A DNA stretch of 64,000 nt from positions 63,793,043 to 63,857,042 of the forward strand of contig OZ024875.1 of the NCBI GenBank assembly GCA_964017185.1, read 5' to 3'. How positions within the stretch are numbered: position 1 is the first letter of the stretch; each line of letters opens with the position of its first letter. The DNA comes from Rugalucina vietnamica. Taxonomy: Eukaryota; Mollusca; Bivalvia; Lucinida; Lucinidae. Below the pieces are notes generated by a model. The model was not told the DNA's origin. It searched no databases and worked only from the letters and a program-made list of their open reading frames with translations. The translations under genes and the position numbers were made by a program. Positions 1 to 64,000 of the stretch are shown here, one piece after another.

Positions 1-149
1 CATCTATCTACAGATCATTGCCTGTGTGGTCTAATACTACATTTACAGAGAACACTACACAATTAATGCTTCAAAATCAGCTGAAGTTGACCTAAACGAA
101 GTTGTCTCAATGGGCGAAGGAGAGGAAGATCGGAAGGCGGGAAGATCGG

Positions 150-395
150 AAGAAGTCCTACAGAGGTACATCTGGGAATTATATCCGTAATGCAAAAGGA
201 CAAGTGGATATTCTTGCGAGGGTTCAAACTGGCAGGCGTACTATGTACGCTATGATGGGTGCAGGTGCTTATGGTTCCTCGGGTGTTACCCCTCCCCTAG
301 TTGCCCACCTGTGGAAAATATACGCTCTTCCTAAGGTGGTCTACGTTCTCGAGGTGTTCAACCTCTCTACCAAAGAGATACAACAGCTATAGCAA
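150..395 (+). mobile_element. LINE reverse transcriptase relic (thumb region)
   Basis: A translated stretch with GRRTMYAMMGAGAYG followed by VTPPLVAHLWKIYALPKVVY and LEVFNLSTKEIQQL resembles the region after the palm domain of non-LTR retrotransposon reverse transcriptases (inference from pattern memory of invertebrate LINEs). The frame is lost soon after position 392, and no catalytic YADD-type motif lies within the window. It is a broken fragment at the window edge and may continue to the left. Confidence 0.55.
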
Positions 396-884
396 CTACA
401 TCCTGAATTTGAAAAGTACACTCTTGTTGGAAAATTCAATTGTATCAGTAGACTTATATTCAAATAACTCAGAAAAACTTACTCAAATAATACTTGACAG
501 TTCAAAATATGGGACTGTAGGTTAAGGACTCCATTAGAAAGATAGAACATATCTCTAAGAATTTGTGTTACGATCTTCACGAATCTAGAATTGATATGCT
601 AGCACTAAACTTCTGAATAGAAATAAAAACTAAATATAACACACTAAGTACCACTGACGCCTGAACATATCATGAACTGGCTGTAAATACAAGTAAGGCT
701 GTAAATATGTTAATACAGTTTCTCAACAGTTCACGGTGAAGTATAAAGTTGAGTAAACATCTTATGCCTGCCTAACTTTTCAGTGAAACTTATGACCCTT
801 AACTATTATTTTACATAATATATGAAAATAAAACTAAAACTTAAACAGAGATCCTTTAAGTGCAGTGAGCATATTTTCGACAAA

Positions 885-1720
885 GGTGATGGGCTATACC
901 GCGGTTTCGGCTATTCAAGCCTCGTCAGTGACCCTTTAGATTTGGCAACATGGAGCCAAAGAGAGTTACAGTAATTTTTCAACTTTAAAAAAGCCTAATT
1001 AAGGTGAAATTATATTTTCAGGATACAGTTTCATTCAACAACAGGAGAACCCCGATTGGATACTGACGTGACGACACTGGGTGCACACAGATACCAGAGA
1101 CTAAAGAACCTGACGACGTTGGATACCGTTTAATAAAATATAATGGTTTGATCCTTTTGAAGCAGTAAAAACATTCAAAGGGATAGTATGGACTATATTG
1201 CCCAATTTCGGGTGATGAACCCTCATCAGTAGCCCTTTTTTAACCGGCAACGAACGCTAGACTATCGTGCTGCAATTTCGAGAATTTATGCGAGAAGTCT
1301 AAATCAAAGACACATTCCTTAAGTTTTGGCCTTTTTTACTGTAATTTGACTTTTAAATTATACGCTTTTAGCCGAACTTTGGGCTCACTGCGGTTACAAA
1401 GTGACATTATATGTTATAAATATTGCCCAAGTCAGCATAAGCTGTTAAGCCTGTATAGGCTGGATCCCTTCAACCAACCAACCAGCCAATCAATAGCAAA
1501 GAAAATATAAAAGCTTGATCCTTTGGAAGCAGCGAAAACGTTCAAAGGGAAATAGTATGGGCTATATTGCGCAATTTCGGGTACTGGTCCCTTATAAACC
1601 GGCGACGATAGCCAGATAAATATGCTGCAATTTCAAAAGTTTAAACAAGGAATTTTTTTATAAGTTTATATCAAAGATACATGCCTAAACGGGGTCAAAT
1701 AACTAAAACAATGTTTAGAA
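885..1720 (+). repeat. Dispersed repeat, two clear copies and one decayed copy
   Basis: Two forward copies (about 1141..1345 and 1501..1720) share the words ACTATATTG, CAATTTCGGGT, AACCGGC and a poorly conserved tail. A decayed copy lies at about 885..980. Reverse-strand relatives are at 24596..24862 and, weaker, 53340..53500. No coding capacity was seen. The transposon class is unknown. Confidence 0.55.
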
Positions 1721-2312
1721 GAATTAAAGTGAAAATAGACATTCAAGATTACACTGAAATTGTGTTGTAATTTTTTATTTATTTTGAATGTAAGAAAGAA
1801 TAGAAAATATATAACAAAAGTCGTAAAAAGTTCTGAGGTGCAACAGGAAATGCTGTTAATTGATAATTGTCATTGCTCTACGTATACAAACTTAACTATC
1901 AAAGAAATGAAAGAAAATTCTGAAAGGTATTGTCAGTTGACTCGTTCGAAAAATTGTTGACAAACGGTGCAGACACCATCCATATGACTGTGACCAATGT
2001 TTGTCGTTTGAGAATGGAATGCACTTTGTATACCTTATTTTCTTGAAATAAAAATGTCAAATGAGATTGAAACAAACTCCGGAAATACAGATTCCTTCAT
2101 GTGACTGAAAATAGCATTTGAGCATAAATAGTAAATCATTCCGTCATTTGTTGGAACTTGTTTTATTACACAGATAAAGAAAGTCGAAATACAAAATGTC
2201 AGAAAATTTGTATCACAGTAATAAAATCAAGCACCGTTCCAAAATATCCTTTTAGCACTGTCATTTACTTCGTCTTGGTTTAGTATAAATGATGATTTAA
2301 GAACACTTTGAG
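1721..2312. other. Spacer downstream of gene 1, no gene seen
   Basis: AT-rich sequence beyond the stop codon of reverse-strand caveolin gene 1, so its near part should hold that gene's 3' untranslated region. Only short chance reading frames are present. Confidence 0.4.
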
Positions 2313-2721
2313 TTATCTTTTCGTGACGACTATCCCGCTGAGACAGGTGCCACAGGCAGTACAAACCGGCACAACGCAGCAGTTGATAAGGGTTCCGAAC
2401 AGTCTCTGCCAGCAGCCAACCATGATTGAGAAGTCACGCATGCAGGGGGTTAAGCACCATACGTGGTTGAACGCCGTCTCGGCGAAGTGGCATCCCCAGT
2501 AGAGAGCGATGCAGATTCCGCAGAGGGTGGTGAGAATCTTGTAACAGAGGTTCTTGCCGCACTCGAAGCACATATAACTGGTCCTCCACACGCAGTCGAA
2601 AGCACGAACCCCCTCTGGCTCGCCAATGACCTCTTCAAATACGACCTAAAATGGATGAAAGGATGAAATAAGGTTGCAGCGGAATTTTTACAATTTCCTA
2701 ACGAAGACTTTCACTCCATAT

Positions 2722-2776
<55 letters not shown>

Positions 2777-3421
2777 GGTAAAAGGGGTAAAAGTTTAGTA
2801 ACGACTAGGAATCCGTTACGGAATTATTAAATAAGTCGTCCTAAAATCAAAATTTAAAAGTGAACAGCGTCTGTATGGATTATGTATTAACAATTTTTAG
2901 TCATAAGATCCTTCCGTTTGGAACACTCAGTTTCGATTTTTTTCAGCAGTTTTAGATTATTCATCTCAGCTTCTTTCATTTACTTGTGAGCCTGTGCATG
3001 AGAAAACCAACAATTTGGGTTTCAGACCAGGTCCGACACAAACCAGGCTGTACAAGCACAGAAAAGAGCTAGAAGCTTGACATTCCGGATTTAAGAAGAA
3101 GAGAGATTGTACTATCCGAGTAGAGAAAACAAAGGCGCTGATCAGCTTCGCGGTTACCGCGAAGCTGATCTGCGTCTTTGTTTTCGCCTATGCAGATTGT
3201 TGGTTTTCCCATGCACAGGCTCTAGTATCTTTTTAATGTAGCGTACGCGTCATGCGTTTGTTTGTTTGTTGTTGTTGTTTTATTCTGCGTTGCAATTTCC
3301 TTTTTTCTTCCTTTTGGTGATAATTTTCAAGTATAAAACAAGTTACCTTCACGTGAGAATTCAATTCATTTGGATCCCTATTTTCCATATCGGGCCCATC
3401 GTCGTGGGTTTGTCCGCCCAT
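2313..3421 (-). CDS. CAV: Caveolin-family protein, gene 1
   Basis: Caveolins are membrane-hairpin scaffold proteins that oligomerise and bind cholesterol at the plasma membrane. Exon 1 is 3347..3421 (25 codons, ending ENRDPNELNSHVK), then donor GTAACT, intron 2646..3346, acceptor TTTTAG, and exon 2 at 2313..2645 (110 codons plus TAA). The predicted protein is 135 residues. Exon 2 opens with FEEVIGEPEG, the caveolin signature, followed by the scaffolding-like stretch DCVWRTSYMCFECGKNLCYK, a hydrophobic hairpin, and a C-terminal CC-x2-P-x-C-x2-CG cluster. I count 15 cysteines in exon 2; human CAV1 has three in all. The ATG at 3421 is preceded by an in-frame TAA. The intron carries a GA microsatellite and a TGAGCC-type MITE. 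Its closest relative in the window is divergently oriented gene 2. Confidence 0.92.
2724..2778. repeat. (GA)n microsatellite followed by poly-G
   Basis: About 21 GA units followed by a run of 13 G, inside the intron of caveolin gene 1. Confidence 0.97.
2987..3223 (+). mobile_element. TGAGCC-type MITE with internal palindrome, copy 1
   Basis: It begins TGAGCCTGTGCATGAGAAAA and ends with the inverted form (GGTTTTCCCATGCACAGGCTC). Near the right end is a long palindrome centred on CTTCGCGGTTACCGCGAAG and flanked by AACAAAGGCGC-type arms. It is non-coding and about 237 bp. It sits in the intron of caveolin gene 1. Confidence 0.85.
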
Positions 3422-3436
3422 ATTTGAAATTCCCAA

Positions 3437-4487
3437 GTCTTAAAATACAAATAAGACCTGATGTCTGTTGGCAATCACCAGTCACCAAAATGTAAGATGC
3501 TTGTAAACAACACCCATTTTAAACCCCTGCTGGCATATTACCATAGTGACAAGGGGTACATCAATATGTAAGTCAGATGGGTGACTGGTCGTAAAAGATT
3601 CTACATAACGTTATGTGCGGACCGTTCAGAAGCTTTGGGCTTCCCGTTTAGTTCCATTTTGGTACCCAGTAAGTTTGGAAACGGTATGTAGAAAATTTGT
3701 TAAAGATGACATTTTCCTTTAGGTTTCCTGTCTTTTCGTATTGTTTCAAGCCTTAATATTATAATGGTTATATTCATTAACATTTTGTAGGAATTTTCAT
3801 ATATATGCTTCTTCTAAATAAGCATGATAATCACCATTTATATAGGGCTAAATCTAAAAATCGAATGCCCAAATGGCATAATTCAGATGCAAATTAAGCT
3901 TAATGTATTCGATATCTTTTCATTACTTTTAAAACATCATAAAGATTCAATACCTATTTTATTCTTTAAATTCACACGAAACATATGTAAGGATGTTTTG
4001 TATTTAAGCATCGTATAATAAGTCATGTAGAACTTCATTCGTGTGAAATTTTTGAGTTATTCATGCGTCCATGTATGATCGTTATTAATAATTACCAGTA
4101 TATTGCTAGCTGAATAATCTCATTATCCAGAGCTCACGGTTTTCAATAAATGCGGAGCCAGTTGCAACCTTTTTAATTGGCTTGAGACCGCATCAACTAT
4201 AGGTACATGTAACGACACCGAAGGCTTAATTTTTGGCTTTGCACCAGTGCCGCATCAGTTGTAACAAGTATATACTGTTGGCAATAATAGTAGTCTCATC
4301 TAGTGGAAATATAACAAACGATATGACTAGATACGGAAAAGAAGCTATTTTTATTTGACTTAAATGTAAGTTTAAGATGAAAGTGACTATATTCTGTTTA
4401 TGCCAGGTGGTTCTGCAACTTCGATTACCAATGTTTAAAAATAAAGCACTTTGACATTGGGTCAGGGCCAGTTTGTGGTGTGTTTTA
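3437..4487. other. Divergent spacer between genes 1 and 2, left part
   Basis: The spacer between two head-to-head caveolin genes. It should hold the promoter of gene 1, but no convincing TATA box was seen. AT-rich, with only short chance reading frames. Confidence 0.4.
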
Positions 4488-4812
4488 GTTTGAGGTTTGG
4501 CGCCTGTGAAACTGGTTTAAGCCCCCGGTAATTTCATATTACTGGTCGTTCCAATGCTATAGTTCTATTGTAGTTCTAATTGGTTTACATTTTGGTGTTG
4601 TATGTTTAAGCTGTTTGTGCCTTATTTTGGATTTCACATATTTAGCCATGTTCGGGTAACTGAGTGACCGCCTTTTGGGATATAGCTGCTCACTCGACTT
4701 ACGATATACTTTCTTTGTATAAGTTTAGTTTTCCCACCTCGGTGTTTGGTGTGGGAATTTCTTTCTAATTGCGCCATTTCCTTATCATTGCTTACCTTTA
4801 CCTTTTTAGGCG
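4488..4812 (-). repeat. R1 dispersed repeat (Penelope-associated), copy 1
   Basis: Reverse-strand copy of the commonest repeat in the window. It is recognised by GTAACTGAGTGACCGCC, GCTGCTCACTCG, CCCACCTCGG and CATTGCTTACC in order. Other copies of this family abut reverse transcriptase fragments. Confidence 0.8.
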
Positions 4813-5325
4813 TTATAAATAAATTTGAATGTTCACTCCAAACGAGAATGTACAAACATACAAGATGTAGGAATAGTTTTCAATCTTTCAAATAACCAAA
4901 CTTTCAAATAATTTTATTGCAGCAAGATATTAAGTTATAATTCTCAAATATGAATCGAAAAGTTTTACAAAGACCTAAAAGTAGTAATCAATATAAAGAA
5001 AAATGATGTTTTATACAATAGGTAAATGGAGGGTAGTCATTAATAAAACGCTCGGCAAAGAAGCAACAAACATAAACGTGCGAAATTTAAAGGCACTACA
5101 AGAGGAGCCCCTCCTCTCCGTATTTTATAGCATATCTGAGATGTGCTGTAACGCAGATACTCTCCCGAGTCATGTCTGCATATCCAGGTAAGGCATGTGT
5201 ATGCAGATTTAAAGTCCAATGATTTCTCTTGCTCGTCACTGCTATTTAATGTGCCTTGGCAGCTTCAGTCTAACCGAACACTAATGGCAACGAACCAAAA
5301 ACAGTAATTTAAATCCAACTTATAA

Positions 5326-5545
5326 CTCATTTAAGCCTGGCGTCCCTTTTGTGGGGCATAGGCAAACAGCGTAGCCCCAGATGTGACGCCACAGAACGCG
5401 GCGTCCCATCTGGGGCTATTCTGTTTGCACAGAGAAATTTCATCGAAAAATCAGAGAAAAAATAAATACAACTCCTAACACCCCTAAAAATGAAAGTGGA
5501 CTCACCCAGTTGATAATGATGGGAGAATCCAACGTCAAATATGGG
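5326..5545 (+). mobile_element. TTAA-flanked MITE with TAGCCCCAGATG palindrome, copy 1
   Basis: A 220-bp element that starts CTCATTTAAGCCTGG and contains TAGCCCCAGATGTGACGCC paired with its inverse GGCGTCCCATCTGGGGCTA. The flanks TATAA and TTGA look like decayed TTAA target copies. It ends 69 bp upstream of the gene 2 start codon, so it lies in that gene's promoter or 5' untranslated region. Confidence 0.85.
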
Positions 5546-5613
5546 TTGATTTTGAAAGCGTTGCCTCCAATGTTATTTCACATACTCGCAATATTCCCTT
5601 TTTCGGACTATCT

Positions 5614-6694
5614 ATGCAACAAACCATGGACAAAGAACACCCAGACATGGACAACAGAGATGTCAATGATTTAAACTCACATCTACGGGTAAGGGTAAAC
5701 TTTTTATTTGAAAGTGTTGAATTTAAATTACTGAAATGTGCCATGTAATTTATCTAATGTTTATCAAGGGAGGGAGGGAATAAAGAGGATATAACCGGCA
5801 GCGTATAAATGGTTTACCAGATGCGAATAAGGAACCTAAATATCGTAGTAAGTGGATTCAAATACATGTGTTGTTGCATAATTCTATTGCAAACTTTTGC
5901 TATGCGTAAAGCCTCATGATCTTAAAGTCATCGAATCGACAACTCAGTTTTCAACACACACACACACACGAACATGGTAGCAATTGCATGTCTTTGATTT
6001 CATTGTGCATTGGCTTGATCGGTTTGTTGCTTTACGGTCTCGTCAACACTCGGGACGTTGTCTCCATTGCCTGTATCCAGCGTTGAGGTGTCATGACATG
6101 CGAAATGTACATGTAAACAATTAAAGTTTATATGTATTAATGATTTTACCAAATAACACCAGACCTCCTATGCAGTTAACATGTAATCAGGTGGTCGATC
6201 AGTAAAGTAAAAGCTTTGCTTGGAGACATGAGTGGAATACTATTATCCATATGATACAGTTATAACCTGTTTTTCTTATTTCAGCTCTATTTTTATATTG
6301 ATTATGCCAGTTCCTAGCCATTTTGTTTTTTCGTTCACCCTATCCTGACTGTCCATTTTAGGTGACCTTTGAGGACGTCCTTGGAGAGCCAGAAGGTGTC
6401 CGCTCTATCAAATGTATCTGGAGAAACGGTTACGCCTGTTTTGAGTGCGGCAAGAGTCTTTGCTACAAGATTCTCACCAGTCTGTGCGGGCTCTGCATCT
6501 CTCTCTACTGGGGCTGTGACTTCGCCGTCACCTCCTTCAACCACGTGTGGTGCTACACGCCCTGTATGCGTGATTTCTCTATCTGTGTGGGTTGTTACCA
6601 GAGGGGCTTTGGGACCGTCGTCAACTGCTGTGTGTCACCGATCTTCGAGGCATGTGGGATGTTGTTCAGTAAAATAACTATTACGAAGAAGTGA
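5614..6694 (+). CDS. CAV: Caveolin-family protein, gene 2
   Basis: Exon 1 is 5614..5688 (25 codons; contains DMDNRDVNDLNSHLR), then donor GTAAGG, intron 5689..6361, acceptor TTTTAG, and exon 2 at 6362..6694 (110 codons plus TGA), giving 135 residues. A second in-frame ATG at 5626 has the stronger context ACCATGG and may be the true start, which would give 131 residues. Exon 2 opens TFEDVLGEPEGVRS, followed by a scaffolding-like segment KCIWRNGYACFECGKSLCYK, the hydrophobic hairpin WGCDFAVTSFNHVWCYTPC, and a tail with CC-x3-PIFEACG. The FEACG end is close to canonical caveolins (FEAVG in CAV1). There are 14 cysteines in exon 2. The usual NRDP reads NRDV here. It pairs head-to-head with gene 1 and tail-to-tail with gene 3. 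A MITE sits immediately upstream. Confidence 0.93.
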
Positions 6695-8055
6695 AAATGA
6701 AAAGCGACTGGTAGAAAAAAATATCTACTTTTGTTCTTATATGTATTACAATTTTCTTTAATTACTTTTAGAAGTGTGTGTGATATTTGACAAAACTTAC
6801 ATCTCAGTTTGTTGGAGGCTGGCCTTTAGCATTATGTACTAAGTTTAGAATGATGACCTCGAGACTTAGCAGAACACCGGACAAGAAGGGTGTTTCTTGT
6901 GACTTTCATCATAAATTGAAAATTAGAAATACTAGACATAAAAAGCATTAACGCTTTCGTTCTGATCCTTTCGTTGATATCTCATTTGTTTAAACAAAAT
7001 TATTGAACATACAGTAGAAAATGTTTTGTAGTAGTTCTTTTGTACAATTTTACATGCCACTCTTTCAGCCTACGTTTTTGGTGTGTTTTTCTGTATAAGA
7101 CTAATTTTCGTTCGCTTTTATAGTAGAATTCTGTTTCTGAATGCACTAGTACTCTTCATTGTTGTACTAGAAGTATCAAACTTTCAGTATGTAGGCATAT
7201 GTTGCTACACTAAAACTGATAAAATATACAATCAAGTGGCAGCAAAATGCATCCACAATATATTATGTTTGGTAGAACTCTCTAGGGCAGAGCTATATAT
7301 TACTGAAGCACATGTACAACTGGATAGTCAATTCCACGGTAATTACATGATTAAAATGACACAGAGATACTCCTTTGAGAATAAACAAACATTTTTAAGA
7401 TCATCTGGTGTTTCAATAACACGATATACAAATTGACGATGGAAGAACATTTTGCAAATGAAAACACACACTGTTGCTGAAATTCATGAGCAACTATTGA
7501 ACACAAGATGGAACATTTATGTTGAAAATTACTATTAGAAATGCGTATGGTAAAATGTCATTAATCTGTTGTCCAAAAATGGCAACTTTGTTATCTTGTC
7601 CTAATTCATCTTAGTCAATCATTCAGTACTCATTCCATCAAGAAGCTCAGTAGATCTGACGTTATCAATCCACCAATAAGCTAGATACATCTGACGTTAA
7701 AACTGGATAGCCCAAGTAAAGCTTTATCTCCTTTCTAAACTCGTCCATACCAATATTATAATTACAAATACCACTTTCCTTGATCTTGCCAAGAAATTCC
7801 GACAGATAAGTCAGTCCTTAAAGTAAATCATGTTCTTTTTTCGGTTGGACATACCCAAATATAAATTAATTTTGCTTTAGTGTGTATTAAGTTTCAAATT
7901 CGTGGGAACATTTCTCACACTTGTACAGACGCTGTCCGACGTGAATTTGAATAGTATTTATTTATAGCACATAGCCTGCATATTCCAGTGAAGATTGGGC
8001 GACTCTGTTGAAATTTTCTAAAGTTCTTCTCCGTGCGTCCCGAGTTCTCCCTTTG
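6695..8055. other. Spacer between convergent genes 2 and 3
   Basis: This should hold the 3' untranslated regions of genes 2 and 3. A 117-codon open frame at 7083..7436 has no recognisable domain and AT-rich composition like the surrounding sequence, so it is not called a gene. No repeat family from this window was recognised here. Confidence 0.4.
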
Positions 8056-9718
8056 TCAGTCCGTCGACTTATGTATCTTTATACCACTGAAAAGTTTTCC
8101 GAATGCCTCAAAACATGGCGCAATGAACGATTTGGCACAGAGAGAAAATACTTTTGAAATCGGAATAATCTGAATGCTAAAGCTCTTCAAAGCTGGCGTG
8201 TATACCCAAATCTGGGCAAATCCCAGACAGGCGAAGTGGACGCCCCAGCACAATGCGCATGGCACTGCGCATACTGCTGACAGAAAGCGGTAACACCACA
8301 GTTTCGTATCTGTAAAAACCCGGAAGCTGGCACCCCAGATAGTTCCGAAACTGTATGTACCCTCGGGCTCAGCAAATATTTCTTCAAAGTCGACCTGAAA
8401 CCAAACAAAGGAACCGTTACGTCAAAAACGCTTATAAGTCGATCTTTCTTGGTACAACCAAACTTGCTTAAGATGTTTAGAACAAAGGTTATCAAAACTC
8501 AAAAGCAGCAGTACAGCAATGAAAAACAGGTTAACTCATTTAAGCCTGGCGTCCCTTTTATGGTACATAGGCAAACAGCATAGCCCCAGATGTGACGCCC
8601 ATCTGGGGCTATCCTGTTTGCACAGAAAAATTTCATCGAAAAATGAGATTAAAAAAAAATAAAAAAAATAAAAACCACTCTTAACACCCCTTAAAATGAA
8701 AGTGGACTCATCCAATTGATAATGATGGGAGAATCCATTTGTCAAATATAGGTTAACAGCATTAGCAAGTCTTACAGCCTGTAATTCTTGATCTTGATAA
8801 TTAATTTTGATCTGAGACACAGAGGCATCTATGTAAAGATACTTATCAATGCTCATGCTTTGGCTAGTTCTAGTATCAGGGAAAACAACAAGAATCAGAC
8901 AAGAAGATTATTCTGTATCAATATAGCAAAAATATATATATATCATGCTAAAGATGTTGACTTTTCCGTTTTCAATTGGCACTTCACATTTTTACTGAAT
9001 AAAAGGGAAAAATAAACACCAACAAACCAACCAGCCAACCAAAACAAACCGTGAAATAAACAAAAAAAAGCAATGTTATTTCACAGAAGTATATTCTGTA
9101 GCGTTAGCGGCACTTCATTGTAGTGTATTTTGCATATGTCTGATGAAAATTCTATTTTCAAAAAACGTCATAGAGTCTGTTGCCAAAAACATTTTTTTCT
9201 TAAATTTGCATGCATTGAATGTGTTCCTTTTTTGAATTAATTATAAAGTACATAGATTAATGGTGAAAACAAATTTTATCATGTAAAGAAATAAAATTAC
9301 GTTTTACCTTAACGTCATCATTTATTCCATCTGGGTCACGTTCCGTTTCCGTCATTTTTGACGCCGTCTTTTTCTCCTGTGCGCGCACTTGCACTCGAAC
9401 TCTATCCGTCCTCTTAGGTGACTTCTCTGACGTTAGACTTCCCTGTGAATAAAACGTCGGGTCATCCAATGACGTCGTTTTAAAACTTAACGCTGTTCCT
9501 CGAGGTGGGCGGATCGGTAACGTTTCCACTTTGTCTGATTCCTGATTTGCGTTAATTGACTCCGGTTGCTGATCTATCGGGCGTTTGTCCGTCACCTCAC
9601 GTTCTTCAAACGATGACGTTGATGTTGAAGATTTTCGACTCTGTTGGCGTTTTTCGTCGTCGAGAGGAATTTCAACAGATTCTGGCTCTGCAAGTTTTAC
9701 TTCTGTAGCAGTGGACAT
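8056..9718 (-). CDS. CAV: Canonical-type caveolin with long N-terminal exon, gene 3
   Basis: Exon 1 is 9308..9718 (137 codons, ending TERDPDGINDDVK), then donor GTAAAA, intron 8395..9307, acceptor TTTCAG, and exon 2 at 8056..8394 (112 codons plus stop). The predicted protein is 249 residues; human CAV1 is 178 and CAV3 is 151. Exon 2 reads as a standard caveolin: signature FEEIFAEPEGTYSF, scaffolding segment GTIWGASFRVFTDTKLWCYR, intramembrane hairpin around ALCWGVHFACLGFAQIWVY, then CFEAFGKLFSGIKI, matching CAV1 CDPLFEAVGKIFSNVRI. It has only 7 cysteines in exon 2. The N-terminal extension (residues 1 to about 120) is hydrophilic and rich in Ser, Glu, Lys and Arg, with a RKSSTSTSSFEERE stretch, and is probably disordered. 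An in-frame TAA precedes the ATG. The intron contains a TTAA-flanked MITE. This is probably the copy nearest the ancestral gene. Confidence 0.94.
8535..8752 (+). mobile_element. TTAA-flanked MITE with TAGCCCCAGATG palindrome, copy 2
   Basis: A 218-bp element with perfect TTAA on both sides (8531..8534 and 8753..8756). It starts CTCATTTAAGCCTGG and ends AATATAGG, with the internal palindrome TAGCCCCAGATG / CATCTGGGGCTA. It lies in the intron of caveolin gene 3. A TTAA target is typical of piggyBac and Kolobok transposons; the parent element is unknown. Confidence 0.88.
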
Positions 9719-10437
9719 TGTTTAAAAGAAAAATTCCAGACACTGTGAAAACGCTACAATGTGTTTGCAGGCACACTGCGCTGTATCACTGTTACTAGGT
9801 AGTACGGTGATGAAATCGCTTCTTCATTACATTACATGTTTGTACCTTGGTCAGATTAGATGGTGAATTCGATAAACAAAGGGACATGGTAAGTTGTCTT
9901 ATTAGCAATGTTGCTTTCGGCTTGTATCATTATTTTTAAATGGTAATATCAAAGGAGAGACATAATAAAATAGCATCATATTCGAATAAAAACACTTGAT
10001 CACTTCTTACGTGGTTGCAAAGCTCGAATTCAAAGGTACATGTAGGTAACGATCAAGAAATGGTCAATGTGAAGGGGCTAATCTTATAATTAGTTCCAAT
10101 GTAAACTTATCATTAAACTTGAGTTGGGAAACCATGGTTAGTGCAAGTGTGTTGATTAGCTGGTACATTGCCTTTCCTTGACAAAGTTCTATGTTTTTAC
10201 ATATGTAAATCTTTTGTTATTAATAGTCTGTCATTTGGAATTCTTTCTTTGATTATGTTTTGTTCAAGGCTTGCCATTATATGCCCTTGTCTTTATATGC
10301 CCCATATGTGGGCCTAAAATTCGTAATAAAGATATACCTTGTATATCGTATCATTCAAATGAGGATGTGCAGATTCACAGCCTTCTCTCAGAGATGCAAG
10401 GTCTTTCTCTCTGTTCCAAGGTCTTTCTCTCTGTTGC

Positions 10438-10490
<53 letters not shown>

Positions 10491-10835
10491 TCGTCTATTT
10501 CCTGTCTTTATGGCGGAACCGAACAGAAGTTTGAACCGCGAACCCAAAAAAGGGCTTCTTGTGACCCAGGAAAAACTAACTGCCGACTGAGAGACCAACT
10601 GATTACTGGTTAACCGCTTAGAAGATATTAGTCTGCCCATGAAAAGTGGTTAAGTAAAATCATTCATACTTGTACATGTAAGCTTTAAAGTTGTACCACA
10701 ATTTATTTCCAAACTCACTCTTTGTTCAAATTTTCGGCCTATTGGCCTTAATCAAGAAACAAGTTGTAAGTCATGGCATCATAATGTTGGGAAGAAGTCC
10801 TATAAAATAAAGGCTATAAATCATGGTACAGTGGT
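9719..10835. other. Spacer upstream of gene 3 with a microsatellite
   Basis: This should hold the promoter of gene 3; no TATA box was found. Apart from the (GT)n tract at 10441..10489 nothing is recognised. Confidence 0.4.
10441..10489. repeat. (GT)n microsatellite
   Basis: About 24 uninterrupted GT units. Reading frames that cross it encode only VCVC or HTHT runs and are artefacts. Confidence 0.98.
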
Positions 10836-11378
10836 ATGGAAACGATTTTAAATGAACTTAAACTGGATGAAGAGAATATTTGTTCTGTGAAGCTACATCT
10901 TAATAATCTGTATAAGAAAAATTGGTCAAAAAGTATTGAGGAAGAAGCAATTATTAAACAAGGCAAATTAAGAACGTATGTTTTATTTAAGCCATATTTT
11001 CATAAAGAAGTTTATTTAGAATCAGTTAAAGACGTACAAAAACGAAAATGTCTGACACAGTTCAGAGTAAGTGCTCATAGATTAGAGATTGAATCTGGTA
11101 GATACAAGAAAAAGTCTGTATCAGAAAGAATCTGTCAATATTGTAAACTGAATGCTGAGGAAGATGAAGTTCATTTTTTATGTAATTGTTCTGCTTATCA
11201 AACTTTGAGACAACGTTTTTTCAGTGTTGTTATAGACAAAGTTCCTTCTTTTAGGATACTCAATGATTTGGCAAAATTTATATGTCTCATGACTTGTGAA
11301 GATACTGCTTTAATAAATGCTTTGGCTGATTTTGTAGTTCAGTGTTTTGAGTTGAGAAACTTAGAAACAACGCAATGA
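10836..11378 (+). mobile_element. LINE ORF2 C-terminal fragment (Cys-His knuckle)
   Basis: An open frame of 180 codons with KLRTYVLFK, QFRVSAHRLEIESGRY and the zinc-knuckle pattern C-x2-C-x9-H-x4-C (CQYCKL...EVHFLCNC). This is the layout at the extreme C-terminus of several LINE families (family knowledge). There is no reverse transcriptase or endonuclease domain upstream, so this is a 5'-truncated insertion. A related fragment with the same knuckle lies at 33560..34227. Confidence 0.75.
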
Positions 11379-12176
11379 AATGGGTAACAAGAACTACTGA
11401 TTTATAGAGCATGTATTGATATTAAGGGTATTTTAACAATTGACATTCGTGTATAGATATTTATGCTTTTCTTTTATGCTTTCTACCAATTGTCCAATTA
11501 TATGTATTTTTTTATTTGATTGTATACCACGAAGAGTGGTCCATGATTGGTAATTAAATGAATAATTAATAAATATCTTACGTTCCGACGGCATGGCCTT
11601 TGCTGTTGACTGGGACGTAAATAAGCTATTGCTTCTTGATATTTCACATTTTAGATTTTTTTCCGTTTTGATTTCTAGGACAAGTGAATGTTTATGACTG
11701 TGTCAGTTGGCGGTTTTTTTTTACTTTTAAAATAACCAGTATAAGTAGGCTTGGAGGTAGAGCTAACCACCACAACACGAAAAAATACCTGTCTATATCA
11801 GAACTACGTTCTCGAGTAGCACGTTCTCTACTGTTGTCCGATGATTTTTTATTGTTTTATCTTTTGTATACTTTGAAGCATCAAGTGCTGTTGGGACAAA
11901 CGGTAAACTGGATGGTAGTTCCTAAATTTTGAACACACAAGTTAAGTAAAAATGTTCACACCAATGTCAAATTAATCGTGAAGATACCGTCTTTCTGCAT
12001 GTAGCAGGTATATGCATCTCTCAAACAGTAGTATAGCAGGTATATGCATCTCTCAAACAGTAGTATAACCATTTTCTCAAATATTTTTGGGTAATAGGTC
12101 ATGTTTTGATGTCGAAGAATTAAAGAGTCTACTGTAGATCCTAATTCCATGATTAGCTTCTGTCATCTCTGACATA
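11379..12176. other. Spacer with a 32-bp tandem duplication
   Basis: The left part is probably the 3' end of the LINE fragment. A perfect tandem pair of a 32-bp unit (TAGCAGGTATATGCATCTCT...) lies at about 12002..12065. Nothing else is recognised. Confidence 0.5.
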
Positions 12177-12450
12177 ACGAAAACATGCCCATGCCATATA
12201 TGGAGATTTTTCAGCTGTAAAAATTGAAAAATTCATTGGAAATGTTTTAATATTTTTCTTATTTTTGCTCAAAACATAGATTGTGGGTACACGTTAGAAC
12301 CGCCTCGGCGAGGCGGTTCTAACGAGTACCCACCATCTGTGTTTTGGATCAAAAATAAGCAAAATAGGTATACCCCTGCATACCTCAGTTTTGCCATATA
12401 AAAGTGGGGTATAAGGGGGATATAGTACACGGACATGTTTTCCTGATGAC
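12177..12450 (+). mobile_element. GTGGGTAC-palindrome element, copy 1
   Basis: It contains the near-perfect hairpin GTGGGTACACGTTAGAACCG / CGGTTCTAACGAGTACCCAC with CCTCGGCGAGG at the centre, then AAAATAGGTATACCCCTGCA. The ends ACGAAAACATGCCCATGC and GGACATGTTTTCCTGATG are imperfect inverted repeats. Non-coding. Confidence 0.75.
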
Positions 12451-12544
12451 ATAGTGGAGATACAGAACTTTAGTTTGATGAAACAGATGCCCCAGCGGAG
12501 TTTACGTGCATTAATGAAATGAGAAGCCGATATTTCGGTACATT

Positions 12545-12780
12545 TAAGCCGCCTCATGGGAAAACCAACAATCTGCATAGGCGAAAACAAAGACGCAGAT
12601 CAGCTTCGCGGTAACCGCGAAGCTGATCAGCGCCTTTGTTTTCGCTACACGGATAGTACAATTCCTTTACTTTCTAAATCCAAAATTTCCAGCCTCTAAC
12701 CATCTTCTGTGACTGTACAGGCTGGTTTGTGTCGGACCTGTTCGGAAACCAAATTGTTGGTTTTCCCACGAGGCGGCTCA
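12545..12780 (+). mobile_element. TGAGCC-type MITE, copy 2
   Basis: A full-length copy with ends TAAGCCGCCTCATGGGAAAA and GGTTTTCCCACGAGGCGGCTCA-type, flanked by TT on both sides. The palindrome centred on CGCGGTAACCGCG lies near the left end, the opposite orientation to copy 1. Confidence 0.87.
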
Positions 12781-12835
12781 TTTATGTGAAGAAAAGTCAT
12801 TTCATTTGTGAGCCTAGAACAAACTTTCTGAAATA

Positions 12836-13590
12836 TTGACAAAAATACAAGTAGGCAATGATCAGGAAAAGGTGCAATCAGAGAGAACGTTCCATTCCAA
12901 GGTGGGGAAAACCTAAATTGACAAATAGGTACTTATACTTACAAAACATATCGTAAGCCGAGTGAGCAGCTTTTTTCCTAATAGGCGGCCACTCAGTTAT
13001 CCAAACTTAACTAAACTATGAAAACGTACATAAGGTTCAAACAGCACAAAATTCGACCCCAAAACATAAAAACAAATAGCCCTGGTCCTAACAGGCGATC
13101 ACTCAGTTACCCAAACTTAACTAAAACTATGAAAACGTACATAATGTTAAGTTCAAACAGCACGGAAATTCGACCCCAAAACATAAAACAAATAGGACCA
13201 CAACAGAAGTATCATATTGGAACGATCAGTAATATAAAATAACTGGGGGGGGGGGGGGGGGGGGGGGGGCTTACACCGGTTTTACAGGGCCCTAACCTCA
13301 CTCTCGTGATCTGCAGTGGATCACAACTTTAGTCAGTTGTTCGGTCCTGGTGTTGAATCTCTAACTAGTCAATGAATCGTCATGGACAAACAAATGGATC
13401 ATGATAATCACCACACAGATTCAGTAAGCTGTCAGACGATGGAGATCCCTGAGCGCCGAATAACTTACTGAAATCCGGAGCAAAAGAAAAACACCCGTTG
13501 AACCCCGGTGGGGTACAACTTTGTAATTTTAGCCTATATAATAATATTGAGTTCCACTGCCAACGCAAATCGTCATTGAAATTAGAATAA
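12836..13590 (+). repeat. R1 dispersed repeat, copy 2 (long)
   Basis: A near-complete forward copy running from AAGTAGGCAATGATCAGG through CCACTCAGTTATCC, a poly-G tract at 13242..13269, CCGGTTTTACAGGGCCC and GATGGAGATCCCTGAGCGCC to GAACCCCGGTGGG. A part of about 120 bp around 12975..13130 is duplicated in tandem. Confidence 0.8.
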
Positions 13591-13595
13591 CTCAT

Positions 13596-13904
13596 TACGA
13601 AAACTTGCCAATGCAATAAACAGAGATTTTTTAAGCTTTAAAAATTGAAAATATTCTGCTAAAAATTTTTGATATTTTTCTTATTTTTGCTCAAAACATA
13701 GATTGTGGGTACACGTTAGAACCGCCTCACATAGATTGTGGGTACACGTTAAAACCGCCTCGGCGAGGCGGTTCTAACGAGTACCCACAATCTATGTTTT
13801 GAAGCAAAAATAAGAAAAATAGGTATACCCCTTTATACCCCAGTTTTACTATATAAAAGTGGGGTTTAAGGGGGTATTGATTGCACGGACATGTTTTCCT
13901 GATG
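13596..13904 (+). mobile_element. GTGGGTAC-palindrome element, copy 2
   Basis: Same family as 12177..12450. One arm of the hairpin (ACATAGATTGTGGGTACACG and following bases) is duplicated in tandem, which lengthens this copy. The uninterrupted word TACTATATAAAAGTGGGG serves as the empty site for the MITE insertion at 55451..55687. Confidence 0.78.
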
Positions 13905-14820
13905 TTTTTGTAGTTTCAGTCGATCCATCCGAATTCTGCATATATTATCTTAACCATTTTCAAAGACGACCTGTGAAAATCAGCAGTCAGACTTTTTTTT
14001 CGTTCGCCTGCAATTGCGTAAAATCTGACGAAGGGGTCATTTTGAAAAAAAAGGAGGAAATCAGCGATTTTGACGAATTTCTTATTAAATTGTGTAAACC
14101 ACCTTATTCTTAAGCAGCGAAACACAGTGAAGAACGAATTTCCCATAACTGCAATATTTTTTGAGAATTTGTTCCATTAAAAATTCGCCACTTTTTTCAT
14201 ACTTGAAGCTCGCAAAATGGAATAAGACAGGGTTTTTCTAGCTGCCTGCAATTTGCGCAGGGGTTGGCTTGGTATTTCGGTCAAGTCTCGAGTTGTATTT
14301 TTTTCTTTTTACGTTATTGTTTATATTTTATTTTCTTATCTTTATTTTCTGTTCTCTAACTCTTCTGTGCAAATTTCACTTCCACGACCATTCCATTCAT
14401 GTCCTAACCATAAAAATGTAGGTATTAGTCAATCTGTGTTGGGCATTGAATACGAAAAAAGAGTTTCGGAAAAATATTGGTCTTGTCAGCTATTAAGAAA
14501 TGGACGTACCCATTAACTATGAAAACATTTTAAACAAACAAAGTTACTTGAGGCATTGATCACCTATTGTTCGCCACTTGGTGTAATAGAATGGTCAATC
14601 AGTAGTTGGTTTTGTTGGTTTAATGGATTTTAACTGGTCAAATAGATATATACTCAACGTAAAAAGTAAAACGAGATCGTAAAATGAAGCAACTTTTCTA
14701 TCTCACTTTCTTGATTTTATGTCATTTTCCTATCACTTAACATCCTTTTTTTTCTTTATTTTTTCATCCGTTTTTATGTAATTTAAAGTTATGTTGAAAG
14801 CGCCTTAGACATAAATGTAG
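13905..14820. other. Spacer, no gene seen
   Basis: AT-rich sequence with two short chance open frames (13859..14113 and 14253..14516) that lack any recognisable domain. No repeat family from this window was identified. Confidence 0.35.
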
Positions 14821-14821
14821 A

Positions 14822-15345
14822 TAAAAGTAGACAATGGTCAGGAAATGGCTCAATCAGAAAGAAACTCCCACTTCAAAAACCGAGGTGGAAGGAAACTAAA
14901 TTAACAATCAAGTACTTATACTAAGAAAATGTATCGTAAGCCGAGTTAGCAGATATTTTCCCAATAGGCAGTCACTCAGTTACCAAAACTTAACTAAAAT
15001 AGGAAAACATACGTACGGTGCAAACAACACAAACATTATTGGGGGACTTTTATTTGTCTTACAGGCGCCTTACCTAACCCTCAGTTTCTGCAGTGGTTCA
15101 CAACATTTAATTAGTTGCTCGGTCCTCGTGGTGAATCTCTAACTCGTCAACGAATCATCACGCAAAAACAAATAAATTATGATAACCACGAAGATGAATA
15201 AAAACGAGGAATCACAGACACAATAAGCTGCCTGGCGGGGGAGATCCCTGGGCGCTAAACAACTTATTGAAATCCGAAGCAAAAGAAAAATCATTTGAAC
15301 CCCGGTGGGCCAAGCAACAGATAAGAAGCCCCGGTCCCAACCAAC
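14822..15345 (+). repeat. R1 dispersed repeat, copy 3
   Basis: Forward copy from AAGTAGACAATGGTCAGG to GAACCCCGGTGGGCCAAGC, about 240 bp upstream of the caveolin gene 4 start codon and about 140 bp upstream of its TATA box. Confidence 0.8.
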
Positions 15346-15481
15346 TAAAGTGAATAAACATCTATTGCTACCACCACTTCAGCGCTGGCCGGATTGGGGT
15401 TCATAACTTTTTTCGCTCAGTATACTAACGCAACCTCCAAACTGACCGTTTCCATAACGTTACCAATGGCATCAAGGTTCC

Positions 15482-15489
15482 TATATAAG
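15482..15489 (+). promoter_or_regulatory. TATA box of caveolin gene 4
   Basis: TATATAAG lies 97 to 104 bp upstream of the gene 4 ATG. Genes 5, 6, 7 and 9 have similar boxes at about the same distance. Confidence 0.6.
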
Positions 15490-15585
15490 ACGCAATCAGT
15501 GTCTTGTTTATCCAGTAGTGGACACTGACTCTCAGGTTGGCAGAGCTGTTTCTGTAACGCAGACACAAACACATACATAGTCACA

Positions 15586-16485
15586 ATGGAAGTTGATCTG
15601 GTCAACAGAGATCCTAACGGACTTAACCCACATCTTCAGGTAAGCTATTTTTGCTTCTTTTAACAGTTTTGGCATTTTTGTTTTTAGTTGCATACCAAAT
15701 TATTTTTACAAAGTTCTGTTTTGCAATTTTGTTCATCAGGTTCAAAGCATATTAACAATTTTAGGGCAAATAAATTTTTATATAAATATCTTTCAGAATT
15801 TGTGGAATTTGTCAGCAATCAAAATGCAAACCAAATGCTTATCATCGTTCGGTTTCATAGCTTCAAGTTGGTTTATCAGTACCAAAGCATTCAGGCTAGC
15901 AATGAATACTTTGGAAAGCTAGTAAAATATATAAGACCAATAAAAGTAAGCACACAAATAATAAATTTTTATCAACAAGCAGAGAAATGAAATCCCAAAT
16001 GTAGTGTCGTGTAAAAACGTAAAAACAAAGCAGATTGATAAACCGTCACATAACTCCTTACACAGAATATTGCCAGTTACTTGGGTGTTATAAAAAGAGT
16101 ATCGGACTTGGAACTAAACTTTGACTCAATTATTAATTTCCCTTTCTCTGTTTTTCAGTGCACATTCGAAGATGTCTTAGCTGAGCCCGAGGGTACCCAC
16201 AGTATCGACTGCATCTGGAAATGCGCACACTTCTGCTTCAACTTCTGGAAAAATATCTGCTACAAAATCGCCACACTCTTCTATGGTCCATGCATCGCCG
16301 CTGAATGGGGTTGTGAATTCGCCTACGTTTCATTCTATCATATTTGGTTCTTCACTCCCTGCTTCAAGTACCTCGAGCTCAACTGTGGGTGCATCAAGAA
16401 ACTATGGAACCAGTGTGTATCTTGTTGTTTGGAGCCTATCTGCATGAACTGTGGACTGTGCCTTCATGCATTTAAAAAGAACTGA
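15586..16485 (+). CDS. CAV: Caveolin-family protein, gene 4
   Basis: Exon 1 is 15586..15639 (18 codons, MEVDLVNRDPNGLNPHLQ), then donor GTAAGC, intron 15640..16158, acceptor TTTCAG, and exon 2 at 16159..16485 (108 codons plus TGA), giving 126 residues. Exon 2 opens CTFEDVLAEPEGTHSIDC, very near human FEDVIAEPEGTHSF. The scaffolding-like stretch is CIWKCAHFCFNFWKNICYK and the hairpin lies around CIAAEWGCEFAYVSFYHIWFF. It ends with CCLEPICMNCG and a basic FKKN tail. It has 16 cysteines in exon 2, the most in the cluster. A TATA box lies at 15482 and an AATAAA at 16913. It belongs with genes 5, 6 and 7, and is the first of three forward tandem copies. Confidence 0.94.
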
Positions 16486-16912
16486 TAAGAACTGAACGCT
16501 CAACTCAATTTTGCAGTAACGGATGATAGCATGTGTATGTGAGCTTTGTTGATCTTGAACTTTCTGCGTGAGAAAAGCCGATCTGTGATAATTACTTACG
16601 AAATAGTGTTAACTACGTCACTACAATGTACAACAACTGTATATGATTCCGACCACTAAATGGATAATATATAAAGACAGTGATCTAAATATACGTTAAT
16701 TAAATATTTATTTAAAGAATCAAGGGATATAGTCCATCTTAAATTAAGAATGAAGCTCATTCACTGCTTGAAAGTTACTATAATAGGATTTAAAATTACT
16801 ACGCACATCTCTGTTTCATTTCGATCATTTCGGGCAGAGAAGAATTGTAACACCACCGACTTTCGAAAGATCTATATGTCATAAAATATATTTATTTGTT
16901 TTATATAAAATT

Positions 16913-16918
16913 AATAAA
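16913..16918 (+). promoter_or_regulatory. Polyadenylation signal candidate for gene 4
   Basis: AATAAA about 430 bp after the stop codon, in an AT-rich tail. It is the clearest candidate but not the only possible one. Confidence 0.4.
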
Positions 16919-17184
16919 ATTGTTAAATTTAAATTGCTTCTTTGTCTTTCATTTATAATTGCCTTGAACCAACGTTTCAGGAACTGTTTTCACTTTTTCT
17001 ACGAGGTCTTTAATGGACAGAACATCAGTTACTGACAAATTCAAATTGTTGCACTGGTGAAATAAGAAGAAATGAAAAGAAAGACAAATTTTTAAAATCG
17101 ACATTTCTGCGTTCAGTTTAACGAAGTCTTAAATTGCCAAAATGGTGTTTCAGCGTTTGATATGTCCATGCAAATCCCTACAAA

Positions 17185-17398
17185 TGAGCTGCCTCGTGGG
17201 AAAACCAACAATCTGCATAGGCGAAAACAAAGGCGCAGATCAGCTTCGCGGTAACCTTTGTTTTCGCTACTCGGATAGTACAGTTCCTCCTCTACTTAAC
17301 TCCAAAATTTCAAGCTTCTAGCTTCTGTAACTGTACAGGTCGGTTTGTGTCGGACCTGTACGGAAACCACATTGTTGGTTTTCCCATGAGGCGGCTCA
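17185..17398 (+). mobile_element. TGAGCC-type MITE, copy 3
   Basis: Ends TGAGCTGCCTCGTGGGAAAA and CCCATGAGGCGGCTCA, flanked by AA on both sides. Most of the right arm of the internal palindrome is missing (CGCGGTAACC runs straight into TTTGTTTTCGC), which suggests hairpin collapse during replication. It ends 5 bp before the tRNA-like copy at 17404. Confidence 0.87.
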
Positions 17399-17403
17399 AA
17401 TAA

Positions 17404-17485
17404 GTTGTCGTGGTCGAGTGGTTAAGGAGATGGTCTAGAAATCAATTGGGATATTCCCGCGCAGGTTCGAATCCTGCCGACAACG
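17404..17485 (+). pseudogene. tRNA-Ser(AGA) copy, probably decayed
   Basis: An 82-nt copy of the tRNA at 19483 with acceptor stem GTTGTCG / CGACAAC intact, T-arm GCAGGTTCGAATCCTGC intact and anticodon AGA. The anticodon stem ATGGT / TCAAT has two mismatches, and the D arm differs as well. This argues for a pseudogene or a low-scoring gene. Confidence 0.75.
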
Positions 17486-17813
17486 TTTTGATTTTGCCAC
17501 TATCACACTAGGTTTGTTCAATGTTTAACATCTTAGTCAACAATGTTTCAGTCATGCGTGAGCCACTTCTTGGTACATGTATGGTCATACCAATATCACT
17601 TTTTACAAACATGCTATTCAAAGACTATTTGTTGTTTTCAAAGTGTGCCACGATTCCAAATCTGTAGTTGCTAGGCAACCAAAACATACAAGCTAAAATA
17701 CCATGGCCGCGACACAGTGGTGCTATTTAATTTGTTTTGTCTAAATGGAAGTACAGTAATGTTCATCATTTCATAAGGAATAAGCTGAAGTTTGTTTTCC
17801 TTACTACGACCAG

Positions 17814-18053
17814 GACCCAGTTGTTCAAAGCATCGTTAGCGATATCGTTAAGACTTAAATTTGTTAATAAGCAAATATCAGCTGAAGTAACAAATACACT
17901 GTTATTTCTTGTTGAAAAAATGTGAGAATCCTTTGCACTGCAAAGGATTCTCACATTTTTTCAACAAAAAATAACAGTGTATTTGTAATATTAATGTTTG
18001 AATTTTTAACGAAACGTTAACTAACGACGTCGTTACTTTTGAACAACTGGGCC
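17814..18053. mobile_element. Long palindromic element with CCCAGTTGTTC termini
   Basis: The ends CCCAGTTGTTCAAA and TTTGAACAACTGGG are inverted repeats. The centre is an almost perfect palindrome with arms of about 48 bp (17890..17937 and 17939..17986, one-base loop at 17938). It resembles a foldback MITE. No coding sequence. Confidence 0.8.
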
Positions 18054-18218
18054 CAGGGCTTTTGGCCACAGCGACATTTTACAAGTGTGTATCATGATAA
18101 TTGAGAAAGAAAAAAAATCCAAAAATGAGCACCATCATCTGTCAAAATTTGATTGCCCCTAAACTGAGTAGTTTGAGTTACAATCCTTGATCAATTATAT
18201 ATACACTCTTGTTTTATT

Positions 18219-18410
18219 TGAGCCGGCGCATGAGAAAACCAATAATCTGCATGTGCGAAAGCAAAGGCGCAGATCAGCTTCGCAGTTACTTTGTTTTCGC
18301 TACACGGATAGTACTTCATCTCCTTATATCCGAAACTTCAAGACTCTAGCCATCTTCTGTGTCGGACATGTTCGAAAACCACATTGTTGGTTTTCTCATG
18401 AGGCGGCCCA
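18219..18410 (+). mobile_element. TGAGCC-type MITE, copy 4 (short)
   Basis: Ends TGAGCCGGCGCATGAGAAAA and TTCTCATGAGGCGGCCCA. As in copy 3, half of the internal palindrome is missing. The two-base flanks do not match (TT and TA). Confidence 0.82.
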
Positions 18411-19482
18411 TATTTCACCCTGTATCTTTCGTTAGGAAACCACATGAATACTTTAACATCCCTTTTAGGCTTAGCGATTTTCTTGTAAACTATTTGTGCC
18501 ATCGGTAACCACCATAAACCATTGGTTAGACTATCCAAGCAACCACTTGTTGCATGTTTTACTTACCCTATCCCATATTAAAATGTGTCAAAAAGAGTGT
18601 CTAGTTTTAGTAGCACTTCTGGTTTACACGGTATTTAAATTATCATTGCTCCAAATTTAGTACAGATTACAGCACAGACTTTGTGTTTGAATACTTAGTA
18701 AAGTATTATTATTGTAATGTCATATAAGGACACAAAATGATACCAAGACTTACTATACATTCTTAGAAAAGCGTCATTTATTCTTAACACCTGTATGTCT
18801 CTACATACAGTTTATTACCTTATTAAGCACAACAAAAATCATATCCTGGGATGAATGTTACGTCCCACAATAGCAGTTGCCTCCTAAGTCTCATCAGCTA
18901 CCATTTCGATCTACAAGTCCGGAAACCCAGAATAAGACACAGGCAATGTGCTAAATGTATGTCTAACTTAAGGCCTCGTCACACATTAGCGAAAGTCCCT
19001 CGACGAAGACTTGCGTAAAGTGTAAATCTGTCATGTTTGCATTATTAAAATATGTTGCTGTCTTTTAAAAGGTCTTTCTATCGTATCTTAGTATAAGATG
19101 GTGGATGAAGATGATAATCGTCGGGTATAGGTGTATAATGTATAATGTATATTGTTGCAAAGTAAGAATAGAGGAATCAGGAATCGATGCAATTAAATTT
19201 AAAGTCCCAACATAGACACCAGCTGGGACAGAAAATACATAAACCACAACAAAACATTTTTTCCGACAACACACTCGAAGAGCAGAATGACTAGCTCTTT
19301 CCCAACAAGGTAAGTCATCCGGCTAAGTTTCAACAGGAACGAAAGGCAACGAGCACGACAGAGAGGCAGGCACAATAAACAGTAGTATAATGAAGATAAA
19401 CCACTTTACTGTATCAAATTAGGTGGACAGTGGACGATGTACACAATTATAAACATTAATAAGAAAAGTCTGCTTGTATCTA
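18411..19482. other. Spacer with a TTAA-type transposon end
   Basis: At about 18968..19020 TTAAGGCCTCGTCACACATTAGCG resembles the termini of the TTAA elements at 25497 and 40445. Otherwise no gene or repeat was recognised. Confidence 0.4.
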
Positions 19483-19564
19483 GTTGTCGTGGCCGAGTGG
19501 TTATGGCGATGGACTAGAAATCCATTGGGATATTCCCGCGCAGGTTCGAATCCTGCCGACAACG
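19483..19564 (+). tRNA. tRNA-Ser(AGA)
   Basis: An 82-nt cloverleaf: acceptor stem GTTGTCG / CGACAAC with discriminator G, D arm GGCCGAGTGGTTATGG, anticodon stem ATGGA / TCCAT fully paired around loop CTAGAAA (anticodon AGA at 19516..19518), long variable arm GGGATATTCCC as expected of class II serine tRNAs, and T-arm GCAGGTTCGAATCCTGC. It reads serine UCU-type codons, with A34 normally modified to inosine. It appears functional. Confidence 0.93.
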
Positions 19565-19683
19565 TTACGTATTTATGTAAATTCCAAAAGAGCCAGTTTT
19601 ATTTAGATGAAACCGTGATCATTTATTAGGTCTTGCTTCTTTGAGTCATACTGTTTTCTTTCTTAATCTTATGTAAGTATAAA

Positions 19684-19920
19684 TGAGCCGCATCGTGAGA
19701 AAACGGGATTTTTGCCTATGCGAAAACAAAGGCGCAGATCAGCTTCGCGGTAACCGCGAAGCTGATCAGCGCCTTTGTTTTCGCTACACGGATAGTACTA
19801 TTTCTCTTCTTCTTAAATCCGAAATTTCAAGCTTCTAGCCTGCTTCTGAGATTGTACAGGCCGGTTTGTGTCGGACCTGGTCGGAAACCCCGAAGACCGG
19901 TTTTCTCACGTCGCGGCTCA
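19684..19920 (+). mobile_element. TGAGCC-type MITE, copy 5
   Basis: A full-length 237-bp copy with ends TGAGCCGCATCGTGAGAAAA and CTCACGTCGCGGCTCA and a perfect internal palindrome GCTTCGCGGTAACCGCGAAG. The flanks are AA and AT. Confidence 0.88.
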
Positions 19921-20236
19921 ATTATAGTAAGCTTTTATTGTCCGAGCATGTCTTTCATTTCCCTGTTCATGTGATTTGCTGGCATTGATCTAGTGTTTTT
20001 TAAAAGAAACCATGATCTTTTGGGTCAATTACAACCGTTATCTCTCGCAATATAAGACTATGTATGTATGGTTTCAGTTTCCTTTGAATATTGACCCGGA
20101 TTGAACTTCATATATAAGATGTCCTAAATTTAAATTCTACTATCGCTGTTAAACTTTTAATGTTCAAAGTCAAATTTATCAAAGAAATTAAAACTGGGCT
20201 TAAAATATTTGTAATCCAAATGGACCAGTCCATTCA

Positions 20237-20605
20237 AAAAGGTAAAAGTAGGCAATGATCATGAAATTGCGCGGTTAGAAAGAAATTCCCACTCCAAAAA
20301 ACCGAGGTGGGAAAGAACTAGATTGACACTCAAGTACTTATGCTAAGAAAACATATCTTAAGCCGAGTGAGCAGCTATTTCTCAATAGGCGGTGATTCTG
20401 TTGGCCGAACTTAACTAAAAGTATGAAAACGTACATAAGGTGCATAAACGTACATAAGGTGCAAACAGCACTAAAATTCAACACCAAAACATAAAAAATA
20501 GAACCACATCATAAGTATTGCCTTGGAACGATCAGTAATATAAAATTACTAAGGGGGCGATGGGGCTTAAACTGGTTTTACAGGTGCCTAACCTACTGGT
20601 ACGAA
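20237..20605 (+). repeat. R1 dispersed repeat, copy 4
   Basis: Forward partial copy with AAGTAGGCAATGATCATG, CCGAGGTGGGAAAG and GGAACGATCAGTAATA. A short segment ACGTACATAAGGTGCA is duplicated. Confidence 0.78.
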
Positions 20606-21548
20606 AGCTTATTTGTCAATAACGAATAGCACATCCCGGTATCGAGGCAACTTGACTTAACTACAACATCATTCTTTTGTTTTGGCCAAATCTTTCCTTA
20701 CTCGCCATATTGCTCGAAATTCTGAGTAGTTGGTAGGCAGTTGGTTTGAAATTGCAAATTATTTGCCACCAGGTGGCAGAGGTACATGTATTCCCGTTTA
20801 TCAACTTCTGATATGCAGCGCCGTTTACGGTCGTTCACATAATTTTGTTCAGAATAAATTTTGGGAAATCTTAACTGTTATACTAATGTTGTGTTCGCCT
20901 TTCGATGGCCTTGGTATAAAATCACATCACATTCCCACGATTTTGCTTGAAATCATGTTGACTGTGTGTTTTGTTGATTGTGACTTTCATTTAGACCCGT
21001 GTTCAACCTCATTATGGGGAGTATTCTCGCACAATGTGTCTACTTAATCCGACAAGCTTGAAGATATTGGTATACTAGTATATATTTTGTCGTGAATTAC
21101 AATGATTTATGCTTATCTGGGAGGTAGTGTTGTTATCATGCACTTATCCCACTACTAAATCTAATGTGTTGACTTATGGTCATGATAAGGGCCCATTGAC
21201 ATTTCAGTCCCCGATTGTAAATATACAGTACATAATTTGACATGTTCACACCGAATAAATGAAAAGAGCTGACCCTCTGTGGCAATAGACAGATGCAATC
21301 AAACTCATCTTCATTTTATAACTAATAAAAACCTAGGACCTTATGTCCGTAAATACAGGTGATGCTTCAATGACTCGTGTCGCCTAGAGAACTTGCACAT
21401 GTATGTCACTGGTTGCTTTCCTTTGATGCGACTTTGGAGTTATCAATAAAAGAGCATAGAAGGATCGGTTCTCTTTTGATATGAAGAAATCGAAAGAGCA
21501 TTTTATTAGCCTTATCAGTTACCAGGGCGAGTTGCCAAGGACAGCACA
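20606..21548. other. Spacer upstream of gene 5
   Basis: A 105-codon frame at 20730..21047 has no recognisable domain and is not called. Nothing else stands out before the gene 5 promoter. Confidence 0.35.
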
Positions 21549-21558
21549 TATATAAAAG
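21549..21558 (+). promoter_or_regulatory. TATA box of caveolin gene 5
   Basis: TATATAAAAG about 101 to 110 bp upstream of the ATG at 21659, identical to the box of gene 6. Confidence 0.65.
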
Positions 21559-21658
21559 CAAGTCAAAATTAAAAGCTCTCGCCAGATCATAAATAGAGAA
21601 ACATTACAACAGGATTTGTTTTGTTTTATATTGTTGAGGAGCATTATTCTCTAAAACA

Positions 21659-23852
21659 ATGTCCGACGGACCAGATTTGACCAACAGAGATCCAAATTCA
21701 ATTAATCCGCATTTACAAGTAAGTTGTACTAATGATCGAAGAAAATGACAAAAAATACTTAATAGGAAATAGTCCGATTCGTTTTTGTTTCTTTCATTAT
21801 TTTTTAAAGTTTGCATAGAAAAATTACAATCGGGGACAAACCTTAATTAAGATTAAGTCAAATATCAGTTAAACCAACCAACATTGGATGACTATATTAA
21901 AGAATCAAACAAGTTTACAATGTGCATTTAAAATACATGGATTCGTGCTGCCACAATGAACGACAAGTTGGCTTCTTTAAAAAGAAACCAATGAAAAGGT
22001 CAGCAGCCGTTTGTTATAAGAGATTGTAATAATTCATTTTAGTTGGTTGGGGCCGGAGCTTCTTGTCTGTTGCTTGGCCCACCGGGGTCCAACTGGTGTT
22101 TTTCTTTTGCTCCGGAGTTAGTAAGTTATTCGGCGCCCAGGGATCTCCATCGTCGGGTGATTGATGATTCATTGACTAGTTAGAGATTCACCACGAAGAC
22201 CGAAGAACTAACTAAATGTTATGAACCACTGCAGAAGCTGAAGGTGAGGTTAGGCGCCTGTAAAACCGGTTTAAGCCCGCCAGTAACTTTGTGTTACTGA
22301 TCGCTCCAAGGCGATACTTCTGTGGTGGTTCTTTTTGTTTTATGTCTTGGTGTTTAAAAAATTTTTGTGCTGTTGGCGCCTTATGTGTGTTTTCATAGTT
22401 TTAGTTAAGTTAAGGTAACTGAGTGGCCACCTATTGGGAAAATAGCTGCTCATTCGGCTTACGATATGTTTCATGGTATAAGTGCCTGATTGTTAGTTTG
22501 TTTTTTTCCCACCTCGGTTTTTGGAGTGGGAATCTTTTTCTGATTGCGCCTTTTCCTGATCTTTGCCTACTTGTATCCCTTTGCTCTAGATTTCAGTGTT
22601 GTTGATTCTCTGGTTCGTCATTAATTTAGATTCTCTTTCATTTCAGTTTCGTTTCCTATACATGAATGTCGTTTCTTGTAATGAACATTGACCAGTGTGT
22701 GTATCTGTTGCTCAAGGCAATGACCAAAATTTTTGATGTTATGGAATGAAAGCCAATACTAAAGGGAACACGATTACAATCAATATGTCGATTTGTAGAA
22801 AACCAATTTGCAGTGAAGTCAATTTGTGACAGAGTTCTGAGTTTTGACCTGCAGCCACACTACCAGAAATAGACCTATAGTGCGATGTGATGGACTTAAA
22901 GTCAGCCGTATAGAGTTTCTATAGTTTCTGTACCCCTTATCAGGGTATATACGATGTAAACCTAGATGCGCTATGATAAGCAGTCACCACGATCGAGACT
23001 GCTAGCTAGATATTTACTGCTATTTGACGGGGAGTGTCAACATTTGATAAATTAAATTGATTGCGGTGAACTGTCTAGTCACTATAAACGGGTTCACTAG
23101 TTTTTAGTAAGCGCTTTATGTGACAAAACGCGTAATTGAGGGAGAGCAGTCGATCATGGGTACAATTTTCTTCATATTCAAAGTAAACACTGTGGAAAAG
23201 GTCCTGAGGGACCTTTTCCAATGAGAAAAGAAGAGTAGAATGATATAGTCATCTTGTTCCTCGTGTCTGTTGAAACATGGTGTCTCAGTTAGGATTTTAA
23301 TTTAATCATACCATTTCCTGTGCCTTCTATTCTTAGTATGCTACATGCATATGTTTCATTACCTTTCATACTTTGCATTTGTACATTCAGTGACATCATG
23401 GATACATATAATTTCTCTCATTTCATACAAGATCTTGTTTTAATCAGCAATAAGATCTGCCCCATCTCTTCCGAATGTTTTACTTGCTCCCACAGGATCT
23501 TAGTTTTTCAATTTCTTTATTTCAGTGTATGTTCGAAGATGTCTTAGCGGAGCCTGAGGGGACACACAGTATCGACTGCGTCTGGAAACTTTCCTATACC
23601 TGCTTCAATCTCTGGAAGAGTCTCTGCTACAAGATCGCCACACTACTCTGTGGGATATTCATTGCCACGGGATGGGGGTGTGAGTTCGCCATGGTTTCCT
23701 TTCAACACATATGGTATTTCACGCCGTGCTTCAAGCTTTTGGACATCAACTGTGGGTGCATGAAGAAATTGTGGACCCAGTGTGTCAATTGCTACCTAGA
23801 ACCCATCTGCACAGCTTGTGGACTATTCTTCCATGCCTTTAAGAAGGGTTAA
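21659..23852 (+). CDS. CAV: Caveolin-family protein, gene 5
   Basis: Exon 1 is 21659..21718 (20 codons, MSDGPDLTNRDPNSINPHLQ), then donor GTAAGT, intron 21719..23525, acceptor TTTCAG, and exon 2 at 23526..23852 (108 codons plus TAA), giving 128 residues. The signature is FEDVLAEPEGTHSIDC, the scaffolding-like stretch CVWKLSYTCFNLWKSLCYK, and the hairpin region runs from IATLLCGIFIATGWGC to FQHIWYFTPC. The tail is YLEPICTACGLFFHAFKKG. It has 13 cysteines in exon 2. The last residue is Gly where genes 4, 6 and 7 have Asn. The intron carries a reverse-strand R1 repeat at 22042..22583. A TATA box lies at 21549 and an AATAAA at 24091. Confidence 0.94.
22042..22583 (-). repeat. R1 dispersed repeat, copy 5
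   Basis: Long reverse-strand copy inside the gene 5 intron, from GGTTGGGGCCGGAGC through GGATCTCCATCGTCGGG and CCGGTTTAAGCCC to CCTGATCTTTGCCTACTTG. Confidence 0.82.
23193..23220. repeat. Short perfect hairpin
   Basis: Arms TGGAAAAGGTCC / GGACCTTTTCCA with loop TGAG, inside the gene 5 intron. Role unknown. Confidence 0.6.
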
Positions 23853-24090
23853 GATATGATTTGTGCTATAGAATAAGTGTGTTGAACACTTTCTGACCCC
23901 AGTACGCATGATACACACAAAACAACTCAGTTTGTTTGTAAGAATATTCTCTCAGGTAAATGCGATCTTTATCTGAATGGTGTGGTTAACGCTGTTTCGA
24001 GTTTTGCTCAAGCAATACTACAAGTGTCTTTTTGATTATTATAAATATTTCTTTTTACTGTTTTTATCAATTTTGTGATATTTTCAGAGC

Positions 24091-24096
24091 AATAAA
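24091..24096 (+). promoter_or_regulatory. Polyadenylation signal candidate for gene 5
   Basis: AATAAA about 240 bp after the stop codon, followed by T-rich sequence. Confidence 0.5.
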
Positions 24097-24314
24097 ATTT
24101 ATTTATCCATTCTGGTGTTAAATTTTTCATAAAGTAAGGATTATAGATACAACAAACTCGCTTTTGTTTTCAATCATTGTGTGACTGTACGGTTCCACTC
24201 CATACAAAAGCACAATGTTATGTGATTCTTTACCTGTGAAGCTATGATAACATGGAATAACCGTGACTCTATTTTCTTGTTTATGAGATCCTCATTCTGA
24301 AGAAGCTTTATATA

Positions 24315-25093
24315 AAAAGGTACAAGAAGGCAATGATCAGGAAAAGGCGCAATTAGAAAGAAATTCCCACTCCAAAAACCGAGGTGGGAAAAACTAAATT
24401 GACAGTTACCCAAACATAAATAAAAATATGAAAACATACACAAGGTTCAAACAGCACAAAAATTCGACTCCAAAACATAAAACAAATGGAACCACAGCAG
24501 ACGTATCGCCTTGGAACGATCAGCAATAAAAATTACTGGGGGGGAGGGGGCTTAAACCGGTTTTACAGGCGCCTAACCTCACCATCATCGCAAAGATATA
24601 TTTACAGTGTTCAAAACACTCACGTTTAGAAACATAATTCTTAGCAATGTTTAAAGTATTTGACCCCGTTTAGGAATGTGTCTTTGATTTAGACTTATCA
24701 TGTAAATTTTCGAAATTACAGTACAATAGTCTGGCTTTCGATGCCGGTTTTAAAAGGGCTACTGATGCGGATTCATTACCCGAAATTGCGCAATATAGTC
24801 CATAAAATCTCCCTTTGAATGTTTTACTGCTTCCAAAGGATCAGACCTTTATTCTTTTCTGCAGTCGTACACAACATTTAGTTAGTTGTTCTGTCCTGGT
24901 GGTGAATTATCAAGAAAAAACAAAAAGATCATAATAACCACCATGATGAATCAAAAACGAGGACTCACATCTATTCAGTAAGCTGCCAGACGATGGAGAT
25001 CCACGTACTGAAATCCGGAGCAAAGGAAAAACACCAGCTGAACCCCGGTGGGCCAAGCAACAGACAGGAAGCTCCGGTTCCAACCAATTAAAA
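24315..25093 (+). repeat. R1 dispersed repeat, copy 6, with another repeat inside
   Basis: The left part (24315..24590) ends at CAGGCGCCTAACCTCACC. The family resumes at about 24862 with CAGTCGTACACAACATTTAG and runs to CTCCGGTTCCAACCAA. Between them lies a reverse-strand copy of the repeat seen at 1141 and 1501 (24596..24862), so that repeat was inserted into R1. Confidence 0.75.
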
Positions 25094-25496
25094 TGCATAG
25101 CTTTATGTCGGGGCCATCATAGTGTCTGACCGTGCAATTAAAGAAGGCAGCATAATTATCAACCATGATTGAGTTAAAAACTAAGCATGCAGACCGTCGC
25201 AACCTATACGTCTGTAAATTGTAATGATTTTTCTGAACTGAAAAGAAATATTCCTTTCTATAAGATTCTTAAATTTGTAAACCAAGTCACCATAAAATTC
25301 TGATCACTTAAAAGCGTCTTTAACGTAACATTAAATTTGGAAATTAATTCATAGTGTCTGCGATAAAATTTAGAAAATGTTTTTCGAAGTTTATGATACC
25401 GATAGCCCTGCTGGAGAAGATTGGCAGTTAAATATTTACTTTGCGCGTTGAAGTCTTAAGTTGAACAAAACGTTGCGTATTTATCAACTTTATTAA
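25094..25496. other. Spacer, nothing recognised
   Basis: AT-rich sequence between an R1 copy and the TTAA-flanked element. No open frame or repeat stands out. Confidence 0.3.
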
Positions 25497-25897
25497 GGCC
25501 CGCTCAGACCACAACGTATTAGCCAACGTATGAGCAGCGTATGAAAAAACACCTATTACGTTATTGTACGTTGTCATACGCTGTTCATTCTATGCTAAAA
25601 ATCCGGAAAATGCTTTTTCTGAACGTATGCAAAGCGTATGCTTAGCGCACGGAACGTATGTCTAACGTATGAGTAGCTTATTCATAACGTATCCCTGGCG
25701 TATCATGACTTTTAACAGCGTATGACAGTGTGCGCCCAGCGTTAGCATAGCGTTTGTGACTTATTAGGAGCGTATGAACAACGTACGTCTGACGTATTCC
25801 AAACGTATGCACAGCGTGCTTCTAACGAACTTGACGTTCTTCAAAAAGGGAGTCAAACATATATCCAGTAAAAATGGAAAATAAATAAATAAATAGA

Positions 25898-25944
<47 letters not shown>

Positions 25945-27186
25945 AAGGAAATTAAAATGACCAAAGTAATCGACACACCTGATTCTTCGGGTGCATTTTG
26001 TGGATTTCTTATATCGTTTCTCAGAAGAATCATTTCCTAATTAGGTAGAACTGAGTTTATGGGTCACTTAACAAACAAAAGTGACAAAATCATCAATAAT
26101 GACAAATAATTGACTGGAGGATATAACTCATAAACTATACTTGATTGTGCAATAGTTCATCGTATTCGATACATATACGTGTTTTAGTGACTAAGCTTCC
26201 ATGCACACCAAAATCGAAACAAACAAATTGTCACTGCCTGTATTCTTGTCTTACTTGAGTAGACCAGGGTAACGTTTTTAAGATTCGCGTCTGTTTCTAT
26301 CTTAACACTTTTAACAGCTAAGGAAGTCTCCCGTAACAATTTCTCAACAACTTTTCATTTCTACAAAATGTAATTATTCGATACACGTACTGAAAATAAC
26401 CAGCATATTGTGGAATCTACCTGCTTAAATTTTCAGCTACCTTTGATATTCGGAAGTGACTTTAATATTCAACACATCTTTCATACTTTATATGTCGATA
26501 ATTTTATAAAGGGCCATCGAATATGAGCTTTGAAGGCATCTAGTTCTTACAAAAAATATTCTCTGGACAAGCGATAATACACCAGTGAATACAATTTATT
26601 GTGCAATTTGTTGTTGGCCGAGTATATTATTTTGATGCTTCCATGTGGCTATTTAATCATGAACACAGTCCCTATTCCTTCCATTTTTATACATAAAATC
26701 CAGAACGCTGACCGATGCGCTACGCGTAAGTTGTGCATACGCTGAGTACGTTCTTTGCACGTTTAACATACGCTGCGTACGTTCCGAGCACGCTGCTCGT
26801 ACGTTGGTAATGCGTTATGCATACGCTTCTCATACGCTAAACAAAAATCCAGGTGAGCTTTGGCGTACGACAACGTATGCGAACGTATAAGTAACTTACA
26901 GGTAACGTTCATGAACTTATGCATAACGTATTCGTTGCGTACGCCTAACTTATGAGTAACGTATTATCAGTACGTCGGCATACGTTGGGAATTTTGTGCA
27001 TGCACAGAATTTCTGGGCGTACACGACGTACGACAACGTATGCCAGCGTATTGTAGCGTACCCCTAACCAGGGCCCCTAACTTATGCAAAACTTATGCCG
27101 AACGTATGCAACGTACACCAACGTATGTACAAAATATCTCATACGTCGGCATACGTTGGCGCTATACGCTGTGGTGTGAGCACCCC
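25497..27186. mobile_element. TTAA-flanked transposon with CGTATG-rich ends
   Basis: TTAA lies at both ends (25493..25496 and 27187..27190). The terminal inverted repeats begin GGCCCGCTCAGACCACAACG on the left and GGGGTGCTCACACCACAGCG on the right (reverse strand). About 310 bp inside the left end and 490 bp inside the right end are packed with CGTATG, CGTACG and ACGTAT words in opposite orientation at the two ends. The middle is AT-rich, has a (TAAA)n tract and no transposase, so the element is non-autonomous. The TTAA target suggests piggyBac or Kolobok. Confidence 0.78.
25881..25945. repeat. (TAAA)n microsatellite
   Basis: About 16 tetranucleotide units with one interruption (TAGATAA), inside the TTAA-flanked transposon. 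Confidence 0.97.
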
Positions 27187-27309
27187 TTAACATACAGTAA
27201 GATACTCTAAGACATTGGATTTTTCATTTACCTTCCATTTACTTATTTTTCTAACAGGTTGTCTGGTCCTATCAGATTTTGCTTTGAAACCAGCTCGTCT
27301 ACATATATA

Positions 27310-27695
27310 CAAAAAGGTACAAGTAGGCAAAGATCAGGAAAAGGCGCAATCAGAAAAAGATTCCCACTCCAAAAACCGAGGTGGGGAAAAACCAAACTAA
27401 CAATCAGGTACTTATACCATGAAACATATCGTAAGCCGAATGAGCAGCTATTTTCCCAATAGGTGGCCACTCAGTTACCTTAACTTAACTAAAAATATGA
27501 AAACATACATAAGGCGCCAACAGCACAAAAATTTTAAACACCAAGACATAAAACAAAAAGAACCACCACAGAAGTATCGACTTGGAACGATCAGTAACAC
27601 AAAGTTACTGGCGGGCTTAAACCGGTTTTACAGGTACCTAACCTCACCCTCAGCTTCTGCAGTGGTTCATAACATTTAGTTAGTTATTCGGTCTT
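27310..27695 (+). repeat. R1 dispersed repeat, copy 7
   Basis: Forward copy from AAAAAGGTACAAGTAGGCAA to TAGTTAGTTATTCGGTC, about 120 bp after the TTAA element. Confidence 0.8.
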
Positions 27696-29023
27696 TTACT
27701 GGGACAAAATTGATTTCCTTCAGTAAAATACAATGTAGCAGCAAACTCCTTCTTCGATATTTGATTTCTATTTTACCAAAATAAGCCAAGTCATGGTTAA
27801 CGTTCCTACAATGTTTCATTTTATGAGAAATAATTATGAGATATGAGAAATTTGAGAACTTTAATGTTCATGATGCTATTTTTATAAAATTCTCGTACCC
27901 CAAATGAGTAGCCACGTACTGTATCAGTTTATAGTGCGTTTACACGTGAGGTCATGCTACAGTTTTAAGGATTTGCATGAAATTGGGCCGACACACATAC
28001 AACGACGGCATGCTTACATGGGTTTGAAACACAGCACGACTGCTTTGAAAAACATGATAGATTTTCAGAATTGAAGTATTGAACATTTACTTTTTACATT
28101 TCCCTATCCAATTATCCTTAAAAAGCAAATGTCTGTGTCAATATTAATCAGGCTTTTAAGTAAACAAAAGTAGGCACTTATGAATTTCACATAAAACTGG
28201 TTTCAATGAAAAAATATATATAACCACGTGCATAATGGTAAAGGTACCTTATGCCGTTGCGATTTTTATTGAGGACCAAGGTCAATTTTATCAAATTTTT
28301 ATCCATTTTTATACAGTATCCATTTCATCTGTAATGCTTTATGTTTTATTTGAATCAGGTTTAAATGATATTTGTGACAATGTATTTTATAGATGCATTT
28401 AATCAAACCTCAGTTTTGACAAGTACCTTCTACAAGAACTATACAATGAGCTAAGTCCCGAGAAAAACTTATGTTTTCGCTATTGCCCACCTGGCTGAAT
28501 GACCATGGAGGCTAGCTCATTGCATAGACATTAAAACTGGAATTCTTTAAGATTCAAACAAAAAAGTTGATATCATTTATCAGAAAACTAAGTTGCAGAT
28601 TAAACTGAAAAATGCCCAGGCCTATATAAGTAGCTTTTTTTTCTATTTGTGATCTCTCTTCTGATTTGAATTCAAATTTAAGGGGTTTGCCTTTAAAACG
28701 TAGCGTATGAGTTAGGGCACAAAACTAAAGGATGTGGCCCTGCATCATATTAAATCTTAGAAATTCCCGGAAGGCAGACTTATGTTAAATTTGATCGTAC
28801 CAATGCCTGGACTATTCTTACATCAATGGCGGTTATGCAAGGGTCTGTTCTACTGGCACCATCATTCTTCGAAAACTGCAATTGGTTTATCCATGATATG
28901 TCTCTGAATAATCAATTAAAGGAGCTTATTTGATTAAGGTTGATTTTTTATTTTTCATGAAATCGAATCCTCTTTCTATTCGCTTTAACTGTTGCTGCGG
29001 ACCGTTACTAACGCCAACTGGCA
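27696..29023. other. Spacer upstream of gene 6, no gene seen
   Basis: AT-rich, with no long frame and no repeat family of this window recognised. The right end should hold the gene 6 promoter. Confidence 0.35.
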
Positions 29024-29033
29024 TATATAAAAG
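29024..29033 (+). promoter_or_regulatory. TATA box of caveolin gene 6
   Basis: TATATAAAAG about 92 to 101 bp upstream of the ATG at 29125. Confidence 0.65.
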
Positions 29034-29124
29034 ATGGCGGGTCGGAAAGCGGTTCCACTGGAGAGCTAGCAAGGAATAGTAGAACAACAAATTATAGATT
29101 TAAAAATCAAAACTTACAGTAAAA

Positions 29125-30033
29125 ATGTCTCAAAAAATGGAGGTTGACTTAGTGAATAGAGATCCTAATCAGATTAATAACCATCTAGGGGTAAGTATTA
29201 GAAAATGCTTCTCAAAAATTAAATTGTTAAGATCTGAAAAGATTTTTTAACATAAAGAGTGAGAAAGTGTTCACAAATGACCTCATCTCTCCAAAACATA
29301 CAATAACGAAAATGACTCTTTGATTTAGTTAAATGGCAAATTTTATTCTATAAGTATCACTTTATATCTCTTAAAAGACATTTATCCAGATCATTGTTTA
29401 TTTATTTATTTTGCCTCCAATATACAATCACGGGCATCTGAAATTCCGTTTTAACTTATCTAAAGCTAGAAAAACGCTTGAATTCTATAAACTATTGGCA
29501 GTGAACTCCAAATGTTTTTGGGAGTGAACTCTCAATGTTTCTCACTTTCCCTAAAACATTTATGTCGCTTTTTAAGTGTTTTGATGGGCTAAAATGGAAC
29601 TTCAGATGCCCGTGATACAATATACGTAAAAACTACCAACATATACGTATAATAAAAATATAAAATATCTTTATCATTAAAACTATTCTTTGAAACTACT
29701 TTGCAGTGCACTTTCGAAGACGTACTTGGGGAACCTGAAGGCACCCACAGCATCGATTGCGTCTGGAAGCTCTCAAATACCTGCTTCAATCTGTGGAAAG
29801 GTCTTTGCTATAAGATCGCCACACTGCTCTGCGGAATCTGCATCGCGGCTGAATGGGGATGTGACTTCGCCATGATTTCCTTCCAGCATATATGGTTCTT
29901 TACGCCATGTTTCAAAGTCTTGGAAATCAATTGCGGTTGCGCGAAAAGGATCTGGAACCAATGTGTCACGTGCTGCTTGGAGCCTATTTGCACGAATATT
30001 GGTCTCTGTTTCCATATGTTCAAGAAGAACTGA
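29125..30033 (+). CDS. CAV: Caveolin-family protein, gene 6
   Basis: Exon 1 is 29125..29190 (22 codons, contains KMEVDLVNRDPNQINNHLG), then donor GTAAGT, intron 29191..29706, acceptor TTGCAG, and exon 2 at 29707..30033 (108 codons plus TGA), giving 130 residues. The signature is CTFEDVLGEPEGTHSIDC, the scaffolding-like stretch CVWKLSNTCFNLWKGLCYK, and the hairpin lies around CIAAEWGCDFAMISFQHIWFF. The tail is CCLEPICTNIGLCFHMFKKN. It has 15 cysteines in exon 2; the CG of the usual CxxCG motif reads IG here. Third of the forward tandem group, with a TATA box at 29024 and an AATAAA at 30329. A second in-frame ATG at codon 5 gives a start like that of gene 4 (MEVDLVNRDP). Confidence 0.94.
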
Positions 30034-30328
30034 GTTTATATTTGACCAAAACACTCAATTAACGCCATGGAATAAAAATGAAGAAAGCAAACCTGTGATT
30101 TCGTGCATATGTGAACTAAATCTGAATGAAGCATCCCTGATATTAAACATATTCCCTTTGATGGATATTTACAAACTTTCAGGAAACAGTTTTGAAGACT
30201 CATGAAGTATAAATTATTAAGTATCAATTTGTTATTTTAAATTCATTTTCTGTTTGGTGGATTTTTTTTTGTGTGTTTTACCTCCATTTTACATGAAATT
30301 TACAATATTTGTAAATAATCAAATTTGC

Positions 30329-30334
30329 AATAAA
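30329..30334 (+). promoter_or_regulatory. Polyadenylation signal candidate for gene 6
   Basis: AATAAA about 300 bp after the stop codon; a second AATAAA follows within 20 bp. Confidence 0.5.
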
Positions 30335-31190
30335 TTTTATTTATAATAAATCAACTGCGAAAGTTTGTTGCGAAAGTTGTTCTGCTGTAAAGTATAGACT
30401 ATATTAGGGCGATGATTGGGTCCCCGTAAAATCGATTAAAGTGCGTACTGCCCAGTACTGTCTTAGCTGACCGTTTGAAGATTGTTCTGCTGTAAAGTAT
30501 AGACTATATTTTCTTTCATAAAGTGTGTTTGGTGCTGCTTCGGAACGGCTTTGCAAATCAATAGCTTTATCTGTATGTTGCCTGTAAGTTTCTTAACATT
30601 TGTCTTTTTATCACTTCATGTTGGTGAATTTTTCAAGGTTACTTCTTGGTTTAAACGATATTTATTTCTAAAACATAATAATATTTCACATGACATATTT
30701 TAAAAATCGTGTCAGAATGGGTACACGAGTCCAACGTACTGGTTTTGCTCTCTCCGAATGTGTCTCGTTATTCCAAGATTCGATTAAAATGACATTAGAG
30801 CGTATTGGCAAAGTTGTAGTGGAAGTCTACGGAGGAAGAGATTCTGGCTTCGAAACCTGTCTGTTAAGAGAAAGACACTAATACTCACCATAGAGTTACT
30901 GTGGTTCTATTCAAGAGTTATGTTGTATTAACATAAGTGAAAATGTTTGTCAGAAACTCACAAAATTTGCATGTAATATTGTTATGCATCGTTCAAATTG
31001 CTGGTTGCTACATGTACAAAATCAAGTCACTGGCACTTGCTGTCAAATTTACGCCCATTTGCTGTTACGAAACTAAAATGTTAAATAGCCCGATAACTAT
31101 CACATGTCATTGAAAATTAGCTCACCTGACCCACCAGGCCGACCAAGTAGACCTATAGTGCACATAATATGTTCAGGCTCCAATCTACAT
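30335..31190. other. Spacer with a short local duplication
   Basis: The phrase TTGTTCTGCTGTAAAGTATA occurs twice, at about 30377 and 30484. No gene recognised. Confidence 0.4.
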
Positions 31191-31935
31191 CTAAAAAGAT
31201 ACAAGTAGGCAATGATCAGGAAATGGTGCAATCAGAAAGAAATTCCCACTCCAAAAACCAAGATGGGAAATTAGGTAAGAAAACATATCGTAAGCCGAGT
31301 TAGCAGCTATTTCCCAATAGGCGGCCACTCAGTTACCCGAACGTAGCTAAACTCTGAAAACGTACATAAGGTTCAAACAGCACAAAAACTCGACTCAAAA
31401 ATATAAAACAATTAGAATCACAACAGAAGTATCACATTGGAACAATCAGTGATATAAAATTACTGGTTAACCCGGTTAAACAGGGCCCTAACCTTACCCT
31501 CATCTTCTGCAATGGTTCACAACATTTAGTTAAAAAGTACAAGTAGGCAATGATCAGGAAATGGCGCAATCAGAAAGAAATTTCCACTCCAAAAACCGAG
31601 GGGTGGGAGAAAACTAAAATGAAATTTAGGTACTTATACCAAGAAAACATATCGTAAGCCAGATGAGCAGCTACACCCCAATAGTTACTTAGTTGTTCGA
31701 TTCTTGTGGTGAATCTCTGACTAGTAAATGAATCATCAAGGGCAAACAAATAAATCATGATAACCACCATGATGAATCAAAAACGAGGACTCGCAGATTC
31801 AGTAAGCTGCCCGACGATGGAGATACCTGCGCGACAAATAACTTACTGAAAATCAGGAGCCAAAGAAAAACACCAGTTGAACCACGGTTCAAGCAACAGA
31901 CAAGAAGCTTCGGCCCCAACCAACTAAAATGAACA
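31191..31935 (+). repeat. R1 dispersed repeat, copy 8, internally duplicated
   Basis: The family starts at 31191 and runs to about 31530, then restarts at about 31534 (AAGTACAAGTAGGCAATGAT), loses its middle, and continues to GGCCCCAACCAACTAAAATG. It abuts a reverse-strand Penelope-like reverse transcriptase fragment on the right. Confidence 0.8.
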
Positions 31936-31965
31936 GCTTTAAGTCGAGGCCATCATGGAGTCTGT

Positions 31966-32235
31966 ATATCTGTGGTGTTGGCTTTATTCAAGTGTAGTTC
32001 AGGTGAATAAATATGATTGACCATGCCTTCAAAATAAGGATTGTCAATGTTCAAAAAGTCATCGAGATACCTGGATGTCGAATTCAGCCCTCGATAACAT
32101 CAGCTTGATTGTTATGGTTAAGAGATTCCATGAAATCTTTTTCGTAGCAGTCTGAAAATAAATCACCTTCGAGAGGATCGTAATTTGTGCCCATCGGAAT
32201 TCCAATACTTTTACCACCTAAACCCAAATCGTCCT
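31966..32235 (-). mobile_element. Penelope-like reverse transcriptase fragment, reverse strand
   Basis: Reading the reverse strand gives GIPMGTN, YEKDFMESLNH, QADVIE and NPYFEGMVNHIY, matching the better preserved copy at 59397..60204. Stops and frameshifts break it. The assignment to Penelope-like elements is from pattern memory; another retroelement class is possible. Confidence 0.65.
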
Positions 32236-32267
32236 TAAGGCATTTGAAACAGGGTATTCAGCGTTTT

Positions 32268-32612
32268 TTATAGAAAGTATGTCTTGGTTCCGGCAGACAA
32301 GGCCGCAAACAATGTTGTTGTAGGTTTCATTATATTAATACCTTAAAACAGCAATTTGATAGTACAAGGGCTTATCAGGAGACAGATAGTGATGAAATGT
32401 CTGTAGTTAATGCTCACTTAAACGAATTACCAGTTAAGTTTTCTGTTTGTGTCATTGAAGGCCAAAACAAACTTCCTACGATGGCTTCACAAAAGACCGT
32501 ATAAGGCTAGATTTATTGCTAATTCTAGTTCTTGTACTACCACTGAACTTTCTAAATTATTACTTTCCTGTCTTACTGCTATCAAATCTCATGTCGTACG
32601 ATATTTTCAAAT
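32268..32612 (+). mobile_element. Penelope-like reverse transcriptase N-terminal fragment, forward strand
   Basis: RKYVLVPADKAANNVVV followed in broken frames by QQFDSTRAYQETDSDEM, VNAHLNELPVKF and SSSCTTTELSKLL. This is the part upstream of the palm domain in the same family as the neighbouring reverse-strand fragment, so the two halves lie head-to-head and the element is rearranged. Confidence 0.6.
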
Positions 32613-34227
32613 GCGCAAGTGACGTTAGCAGGGCAAGCCCAAAAGGCGATTTTTAAACTCAATGGTTATTTATATTATTTTTCTGATATTACACCTAAAC
32701 ATATTTTGAATTTATTTGATAAGCTAGTAACACCAATTCTAAACTATGGAAGTGAAGTGTGGGGATTTTGTAACGCACATCAGATCGAAAGAGTTCATTT
32801 ACAATTTTGTAAAAACTTACTTGGTGTTAAGCAATCTACCCAAAATAATTTTGTGTACGGGGATCTTGGACGAATGAATTATCAGTCTTACAGATATGTT
32901 AATATTATAGGGTTATTGCACTGATATCGGTGAATATTGTCCCGAGTTGGGATATCGAAGGACGCGAGCTTGCGAGCGTCCGTAGATATCCCAACGAGGG
33001 ACAATATTCACCGATATCAGTGCAATAACCCTTTTATTATATAGCTATAAATATCTGCTTCTCATATTTGATATTTTGTTGAGAGTTAGCGTAAAAAAAA
33101 AAGAAATATCTACACGAAGGTCGCGATAATATCCATAAGTGATATCATTTTTGCACTAGTGCAATATCAGATGATATCATTTTTGCACTGTTACTTTTCG
33201 GAAGCGCATTTTGCAATTGAATCAATATTGTTGACATTTTGTTTTCTTTTTTCGGCTTAAATTGCTTAAATCTGAATGTGACAAACTTCAGCTGACGTTT
33301 CGGCTAGGTATGACGTCATTTTCCACGCGACGTCAGATGAAGATGACGTCATTAGAGTTGACGTCCCAATTTTACAATTTTGCACGATGACCCTCAAGTC
33401 AAGAATTTGGCAATTTTTCATAAACAGAATTTTTCGCTTTTAACAAAGTGTGCAATATCAAGTAAGTGTGCAGATATCGTCTGATATCTGCACACTTGTT
33501 ACTCGGCTTTTATCCCTATGTTTTAATCATTTGATATTTATAGCTATATAATAAAATTAAGTACTGGCTTAAAGTAATATCAAAACCAAATAATAAGTTG
33601 GTAAACATTTTATATTGTCAAATGATAAGTGATTTTGAAGCAAATGATTTTATTATTAATTGGGCAGTACTCGTACGGAAATTATTATGTAAACTAGGAT
33701 TTTATGAGGTTTGGCTGCAACAAGGGGTTGGAAATGTTAATATTTTTCTATGTATTTTTAAACAACGGGTAAGCGACCATTTTATGCAATCATGGCATGA
33801 CGAGCTGCACGATTCGTCAAGAGCTATATTTTATAGGACCTTTTTGCAATTTCGTTTTCAAGACTATCTAGAAATTGTCACAGTTAAGAAATTTCGAACA
33901 GCGCTTGCTAAACTTAGACTGTCCTCGCATCGACTTGAGGTTGAAACAGGCAGGTGGGTAAAACCAAATTCAATTCCTTTTGCAGAAAGATTATGTAAAA
34001 TATGTAATAAACTAGAGGACGAGTTTCATTTTGTGCTAGAATGTCCCATTTACTCAGATATTAGGAAAGTGTATATTAACAAGCATTATATTAATAGGCC
34101 AAATATGTATAAAATGGTTGAACTTTTGAATACAACAAACAAGAAGAGGCTAAGGAATCTTTCAATATTTATATTTAAGGCTTTTGAACTAAGAAAAAAT
34201 GTACTATTTGTAACAAATGTCAATTAA
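32613..34227 (+). mobile_element. LINE ORF2 3' part, split by a foldback element
   Basis: The left part (32613..32909) encodes LNLFDKLVTPILNYGSEVWGF and RMNYQSYRYVNII, the region after the palm of LINE reverse transcriptases. The frame resumes at about 33558 with KYWLKVISKPNNK and ends with the knuckle CKICNKLEDEFHFVLEC (C-x2-C-x7-H-x4-C). Removing the intervening foldback sequence restores a continuous frame across NII-KYWLK. Related to the fragment at 10836. Confidence 0.75.
32910..33557. mobile_element. Foldback element inserted in a LINE
   Basis: Two parts. First, a hairpin at 32910..33031 with 34-bp perfect arms (GGGTTATTGCACTGATATCG and onward, inverse at 32998..33031) extended by imperfect inner arms to about 60 bp. 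Second, a stretch of about 525 bp bounded by the inverted repeat TTATTATATAGCTATAAATA near 33034 and its inverse near 33534. The interior contains several GACGTCA words and TGCAATATCA / TGATATCATTTTTGCAC motifs. The same hairpin-plus-TIR plan is seen at 46671 and 57070. Confidence 0.75.
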
Positions 34228-35165
34228 TAGATGTTTTATATAATTAAATATAGGGGGAAACCCAGGTTTCAACTCAATAATACATTTATCCTTCTTTTGA
34301 TACGGTATGTTAACATGAAACAAAATCATATTCTGTGTTTGAGGTTATGTTGGCATATAAAATACACATAATTGTTTGTTTATATGTATACGACCTCTCC
34401 TGTAAATTTTATATGAGTTATATTATATACGAGATGTATGTATGCTACTCTTTGAAGGTACATGTTTATACTGTTCGCCATAATTGTGTTTGTATTTGTC
34501 ATGCTCAAGGGCCAATAGGCCTATACTTATGAAATAAATTCTTCTTCTTCTACGATACTGTGAGACGGTGTATGAAACTTATGGACTAAAGATTATTTTT
34601 CTGACAAAGTTTGGACCTCAGGGGCTTGTCCGTCTCCGCCCCGGGGCAAAATACATTTATTATACCTCATTAACGTTCATTGGCTGAGTGTGGATTTTGA
34701 CATGTCACGTGGAGGGTGCTATTCTGTCATGTTGCATGATCATATTGCCCTCTGACGCCATATTCGCCTAAATGTGCAGTTGCACTAGTAGTCACATGCG
34801 CTTGTCATGTGGCATGTCGCTAATATGTTTCAAAAGTGGTTCGCTATAATAAAACAATTGTTGCCTTTGAGTGAGGTTGACATGACGATTTGTTCACCAT
34901 CGACCGGTTATATTGCCCTCGGACAATATTACCTGCCTCGGATTAACAAATTGCCATGTCACCCTCATTCAAGGGTAACAATTGTATAGAATATTACCAT
35001 AATATTCAACGATCTTCTTCTCTGAAACCACTTGGCCAATCGAAGCCAAACTTCATGTAGAACAATCTAAGGGGGAACGGAAGTTTATATAAATGGTCCG
35101 GGACACATGACCAAGATGGCCGCCATGGCTATATTTAGCAAAAACCCTTTAAAATCTTCTTCTCC
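34228..35165. other. Spacer with a decayed repeat
   Basis: About 35005..35150 resembles, on the reverse strand, the middle of the element at 48688..49276 (shared words GGCCGCCATGG and TTTATATAAA). No gene recognised. Confidence 0.4.
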
Positions 35166-35310
35166 AGAACCAACAGTATCGCCTTGGAACGATCAGTAAT
35201 TTAAATTCCTGGGGTGGGGGGGGGGGTGGGGGGCGGTAAATAGAATTTTTCTGGCTCTAACCTCACTCTCATCTTCTGCAGTGGTTTACAACTTTTAGTT
35301 AGTTGTTCGA
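35166..35310 (+). repeat. R1 dispersed repeat, copy 9 (3' part)
   Basis: GTATCGCCTTGGAACGATCA, a poly-G tract, then CTAACCTCACTCTCATCTTC and AGTTAGTTGTTCG. It abuts a Penelope-like fragment. Confidence 0.78.
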
Positions 35311-35311
35311 C

Positions 35312-35430
35312 GCCTTATCCTATCTCCTGGATAATGTTTATATTAGATTCGGAACCAAGTTATACAGACAAATTGTTGGAATTCTGATGGGTACAAATTG
35401 CGCTCCTCTCGCTTTGAGGGTTGATAAAAT
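35312..35430 (+). mobile_element. Penelope-like reverse transcriptase fragment
   Basis: Encodes LSYLLDNVYIRFGTKLYRQ followed by GILMGTNCAPL, the same segment as in the copy at 59397..60204. The frame ends soon after the CAPL motif. Confidence 0.65.
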
Positions 35431-35993
35431 ATCATCTTGTCAATACGAAACACACGGTAAAAAATATTACTTTCTTTGCGGGCCAATGGTGCTTGTGGAT
35501 CAATTTGTATGTGAGATGACTGAGAAACAGGAATATAAAACAAAAAGTGTAGAAGAAACAAAACATTTATTTCCGTACAACGGTCACAATTAGAACCAAA
35601 CATATCACAGATAATAGCTGATGAGTTCGCCATCGACGGCGAGAAGAGCAAAATGTACTAACTGTCTATATCACAAACATCAATAGATCTAGGTGTAATT
35701 ATTTTTCGAAGTTTCTAGCATGTAAAATGAATCTCATATACAAATGAATATAGAACATCACAGTGTCTTTTTACTACCTTTCTTTTTTAGTTAATGATAT
35801 TAAAAACTCGACATGCATCCTCTTGAAATATTTCCGCGTTGAATGTTCCTTTGCAGAATCGCGTATTTAACCTATCACTGTCGATTGTTCTGTGATGTTT
35901 TCAGCAGCAAATGCTGCGTCATTATCACAAAGCGGATTAGCATCGATGAAATTATGCGCCGTGGACAGCTAAAATTTTAAACGGCTTTTATAT

Positions 35994-35999
35994 TTTATT
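35994..35999 (-). promoter_or_regulatory. Polyadenylation signal candidate for gene 7
   Basis: TTTATT on the forward strand (AATAAA on the reverse), about 130 bp after the gene 7 stop codon. Confidence 0.45.
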
Positions 36000-36129
36000 T
36001 ATCGATGGCCAACAAAGACATTATGCAATTTACGAGTACTTGTAGAAGTCGCCTTGAAAAACCCAGTTCCTGTTAAAGAATTCTGCAGTAATGGCGACAC
36101 TCATACAATTTAAAAGTATAACGGGCCCG

Positions 36130-36826
36130 TTAATTTTTCTTGAATGCATTGAAAAATAGTCCACACGCCATACATATCGGTTCCAAACAACACCCAACAC
36201 ATTGTCCCCAGAGCTTTTTGATGCATCCACAGTTGATATCGAGAAGCTTAAAGCAAGGGGTCCAGTACCAAATGTGCTGAAATGACACCATTGCGAACGT
36301 ACAACCCCATTCTGACGCTAGGCAGATACCACAGAGTATGGTGGCGATCTTGTAGCAGAGTCCCTTCCAGAGGTTGAAACATTTGTAGCTGAGTCGCCAG
36401 ACACAGTCGATACTGTGGGTACCCTCGGGCTCCGCTAATACATCTTCAAACTGACACTGAAAGGCAAAACAATCGGATTGTAAGAAGAGTCTGGTAATAC
36501 TTTAATGGCAAATAAAAGGAACAATATGCAATATATGCAACAAAAATTGTTAATTCAAGGAGCAAACTTAGAAGACATTAAGGCATCGTTTTACCGAAAA
36601 TTCTTAGTTCTGAGACGCTCAATAATTCATGTAGCGCGCGTTAACTAAAACGTGTATACATAAAGCAATGTAACAGATGCCTTGCTACAGGCAACGGGGT
36701 CAAAAAAGCAAAGATATAGACAACTAAAATGCATTGTAACAAATAATATCAAATCCTTAGACCAACCTGAAGATGAGGGTTTATTGAATTTGGATCCCTG
36801 TTGATAAGATCTACTTCTGTCGACAT
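36130..36826 (-). CDS. CAV: Caveolin-family protein, gene 7
   Basis: Exon 1 is 36767..36826 (20 codons, MSTEVDLINRDPNSINPHLQ), then the unusual donor GTTGGT, intron 36457..36766 (310 bp, the shortest in the cluster), acceptor TTTCAG, and exon 2 at 36130..36456 (108 codons plus TAA), giving 128 residues. I read exon 2 directly from the reverse strand: CQFEDVLAEPEGTHSIDC, scaffolding-like CVWRLSYKCFNLWKGLCYK, hairpin around CLASEWGCTFAMVSFQHIW, tail CCLEPICMACGLFFNAFKKN. It has 15 cysteines in exon 2. By sequence it belongs with genes 4, 5 and 6 but is inverted relative to them. A TATA-like TATTTAAA lies at 36920..36927. Confidence 0.93.
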
Positions 36827-36919
36827 GATTGACCGTAATGAAAGTTTCCGAAATATCCGAAATACGTTCTGAAGGCCCCGTGTCCCTTTCGAAAATGGCC
36901 GATACAACAATGCAATTGG

Positions 36920-36927
36920 TTTAAATA
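36920..36927 (-). promoter_or_regulatory. TATA-like box of caveolin gene 7
   Basis: TATTTAAA on the reverse strand, about 95 to 100 bp upstream of the ATG. Confidence 0.5.
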
Positions 36928-36989
36928 CCCTGGGAGTATCAATACCTTGGCAACAATACGTATGGATGCAACATTTTAAGGCCCACAAA

Positions 36990-37916
36990 CAAACAGATTA
37001 GCTATCTGTGCTAACAAATCATGTAGGTTTTTGGAGTATTTATTGTTTGTCAAAGGCTATGAAAATATCGAGTATGTTTATATGGTGTTTGTATGAAATC
37101 GGTCGACATGTACATTTGTTTTATCTTCTATCCGATACATGATGGTCTTGTTTGCTTTTCAATGTAAATGTAAGTGTCTAAACATTTGCTTAAATTTTGT
37201 AAAGTTTTCTGGCTATATAGATAATTCCCTTCAAGGAAACTATTTCAATAAATGGAAGACTGACCATGGATAAAAAAGTACAACCCTCGTACCTTTTTCT
37301 ATATCTTGCCTAAGTCAAGGAAAGGACCATTATGGGCCTAGTCTACTGCCTTAAATCTGGTTTCCACGGACACTTTTTCTCTTTTTTTTGACGAAGATTA
37401 TTTGTCACAGAAACTTTGGCAATGAGTTTACGTTCACACACAGCAAAAATTACTTATATCACTTATCTCGCTCACCTTTGTCACAGATATTTGACAATGA
37501 AACTTCGCCACAGACGAGCATATTTTTCTGCGACAACCATACTTCGTCAAAGAAAGATGGTCCGTATAACGAGGCCTTTAATCCTTTGATTCTTGCCTTT
37601 GTGTTCATGAATGTGTGTACATATATGTAATCATAAAATTTCTCATAAATCATACGTGTTGAACATACTGAAAATAGCTTCAATTGATTGATTAGGGGAC
37701 TACCACCACATTTGGAATAGTTTACTTTCATAGCCCATATTGAACTAATGCACTTATATTTTTTCATTCATTCAGACTCTTTCTTTCGAATGTCCACAAA
37801 ATAACATATAGTTTCAACTCGGTTCTGTTGTTACTGTTGTTCACATTATCTTTGTTTTGTTACAGTTTTCTCTCTTGCTGGTTCGTCATCTTGCTCTTCA
37901 TACAAGTACGTACATG
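36990..37916. other. Spacer, no gene seen
   Basis: Contains a loosely symmetrical stretch around 37380..37560 with repeated TTGTCACAGA / GACAATGA / ACTTTGGC words, which looks like a decayed inverted repeat. Otherwise nothing is recognised. Confidence 0.35.
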
Positions 37917-38133
37917 TGAGCCTTTGCATGAGAAAACAAACAATCTGGGTATCTGACCAGGTCTGACACATACCGGCCTGTACAGTCACTGAAGCAGGCT
38001 AACTGTGTTATCCGTTTAAGGCTAACTGTGTTATCCGTTTAAGGAAAACGAAGGTGCTGATCAGCTTCGCGGTAACCGCGAAGCAGGTCTGCGCCTTTGG
38101 ATTCGCATATGCATATTGTTAGGTTTCTCATGA
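37917..38133 (+). mobile_element. TGAGCC-type MITE, copy 6 (right end lost)
   Basis: Starts TGAGCCTTTGCATGAGAAAA, carries the central palindrome GCTTCGCGGTAACCGCGAAG, and stops at TTTCTCATGAG before the terminal GGCTCA. A 23-bp unit (GCTAACTGTGTTATCCGTTT...) is duplicated in tandem at about 38008..38053. Confidence 0.82.
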
Positions 38134-39425
38134 GAAATATATATTATGTGATATTGAGGTTGGCATCTCAAATTCAATTGTATCGATTCCTGGACAATAT
38201 TCCTGGACATTCTATCATTTCTTCGAATTACAGTTGGACGGTAACTATGGGCGGTTACTGTATTCTATTATTTTTCTGCTTCCGCGATTTGGAACTATAT
38301 TTTGTCTCCCCAAGAAAACACAAAATCGCTGTCCTACTTCCGGTGTGTTTACACACAAAATACACGAATACTGTACAATAGACCATGAAATAAATATATG
38401 TAGTGAAAAATAGCGTTCATTATTTCAACGTTAACTCAATCCAACACTCGAGATAGATGAGAAAAGACGCCAAAATCAGCGCCCCAATCTGGCCACCATG
38501 ATCGATTAAGACGGTCATGTCGTGACAGTGCCTCCAGCAAATAGTGGCAAGTTCGTTTCGCCCCATCACAAAAATCGATTATTTTTTAATAAACCGCTCA
38601 AGAGATGTCAATCTAGCTTTGGGCAAAATGTGTGACTTCCAGTTTACTCAGTACACGAGAAATTTGTCCGCCAACATGAACAAAATTTTGACACTCGAAA
38701 CCATTTTGCGCAGCCGCAGTAAGCTGAAACAACACGTGGTAAACAGCTGATGTCTCAAAGGCATATGAAAAGCTCGATGAAAAGAGCGATTTTCTTGACA
38801 AACAACAATAACTGAGGGACTTTAGAAAGTTCAGTGACTATTCAACACTTAAAATGAGACCAGATTTATCGGAAGGTCTACATTTTCGAACAGAATCTAA
38901 ACAATAAACGTACTCACGGATTCATTTATGCATATCTTCACATCATCTCAAAGCTGCTCCTACATTTTCACTGATTTTACACGGAAGACTCTTTGCAAAC
39001 AGTTCCATTTTTGACTCATTTTTTTGTTTCTTTCAATGACAATGTCATCAGTCTGTTTTTATGAGCCTGTGTCGTCATAAAGATATGACATCATGCATCA
39101 CATGACTATGTATGCGTTCGATTTTTACTAATGGTACCACGGGTGCCAATTTTTATTGGCACCATCGGGTATAAATATATTTCAACAAATCATCAGTGAT
39201 TTCAAACAATAACAATATTATCACTAAAAAGACTGAATATAATAATTACCATTGTTATGTCAATGTCAATGCATGGTTCCAGGTATCAGAAAAAGTACAG
39301 CGTCAAATTACATCGATGTCGCCGTTGGTAGAACCCCGAACTTACAATGACGTACAATGTAGCCGCATTTTCAACTTAGGTGACAGTCCAACGATTTATC
39401 TCCTCCTCATCCTCCTCCCCCCTCT

Positions 39426-39426
<1 letters not shown>
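38134..39426. other. Spacer, no gene seen
   Basis: A 26-bp word AGTGGCAAGTTCGTTTCGCC... at about 38544 recurs near 43994. Short chance frames only. Confidence 0.35.
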
Positions 39427-39429
<3 letters not shown>

Positions 39430-39488
<59 letters not shown>

Positions 39489-39529
39489 TTTTTTTCATTC
39501 TTAGGCCGTTTGGGGGGGGGGGGGGGGGG
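39430..39529. repeat. (CT)n microsatellite followed by poly-G
   Basis: About 28 CT units (39430..39485), a T-rich bridge and a run of about 17 G (39513..39529). Confidence 0.97.
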
Positions 39530-40001
39530 CTTAGCACTCTTCTCCATGAAAAAAGATTTTTCTCCCCCAGATCCCTAAAGATGCTTTTCCTCGATTCCCT
39601 GCTATTTGCTCTCTCACCCCCCCCCCCACCCATCAGAAAAAAATTATGCTTGCTCCCTAGATCCCTTACATTTTTTTCTACTTATCCCTAATCAATTGAT
39701 CACGGAAAATATTAATGGCCCTTCTCCCCAGATTGACGATATCCCCTTAAAATCCATTGTAGTTTTCATTTACAAACCAAGGTAGTCATGTTTCACGTTT
39801 TGATTAACGCTTACAAAGGGAGTAGCACAAATAAGGGCCCATTGAGCCTAAGTGTCAGCACTGATCAATGATAAAACTTCGTATTGTTGCGAGTTGTGTC
39901 AAACTGCTGGTATCCATTCCCGCGGCCATGATTCACATTTTTAAATTGGTCGGTATACCACCCGGTTCGACCCGGGAGGGGCGGGACTCTGATTTGTTTG
40001 T

Positions 40002-40032
<31 letters not shown>

Positions 40033-40075
40033 AAAAAAGAAAAAGAAAAGAAACAAAAAAGAAAGAAAGAAATTC
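40002..40075. repeat. Poly-A / A-rich tract
   Basis: Two runs of A separated by single G, then AAAAG and GAAA units. Possibly the tail of a decayed retroposon, but no source was identified. Confidence 0.8.
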
Positions 40076-40344
40076 AAAATGACCCAAAAATGTCAACCTC
40101 CCTTGTGTATCCAAAATATTTCAGAGAACCCCCACTCCACTTCCATCCCCCCGCTGGGCGGTTTGTATCTCGCTTGTTTCACCTCAAAATAAAATTAAGA
40201 CTGGAAAGGCCATAGCCCAGACTCGGGAAGGAAAATACACTTGTTTTCCAGGCATCTTATAAAATGATAAAATACTTGTACGTATGCCGCACACCACTTT
40301 TATTACCGGCAATTGCTTCAATTAAAACTTTGTCACCAACACGA

Positions 40345-40435
40345 CAGGTATGTACGTGCCGGGTATCGAACCCGCAACGTTTTTATTACTATCCATTACA
40401 CCACAGCGGCTGTAGAATAGTAAGTATATAGAAAT
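40345..40435 (-). mobile_element. tRNA-derived SINE head
   Basis: On the reverse strand GCCGCTGTGGTGTAATGGAT gives an A-box-like start and GCGGGTTCGATACCCG a B box. The cloverleaf is imperfect, so a SINE head or tRNA pseudogene is more likely than a working tRNA. Confidence 0.55.
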
Positions 40436-40444
40436 AACAGTTAA

Positions 40445-41023
40445 AACAGCAGTCGCACATTAGCGTATAACCAAAACGCGTGCCAGACGTATGAAAAATC
40501 TCAACAAGTTAAAAATTTTGGACGTAGAGCTCTATAAAAATATTTTAACTCGTTTAAGCAGTCACACATTAGCGTGTGACGACGTATTGAAATCTCTAAA
40601 ACGCTAAAAGTGTGTTTGTGTTACGTCCCAGACACGCTAAGCACGCGCTATAGGCGCGCATCAAACGTTACACGCGCGTCTCATATACGCTTGGGACACG
40701 TTACTAAAGCAATATCCCGTAAAATCGGAACGCGCATGTAGCGTACACTGGCGAAGTTATTCGAAACGTATAAGACACACGCCCTAGACACGCCGAGCTT
40801 CTAGAAAAAAATTAAGCATGTTTAAATTTCTTTTAGCCCAAACGCGCACCGTCGGACTTTTAGCGACGTACAGCGACGCGCAAGGGACGTACACCAAGCG
40901 TACCCAACGTAAAGTGTTTTAACGTTTCACCGACGTGCGTCAAACGGTGGAATTTTGCATTCTTTTTTTCAACACGCCCGGCGCGCGTTTCGCTTATACG
41001 CTAATGTAATGTGTGACTGTTAT
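40445..41023. mobile_element. TTAA-flanked element with GCACATTAGCG-type ends
   Basis: TTAA at 40441..40444 and 41024..41027. Left end AACAGCAGTCGCACATTAGCG-type; right end, inverted, carries AACAGTCACACATTA. A second left-type end with its own TTAA lies at about 40553 (GCAGTCACACATTAGCG), so two nested or tandem ends exist. The interior is dense in ACGCG, CGTAC and CGTATA words, recalling the element at 25497. Confidence 0.6.
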
Positions 41024-41027
41024 TTAA

Positions 41028-42289
41028 ATTATGATTTCATTATCCTGGCTTTAGTCAGCTGGGGTGCACTTATAAGTATTTGATCAGTTCTTATTTTAAT
41101 GACTCTCGCAGGTTCTCGAAGACTTCCAGGTTCGACTGTGACGTCACAGAGCCGGTATAAGCGCCCTCTAGGTTATCGATTTTCAGGGGAGATAACCGCG
41201 GTAGCGTTTTTTGAAAATTAAGGCATTTCGATTTTAAAACCTATTCGACAGAAAATAACAAAATACTTCACGGGATCTTAATAAGGACATTAAATACCAC
41301 CAAATAAAAGCATTTAATCATAGAAATATAATAGTTTACTCTAGTCCCTTTAACTTCTTTTAATAATGTGAAAATTTTTATGATCATAAATCAGGAAATG
41401 TTTGTTCGTTCGTTCGAATTGATGCTTAAAACGTCCCAGTCAACAGTAATCGTCATGTCGGGACGTTGCCTCGATTTCATGGGACTTTTACCCACTATGA
41501 GGATGTCATGACACCCAAAAAGTGCTTCAAATACAAGTTACAATCCAAGTAAGCCACAAAGTCTTATCCGTATGGATGATTTGACTTGAACCATTTTTCC
41601 TGGTCAGGCTCATATCAGAGCGGTTAACCAGTAATCGAATAGTCGGCCAGATGCGTATATGCTTTGCCAGGAGGCACAAGAAGTCCATCTTTTTCAGTAG
41701 GCCCCGATGACCACCCTTAAGCATTGTGGTGGTACGTTTAAAGACTTTTGCGCGTAACCTTAAAGAGGAAAACCCCATGTATAATGCAAGTAATGATCAG
41801 ATATAGCAAAAATAAGACGTAGCTGGGCTAATAACCATGATATTTTATGGTCGGTAACTTGGTATGTATCGACAACAGTGCACATGTATATAGTGATTCG
41901 CCAAAACCTTCCAGACATGACTGAAAAATTGTTGATTGGGAAAATAAATCGCATTTTAATAAAGAAACAAACAATACGATTTGACTTTCATTTTTATAAT
42001 AAACCAGTGCACTCTGATAAGCTCGTACGAGTTACAACTTTAGTTGAACCGATGTTTATATGGAGTTGCTCCCCTTAGACCAGATGGAAAGTAAGATAAG
42101 AAAATAAATCCAGTATAGACTCCGTTCAGGAAAAAGAAACTACAGGACAAAACATTGCGCAAAATGTTATAACACGCATGAAGAGCAAGGGACCAGCTCT
42201 TTCCCAACAAGGTAGCCATCCTGGCCAGCATGAGCCAAATACAAAAGTATACGTAATACATGCAGATAGATCAGCTGGTTAATCTATAC
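41028..42289. other. Spacer, no gene seen
   Basis: Several short frames without recognisable domains. No repeat family of this window identified. Confidence 0.3.
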
Positions 42290-42560
42290 TCCGGTGACGT
42301 AGTGGTAGAGCATAGGACTACGTTGAAGTACGTTCATCGAGAGATCCTGGGTTCGAGCCCACTGGTGGCAGCGTGTTGTGTCCTTGAGCAAGGCACATTT
42401 ACTCCCAAAAGTACATGATTAATTCCTAGGAAGCGGTGACTCCGTCCCGATATGACTAAGAAATTGTTGACCAAACCTGCACTCCACTAGACGTCGTAAC
42501 CTCGTTCCACTTCCGTTGTGTGGAGAGATATGATGGGCCACCACATAAAACAGAAGATAA
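42290..42560 (+). mobile_element. tRNA-derived SINE
   Basis: A-box GTAGTGGTAGAGCATAGGAC and B-box GGGTTCGAGCCC in a tRNA-like head, then a body with GTGTCCTTGAGCAAGGCAC, a phrase I recognise from animal SINE central domains (established knowledge, family not certain). The exact 3' end is not clear. Confidence 0.75.
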
Positions 42561-42734
42561 ATCACAACAGAACTGCACTGGAACGGTCAGTAACTGAAGA
42601 AACAAATGAAGGGTTTGAATCGATTTTTTTTTTCACTCTCGGATGCGATGTAATAGCATTTATTTCATATATTTTGATCGCCACCTTAGACAGTATTTGT
42701 ATTTTTTTGTTTACTGAGTCGATCAATTTCTGAC

Positions 42735-42830
42735 CAGTACCTCAGAGCTGTGGCTGAGGATTGAACCCGGGACCTCTGGGACCTGAGTCAACCACTCTAC
42801 CACTGCGCCAGTCCGCTCCACAGCATAATT
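42735..42830 (-). mobile_element. tRNA-derived SINE head, reverse strand
   Basis: On the reverse strand CTGGCGCAGTGGTAGAGTGG (A box) and CCCGGGTTCAATCC (B box) about 35 bp apart. No matching acceptor stem was found, so it is a SINE head or decayed tRNA. Confidence 0.6.
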
Positions 42831-42987
42831 GGCATGTGGAGCGCAACGACCTAGTTTTGAGAGTTAAGCTAGAAGTACATGCATGTACCTTACAAGATCA
42901 GCTGCACGTGCTAGAAATTCAGTTGCACGTGCTATACACCAAACCGCTCAACCGCTCTTCTTTTTTCGTACATACTGACTTGGAACC

Positions 42988-42991
<4 letters not shown>

Positions 42992-43044
<53 letters not shown>
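42992..43044. repeat. (CT)n microsatellite
   Basis: About 26 CT units. Confidence 0.98.
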
Positions 43045-43047
<3 letters not shown>

Positions 43048-44568
43048 TTAGAAACAGAATGGTAAAGCACCGTTCCTAGCCACAGTTGATACTGGTTTGT
43101 CCAAAAGTAAAGGCAAGACTTTACACCCCGATACCTTGGGTAGTTTTCATAGAAATAAAATGTTAGCCTACACCCGGCCTGGATAAGATGCCAGATGGAC
43201 CACCGGAGAGCCACGATTATTTTCGGTAAGAAGCCCGACGTTCTATGCTGGCGTCCCGACGATTCAGTGTCCCGGGTATGTCCCGACTTGCCAGATGCTA
43301 CCATGTTCTCACTTCTCCGGTTTTAACTCCCCGTACATCACGACTGGGAGAAGCCATGCCATGTGTCATTACTCGGTTCATTCTGACCTTCGCGCCAAAT
43401 TGGGGTCGCGACCATCCCGCCATCGTGGTGAACCATGGTAATTTGGCGAAAGCCGTGGGTATCTGGGCAGGGGGGGGGGGTTGCCAGGGGGGGGGGTATT
43501 CTACCAATTAATGCACCCAATTAGCGTTTGTACCAATTACTCGAAACTCAGCACGTGCAAATAATATTTGGTGACACGAACGTATTAAAACACATTTGTC
43601 CATGCATTCCCAGCTTGTATTAATTTTATATGAATAAATCACTTTTGGCGTGTTACCTTACACTTGATGCGTGTCCTTGAACTTCGAAGCAGCTGATTTA
43701 TTACGTCACTTGTGATTTCACATTTGCAGGATTGATCGATAGGACATGTTTTGTGTTTTCAATGTTGACATCATTTTGTTGTGTTAAATTCTAATGAGAA
43801 TAAATGGGATAATGGATTTTCCACTTTATACTTGCCCGTGTTGGCACTGGGGTATTTTAAACTATGGTAACACTGGCACGGTAAGACTTTAAATCCCATA
43901 ATTTGTACTTTTTTCCAAACGATCCTTGGTCCAAAAAGACGCCATTTTCTTTTTTTTTTTTCGTTCTCAAAACCGAAACTGAATTTTAAATAGTGGCAAG
44001 TTCGTTTCGCCCCATTAAAATTTTGGCTGAAAATTTGCACAAAGGTAGGAAAATTCATGCTCTGTTCGGTTGTCAAGATTGTATATTTCCAGTTTAATGG
44101 CAAGTTATTGCTTTTTTATATTTTCCGAGGGTACCGACAACCGGTAAAAAACCCGCAACTTTGAAGCGGCTCTTCAGTCCTATTAGAATCAAACCAGGTA
44201 TGGGACCATTCTTTTTGAAACGATTAATGAGTGTCATTTGTATTCCCCCTGTCATTTGATATGAATTCACACAAGAAAATGAGCATTTTAAGGTTAAATG
44301 CATGTAGCGAAATCGGGCTTAAAAAATTCAATGTAGTTCCACAGAACGAACTCACGCGATTTTTGTTTTTAAAATCCTACGCCAGGCCCATCTCCGTTCC
44401 CGACTGTTATTCTATTGTAGATCAGTTGGATATTTTCAATAGAATAATTTTTTCGAACTTAAGTGCATCCGACTGACCGTAGGTTCTCTTGGTATCATTA
44501 TTGCACCCTCTATGTGTTCAACGTCAGACAAGGTGCAGGGTGCTAAAAGTGCAATAAGCAACTTAATA
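43045..44568. other. Spacer, no gene seen
   Basis: Two poly-G runs at about 43470 and 43488. Frames crossing them (43245..43511 and the reverse) lack any domain. The 26-bp word shared with about 38544 lies near 43994. Confidence 0.35.
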
Positions 44569-44569
44569 T

Positions 44570-44650
44570 ATGGTTCGCCCGTGTGTACGGACGATAACCA
44601 CTCACTTACAGCTCGTGGCTTACCGTCTCGTACACACGGACGAACCATAC
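44570..44650. repeat. Hairpin of TATGGTTCGTCCGTG arms
   Basis: TATGGTTCGCCCGTGTGTACGG is matched by its inverse CGTACACACGGACGAACCATA, with smaller inner arms. GCAATAAG / CTTATT words outside suggest a larger decayed foldback. Confidence 0.65.
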
Positions 44651-46049
44651 AATAAGTGTTACGTGCTTATTTATCATAATGTGTTGCTGGACTTAAGCTC
44701 TTGATGTATCACTTCCTGATCATTGATTGCTTTTTACATTTAAACAGATGTACTTGTATATCGAGATGCTTTCAAATATGAATTTTCTTTTGTATACCTC
44801 CTACTTTGGTTTAAAAAATTATGTTATTCTGATTGATTGTGCAGTACGTTGCTGTTTTACCGGCTTTAGCCCATTTGTGTTGCTTGAAGCATATTGCGTA
44901 TGCCCTCGGTCGAAAATTGCTTATAATAAATATGAATTATTTAAAATGAATTCTGAAGTTTAAAGGAACATGAAGAAACTAGAGACTAACTTGGCAGGTA
45001 AGCGTTAACCTCATTATAACACTAATCTGGAAGAGTATGAACACAGCAAATCACAAAATATTCAAACTTTTATTTGGTAACAATCTATAATATATTTACA
45101 AACAACTAAAACATCATACGGCTAACACATGTAAACATATTGTGTGATTTGAAATTTTAAGAACCAGGCTTTATGTCCCATATAACCTATCGTTGATTGT
45201 CAAAATCATGCTGTGGTATTCGTCGTTGATACAAAGTAAATTAGAATTAAACGCTCCTGTGCAGACACAGATAAATATTAGATACCCAAAATGCATCGAT
45301 GTTTTGCTTAATGACGGTTTATAAAAGATATTCGACGTTTCTTAGAAAAACTTATTTCGAATAATCTAAACTTTCTTGTGGATGTTGAAAATCGACACAA
45401 CATTGAAAATATATACAAGGTAACATATACAGAGAAGATTTTACCCAAAAGTTCAAAATAATGGACGGATAGTACTGTAGGCAATCGTTTCAAATACAAT
45501 ATTTAACATTCAGTTATACACTGCCAACTTTGGTGAAATAAACTGTTTCATTCTGTGCATACATCATTTCCTTGGCTGTCAGAGATGGAAACATCTTAAT
45601 GAAACAACCTAATGCCATACTTGGTGTTCTAAATGTTGAGCGGAAAGTGAAAGAATTTAAAATAAAAACCGTATAAAACCAAGTAATCGTATCCGCAGTT
45701 TTTCTGTACGTTTACATCCTGTGATGGAGTGATATCCCTTTCGTACAAAATCGTTATTTGACAACAAGGTGTATGCAGCTTTGTCATCAAAACAGCTTTT
45801 AGGGTATCTGAAACCTATAGAATAGTTTCAATGATGTCTTAAAAACGAAGTATAAACTGGAACATTTTGATCATCGCTCTTGACCCGCTGTATGCTTTAA
45901 GACCGTTGATACTTATCTAAAGACAATAAAGTACAAGTAAATAAAATATCACAATTGATGCCCTGATTATGAAATACTTTCCTATTTCGGATTGTATTAA
46001 GCTGTCAAACATGGTTAATATAGTCTTTTTACAACCAAGACTAGTCCAT
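44651..46049. other. Spacer downstream of gene 8, no gene seen
   Basis: AT-rich. The right part should hold the 3' untranslated region of reverse-strand gene 8. Only chance frames. Confidence 0.35.
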
Positions 46050-47709
46050 TCACTTCTGGAATGCCTTGAACACCAGTCCACAAGACTCACAGCACGGGTC
46101 CATACAACACTGCACACACTGGCCCCAGATCCTCTTCACAATACTACAGTTGATCTCCAACATTTTGAGTACAGGTGTTATATACCAGATGTGCCAGAAC
46201 GCGATATAGGCGAACTCGCAGCCCCACTCTGCGGCAATACATATACCGTAGAAAAGGGTGGCGAGCTTGTAGCAGAGGTTCTTCCAGAAGTTGAAGCAGA
46301 AGTAGGAGAGTTTCCAGACACATTCGATACTGTGGATACCACTGGGTTCGGCTAGAACATCTTCGAAGGCAACCTGCAATAGTAATGATATTTGAGCCTG
46401 TGCGTGAGAAAACCAACAATTTGGGTTTCTGACCAGGTCTGACACAAACCGGGCTGTACAAGCACAGAAGATGGCTAGAGGCTTGAAATTTTGGCTATAA
46501 GTAGAAGAGGAATTGTACTATCCGAGTGGCGAAAACAAAGGCGCTGATCAGCTTCGCAGTTACTGCGAAGCTGATCTGCGCCTTTGTTTTCGCATAGGCA
46601 AAAATCCGGTTTTCTCACGATGCGGCTCATTTGGTTTCACAGAGCTCGATTTAAGTTTAAGAAATAGATCAGCTCTAGCAGTGAATTGTTGAGTAATAAT
46701 TCACTGTTTGGAGGTCAGTTGTAAAGAAGATCAAATCACGAGCGCGTAGCGCGAGTGATTTATATTCTTACAACTGACCGACAAACAGTGAATTATTACT
46801 CAACAATTCACGCACTTGAGCTGATCTATTTCGATTCTAACACACAATAAACGGAATAAATGTTGCTGAAACCGTCGATATCGTTCACCTTTCCGCCATT
46901 GCATTGCAGATATCCCGCCAAATATTTGACTGTAATGCTGTTATTTACACACACTTATTACGTTTGTTGTGCGCTAAAACGACGTTTCACCGTCTAACGC
47001 TGCTTTGTGGGATAGCTGACGTCACAAATGCCGCAAAGTAACGTCACGCTTCTTCGCCCAGTGAAATTGTTGCACAATATAACACGTTTTTTACCATTGG
47101 CTATATAGGCGAGGTGTGTTAGAATAGTCGTCAAAAGCAATCAAATGGAAAATACGTTTGTACAAATTAAACTAGAACTTTTATTTTTCTTGAATAAATT
47201 AGACCAAGACGATGCCATTCGAAGTTTCGAACTTTTATTTTTCTTCATGGCAGCTATGTCATCCCGTGGTAGTTGTTTTTATGTACTTCAGTATCACAAG
47301 CCGTCCATTATGGCTAATGTTTTATTATTATTATTGCAATTTTTTCTGTCATAAGACCCATAAGACGAGACAAACCAAGATGGTTGTCTTCAATACTTAA
47401 ATTCAGTAGTCTTGCAGTAAAAGCAGGTACAGGAACTTGTTTATTAGTTTGTAGTACACGGCTGCAATAACATCTGAATAATTAATGGCGTTTTCTTTTG
47501 TTTCCAGTAACAAGCCTTTATTGGAATCTTGGCATGGCTTAATGACATACTTGTTTACAGGTCCAGTGTATTTGGTCACTGCATTACTATAAACGTTCTG
47601 TGTACTACATATACGCATATAACTGACGCACACACTGTTCAAAATATTCAAAAAGAATATAATGATGTATCACAATATAAAGTAACCTAAATTTGATCCC
47701 ATCTCAGTA

Positions 47710-47749
<40 letters not shown>

Positions 47750-50700
47750 TTGTATTTTCCGAAAATCATGAATTTATGGATTTTATCTGAAAAGGTACAT
47801 CTAGGCAATGGTCAGGAAAATGCGCAACTCCAAAAACCGAGGTGAGAAAAACTAAATTGACAATTAGGTACTTATTCAAAGAAAACATATCGTAAGCCGA
47901 GTGGGCAGCTGTTTCCCAATAGGCGGCCACTCAGTTATCCGAACTTAACTAAGAATATGAAAACGTACATAAGGTTCAAACAGGACAAAAATTCGACTCC
48001 AAAATAAAAAACAAATAGAACCACAACATAAGTATCGCCTTGGAACGATCAGTAATATAAAATTTTTGGGGCGCTTAAACCGGTTTTACAGGCGCCTAAC
48101 ATCACCCTCATCTTCTGCAGTGGTTCATACTGTGAGATTTAGTCAGTTGTTCGGTCCTCTTTGTGTATCTCCAACTAGTCAATGAATCATCATGGCAAAC
48201 AAATAAATTCTGATAACCACCATGATGAATAAAAAACGAGGACTCATAGATTCAGTAAGCTGCCCGACGATGGAGATCCCTGCGCGCCAAACAACTTATT
48301 AAAATCAGAACCAAAACAAAAACACAAGTTGAACCCCAGTGGGCCAAGCCACAGAGGAGAAGCCACAATTTCAAGAAAATTCGACTTGAATGGGTAAAAA
48401 GATAATACAAACAGTACCACATTCCAATGTAAGCTATATCTAGATTCGTGTTCAATCTGAAAAGAATAATCAGTTTTTGCAAAGCTTTGATGTTTTCAAA
48501 TATACCATGAGCTGAAGAAGGACGCCTCAGGACATAACCTCACCCTCAGCTTCTGCAGTGGTTTACAACATTTAGTTAGTTGTTCGGTCCGCGTGGTGAA
48601 TCTCGAACTAGTCAATGAATCATCAGGCACAAAAAAGTAAATCATGATAACCACCATGATGAATAAAGCAGAGGACCAATGGTCCTGTTAACGCTCACCT
48701 GAGACCTGAGATATATATCAATAAACTTGTTGGACTAGAATGTTAATATACATGTATATAACCCCAGAACAGGGTCAGAGCAACCTCTGGAGTCAATTTC
48801 TTTTTTAAATCATAAAGATACCGTCCATTTGCCAATTTACTGCAAGTTTTGCCCTTGAAATGACATTGTAACAATTTTCCCCAATCAAATGCGTGGGCAA
48901 CCTAAGTTGACCTCGCCGTAAAATAGGCCAAGGTCATCCTAGGGTCATGATTTAAATAAACTATGATGGGCCCGCGTCCCCGATGCTACATACCAAGTTT
49001 CGTGGAAATCGGCCCACTGGTTCTGGAGAAGAAGATTTTTAAAGGTTTTTGCTATTTAAAGCCATGGCGGCCACCTTGGTCATGAGACCTTGACCATTTA
49101 TATAAACTTTCGTTCCCCCTTCCTAAGGATGCTCCACATGAAGTTTGGCTTTGATTGACCAAGCGGTTTCAGGGGAGAAGATCTTTGAAATTGTCAACGA
49201 CGGACGGACGACGGACGGACGCCGGTGCATGGGCATACTATAAGCTCACCCGTGAGCCTTCGGCTCAGGTGAGCTAAAAACGACGACTCGCAGATTCAGT
49301 AAGCTTCCCGACGAACCCGTATCATAAACGTCTGGCATAAACGGGAGTCAGAGTTGGTAAATTTCACAGCACATTGCGATATATGGAAAAGTGTTAATTG
49401 TGTGCAATAAAGAACAAAGCATAGTAAACCCTCAGAACAGTGTTACATAGAGCAGTTACTGTAAACGGAGTGAAAACGGTAAAGTAAGCAATGATCAGGA
49501 ACCGGTGCAATCAGAACCCAAGCCCTACCCTTAAAACCGAAGCGGGAGAAAAATTAAATTGACAGTCAGGTACTAGTACAAAGATAGCATACTATAAGCT
49601 GAGTGGGCATCTATTTCCCTAAAGGGGGCACTAAGTTAATCATACTTAACTAAATATATGATTATAAATATATGCACAGTTTTGCTTTAGATGTTTTGGT
49701 CCTCCTGGCATTCGGATGTCAAGAAACGTGATGCCAATGTTAGATTAACAACAGTTATGTTATTCTAAAGCCTTAACCCATTTTTGACGAATGGATTTTC
49801 CCATCATTATCATTTCGGTGAATCCACTATCAATTTTAGAGGCATCAGGAGTGATTTTTAATTTATATTCAGTTTTTCAATGAAAATTCTCTAAGCAAAC
49901 AGAATTAGCCCCAGATGGGACGCCGCGTTCTGCGGCGTCACATCTGGGGCTATGATGTTTGCCTATGTCCTACAAAAAGGACACCAGGCTTATATAAGTT
50001 AAGGACTTATGGGTGGTCACTGTATATACATAATTGAAGATTTACCTGTATAAAAAATCATTGTTTATTTTGTCAATAATGCTACATTCTTTAGCATGCT
50101 TTGTCATGGGACTATTGAATATGTTGCAAATACATGGATTTGTGTATACATGATTGTGGAATGAGTGTTCAGCTCAGAGCAAGTGAGTCATTTTTCAGTT
50201 ACTTCCGGGTTGAAATCGTCGGACCCATTTTTCTTAGCTTTTTGAAAAAAAATAAGACAGATTTTTCGATGTAGTCATTGACTTCAATCATATAAGAACC
50301 TGAAACAAAAGGCATGTCATCTTTCAGCAAACAATAAGCGCACACGAGCCGCCCGAAGTTACCCACTTTCAGAATTTTCCAGAAAAATATGTTTACACTA
50401 ACTTTTCCGAGAGAAATACATTTCCATGACCCCAAAATAACCCTTTATTTGTCAGATTATGTATCCTAGACATTTAGGCTTTGCGTAATTTTTATTCAAA
50501 TGCATTCCATTTTCCAGGAAATGGGTCCCACGAAAACCAGTTACATTTCCAATTTTACACCAAGCTATTTAAAATTTTAAAATAATAACTATATTGAGTC
50601 ATTCCTAGAATCAGTGACGTCTATTAGCAATAAATACACATCATCATTTGATTGACGGATTCAAGAAAACAGTAGATTTCTGTTTTACATACCCCACCCA

Positions 50701-50835
50701 CTCATGTCAATATTGATAAATCCTTAATAAACATGCACCCTACTTATTTCAGGAACTGTGTTAAAATACATTTATACTTACTGTTAAATGACAATTTATA
50801 TTGTTTGGATCCCTGTTTATTGTGTCTAAATCCAT
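46050..50835 (-). CDS. CAV: Caveolin-family protein, gene 8
   Basis: Exon 2 is 46050..46373 (107 codons plus TGA): VAFEDVLAEPSGIHSIEC, scaffolding-like CVWKLSYFCFNFWKNLCYK, hairpin around CIAAEWGCEFAYIAFWHIWYI, tail CCMDPCCESCGLVFKAFQK. The nearest first exon is 50782..50835 (18 codons, MDLDTINRDPNNINCHLT, donor GTAAGT), giving 125 residues and a 4.4-kb intron. A second candidate first exon lies at 53922..54002. The signature reads AEPSG where all others have AEPEG or GEPEG. It has 12 cysteines in exon 2. A MITE ends 19 bp before the 3' splice site and a foldback element follows, so the intron is heavily invaded. It groups with genes 9 and 10 (PCC-x2-CG tail). Confidence 0.88.
46393..46629 (+). 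mobile_element. TGAGCC-type MITE, copy 7
   Basis: Ends TGAGCCTGTGCGTGAGAAAA and CTCACGATGCGGCTCA, flanked by TT on both sides, central palindrome GCTTCGCAGTTACTGCGAAG. It lies in the gene 8 intron, 19 bp from the exon 2 acceptor. Confidence 0.88.
46671..47125 (+). mobile_element. Hairpin-plus-TIR foldback element, copy A
   Basis: The hairpin at 46671..46832 has arms starting GAAATAGATCAGCTC and containing GTGAATTGTTGAGTAATAAT, closed by GAGCGCGTAGCGCGAG. It is followed directly by a segment of 292 bp bounded by the 12-bp inverted repeat ATTCTAACACAC (46834..46845) and GTGTGTTAGAAT (47114..47125). Copy B at 57070..57523 is the same element in reverse. Both lie in caveolin introns. Confidence 0.85.
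47710..47748. repeat. Poly-T tract
   Basis: Uninterrupted run of about 39 T shortly before an R1 copy. Confidence 0.95.
47788..48365 (+). repeat. R1 dispersed repeat, copy 10
   Basis: Long forward copy from AAAAGGTACATCTAGGCAAT to TTGAACCCCAGTGGGCCAAG. A further 3' piece lies at 48535..48672 (ACCTCACCCTCAGCTTCTGC to AACCACCATGATGAATAAA). Both lie in the gene 8 intron. Confidence 0.8.
48688..49276. mobile_element. Inverted-repeat element ending in CTCAGGTGAGC
   Basis: Left end TTAACGCTCACCTGAG and right end CCTTCGGCTCAGGTGAGCTAA are inverted. It contains GACGGACGGACGACGGACGG and ATGGCGGCCACCTTGG. Non-coding, about 590 bp. Relatives of parts of it are at 35005..35150, 61308..61730 and 62565..62835. 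Confidence 0.7.
49478..49660 (+). repeat. R1 dispersed repeat, copy 11 (diverged)
   Basis: AAGTAAGCAATGATCAGGAA, then CCGAAGCGGGAGAAAA and AAGCTGAGTGGGCATC; more diverged than the other copies. Confidence 0.65.
49777..49998 (-). mobile_element. TTAA-flanked MITE with TAGCCCCAGATG palindrome, copy 3
   Basis: A 222-bp reverse-strand copy with perfect TTAA at 49773..49776 and 49999..50002. Palindrome arms TAGCCCCAGATGGGACGCCG and CGGCGTCACATCTGGGGCTA are intact. It lies in the gene 8 intron. Confidence 0.88.
50003..50781. other. Gene 8 intron next to exon 1, nothing recognised
   Basis: AT-rich, with no repeat family of this window and no exon-like sequence apart from the flanking exon 1. Confidence 0.35.
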
Positions 50836-51060
50836 GATGAACTCTCTGCTTTATTCTGAATTGTGTACAACGTTTACTATAACTTTTTCCTTATAGTTTC
50901 TATCAATTAGTCCAAAGGTAGCAGCGTCTTTGCGAATGTTTTTGTTTCTTTGTGGATGCTACGTGACAAACGGACTGTCCAAGTTCAGTTGCCCAGCTTC
51001 AGGATGCTCCATTGTTTACAGAAAGCTGTTGGTTACTACGCTACCATTGTCTCCGATAGT

Positions 51061-51296
51061 TGAGCCTGTGCGTGAGAAAACCAACACTTTTCGTTCCGGC
51101 CAGGTCCGACACAAACCGGGCAGCACAGTCAGCGAAGCGGACTAGAAGCTTGAAACTTTGGATATAAGTAGATGAGGAATTGTACTACCCGTGTAGCGAA
51201 AACAAAGGCGCAGATCAGCTTCGCAGTAACTGCGAAGCTGATCTGCGCCTTTGTTTTCGCATAGGCAATGATCCGGTTTTGTTATGACGGGACTCA
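51061..51296 (+). mobile_element. TGAGCC-type MITE, copy 8
   Basis: Ends TGAGCCTGTGCGTGAGAAAA and TTATGACGGGACTCA, flanked by GT on both sides. Central palindrome GCTTCGCAGTAACTGCGAAG. It lies about 225 bp upstream of gene 8 exon 1. Confidence 0.87.
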
Positions 51297-51879
51297 GTTA
51301 ATAATGCATGACGAACAAGATCTTCTGGGACATTTCCTGGTAACGGAGTGTTCATAACAATCACCTGAGAACTTACACGCGTAATTAATTTCTGAGGTGT
51401 CAGGTATTGGAGATTCATGGAAATGGCAATAGCCCGGGGGGGGCACTCCCTGGTAAGCAGTGTACCGATGCGTGATCAAAAAAACGATGAGAAAGGGTAC
51501 TTTTTTTTCAAGAAGGGCAGTGCGCAGCGCTGACATCATTTAGGGTAGGCAAAATGTCGTTTTTGTGGAAAAAGGGTATGTTTTTTTACAATTCTGCTAA
51601 AACGCTGTGAAAAGGGGTGGACCGAGGCGTCCTTGGCCGATATGTTTTGGGCCGAAATGACTAAAATGTCTAAAACCTAAGGGATAAGATATGATTTTCC
51701 CTTTCTGTTCAACAATGTGTGTTGCTTCAATAGAAATTATTGTTTCTGCTAATTGAGTAGTTCATACAAATAAAAATGGTTTGTATTAAATCTTGTCTTT
51801 TGTACCCTGCTCTCCATAATGCTTGCTATATGTAAGTGCTTGGTATTTATCTACTATATCAAGATTTATTTCAAGTATG

Positions 51880-52045
51880 TATAGAAGCCTAGTGGTGTAG
51901 TGGGAAAGCTGCTTGCCTTGTAAACCAGGGTTCAATTCCAGGCTTCTCCAGTTTTTCGTACAAGACTTAAACTAATTTCCTATCGCCATATTACCTTAGC
52001 TGTTTAGTGGGACAAAACACAAAATTAACCAACCAACCATTGTTT
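51880..52045 (+). mobile_element. tRNA-like SINE nested in the 1.3-kb transposon
   Basis: Head GAAGCCTAGTGGTGTAGTGG pairs with AGGCTTC as an acceptor stem; B-box-like GGGTTCAATTCC; TGT is a possible anticodon but the anticodon stem is poor. The body ends GGGACAAAACACAAAATTAA and ACCAACCAACCA, a repetitive tail typical of some SINEs. Confidence 0.65.
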
Positions 52046-52117
52046 CATATATATTTGTGTCAATTTTCTGTGTACATTTGAACAAATTCAGATGCTGAGG
52101 GCAAAGCTTGAAAGCCC

Positions 52118-52200
52118 TGAAACAATTTAAACCCCCAATACTTTATTACTGACAGTTCCAAGGCGATACTTCCTCTGTGGTTAGTCTGTTTCTCGTTTCA
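52118..52200 (-). repeat. R1 scrap, copy 12
   Basis: ACAATTTAAACCCCCAATAC followed by GTTCCAAGGCGATACTTC, a short reverse-strand piece inside the 1.3-kb transposon. Confidence 0.6.
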
Positions 52201-52889
52201 GTGATGACAATTTCTTTTGTATGTGCATTTTAAGGTTTACCATCTTTTCTTATTGTACCTGTATGTTGCCTATTTGTAACTTTAGCTATTTCATGTGTTG
52301 ATTGCATGACCAAATGTTTGTTTATGATCATATCAGTTCCACATTTTGAAGCATTTTAACCCAACAGAGCCAAAGTCTCAAAGGTGATCTTATAGGATAG
52401 GCAGGTACCTGGCATCCATCTTCCGTTACTGTAGTCTGTCTATATTTTAAAATTACTTCTCTGAAGCCATCAGGCAGATTGTTTGCATATTACACATATA
52501 GCATCTTCACGTGGTTATAAAAGAATTATTGCATTCCAGTGTTTTAGTTGACTACAGTGGAAAGGGGTACTTTTTGACGGGACACAGTGGAAAGGGTCAC
52601 ATTTTAAAGCAAACACAGTGAAAAGGGGGGTCAAATTTTAAATGTCGATCACACTGTTTAGGGTATGTTCAACAATCCTTTGATCACGCATCGGTACACT
52701 GCTTACCAGGGAGTGCCCTCCCCGGGGGCAATAGATTTGTATTCTGGCCGACAGAAAATAGCCGGCATGCAACTGAAGCTTATATCATGTCTTCTTGTAT
52801 AGATGCATTCAGGCCTTAATCCTTGTTTGCTTGCCAAGCGTCAAGCTCCCTGCTGTAAATATATCTAAATTCAATGTTGGATTTCAAAT

Positions 52890-53105
52890 TAGGTACAAGT
52901 AGGCCATGATCAGGAAATGATGCATTCAGAAAGAAATTCCCATTCCATAAACCGAGGGGTGGGCCACTTAGGTACTTATACCAAGAAAACATATAGTAAG
53001 CCGAGTGAGCAGCTATTCCTCAATAGGCGGCCACTCAGTTACCTGAACTAAAATATGAAAACGTACATAAGGCTCAAACAGCACAAAAATTCGACTCCAA
53101 AACAG
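52890..53105 (+). repeat. R1 dispersed repeat, copy 13
   Basis: Forward part from AGGTACAAGTAGGCCATGAT to ACAAAAATTCGACTCCAAAA. Confidence 0.78.
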
Positions 53106-53339
53106 AAACCTGCTTTGGAGGAAGACCTACTGGGAAACCTGAATTTTACTCTCTTGGTGTAAAATTTAGTCACAAATAAATTATGCGAAGTTCTGTCTTT
53201 TGTTAAGAGTTTCAAGCTTACTTTCCAAATGTACACAAAATGCGACTGGTATATGGAAGAAACACGGCCACAGTTTCTTTTGCTTGTATTTAGATAGCCA
53301 AGCTGATGTAACTACTTGCCGAAATTTTCTTTTGCGTCA

Positions 53340-53500
53340 GTTAGATATATTGTGGTTCTCTTCCAGTGCTGGCTTTCGCTGTAAAGGGTCACTGTTGAGG
53401 GTTCATTACAAAAGATGTACAAAATGGCCCACCTTCATCCGTTGGATGTTTTTACTGCTTCAAAGTGATCGAACCATTATATTTTATTTCTTAATTTGGT
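53340..53500 (-). repeat. Decayed relative of the repeat at 1141..1720
   Basis: CTGGCTTTCG, GTTGGATGTTTTTACTGCTT and AAAGTGATCGAACC match the reverse-strand order of the copy at 24596..24862. A 120-codon frame that overlaps it (53200..53562) is therefore rejected as a gene. Confidence 0.5.
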
Positions 53501-53604
53501 GTCTATCCCTATGGTATTTTCATCGTATATGTGTCTTATGCTATTATATTCTTGGTAGCTAAAGTGTCATTTAATGTTCAACGTTCTCTTGTTGATTCTC
53601 AACT

Positions 53605-53790
53605 TGTTTTGGAGTTGAACATTGTCTTTGGTTGTACTGGGAATTAGCTACTCACTCGGCTTACGATGTTCTCTTAGTATAGGTACCTAATTGTCAATTT
53701 AGTTTTTCCCACCTCGGTTTTTGGAGTGGGAATTTCTTTCTGATTGCGCCTTTTCCTGATCATTGCCTACTTTTACTTTCTTTTTCACCA
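53605..53790 (-). repeat. R1 dispersed repeat, copy 14
   Basis: Reverse-strand piece with GCTACTCACTCGGCTTACGA, TTTCCCACCTCGG and CATTGCCTACTTTTAC. Confidence 0.78.
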
Positions 53791-53802
53791 TTACTTAAAG
53801 TT

Positions 53803-53803
<1 letters not shown>

Positions 53804-53861
<58 letters not shown>
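53804..53861. repeat. (ATC)n microsatellite
   Basis: About 19 trinucleotide units, 60 bp downstream of the alternative caveolin exon at 53922..54002. Confidence 0.98.
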
Positions 53862-53921
53862 TTCATAACTAGGCATTCAAGTCTTATGCACAATGACTGC
53901 TGTATTTTCTTGTAAACTTAC

Positions 53922-54002
53922 CGTTAAATGATCGTTTATATTATTAGGATCCCTGTTGACCATATCAAGCTCCCCACCCCCATCAAGGTGTTGCTGTGAC
54001 AT
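53922..54002 (-). other. CAV: Second caveolin-type first exon upstream of gene 8
   Basis: 27 codons, MSQQHLDGGGELDMVNRDPN followed by NINDHLT, then donor GTAAGT in phase 0. It is a full caveolin exon 1 with no exon 2 of its own before gene 8: I found no FEDVLAEP-type exon between 46374 and 53921. It could splice to gene 8 exon 2 (giving 134 residues) as an alternative first exon, or be the remnant of a copy that lost exon 2. A TTTAAAAG sequence on the reverse strand about 110 bp upstream could be a TATA-like box. Its NRDPNNINDHL is closest to gene 9 exon 1. Confidence 0.75.
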
Positions 54003-54837
54003 GTTTTTGTTTTCTTTTATTCACAAATGAATCTGAAATCTAATGGTTCAATAAAATATCGTTAATTCCAAACTACCGACTACGGATGTGTGAATTGGAT
54101 GCTCAACTTTTAAACCATACCACAAGGAGCACCGTCGCCGCTTTTCAACAAGGTCGGACGCAGCATATACTGTACAATCCAAAGGGATCGCTTTTACATT
54201 GAAATGTCAGAATAAGAGACAAAATTCTACCTGTGATGGGATGTTTGTGACAAATGTGCTGAAAAGACTGCGTAATATTCTAGTTAATTATGGTGTGTCT
54301 TTCGCAAACAGTAAAAGCAGGTTTTAACGCCGAGGATGTTTTTGTTTATTGTTGTCAAAGTGATTCTGAGAAGAGAAAAATCTCGGGAAAATATGTCATG
54401 GCTCAGTAAACAAATTAATATTAGGGACCGACAAAGTTATTTTTCATTTCATCTGACTCTCAAGATCACCACCAATCTGTTCTCTATGATGTCTAAAATC
54501 GTCAAAGGCAAGAACAGGTAATCAATCACGGGGGCATGTGTTTTTCCAGCAAGAAGATAAGCAGTTTCTTTCTCCCAAGCATGGATCCAAATGAATAATT
54601 AACGGAGATTCAAGATATGCAAAGTGCGTGAATGGTGTTACAATAATTAATGATCAGCTCGCTTGACCAAGGACGTCTAATGATGATATAGGACATCTCT
54701 TGAAGATCGATTTTGATAGAATATCGATGGTCGATATATCATATGCAAGGCTTGCTTCGAACATATATAGTAAAATAATTACCACGGTTTCCTATTCAAG
54801 AAAAAAACTGATGTGGTAAAATGCAAGTTTGGGAAAA
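54003..54837. other. Spacer, no gene seen
   Basis: Possible promoter of the exon at 53922..54002. A 61-codon frame at 54336..54521 lacks any domain. Confidence 0.35.
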
Positions 54838-54985
54838 TAAATGCTCATTCGGCTTACGATATATTTTCATGGTATAAGTACCTGAGAGTTAATTTAGATT
54901 TTTCCCACCTCGGTTTTTGGAGTGGGAATCTCTTCCTGATTGCGCCTTTTCCTGGTCATTGCCTACTTTTTACCTTTTTAAGTGC
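54838..54985 (-). repeat. R1 dispersed repeat, copy 15 (short)
   Basis: GCTCATTCGGCTTACGATAT, TTTTCCCACCTCGG and GGTCATTGCCTACTTT on the forward strand. Confidence 0.75.
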
Positions 54986-55076
54986 GGAAAATATTAACAG
55001 TTCTAAATGGAAAAAATGTGGACAATTCAACAAGACTGCGGCAACGTAAAACGCAACTTAATATTTGTTTTTGTGC

Positions 55077-55078
<2 letters not shown>

Positions 55079-55107
<29 letters not shown>
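55079..55107. repeat. Poly-T tract
   Basis: Run of about 29 T. Confidence 0.95.
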
Positions 55108-55111
<4 letters not shown>

Positions 55112-55236
55112 ATACATGTACCTTAAATAGCTTACACACTCAAATACACAAAGTTTTTACATTGTAAATGTAATACGGTGCTGCACAGATTGTGGTGTAG
55201 GTGTAAGTAATGTCTCATGGATTTGCACTTTTTACA

Positions 55237-55735
55237 TTACGAAAACTTGTCCATGCAATATACAGAGAATTTTTTCAGCATTAAAAATTGAAAATTTCAT
55301 CGGAAAAATTTTGATAATTTTAATATTTTTGCTCAGACATTGATTGTGGGTTTAAGTTAGAGGCGGTTCTAACGAGTACCCACAATAAATGTGTTTTGGA
55401 GCAAAAATAAGAAAAATAGGTATACCCCTGCATGCCCCACTTTTACTATATGAGCCGCGTCATGAGAAAACCGGATTTTTGCCTATGCGAAAACAAAGGC
55501 GCAGATCAGCTTCGCAGTAACTGCGAAGCTGATCAGCGCCTTTGTTTTCGCTACACGGATAGTACATTTCCTCTTCTTCTTATATCCGAAATTTCAAGCT
55601 TCTATCTCTTTTCTGAGCTTGTACAGGCCGGTTTGTGTCGGACCTGGTCGGAAACCCCGAAGACCGGTTTTCTCGCGTCGCGGCTCATATAAAAGTGGGG
55701 CTTAAGGGGTATTCATTGGACATGTTTCCTGATGA
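55237..55735 (+). mobile_element. GTGGGTAC-palindrome element, copy 3, split by a MITE
   Basis: The left part is 55237..55450 and the right part 55688..55735. The left arm of the hairpin is eroded (GTGGGTTTAAGTTAGAGGCG), the right arm intact. The TGAGCC-type MITE at 55451..55687 is inserted within TACTATATAAAAG, duplicating TA. Confidence 0.82.
55451..55687 (+). mobile_element. TGAGCC-type MITE, copy 9
   Basis: A full-length 237-bp copy with ends TGAGCCGCGTCATGAGAAAA and CTCGCGTCGCGGCTCA, flanked by TA on both sides, palindrome GCTTCGCAGTAACTGCGAAG. Comparison with the uninterrupted copies at 12177 and 13596 shows its insertion point. Confidence 0.92.
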
Positions 55736-56332
55736 TATGCTCGTTAAACCCACATGGTTTCGAGGATGTATCCACAATCTTTATTCGCCACTAAATAAGA
55801 AAGTCAATGATATATAACTTAATTTTCAAAATATTTATTTCTTGAAACAATTACAAATAAATATGAAACAATAATATTTTAACCAATTATAAAGTTAATT
55901 TGTAACTAATCTCTATCATACCTCGGAGTTGTCCAATATTAAAACGTCATTTAAACGAACTATTCTCCTTGTACAACATCTTTTAGAAACTTTCAGCTGG
56001 TTAAGAAACACTATAAAAATAATTTATGGTCACCCTTTTTCAAAAGATTTTGTAGGCAGAGACGTTAAACAGTTAGTCAACGAGAGCAAAAATCAGCATC
56101 AACAAAAGCATCAGCTTCATGAGAACTACTTCGTACATATATACAAACCAGTATGATAAAACGCGTAAATAGGCAGTTCCTGAGTATTATGTTCTTTCAA
56201 TATTTTTTTTCAGTTAATCTTCGAGATTCAAGTTCACAAAGCACGAAACATTGTCCATTGCAAGCTGCGAGTGGATGGTATATCCAGAAATCCACCGACA
56301 ATGTTTTACCGAAAAACTGTTCGTCATCGTGC
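55736..56332. other. Spacer downstream of gene 9
   Basis: Should hold the 3' untranslated region of gene 9. A 75-codon frame at 55929..56156 has no recognisable domain. Confidence 0.35.
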
Positions 56333-57792
56333 CTAATTCTTCTTAAAATTGTAGAACAGCGCACCACATGCCTCACAGCACGGTTCTATACAGCATACGG
56401 TACAGTTCTTGTAGATTTTCCTGCACAACATGCAGTTGATATCCAATACTCTGACCAGTGGCGTGACGAACCATACGTGGTAGAACGCTATGACGGCGAA
56501 CTCGTAGCCCCACTCGGCGGCGATACAGATACCGTACCACAGTGTGGCACACTTGTAGGTGCAACCGAAACAGAAGTTGAAGCAGAATGCGGACAGCCTC
56601 CAGACACAGCCGAAACTCCTGACGCCTTCTGGCTCTGCTAGGATGTCTTCAAATTGTACCTGGAATTATGGCAGACATTGATGAGTAAATGATAACATGG
56701 ACTGGAACTGCTAGTTACATGCATAAATGAGCCTCCGTATGAACAAACCGGGCTGTAGACTAGAAGCTTGAAATTTCGGATTCAAGAAGACGAATGATTG
56801 TGCTATCCGTGTAGCGAAAACAAAGGCGCGTATCAGCTGTGCAGTTACTGCACAGCTGATCTGCACCATTGTTTTCGCCTAGGCATATTAATGGTTTTCT
56901 TATTCTCAAATTTACCTAAATATGCTCAAGAAAGTGCAGCATGGTGCTTTTGCATGCTACTGGATGATCGCCCAGTTAAAAATAAAGGTCCTATATTGTA
57001 ATATTACAATAGTTTACAGAGTAAAGAATAATGAAGCAAACGGCGGCACTAAATCCAAATTTAACAAAGATTCTAACACACCTCGCCTATATAGCCAATG
57101 GTAAAAAAACGTGTTATATTGTGCAACAATTTCACTTGGCGAATAAGCGTGACGTTACTTTGCGGCATTTGTGACGTCAGCTATCCCACAAAGCAGCGTT
57201 AGACCGTGAAACGTCGTTTTAGCGCACAACAAACGTAATAACTGTGTGTAAATACCAGCATTACAGTCAAATATTTGGCGGGATATCTGCAATGCAATGG
57301 CGGAAAGCTGAACGATATCGACGGTTTCAGCAACATTTATTCCGTTTATTGTGTGTTAGAATCGAAATAGATCAGCTCAAGTGCGTGTCGGTCGGTCACG
57401 TGTCGGTCAGTTGTAAGAAGATAAATCACTCGCGCTACGCGCTCGTGATTTGATCTTCTTTACAACTGACCTCCAAACAGTGAATTATTACTCAACAATT
57501 CACTGCTAGAGCTGATCTATTTCTTAAATAATGCTAGTCTCTCTGAGAATGTATAGGACACATGGTAATTGCATTGACATATTCTTGTTAAGAACCGATA
57601 AATGTTCTATTTCAAGCATTGTGAAATATGCATCACGTGTGTTCTCATGCAAAATACACGCCACCGATGAAAAAAAATAATATAAAAAGAAGAAATGGAA
57701 AGAAAGCAGAAAAGTAATGTGAATACCTTCAAGTGGTCGTTAATGTTGTTTGGGTCCCGGTTCACCATATCTAGTTCCAGAACGTCAGTCAT
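56333..57792 (-). CDS. CAV: Caveolin-family protein, gene 9
   Basis: Exon 1 is 57727..57792 (22 codons, MTDVLELDMVNRDPNNINDH and LK), then donor GTATTC, intron 56660..57726, acceptor TTCCAG, and exon 2 at 56333..56659 (108 codons plus TAG), giving 130 residues. Exon 2 was read directly from the reverse strand: VQFEDILAEPEGVRSFGC, scaffolding-like CVWRLSAFCFNFCFGCTYK, hairpin around CIAAEWGYEFAVIAFYHVWFV, tail CCIEPCCEACGALFYNFKKN. It has 14 cysteines in exon 2. Two features set it apart: RSFGC resembles the HSFDG of vertebrate caveolins, and Tyr replaces the Cys in EWGC. The intron holds a truncated TGAGCC-type MITE and foldback copy B. A TATA-like box lies at 57911..57920. Confidence 0.92.
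56728..56902 (+). mobile_element. TGAGCC-type MITE, copy 10 (decayed)
   Basis: Starts TGAGCCTCCGTATGAACAAA, retains a palindrome CAGCTGTGCAGTTACTGCAC, and fades at GGTTTTCTTATTCTCA. It lies in the gene 9 intron, 68 bp from exon 2. Confidence 0.78.
57070..57523 (-). mobile_element. Hairpin-plus-TIR foldback element, copy B
   Basis: The TIR segment is 57070..57362 (ATTCTAACACAC to GTGTGTTAGAAT) and the hairpin 57364..57523. It is the reverse of copy A at 46671..47125, nearly the same length (454 against 455 bp) and of high visual identity. It lies in the gene 9 intron. Confidence 0.85.
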
Positions 57793-57910
57793 AATGATAG
57801 AAATTCAAATATCGTGAAACACCCGAAAGTAAAAAATTCAAATCTACGTCGGTCGATGACACTCTCACCCCAAAACAGACCGGTAAAAGTGCCGCTGACC
57901 ATTCCGCTTG

Positions 57911-57920
57911 GCTTATATAG
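57911..57920 (-). promoter_or_regulatory. TATA box of caveolin gene 9
   Basis: CTATATAAGC on the reverse strand, about 120 bp upstream of the gene 9 ATG. Confidence 0.6.
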
Positions 57921-58384
57921 TCGGTGCCAAAATTGCTTTTTAATGACCGGTAGTCCGGGAGATGAGCCCGTATGACAGTTCTGCATTGTCCAAAACATTG
58001 GTCAATGTGCTAATTAATTCCACTATTGACCAAGAGATAAAAAGAAAATTAAAAATTGCAGTTTTTATGGTGCTATAAAATTGAGTAACAACAAAATAGA
58101 AGATCTATTTATTGCATATCGATAAAACATTCTTGACTTGAATGGGTATCGTGAAATTAAAATAAGAAGCTATATGCAATATGATAAAAAAAAAAGAAAA
58201 AAAGAAGAAGCAATATGATATGCCAACGCATTCGCACTGCCAAGAAACTTTAAGAGATTCAGCTTGCTTCTACGACAGCCCGTCCCAATGAAGACGTAAT
58301 GTAGTAAGTGACAATGGCGACATTACCGACAATATCAGCTGGGGAAAAATAATTATTTCATACATAATAAAATTTAATTTATAC

Positions 58385-58560
58385 AGTGTATATGTTACAG
58401 CCAATCTGTGAAATCAGCCTTTTCATGAAATGGCTAAAAATTTAGCCTTTTCGTGAAATGACTAATTCACTCAGCCATTTCATGAAACGGCTAAATATTT
58501 CAGCCTTTTCATGAAATGACTAAAAATTTGCTCTAGTCATTTCATGAAATGGCTAAACTA
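58385..58560. repeat. Cluster of palindromic TTTCATGAAATGGCTA units
   Basis: Five or more units built on TTTTCATGAAATGGCTAAA or its inverse, in mixed orientation, with GGCTAAAAATTT and CTAGTCATTTCATGAAATGG at the ends. Each unit is itself close to a palindrome (AGCCATTTCATGAAATGGCT). Confidence 0.8.
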
Positions 58561-58848
58561 AGAAGGGAACCTTTAAAACAAGAAAAAGACTGGAGTTTAT
58601 TTTTATTAAGCTCTGGACATTGGTTAGAACATAATAAAGCACATAATGTAAGCACATCAAATGATCAATTGTACGTGTCATGAGTAATCCAGTTAATATA
58701 TTGAGATTTTCAATTTCTTACTGGCACAATAATTTCATTTCATTTTTCCTATTGTCATAGGAAAATTCAAAGTTATTGAATCACACAATATGAGATACTA
58801 AGCATTCACTTATAAAATATCAAAATATCAGCAACATGCCATTAGAAA

Positions 58849-58940
58849 AACGTATCAATAGTGTACAACACTATTGATACGTTCGAGTGTTTGAGTGTTT
58901 GATCGAGTGTTCGAGTGTTTGATCGAGTGTTCACTCGATG
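58849..58940. repeat. Hairpin followed by tandem GAGTGTTTGATC repeats
   Basis: Perfect 16-bp arms AACGTATCAATAGTGT / ACACTATTGATACGTT around a 3-base loop (58849..58883), then several GAGTGTTTGATC / GAGTGTTC units ending TTCACTCGATG. Confidence 0.8.
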
Positions 58941-59396
58941 CAAACATTTCATCGAAAATGTGTTTTGTTGCAAATTTTGTAACTCCAAAAATTTTCACTG
59001 CAAATTTTTGCGATTTATTCCGTAGAAGACTAGCCTATAGGTCCACATTTTGAGCCACCAACCAATAGGGATAGGATTAAGGTCTGGGCATGGGGACATT
59101 TTCGACAAATGTAATTTTCGATGAAATGTTGCGGAAGCATTTTCAATACCACACATAATGTTCAGTTTTAATAGTGTACATATTTTGTTCATCACAAACC
59201 AGAATAACACCAAGAATGTATGAAAATCAATGGATCTTGTATATGTTCTTACTTGAAATACAAACAATTGTAGGATGCAATATGTTGGACAAACTTGTCG
59301 AACTTTGCAAAAACGATTTGCAACAGACAAGAAGTTTTGCCGTTAAACATTTATTTCGAGCGTTGAAGTCTGTAACATGATTGCAGACTCTAGCAA
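58941..59396. other. Spacer, no gene seen
   Basis: Frames on both strands (for example 58995..59330) lack domains. Part of it could be the 3' flank of the Penelope-like fragment to the right. Confidence 0.3.
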
Positions 59397-60204
59397 ACCA
59401 TGTATACACCATAAGAAGCACGACGAGGAACGTCACCATCCAAAAAAGGAAAATTTACTATATCAAAATCAAAGTCATCGCGCTTATCATAAATTTTAGA
59501 AGAAACAAATCCATTTGCAACAGAAAGATGTAGATCTAAAAAGGGGGCTTCGGTATCTGAGATATTGGCTTTGTTCAACTGAAGTTCAGGTGGATAAATT
59601 TGATTGACCATACCTTCAAAATAAGGGTTGTCAATGTTCAAAAGGTCATCGAGGTACCTAGATGTGGAATTAAAAGCCTCGATAACATCAGCTTGAATAT
59701 CATGGTTAAGAGAATCCATGAAATCTCTTTCGTAGCAGTATAAAAATAAATCAGCTACGAGAGGTGCGCAATTTGTACCCATCGGAATTCCAACAATTTG
59801 TCTGTATAACCTGGTCCCAAATCTAATATAAATATTATTAAGGAGTTAGGATAAGGCGTCGCACACATTCTGACATGCCCAAGGGTATACCGACTTTGGT
59901 CAGAGGAAGTGAAAAAAGCCTTTCTGTCATTACATGCCAAATAAAGTAAACCATAGTTTTTTAATGCCCTTTTGAAGGTCCACTCTATCAAATCCAGAAG
60001 TTTTTCTTTAATTAGATTATGTGGTAATGTTGTATACAGAGTAGAAAAATCATATGTGGACAAGCTTGTCGCACGGAACCCTCTACACTTCAATTTACTG
60101 AGCACCTCACCAGAATTTTTTATTGACCAAAACCAGTTTTTATTTGAAGTTTCATACACTGTCTCACAGTATCTTATAACATGAGATTTGATAGCAGACA
60201 GGAA
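59397..60204 (-). mobile_element. Penelope-like reverse transcriptase, best fragment
   Basis: On the reverse strand: VIRYCETVYETSNKNWFWSI, RGFRATSLSTYDFSTLYTTL, LLYLACNDRKAFFTS, then after a frameshift near 59790..59870 GIPMGTNCAPLVADLFLYCY, RYLDDLLNIDNPYFEGMV (catalytic DD), DTEAPFLDLHLSV and KIYDKRDDFDFDIVNFPF. Palm motifs are recognisable but the frame is broken, so it is inactive. Assignment to Penelope-like elements rests on pattern memory. It joins directly to an R1 repeat on its right. Confidence 0.75.
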
Positions 60205-60205
60205 G

Positions 60206-60515
60206 TTAATACTGGCGGGTTTAAATCGATTTTACATGGCCATAACCTCACCCTCAGCTTCTGCAGTGGTTCATAACATTTAGTTAGTTCTTCGGTGCTG
60301 TTGGCGCCTTATGTATGTTTTCATATTTTTAGTTAAGTTAAGGTAACTGAGTGGCCACCTATTGGGAAAATAGCTGCTCATTCGGCTTACGAAGTGTTTT
60401 CATGGTATAGGTGCCTGGTTGTTGGTTTGTTTTTTTCCCACCTCGGTTTTTGGAGTGGGAATCTTTTTCTGATTGCGCCTTTTCCTGATCTTTGCCTACT
60501 TGTACCTTTTTAACG
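60206..60515 (-). repeat. R1 dispersed repeat, copy 16
   Basis: Begins ACTGGCGGGTTTAAATCGAT immediately next to the reverse transcriptase fragment, skips part of the family, and ends CCTGATCTTTGCCTACTTGT. Confidence 0.82.
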
Positions 60516-61307
60516 TCGTTTTGTTTTGATTTCTCAGTGACGTTGCCAGCTGTAGAATCTTATTCCGTTTGTTTTTGCATGATTAAGTCCTAAAGCGGGT
60601 ATACATATTGTTCATTTTTATTTTAAAAAAGTTCTGTGGCAATTGATATACCCAAATTCATGTATGATGTTAATTATATGTGAAAACGTTTATTTCGCTG
60701 TTGATGACGTTGCATAAATATACGCGACGTCAGTGCAACGTTTGGCATTAAAACGAAAAAGGCGGGAATATTGAGCGTTTTTTCTCTATATCTTCCATCG
60801 CAATCCGGTGACCCCCACTTTTTATTTGAACTTTTAAATGGTTACCACGTTTCCTATCTGATGATGTAATTCAATGAAAATCATATGCGTAGTTTAGGAG
60901 ATATCGCAAAAATACGTACTTTTTCCAGGTTTGAAAAGATGGCGGGAAAGTTAATTTTGCATGTTATGTCTTCAATTTAAGAGCAAATAGAATTAAAATG
61001 TAAGAAAATAACACTCATCATGTGTTTAAGTTGATTTTGCAGTAATAACATGTATATTAAAACACGTGTTAGCTACGAGTGCGGTTTTCTGAAATGCACG
61101 AGAAACATCCAAAAAGTTCTGATACTATGGAAACGAGGCCGGTGACTCCCCACGTTTATTTCGATTTTAGTTCAAAGATACAATTATCTTGAAGCATAGG
61201 AAGTTTCATGAAAATCATATGCAGGAATTAAATAGTAATGTTTCCCTTTAATGACACATCACAGAAAACTTAATTCACGGTTTATGACGTCACTGCGTAC
61301 ATTATAT
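60516..61307. other. Spacer, nothing recognised
   Basis: No long frame or repeat family of this window. Contains two loosely similar phrases around 60790..60900 and 61140..61240 (CCGGTGACTCCC / CCGGTGACCCCC, then ATGAAAATCATATG), so it may be an old local duplication. Confidence 0.4.
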
Positions 61308-62835
61308 ATTTTAGGTCACCTGAGCCGAAGGTTCACAAGGTGAGCTTATGCATATACTAGGACGGGAATCGAGTCGTTGGGCGTGCGTGCGTCTGGCATC
61401 TTAAACTTTAAACGTCTTCATTTTTCAGTGGATCTTCGTCATTTTTTAAGTAACAATGATAAATGAAACGAAACATTGTGTGCCCCCCTTGTATTTAACT
61501 GAATGGTAACCATTTTGGAAAGAGTTATTCAATCAGATGACCCGGATTGTTCTCGATTCTCGGTGAAATGTCGGTTGGGATATTTGGCTTCGCTTGTGCC
61601 GATTCTTTATTAGCCATTGCTTACTTTTAATATTTCACATGATATTGGGTTTTGTTAGTCAGACATATACAGAGGCGATCTTTGAAGAGTGTTGACGAAC
61701 AGATGACGGACGCCATTTTTTAAAAAGCGTTGTCTGTGCGTTCGTCCGTCCGTGCGTCCATTCACATTTCCAATTCAAAAATCTCAGAGATTGGTGGACA
61801 AATTGCAATCAAATTTAACATGATGCGTAAATGAGGTGGGGGATCGCCTGTAATGGATTTTGAAGCAGATCCGACGGGAACTCTGGTTTCCATGGCAACA
61901 GATAGCCCCCATAGGATTATAATGGAGGAAAATGTTGTACTAACTCTTGTGGCTTTATTTTTGTTAGGATCTTATTTATTTTCAAAAGTAACGCGGACAA
62001 CCATATCCCGAATGATAATTGGAAAAATGTTGTGGCAATACTAGCGCCTATTTTTACAGTGAATCTTTTTGTTTCTTGCAGGTAACAATGAAAACCACAG
62101 CATTAGGATTAGTTCGAAATCTAGTCAGAGCGAATCACTGACAGCGGAGTTACCTGCCCTTGAGCGTTTAAAAAAATCCCCATGGAATAAAAATGGAGAA
62201 AAATGTCGTGGCAACTTAATTGTCGTGGCAACTTACATTTTATATTACTGATCGTTCCAAGGCGATACTTCTGTTGTGGTTCTTAATGTTTTGTGTTTTG
62301 GAGTCGAATTTTTGTGCTGTTTGCGCCTTATGTACGTTTTCATATTTTAGTTCAGTTCTGGTAACTGAGTGGCCGCCTATTGGGGAATAGCTGCTCACTC
62401 AGCTCACTATATGTTTTCCTTGTATAAGTACCTAGGTGTCTTTTTAGTTTTTTCCCATCCCTCGGTTTATGGAGTGGGAATTTCTTTCTGATTGTACCAT
62501 TTCCTGATCATTGCCTACTTGTACCGTCTTTATTTTCAGTGGGTCTTCAAAATCCTTCTATGTAACGATCATTAGCGAAACGAAACCTTGTGTGCGCCCT
62601 TGTATGTTTATTTAACTGAATGGTAACCATTTTTGAAAGAGTTATTCAATCGGATAACCGATTGTTCTCGATTCTCGGTGAAATTTCGTTTTTTTCCCAT
62701 TTGACGGGACATTCAACGCTTCTTGTGCCCATTGCTTACTTTTTAATATTTCACATGATATTCGGTTTTGTTAGCCAGTCGTATACAGAGATCTTTGAAG
62801 AGTGTTGACGAACAGATGACGGACGCCAAAGCGAT
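61308..62835. repeat. Direct duplication of GAGCCGAAGG-type repeat around an R1 copy
   Basis: The block 61480..61730 (AACTGAATGGTAACCATTTT, TTGTTCTCGATTCTCGGTGA, GAAGAGTGTTGACGAACAGA) recurs at 62565..62835. The left block begins with TCACCTGAGCCGAAGG as in the element at 48688. Between them lies R1 copy 17 (62245..62535, reverse). A 63-codon frame at 61853..62044 is not called. Confidence 0.65.
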
Positions 62836-63586
62836 ATAAGCTCATGTTAGCTTCACATTGAGTATTTCTGACGCAAAATAGACTGTACAGTCACAAAACT
62901 TTACAGATGCTAGAATTTTTGTATTTGAGAAGAGAAAGCAAACGCAGTGGTACCCTATGAGCTTTTCCATTGTACTGATCACCTTCTAATTGACATGTTA
63001 GGTGACTAAAGGCATGAAACAATGGTGACTCCAAGTTGAATATGTCTATGTTGTGTCTAGTGCAATAAATATAATTAGAAGGTAAGATTTTAATGTTTTC
63101 TGGGAAAGTTCGCCATATGTTCGCCATCACTCTTCACAGTGTATATTAAAGTTAAGATTTTTTTGACTGATCAATAACAAAAATAGCTAAAGCTTTTAAT
63201 GATTTATTTTTAACATTTAAATATAACATGCAGATGCTCCATTTGTTTGAAGTAACAATCATCCTATCACTTAACATACAAATAAAAGCATATGGCAAAG
63301 AAAATATGATAAATACAATGAATTTTATCACAGAGAGCTTCTGAAATTGGCTGTCCATTTCGTTACACCAGTACAACTTGCACTGTTAATTTAATCCTTC
63401 GGTACATGTATTGCAGTACGTCATAGAGAGTCCATTCAAACCGTTATTAAAGATGTTCTGATTTCATTTTAGATTTCTTCGGCGAAATAAGTCCATGGCA
63501 GTGATGAAGAAATACGGAAAATCATCAGGCTGTCAAAACAACCAATCATTCCCGCTTTGATACAGATTCATAGCTTTAAGTCCGGT
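62836..63586. other. Spacer downstream of gene 10
   Basis: Should include the 3' untranslated region of gene 10. Only chance frames. Confidence 0.35.
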
Positions 63587-63910
63587 CTACTTTTTAAAGG
63601 CGTGGAATAATGCTCCGCACGCTTCACAGCATGGTTCCATACAGCAGCTCATGCATGTTCTGGTGATTCTCTTCCATACAGCACACTCGATCTCGCAGAC
63701 TCTCAGCATTGGGCTGATGAACCATACGTGGTAGAAGGCGATCTGTGCGAACTCACAACCCCACTCAGCTGCGATGCAGATACCGTAAAACAGTGAGAGC
63801 AATTTGTAGCAAAGGCTAAGCCATAGATTGAAGCAGCCATGGGCACATTTCCAGACAAAGTCGATACTGTGGGCGCCTTCGGGCTCAGCGAAAACATCTT
63901 CGAATGTGAC
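63587..63910 (-). CDS. CAV: Caveolin-family protein, gene 10 (exon 2 only; exon 1 outside the window)
   Basis: Exon 2 has 107 codons plus TAG, with acceptor TTCCAG at its upstream side. It reads VTFEDVFAEPEGAHSIDFVW, scaffolding-like KCAHGCFNLWLSLCYK, hairpin around CIAAEWGCEFAQIAFYHVWFI, tail CCMEPCCEACGALFHAFKK. It has 13 cysteines. No NRDP-type exon is present between 63911 and 64000, so the first exon lies beyond the right edge, as in the other genes where the intron is 310 bp or longer. It groups with genes 8 and 9 and is the fourth reverse-strand copy in a row. The cluster may therefore continue to the right. Confidence 0.9.
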   Translation of the reverse strand, partial: VTFEDVFAEPEGAHSIDFVWKCAHGCFNLWLSLCYKLLSLFYGICIAAEWGCEFAQIAFYHVWFISPMLRVCEIECAVWKRITRTCMSCCMEPCCEACGALFHAFKK

Positions 63911-64000
63911 CTGGAAATAAGAGACAAAAATCAATAAATTTGAAATTGTTGTGGGCGAAACGAGACTGTACCAAAATGTTTATAGATCCAGAACCGGCTG

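Follow-up and report, generated by a model that had tools for sequence, protein, structure and literature searches.

A sequence-only reading of the DNA analysed here had described caveolins as small families; this is true of vertebrates, which have three caveolins in all, but larger sets are recorded outside them. Caveolins bend cell membranes; of the vertebrate proteins, human CAV1 has a solved structure and needs Pro110 for the formation of caveolae. The larger sets comprise five sponge proteins annotated as caveolins (PMC12330381), eight caveolins in Aplysia, listed among antiviral genes (PMC9334734), and flatworm larval genes with the names cav1-8 and cav1-9 (PMC10396302). Studies of caveolins from outside the vertebrates cover no more than a handful, according to Han et al. 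2025 (PMC12330381). That work, in which caveolins were expressed in E. coli, reports disks for caveolins of animals and of choanoflagellates as well as multiple caveolin paralogs in Parahoxozoa, and its tree has one species representing each phylum or superphylum (PMC12330381). In the available main text of that paper, words for caveolin duplication or expansion, cysteine and palmitoyl are absent, 'duplicat' appearing there as a software option (PMC12330381). The genes described below belong to the same family as the caveolins of that study (PMC12330381), and in the literature searched, judged by titles and the starts of abstracts, we found no description of an array such as theirs.

An array of 18 caveolin genes

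Searching the 1.09-Gb genome of Rugalucina vietnamica with the Pfam profile PF01146 returned 21 caveolin matches, 18 of which lie within one 108-kb array, a concentration that excludes chance. The window, by which we mean the whole 64,000-nucleotide stretch analysed, had been read as holding an array of ten caveolin genes; the array is present, but its size is 18 genes (g1 to g18), with seven more to the left of the window and one to the right. All 18 match the profile, and each is predicted to have an open second exon and a first exon with a GT donor, an AG acceptor and a phase-0 junction. There are two candidate first exons for g15, hence 19 first exons for 18 genes. The exons in and just beyond the window are as follows.

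2313..2645, minus strand: g8 exon 2 (group A; signature to C terminus), PF01146 E 3.7e-31, AG acceptor, phase 0
3347..3421, minus strand: g8 exon 1 (short N terminus and ENRDPNELNSHVK), GT donor, in frame with exon 2
5614..5688, plus strand: g9 exon 1, splice-signal prediction
6362..6694, plus strand: g9 exon 2 (group A), PF01146 E 3.6e-29
8056..8394, minus strand: g10 exon 2 (CAV1/3-like; Pro at the CAV1 Pro110 position), PF01146 E 1.4e-35
9308..9718, minus strand: g10 exon 1, predicted (137 codons, long N terminus, ending in TERDPDGINDDVK)
15586..15639, plus strand: g11 exon 1, predicted; TATAWA at -104
16159..16485, plus strand: g11 exon 2 (group B), PF01146 E 9.8e-30
21659..21718, plus strand: g12 exon 1, predicted; TATAWA at -110
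23526..23852, plus strand: g12 exon 2 (group B), PF01146 E 7.4e-32
29125..29190, plus strand: g13 exon 1, predicted; TATAWA at -101
29707..30033, plus strand: g13 exon 2 (group B), PF01146 E 1.9e-32
36130..36456, minus strand: g14 exon 2 (group B, inverted), PF01146 E 1.9e-32
36767..36826, minus strand: g14 exon 1, predicted
46050..46373, minus strand: g15 exon 2 (group C), PF01146 E 1.4e-30
50782..50835, minus strand: g15 candidate first exon a (or an orphan first exon), GT donor, in frame
53922..54002, minus strand: g15 candidate first exon b (or an orphan first exon), GT donor, in frame
56333..56659, minus strand: g16 exon 2 (group C), PF01146 E 5.5e-26
57727..57792, minus strand: g16 exon 1, predicted; TATAWA at -127
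63587..63910, minus strand: g17 exon 2 (group C), PF01146 E 8.5e-28; TATAWA at -92 of g17
64588-64653, minus strand, 0.6 kb beyond the right window edge: g17 exon 1, predicted
67109-67174 and 68263-68586, plus strand, beyond the right window edge: g18 exons, predicted

Most of what had been claimed for the window was upheld. All ten second exons are open to their stop, and all ten match the caveolin profile (E 1.4e-35 to 5.5e-26; bit scores of 91.6-122.6 against a cut-off of 25) in alignments that span profile position 24-25 to 129-132 of 133. Nine genes, as had been stated, have their first exon inside the window, that of g17 lying outside. The signature FEDV(L/I/F)(A/G)EP, which had been ascribed to all ten, is exact in seven; g8 (FEEVIGEP) and g16 (FEDILAEP) are one position off and g10 (FEEIFAEP) is two off. 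Across the array, 17 of the 18 genes carry a FEDVIAEP-type signature with mostly conservative changes (YEDIFGEP in g4, FDDVLGEP in g7), and in g6 it is altered to HPDVLGEP; this copy may be drifting.

In g1, g5, g7 and g9 one TAG falls inside the profile match; as each acceptor ends in TAG directly 5' of the exon, these triplets are intronic. A caveolin on contig C2 reads through the same exon junction without an intron (NEHIK-CEFYDV), and this junction also occurs in database proteins of other bivalves, such as P0002 and P0009. Human CAV3 presumably has the same exon boundary, just before the signature. No second-exon relic or pseudogene was detected by tblastn (E<0.1) in 154 kb, nor between the two candidate first exons of g15. 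These 154 kb are unbroken and free of N within a 66-Mb contig, and the PF01146 search yielded no second array that would point to an assembly duplicate.

Protein features

The array genes share with vertebrate CAV1, CAV2 and CAV3 the Pfam Caveolin domain, a FEDV-type signature and the Pro132 position, and differ in that 18 genes are neighbours here, compared with three genes in vertebrates. The four window genes of ten that were tried against human CAV1 all matched it (g10, 2.3e-33; g8, 1.6e-22; g13, 3.2e-22; g17, 4.4e-18).

The residue at the CAV1 Pro110 position is not proline in any of 17 cysteine-rich genes (Cys in 15, Phe in two), g10 being the only array gene with proline there, and on these grounds the cysteine-rich copies may differ from CAV1 in behaviour. 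Among 56 aligned relatives this position is occupied by Cys in 45, Pro in seven, Phe in three and Leu in one, those with proline being six gastropods and a horseshoe crab. The aligned domain of the 17 contains 12-16 cysteines, versus three in CAV1; CAV1 cysteine positions are conserved in 11/17 (Cys133), 13/17 (Cys143) and 3/17 (Cys156) of them, and g10 has none of the three. The Pro132 position, the signature and the scaffolding-region pattern are retained in the cysteine-rich copies.

Groups, relatives and age of the array

The tree resolves the cysteine-rich genes into three groups, A (g1-9), B (g11-14) and C (g15-18), with g10 as a single CAV1/3-like gene. The sets numbered 1-2, 4-7 and 8-10 in the sequence-only reading fall into A, B and C, and the local duplication with inversions that it proposed is borne out. 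A single clade of all 17 cysteine-rich genes apart from those of other bivalves was rejected (p-AU 2e-42), as was one of B and C together (p-AU 0.006). A lineage-specific origin of A alone was not rejected (p-AU 0.068), and B forms a window-only clade (support 96/83), so that some of the array may have arisen recently; since the main groups are common to other bivalves, however, the array did not arise in a single recent burst.

The g10 gene branches with CAV1, CAV2 and CAV3 (99/94), with the order inside this group not settled, and, if the long CAV2 row is omitted, with CAV1 and CAV3 (100/97); none of the other 17 array genes branches with CAV1/CAV3. Its identity is 55/102 to CAV1, 53/107 to CAV3 and 34/110 to CAV2, the CAV2 and CAV3 sequences having been entered by hand.

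The direct relatives of the array genes are caveolin-1-like and caveolin-3-like proteins of bivalves and other molluscs (Dreissena, Ruditapes, Mactra, Mya, Sinanodonta and others), record names that need not imply kinship to CAV1 or CAV3. One from Dreissena is 74% identical to g13 across 95% of g13. Ruditapes has at least seven caveolin matches, each on an 802-kb contig, which we read as several per contig. Group sizes seem to differ between species, counts outside the array being lower bounds. These caveolin relatives point to a bivalve genome; the mitochondrial COX1, on contig C47, has one relative at 86%, the others among the best 120 matches being at 64-68% and spread over many phyla.

Selection and proposed function

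The array genes are clearly under purifying selection, as had been argued from their intact frames: dN is below dS in 153/153 pairs, and dN/dS, which stays far below 1, has a median of 0.19 and a maximum of 0.47 across the 75 pairs whose dS is finite and <3, all others being saturated or above this limit. We think it probable, judging from the sequences, that the array consists of working membrane-scaffold paralogs that form disks and are divided among cell types. By alignment to CAV1, exon 1 would supply a short N terminus and an end resembling the pin motif, and exon 2 the hook, scaffolding, spoke and C-terminal parts. In the inner leaflet of the membrane, each protein would most likely assemble into amphipathic disks of the caveolin type, and these disks would produce curved or lipid-ordered patches. 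Groups A, B, C and g10 probably split this job by cell type, for example larval ciliary-band cells and hemocytes. The conserved cysteines would, on the simplest reading, be extra sites of palmitoylation or membrane contact. Published work places caveolin in the prototroch of Dreissena (as cited in PMC12551290) and in annelid ciliated cells (as cited in PMC10380512); a flatworm ciliary cluster is marked by two caveolins (PMC10396302), and one oyster hemocyte cluster is marked by a caveolin (PMC12064177).

The array touches the question of caveolin function in animals that are believed to have no cavins; here the cavin profile PF15237 had no genome match (8/8 candidates scored), and the control genomes were also without one. 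With one CAV1/3-like member and 17 lacking proline at the Pro110 position, the 18 paralogs form a natural comparison set that could separate the features needed for disks, curvature and trafficking from those that vary with cell type, and the groups common to several bivalves bear on the early history of the caveolin family. A more elaborate scheme is doubtful: that a multi-lineage caveolin cluster is ancient in bivalves and linked, as in vertebrates, to F-actin-capping alpha, and that its cysteine-rich, Pro110-less paralogs co-assemble in mixtures that vary with the cell type and through which the cavin-free disks of that cell type are tuned in size, curvature and lipid content.

Other accounts of the array are less convincing. 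An array kept mainly for dosage, in which many copies of one function place more caveolin in the same cells and are homogenised by gene conversion, is unlikely. It would suit the head-to-head pairs g2/g3, g6/g7 and g17/g18, whose second exons are 95%, 82% and 93% identical while their introns and downstream flanks are near the shuffled level, and in which, with the three pairs pooled, 10/15 fourfold sites differ in exon 1 versus 26/106 in exon 2 (p 0.002), as exon-limited conversion would yield. Elsewhere, except in group B, identity to the closest paralog does not exceed 69%, and the groups stand apart on the tree. About equally unlikely is an immune-type birth-and-death family whose copies multiply and diverge under an arms race against pathogens exploiting membrane rich in caveolin, a view favoured by the oyster hemocyte marker (PMC12064177), the antiviral listing of the Aplysia genes (PMC9334734) and the seemingly unequal group sizes. 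Against it, no pair with finite dS<3 (0/75) has a dN/dS of 1 or more. Birth-and-death families, moreover, usually leave relics, and exon-2 relics are absent from the 154 kb.

The abundance of domain cysteines and the missing Pro110-position proline could also mean that these copies have left caveolin work for mainly metal or redox cysteine chemistry at membranes; we regard this as very unlikely, as they keep the signature, the scaffolding-region pattern, Pro132 and a profile match running from position 24-25 to 129-132 of 133. It is scarcely credible that the array is an assembly artefact or consists mostly of dead copies, given 18/18 open frames under purifying selection, introns and flanks that differ, and other bivalve records that likewise hold several caveolins per contig.

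Promoters and neighbouring genes

The ciliary part of the favoured division among cell types receives no support from the promoters, as the ciliary RFX X-box occurs in 0/19 upstream regions versus 3% of background windows. FOXJ sites were seen in 5/19 upstream regions versus 14% of background windows and GATA sites in 4/19 versus 10%, and SOX, MEF2, CArG and E-box motifs were at or below background. In 8/19 first exons TATAWA stands 88-127 bases upstream of the start codon, against 6% expected from background; counted in fixed 40-base bins, seven lie between -120 and -81, and none of the 13 other bins has more than three. The best 8-mer, ATTGTTTC, is present in 5/19 upstream regions versus 5/400 windows (p 2.4e-5, before correction for the 49 8-mers tested, from which it was picked for frequency).

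Close linkage of the array to Wnt and ST7 was rejected, both sitting at 4.4 Mb on the same contig, as was proximity of PET-domain genes, whose matches are on C7 (31.7 and 49.0 Mb) and C6 instead. The only Pfam match among ten further long open frames, in the window and its flanks, is a C2H2 zinc finger to the right of the array.

Extent and predicted structure of the array

The sequence-only reading had described a cluster of ten caveolin genes in the window, and all ten second exons match the Pfam Caveolin profile; the array itself, however, proved larger. A profile search of the whole genome (1.09 Gb in 47 contigs), in which all 33 first-look candidates were scored, returned 21 matches to PF01146, 18 of which lie between C7:63754020 and C7:63861628 on the 66-Mb contig (C7) whose bases 63793043-63857042 make up the window. 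The other three are at C2:68.15 Mb (C2 being a second contig), C7:35.07 Mb and C7:8.15 Mb. Numbered from left to right, the array genes are g1 to g18; the window contains g8 to g17, with the first exon of g17 falling outside it and the second inside. Searches of the open-licence literature turned up no account of a caveolin array.

In the 18 genes the first exon is predicted to end in an RDPNxxNxH-type motif (with variants in g4, g9 and g10) immediately followed by GT, and the second to begin, directly after an AG, two codons upstream of the FEDV-type signature; the predicted junction is in phase 0 in 18 of 18, and an inner TAG in four Pfam rows is the splice acceptor itself. Predicted proteins comprise 125-135 residues, and 249 in g10. 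A scan for the first-exon motif found 20 occurrences, of which one lacks a GT donor and is a chance hit; the other 19, all followed by the donor, compare with 18 second exons, g15 having two candidates. The first-exon end aligns with what we take to be residues 49-60 of CAV1. According to Han et al. (PMC12330381), these residues form the pin motif.

The predicted splice is supported by the caveolin on C2, which has no intron at the junction and whose frame is continuous across the exon 1/exon 2 boundary.

Dispersed caveolins
C2:68151894-68152559 (locus L018, 3895-4560), minus strand: intronless caveolin frame of 222 residues between two stops, extended by a C-terminal tail
C7:8.15 Mb (locus L020, about 4534-4690): partial caveolin match covering profile 42-103; resembles an inner exon, its ends being splice-like (read by eye)

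The C2 caveolin is perhaps an old processed copy of retro origin, although it shares only 46% identity with g13 over 96 residues and no poly-A tail was seen there. The C7:8.15 Mb match, which by eye carries proline at the place resembling position 110 of CAV1, looks like a dispersed caveolin gene with more introns than the array genes.

Selection and recent turnover

Frames are open in all 18 array genes, and the 154 kb examined yielded no exon-2 relics. Selection, previously claimed from stop-free second exons, is borne out by dN<dS in 153 of 153 pairs (Nei-Gojobori; infinite dS counted as larger), and dN/dS, which had been proposed as a check, is not near 1 for the 75 pairs whose dS is finite and <3 (median 0.19, maximum 0.47). 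This pattern speaks for purifying selection only. Upstream, 8 of the 19 first exons have TATAWA 88-127 bases from the start codon, the reference point used here, compared with a 6% background (binomial 8e-6, for an interval picked after looking and copies that are not independent); in fixed 40-base bins the peak holds 7 and each of the 13 others at most 3.

The closest pairs, g2/g3, g17/g18 and g6/g7, are each head-to-head neighbours, with exon 2 identities of 95%, 93% and 82%, respectively. Their introns and downstream flanks align at about the shuffled level (at the g17/g18 intron end the value is 0.54, the shuffled maximum being 0.52), and only g2/g3 align clearly upstream (67%). With the three pairs pooled, fourfold sites differ at 10 of 15 positions in exon 1 versus 26 of 106 in exon 2 (p 0.002). 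Such a pattern would be accounted for if inverted duplications were later subject to gene conversion limited to exons; alternatively, fast intron turnover combined with selection may have produced it.

History and genomic context

On a first tree of 79 rows, the array divides into groups A (g1-9), B (g11-14) and C (g15-18) and the CAV1/3-like g10, which groups with the human caveolins (support 99/94) with the internal order open; when the long CAV2 row was left out, g10, CAV1 and CAV3 grouped at 100/97. The same tree places Ruditapes as sister of B (96/88) and B among Dreissena, Mya, Mercenaria, Sinanodonta and Potamilus rows (92/88). On a 75-row tree, A forms a group of 16 rows with Ruditapes, Mactra, Mercenaria, Dreissena and Sinanodonta proteins (99/97), B is a clade of the four window genes only (96/83), and the smallest group containing g15-18 has 22 rows from many bivalves, including oysters, a scallop and a mussel (99/85). 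A single clade of the 17 cysteine-rich genes (A, B and C) was rejected (p-AU 2e-42). So was a B+C clade (p-AU 0.006), and an A-only clade was not (p-AU 0.068), these two hypotheses having been defined after seeing a tree. Many forks stay open because the alignment has only 128 columns.

Related clusters appear in other bivalves. Seven Ruditapes rows on an 802-kb contig include A, B-side and C-type proteins, with P0060 belonging to none of the three groups; on a 211-Mb contig, Dreissena rows cover A, the B side and C; and Sinanodonta tags 016417 (B side), 016424 (C), 016428 and 016435 (both A) span 19 numbers, tag 016425 lying inside this span and being absent from the tree. In these protein records we read equal contig size as the same contig and locus tags as gene order; given the equal contigs and close tags, caveolin clustering therefore probably predates the divergence of these bivalves. 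Counts in these bivalves are lower bounds, as the search depends on shared words and groups sequences at 90%. A public 223-residue protein of Tegillarca granosa (P0001) has two caveolin domains in tandem, either a fusion or a gene-model join.

The genome's only F-actin-capping alpha matches (PF01267; three matches in one place, from five scored candidates) are found 224 kb to the right of the array. CAPZA2, ST7 and WNT2 are located near vertebrate CAV1/CAV2, and WNT2 and ST7 are adjacent in vertebrates; here, 7 kb separate a Wnt gene from ST7 at C7:4.41-4.48 Mb, 59 Mb from the array. Han et al. (PMC12330381) assign caveolins to a single ancestral linkage group in every parahoxozoan observed except two. 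Together with the F-actin-capping alpha linkage, this fits, without proving, an array at the ancestral caveolin locus.

Possible roles of the array proteins

The four window genes tried matched human CAV1 (7sc0) by sequence and, much more weakly, a second caveolin entry (9dn0). Disk formation would be the default expectation for the array proteins, since the signature, the scaffolding-region pattern and Pro132 are retained. Unlike CAV1, however, 17 array genes lack proline at position 110 (Cys in 15, Phe in 2) and carry 12-16 cysteines in the domain, compared with three; all 17 have Cys at CAV1 positions 91 and 154. Among relatives, position 110 is Cys in 45 of 56 and Pro in 7, of which six are from gastropods and one is from a horseshoe crab.

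At the family level, published studies place caveolins in larval prototroch or ciliary cells (PMC10396302; also as cited in PMC12551290 and PMC10380512) and, for the oyster, in one hemocyte cluster (PMC12064177). Taking these placements with the sequence features, we lean towards division of labour among cell types as the reason for so many copies, ahead of a demand for dosage or an arms race, both of which we favour less.

Repeats and tRNAs

Repeats and tRNA genes in the window
2987-3222, 46393-46628, 51060-51295, 56678-56913: ~240-base repeat
12541-12781, 19680-19920, 55447-55687: ~240-base repeat, inverted
46809-47092 and 57104-57387: 284-base inverted repeat, 98%, arms in the long g15 intron and the g16 intron
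17404-17485 and 19483-19564: two tRNA-Ser(AGA) copies, 40.1 and 62.8 bits

The weaker tRNA copy may be repeat-derived. One copy of the ~240-base repeat stops 20 bases upstream of the g15 exon-2 acceptor, and related stretches were seen by eye in loci elsewhere in the genome.
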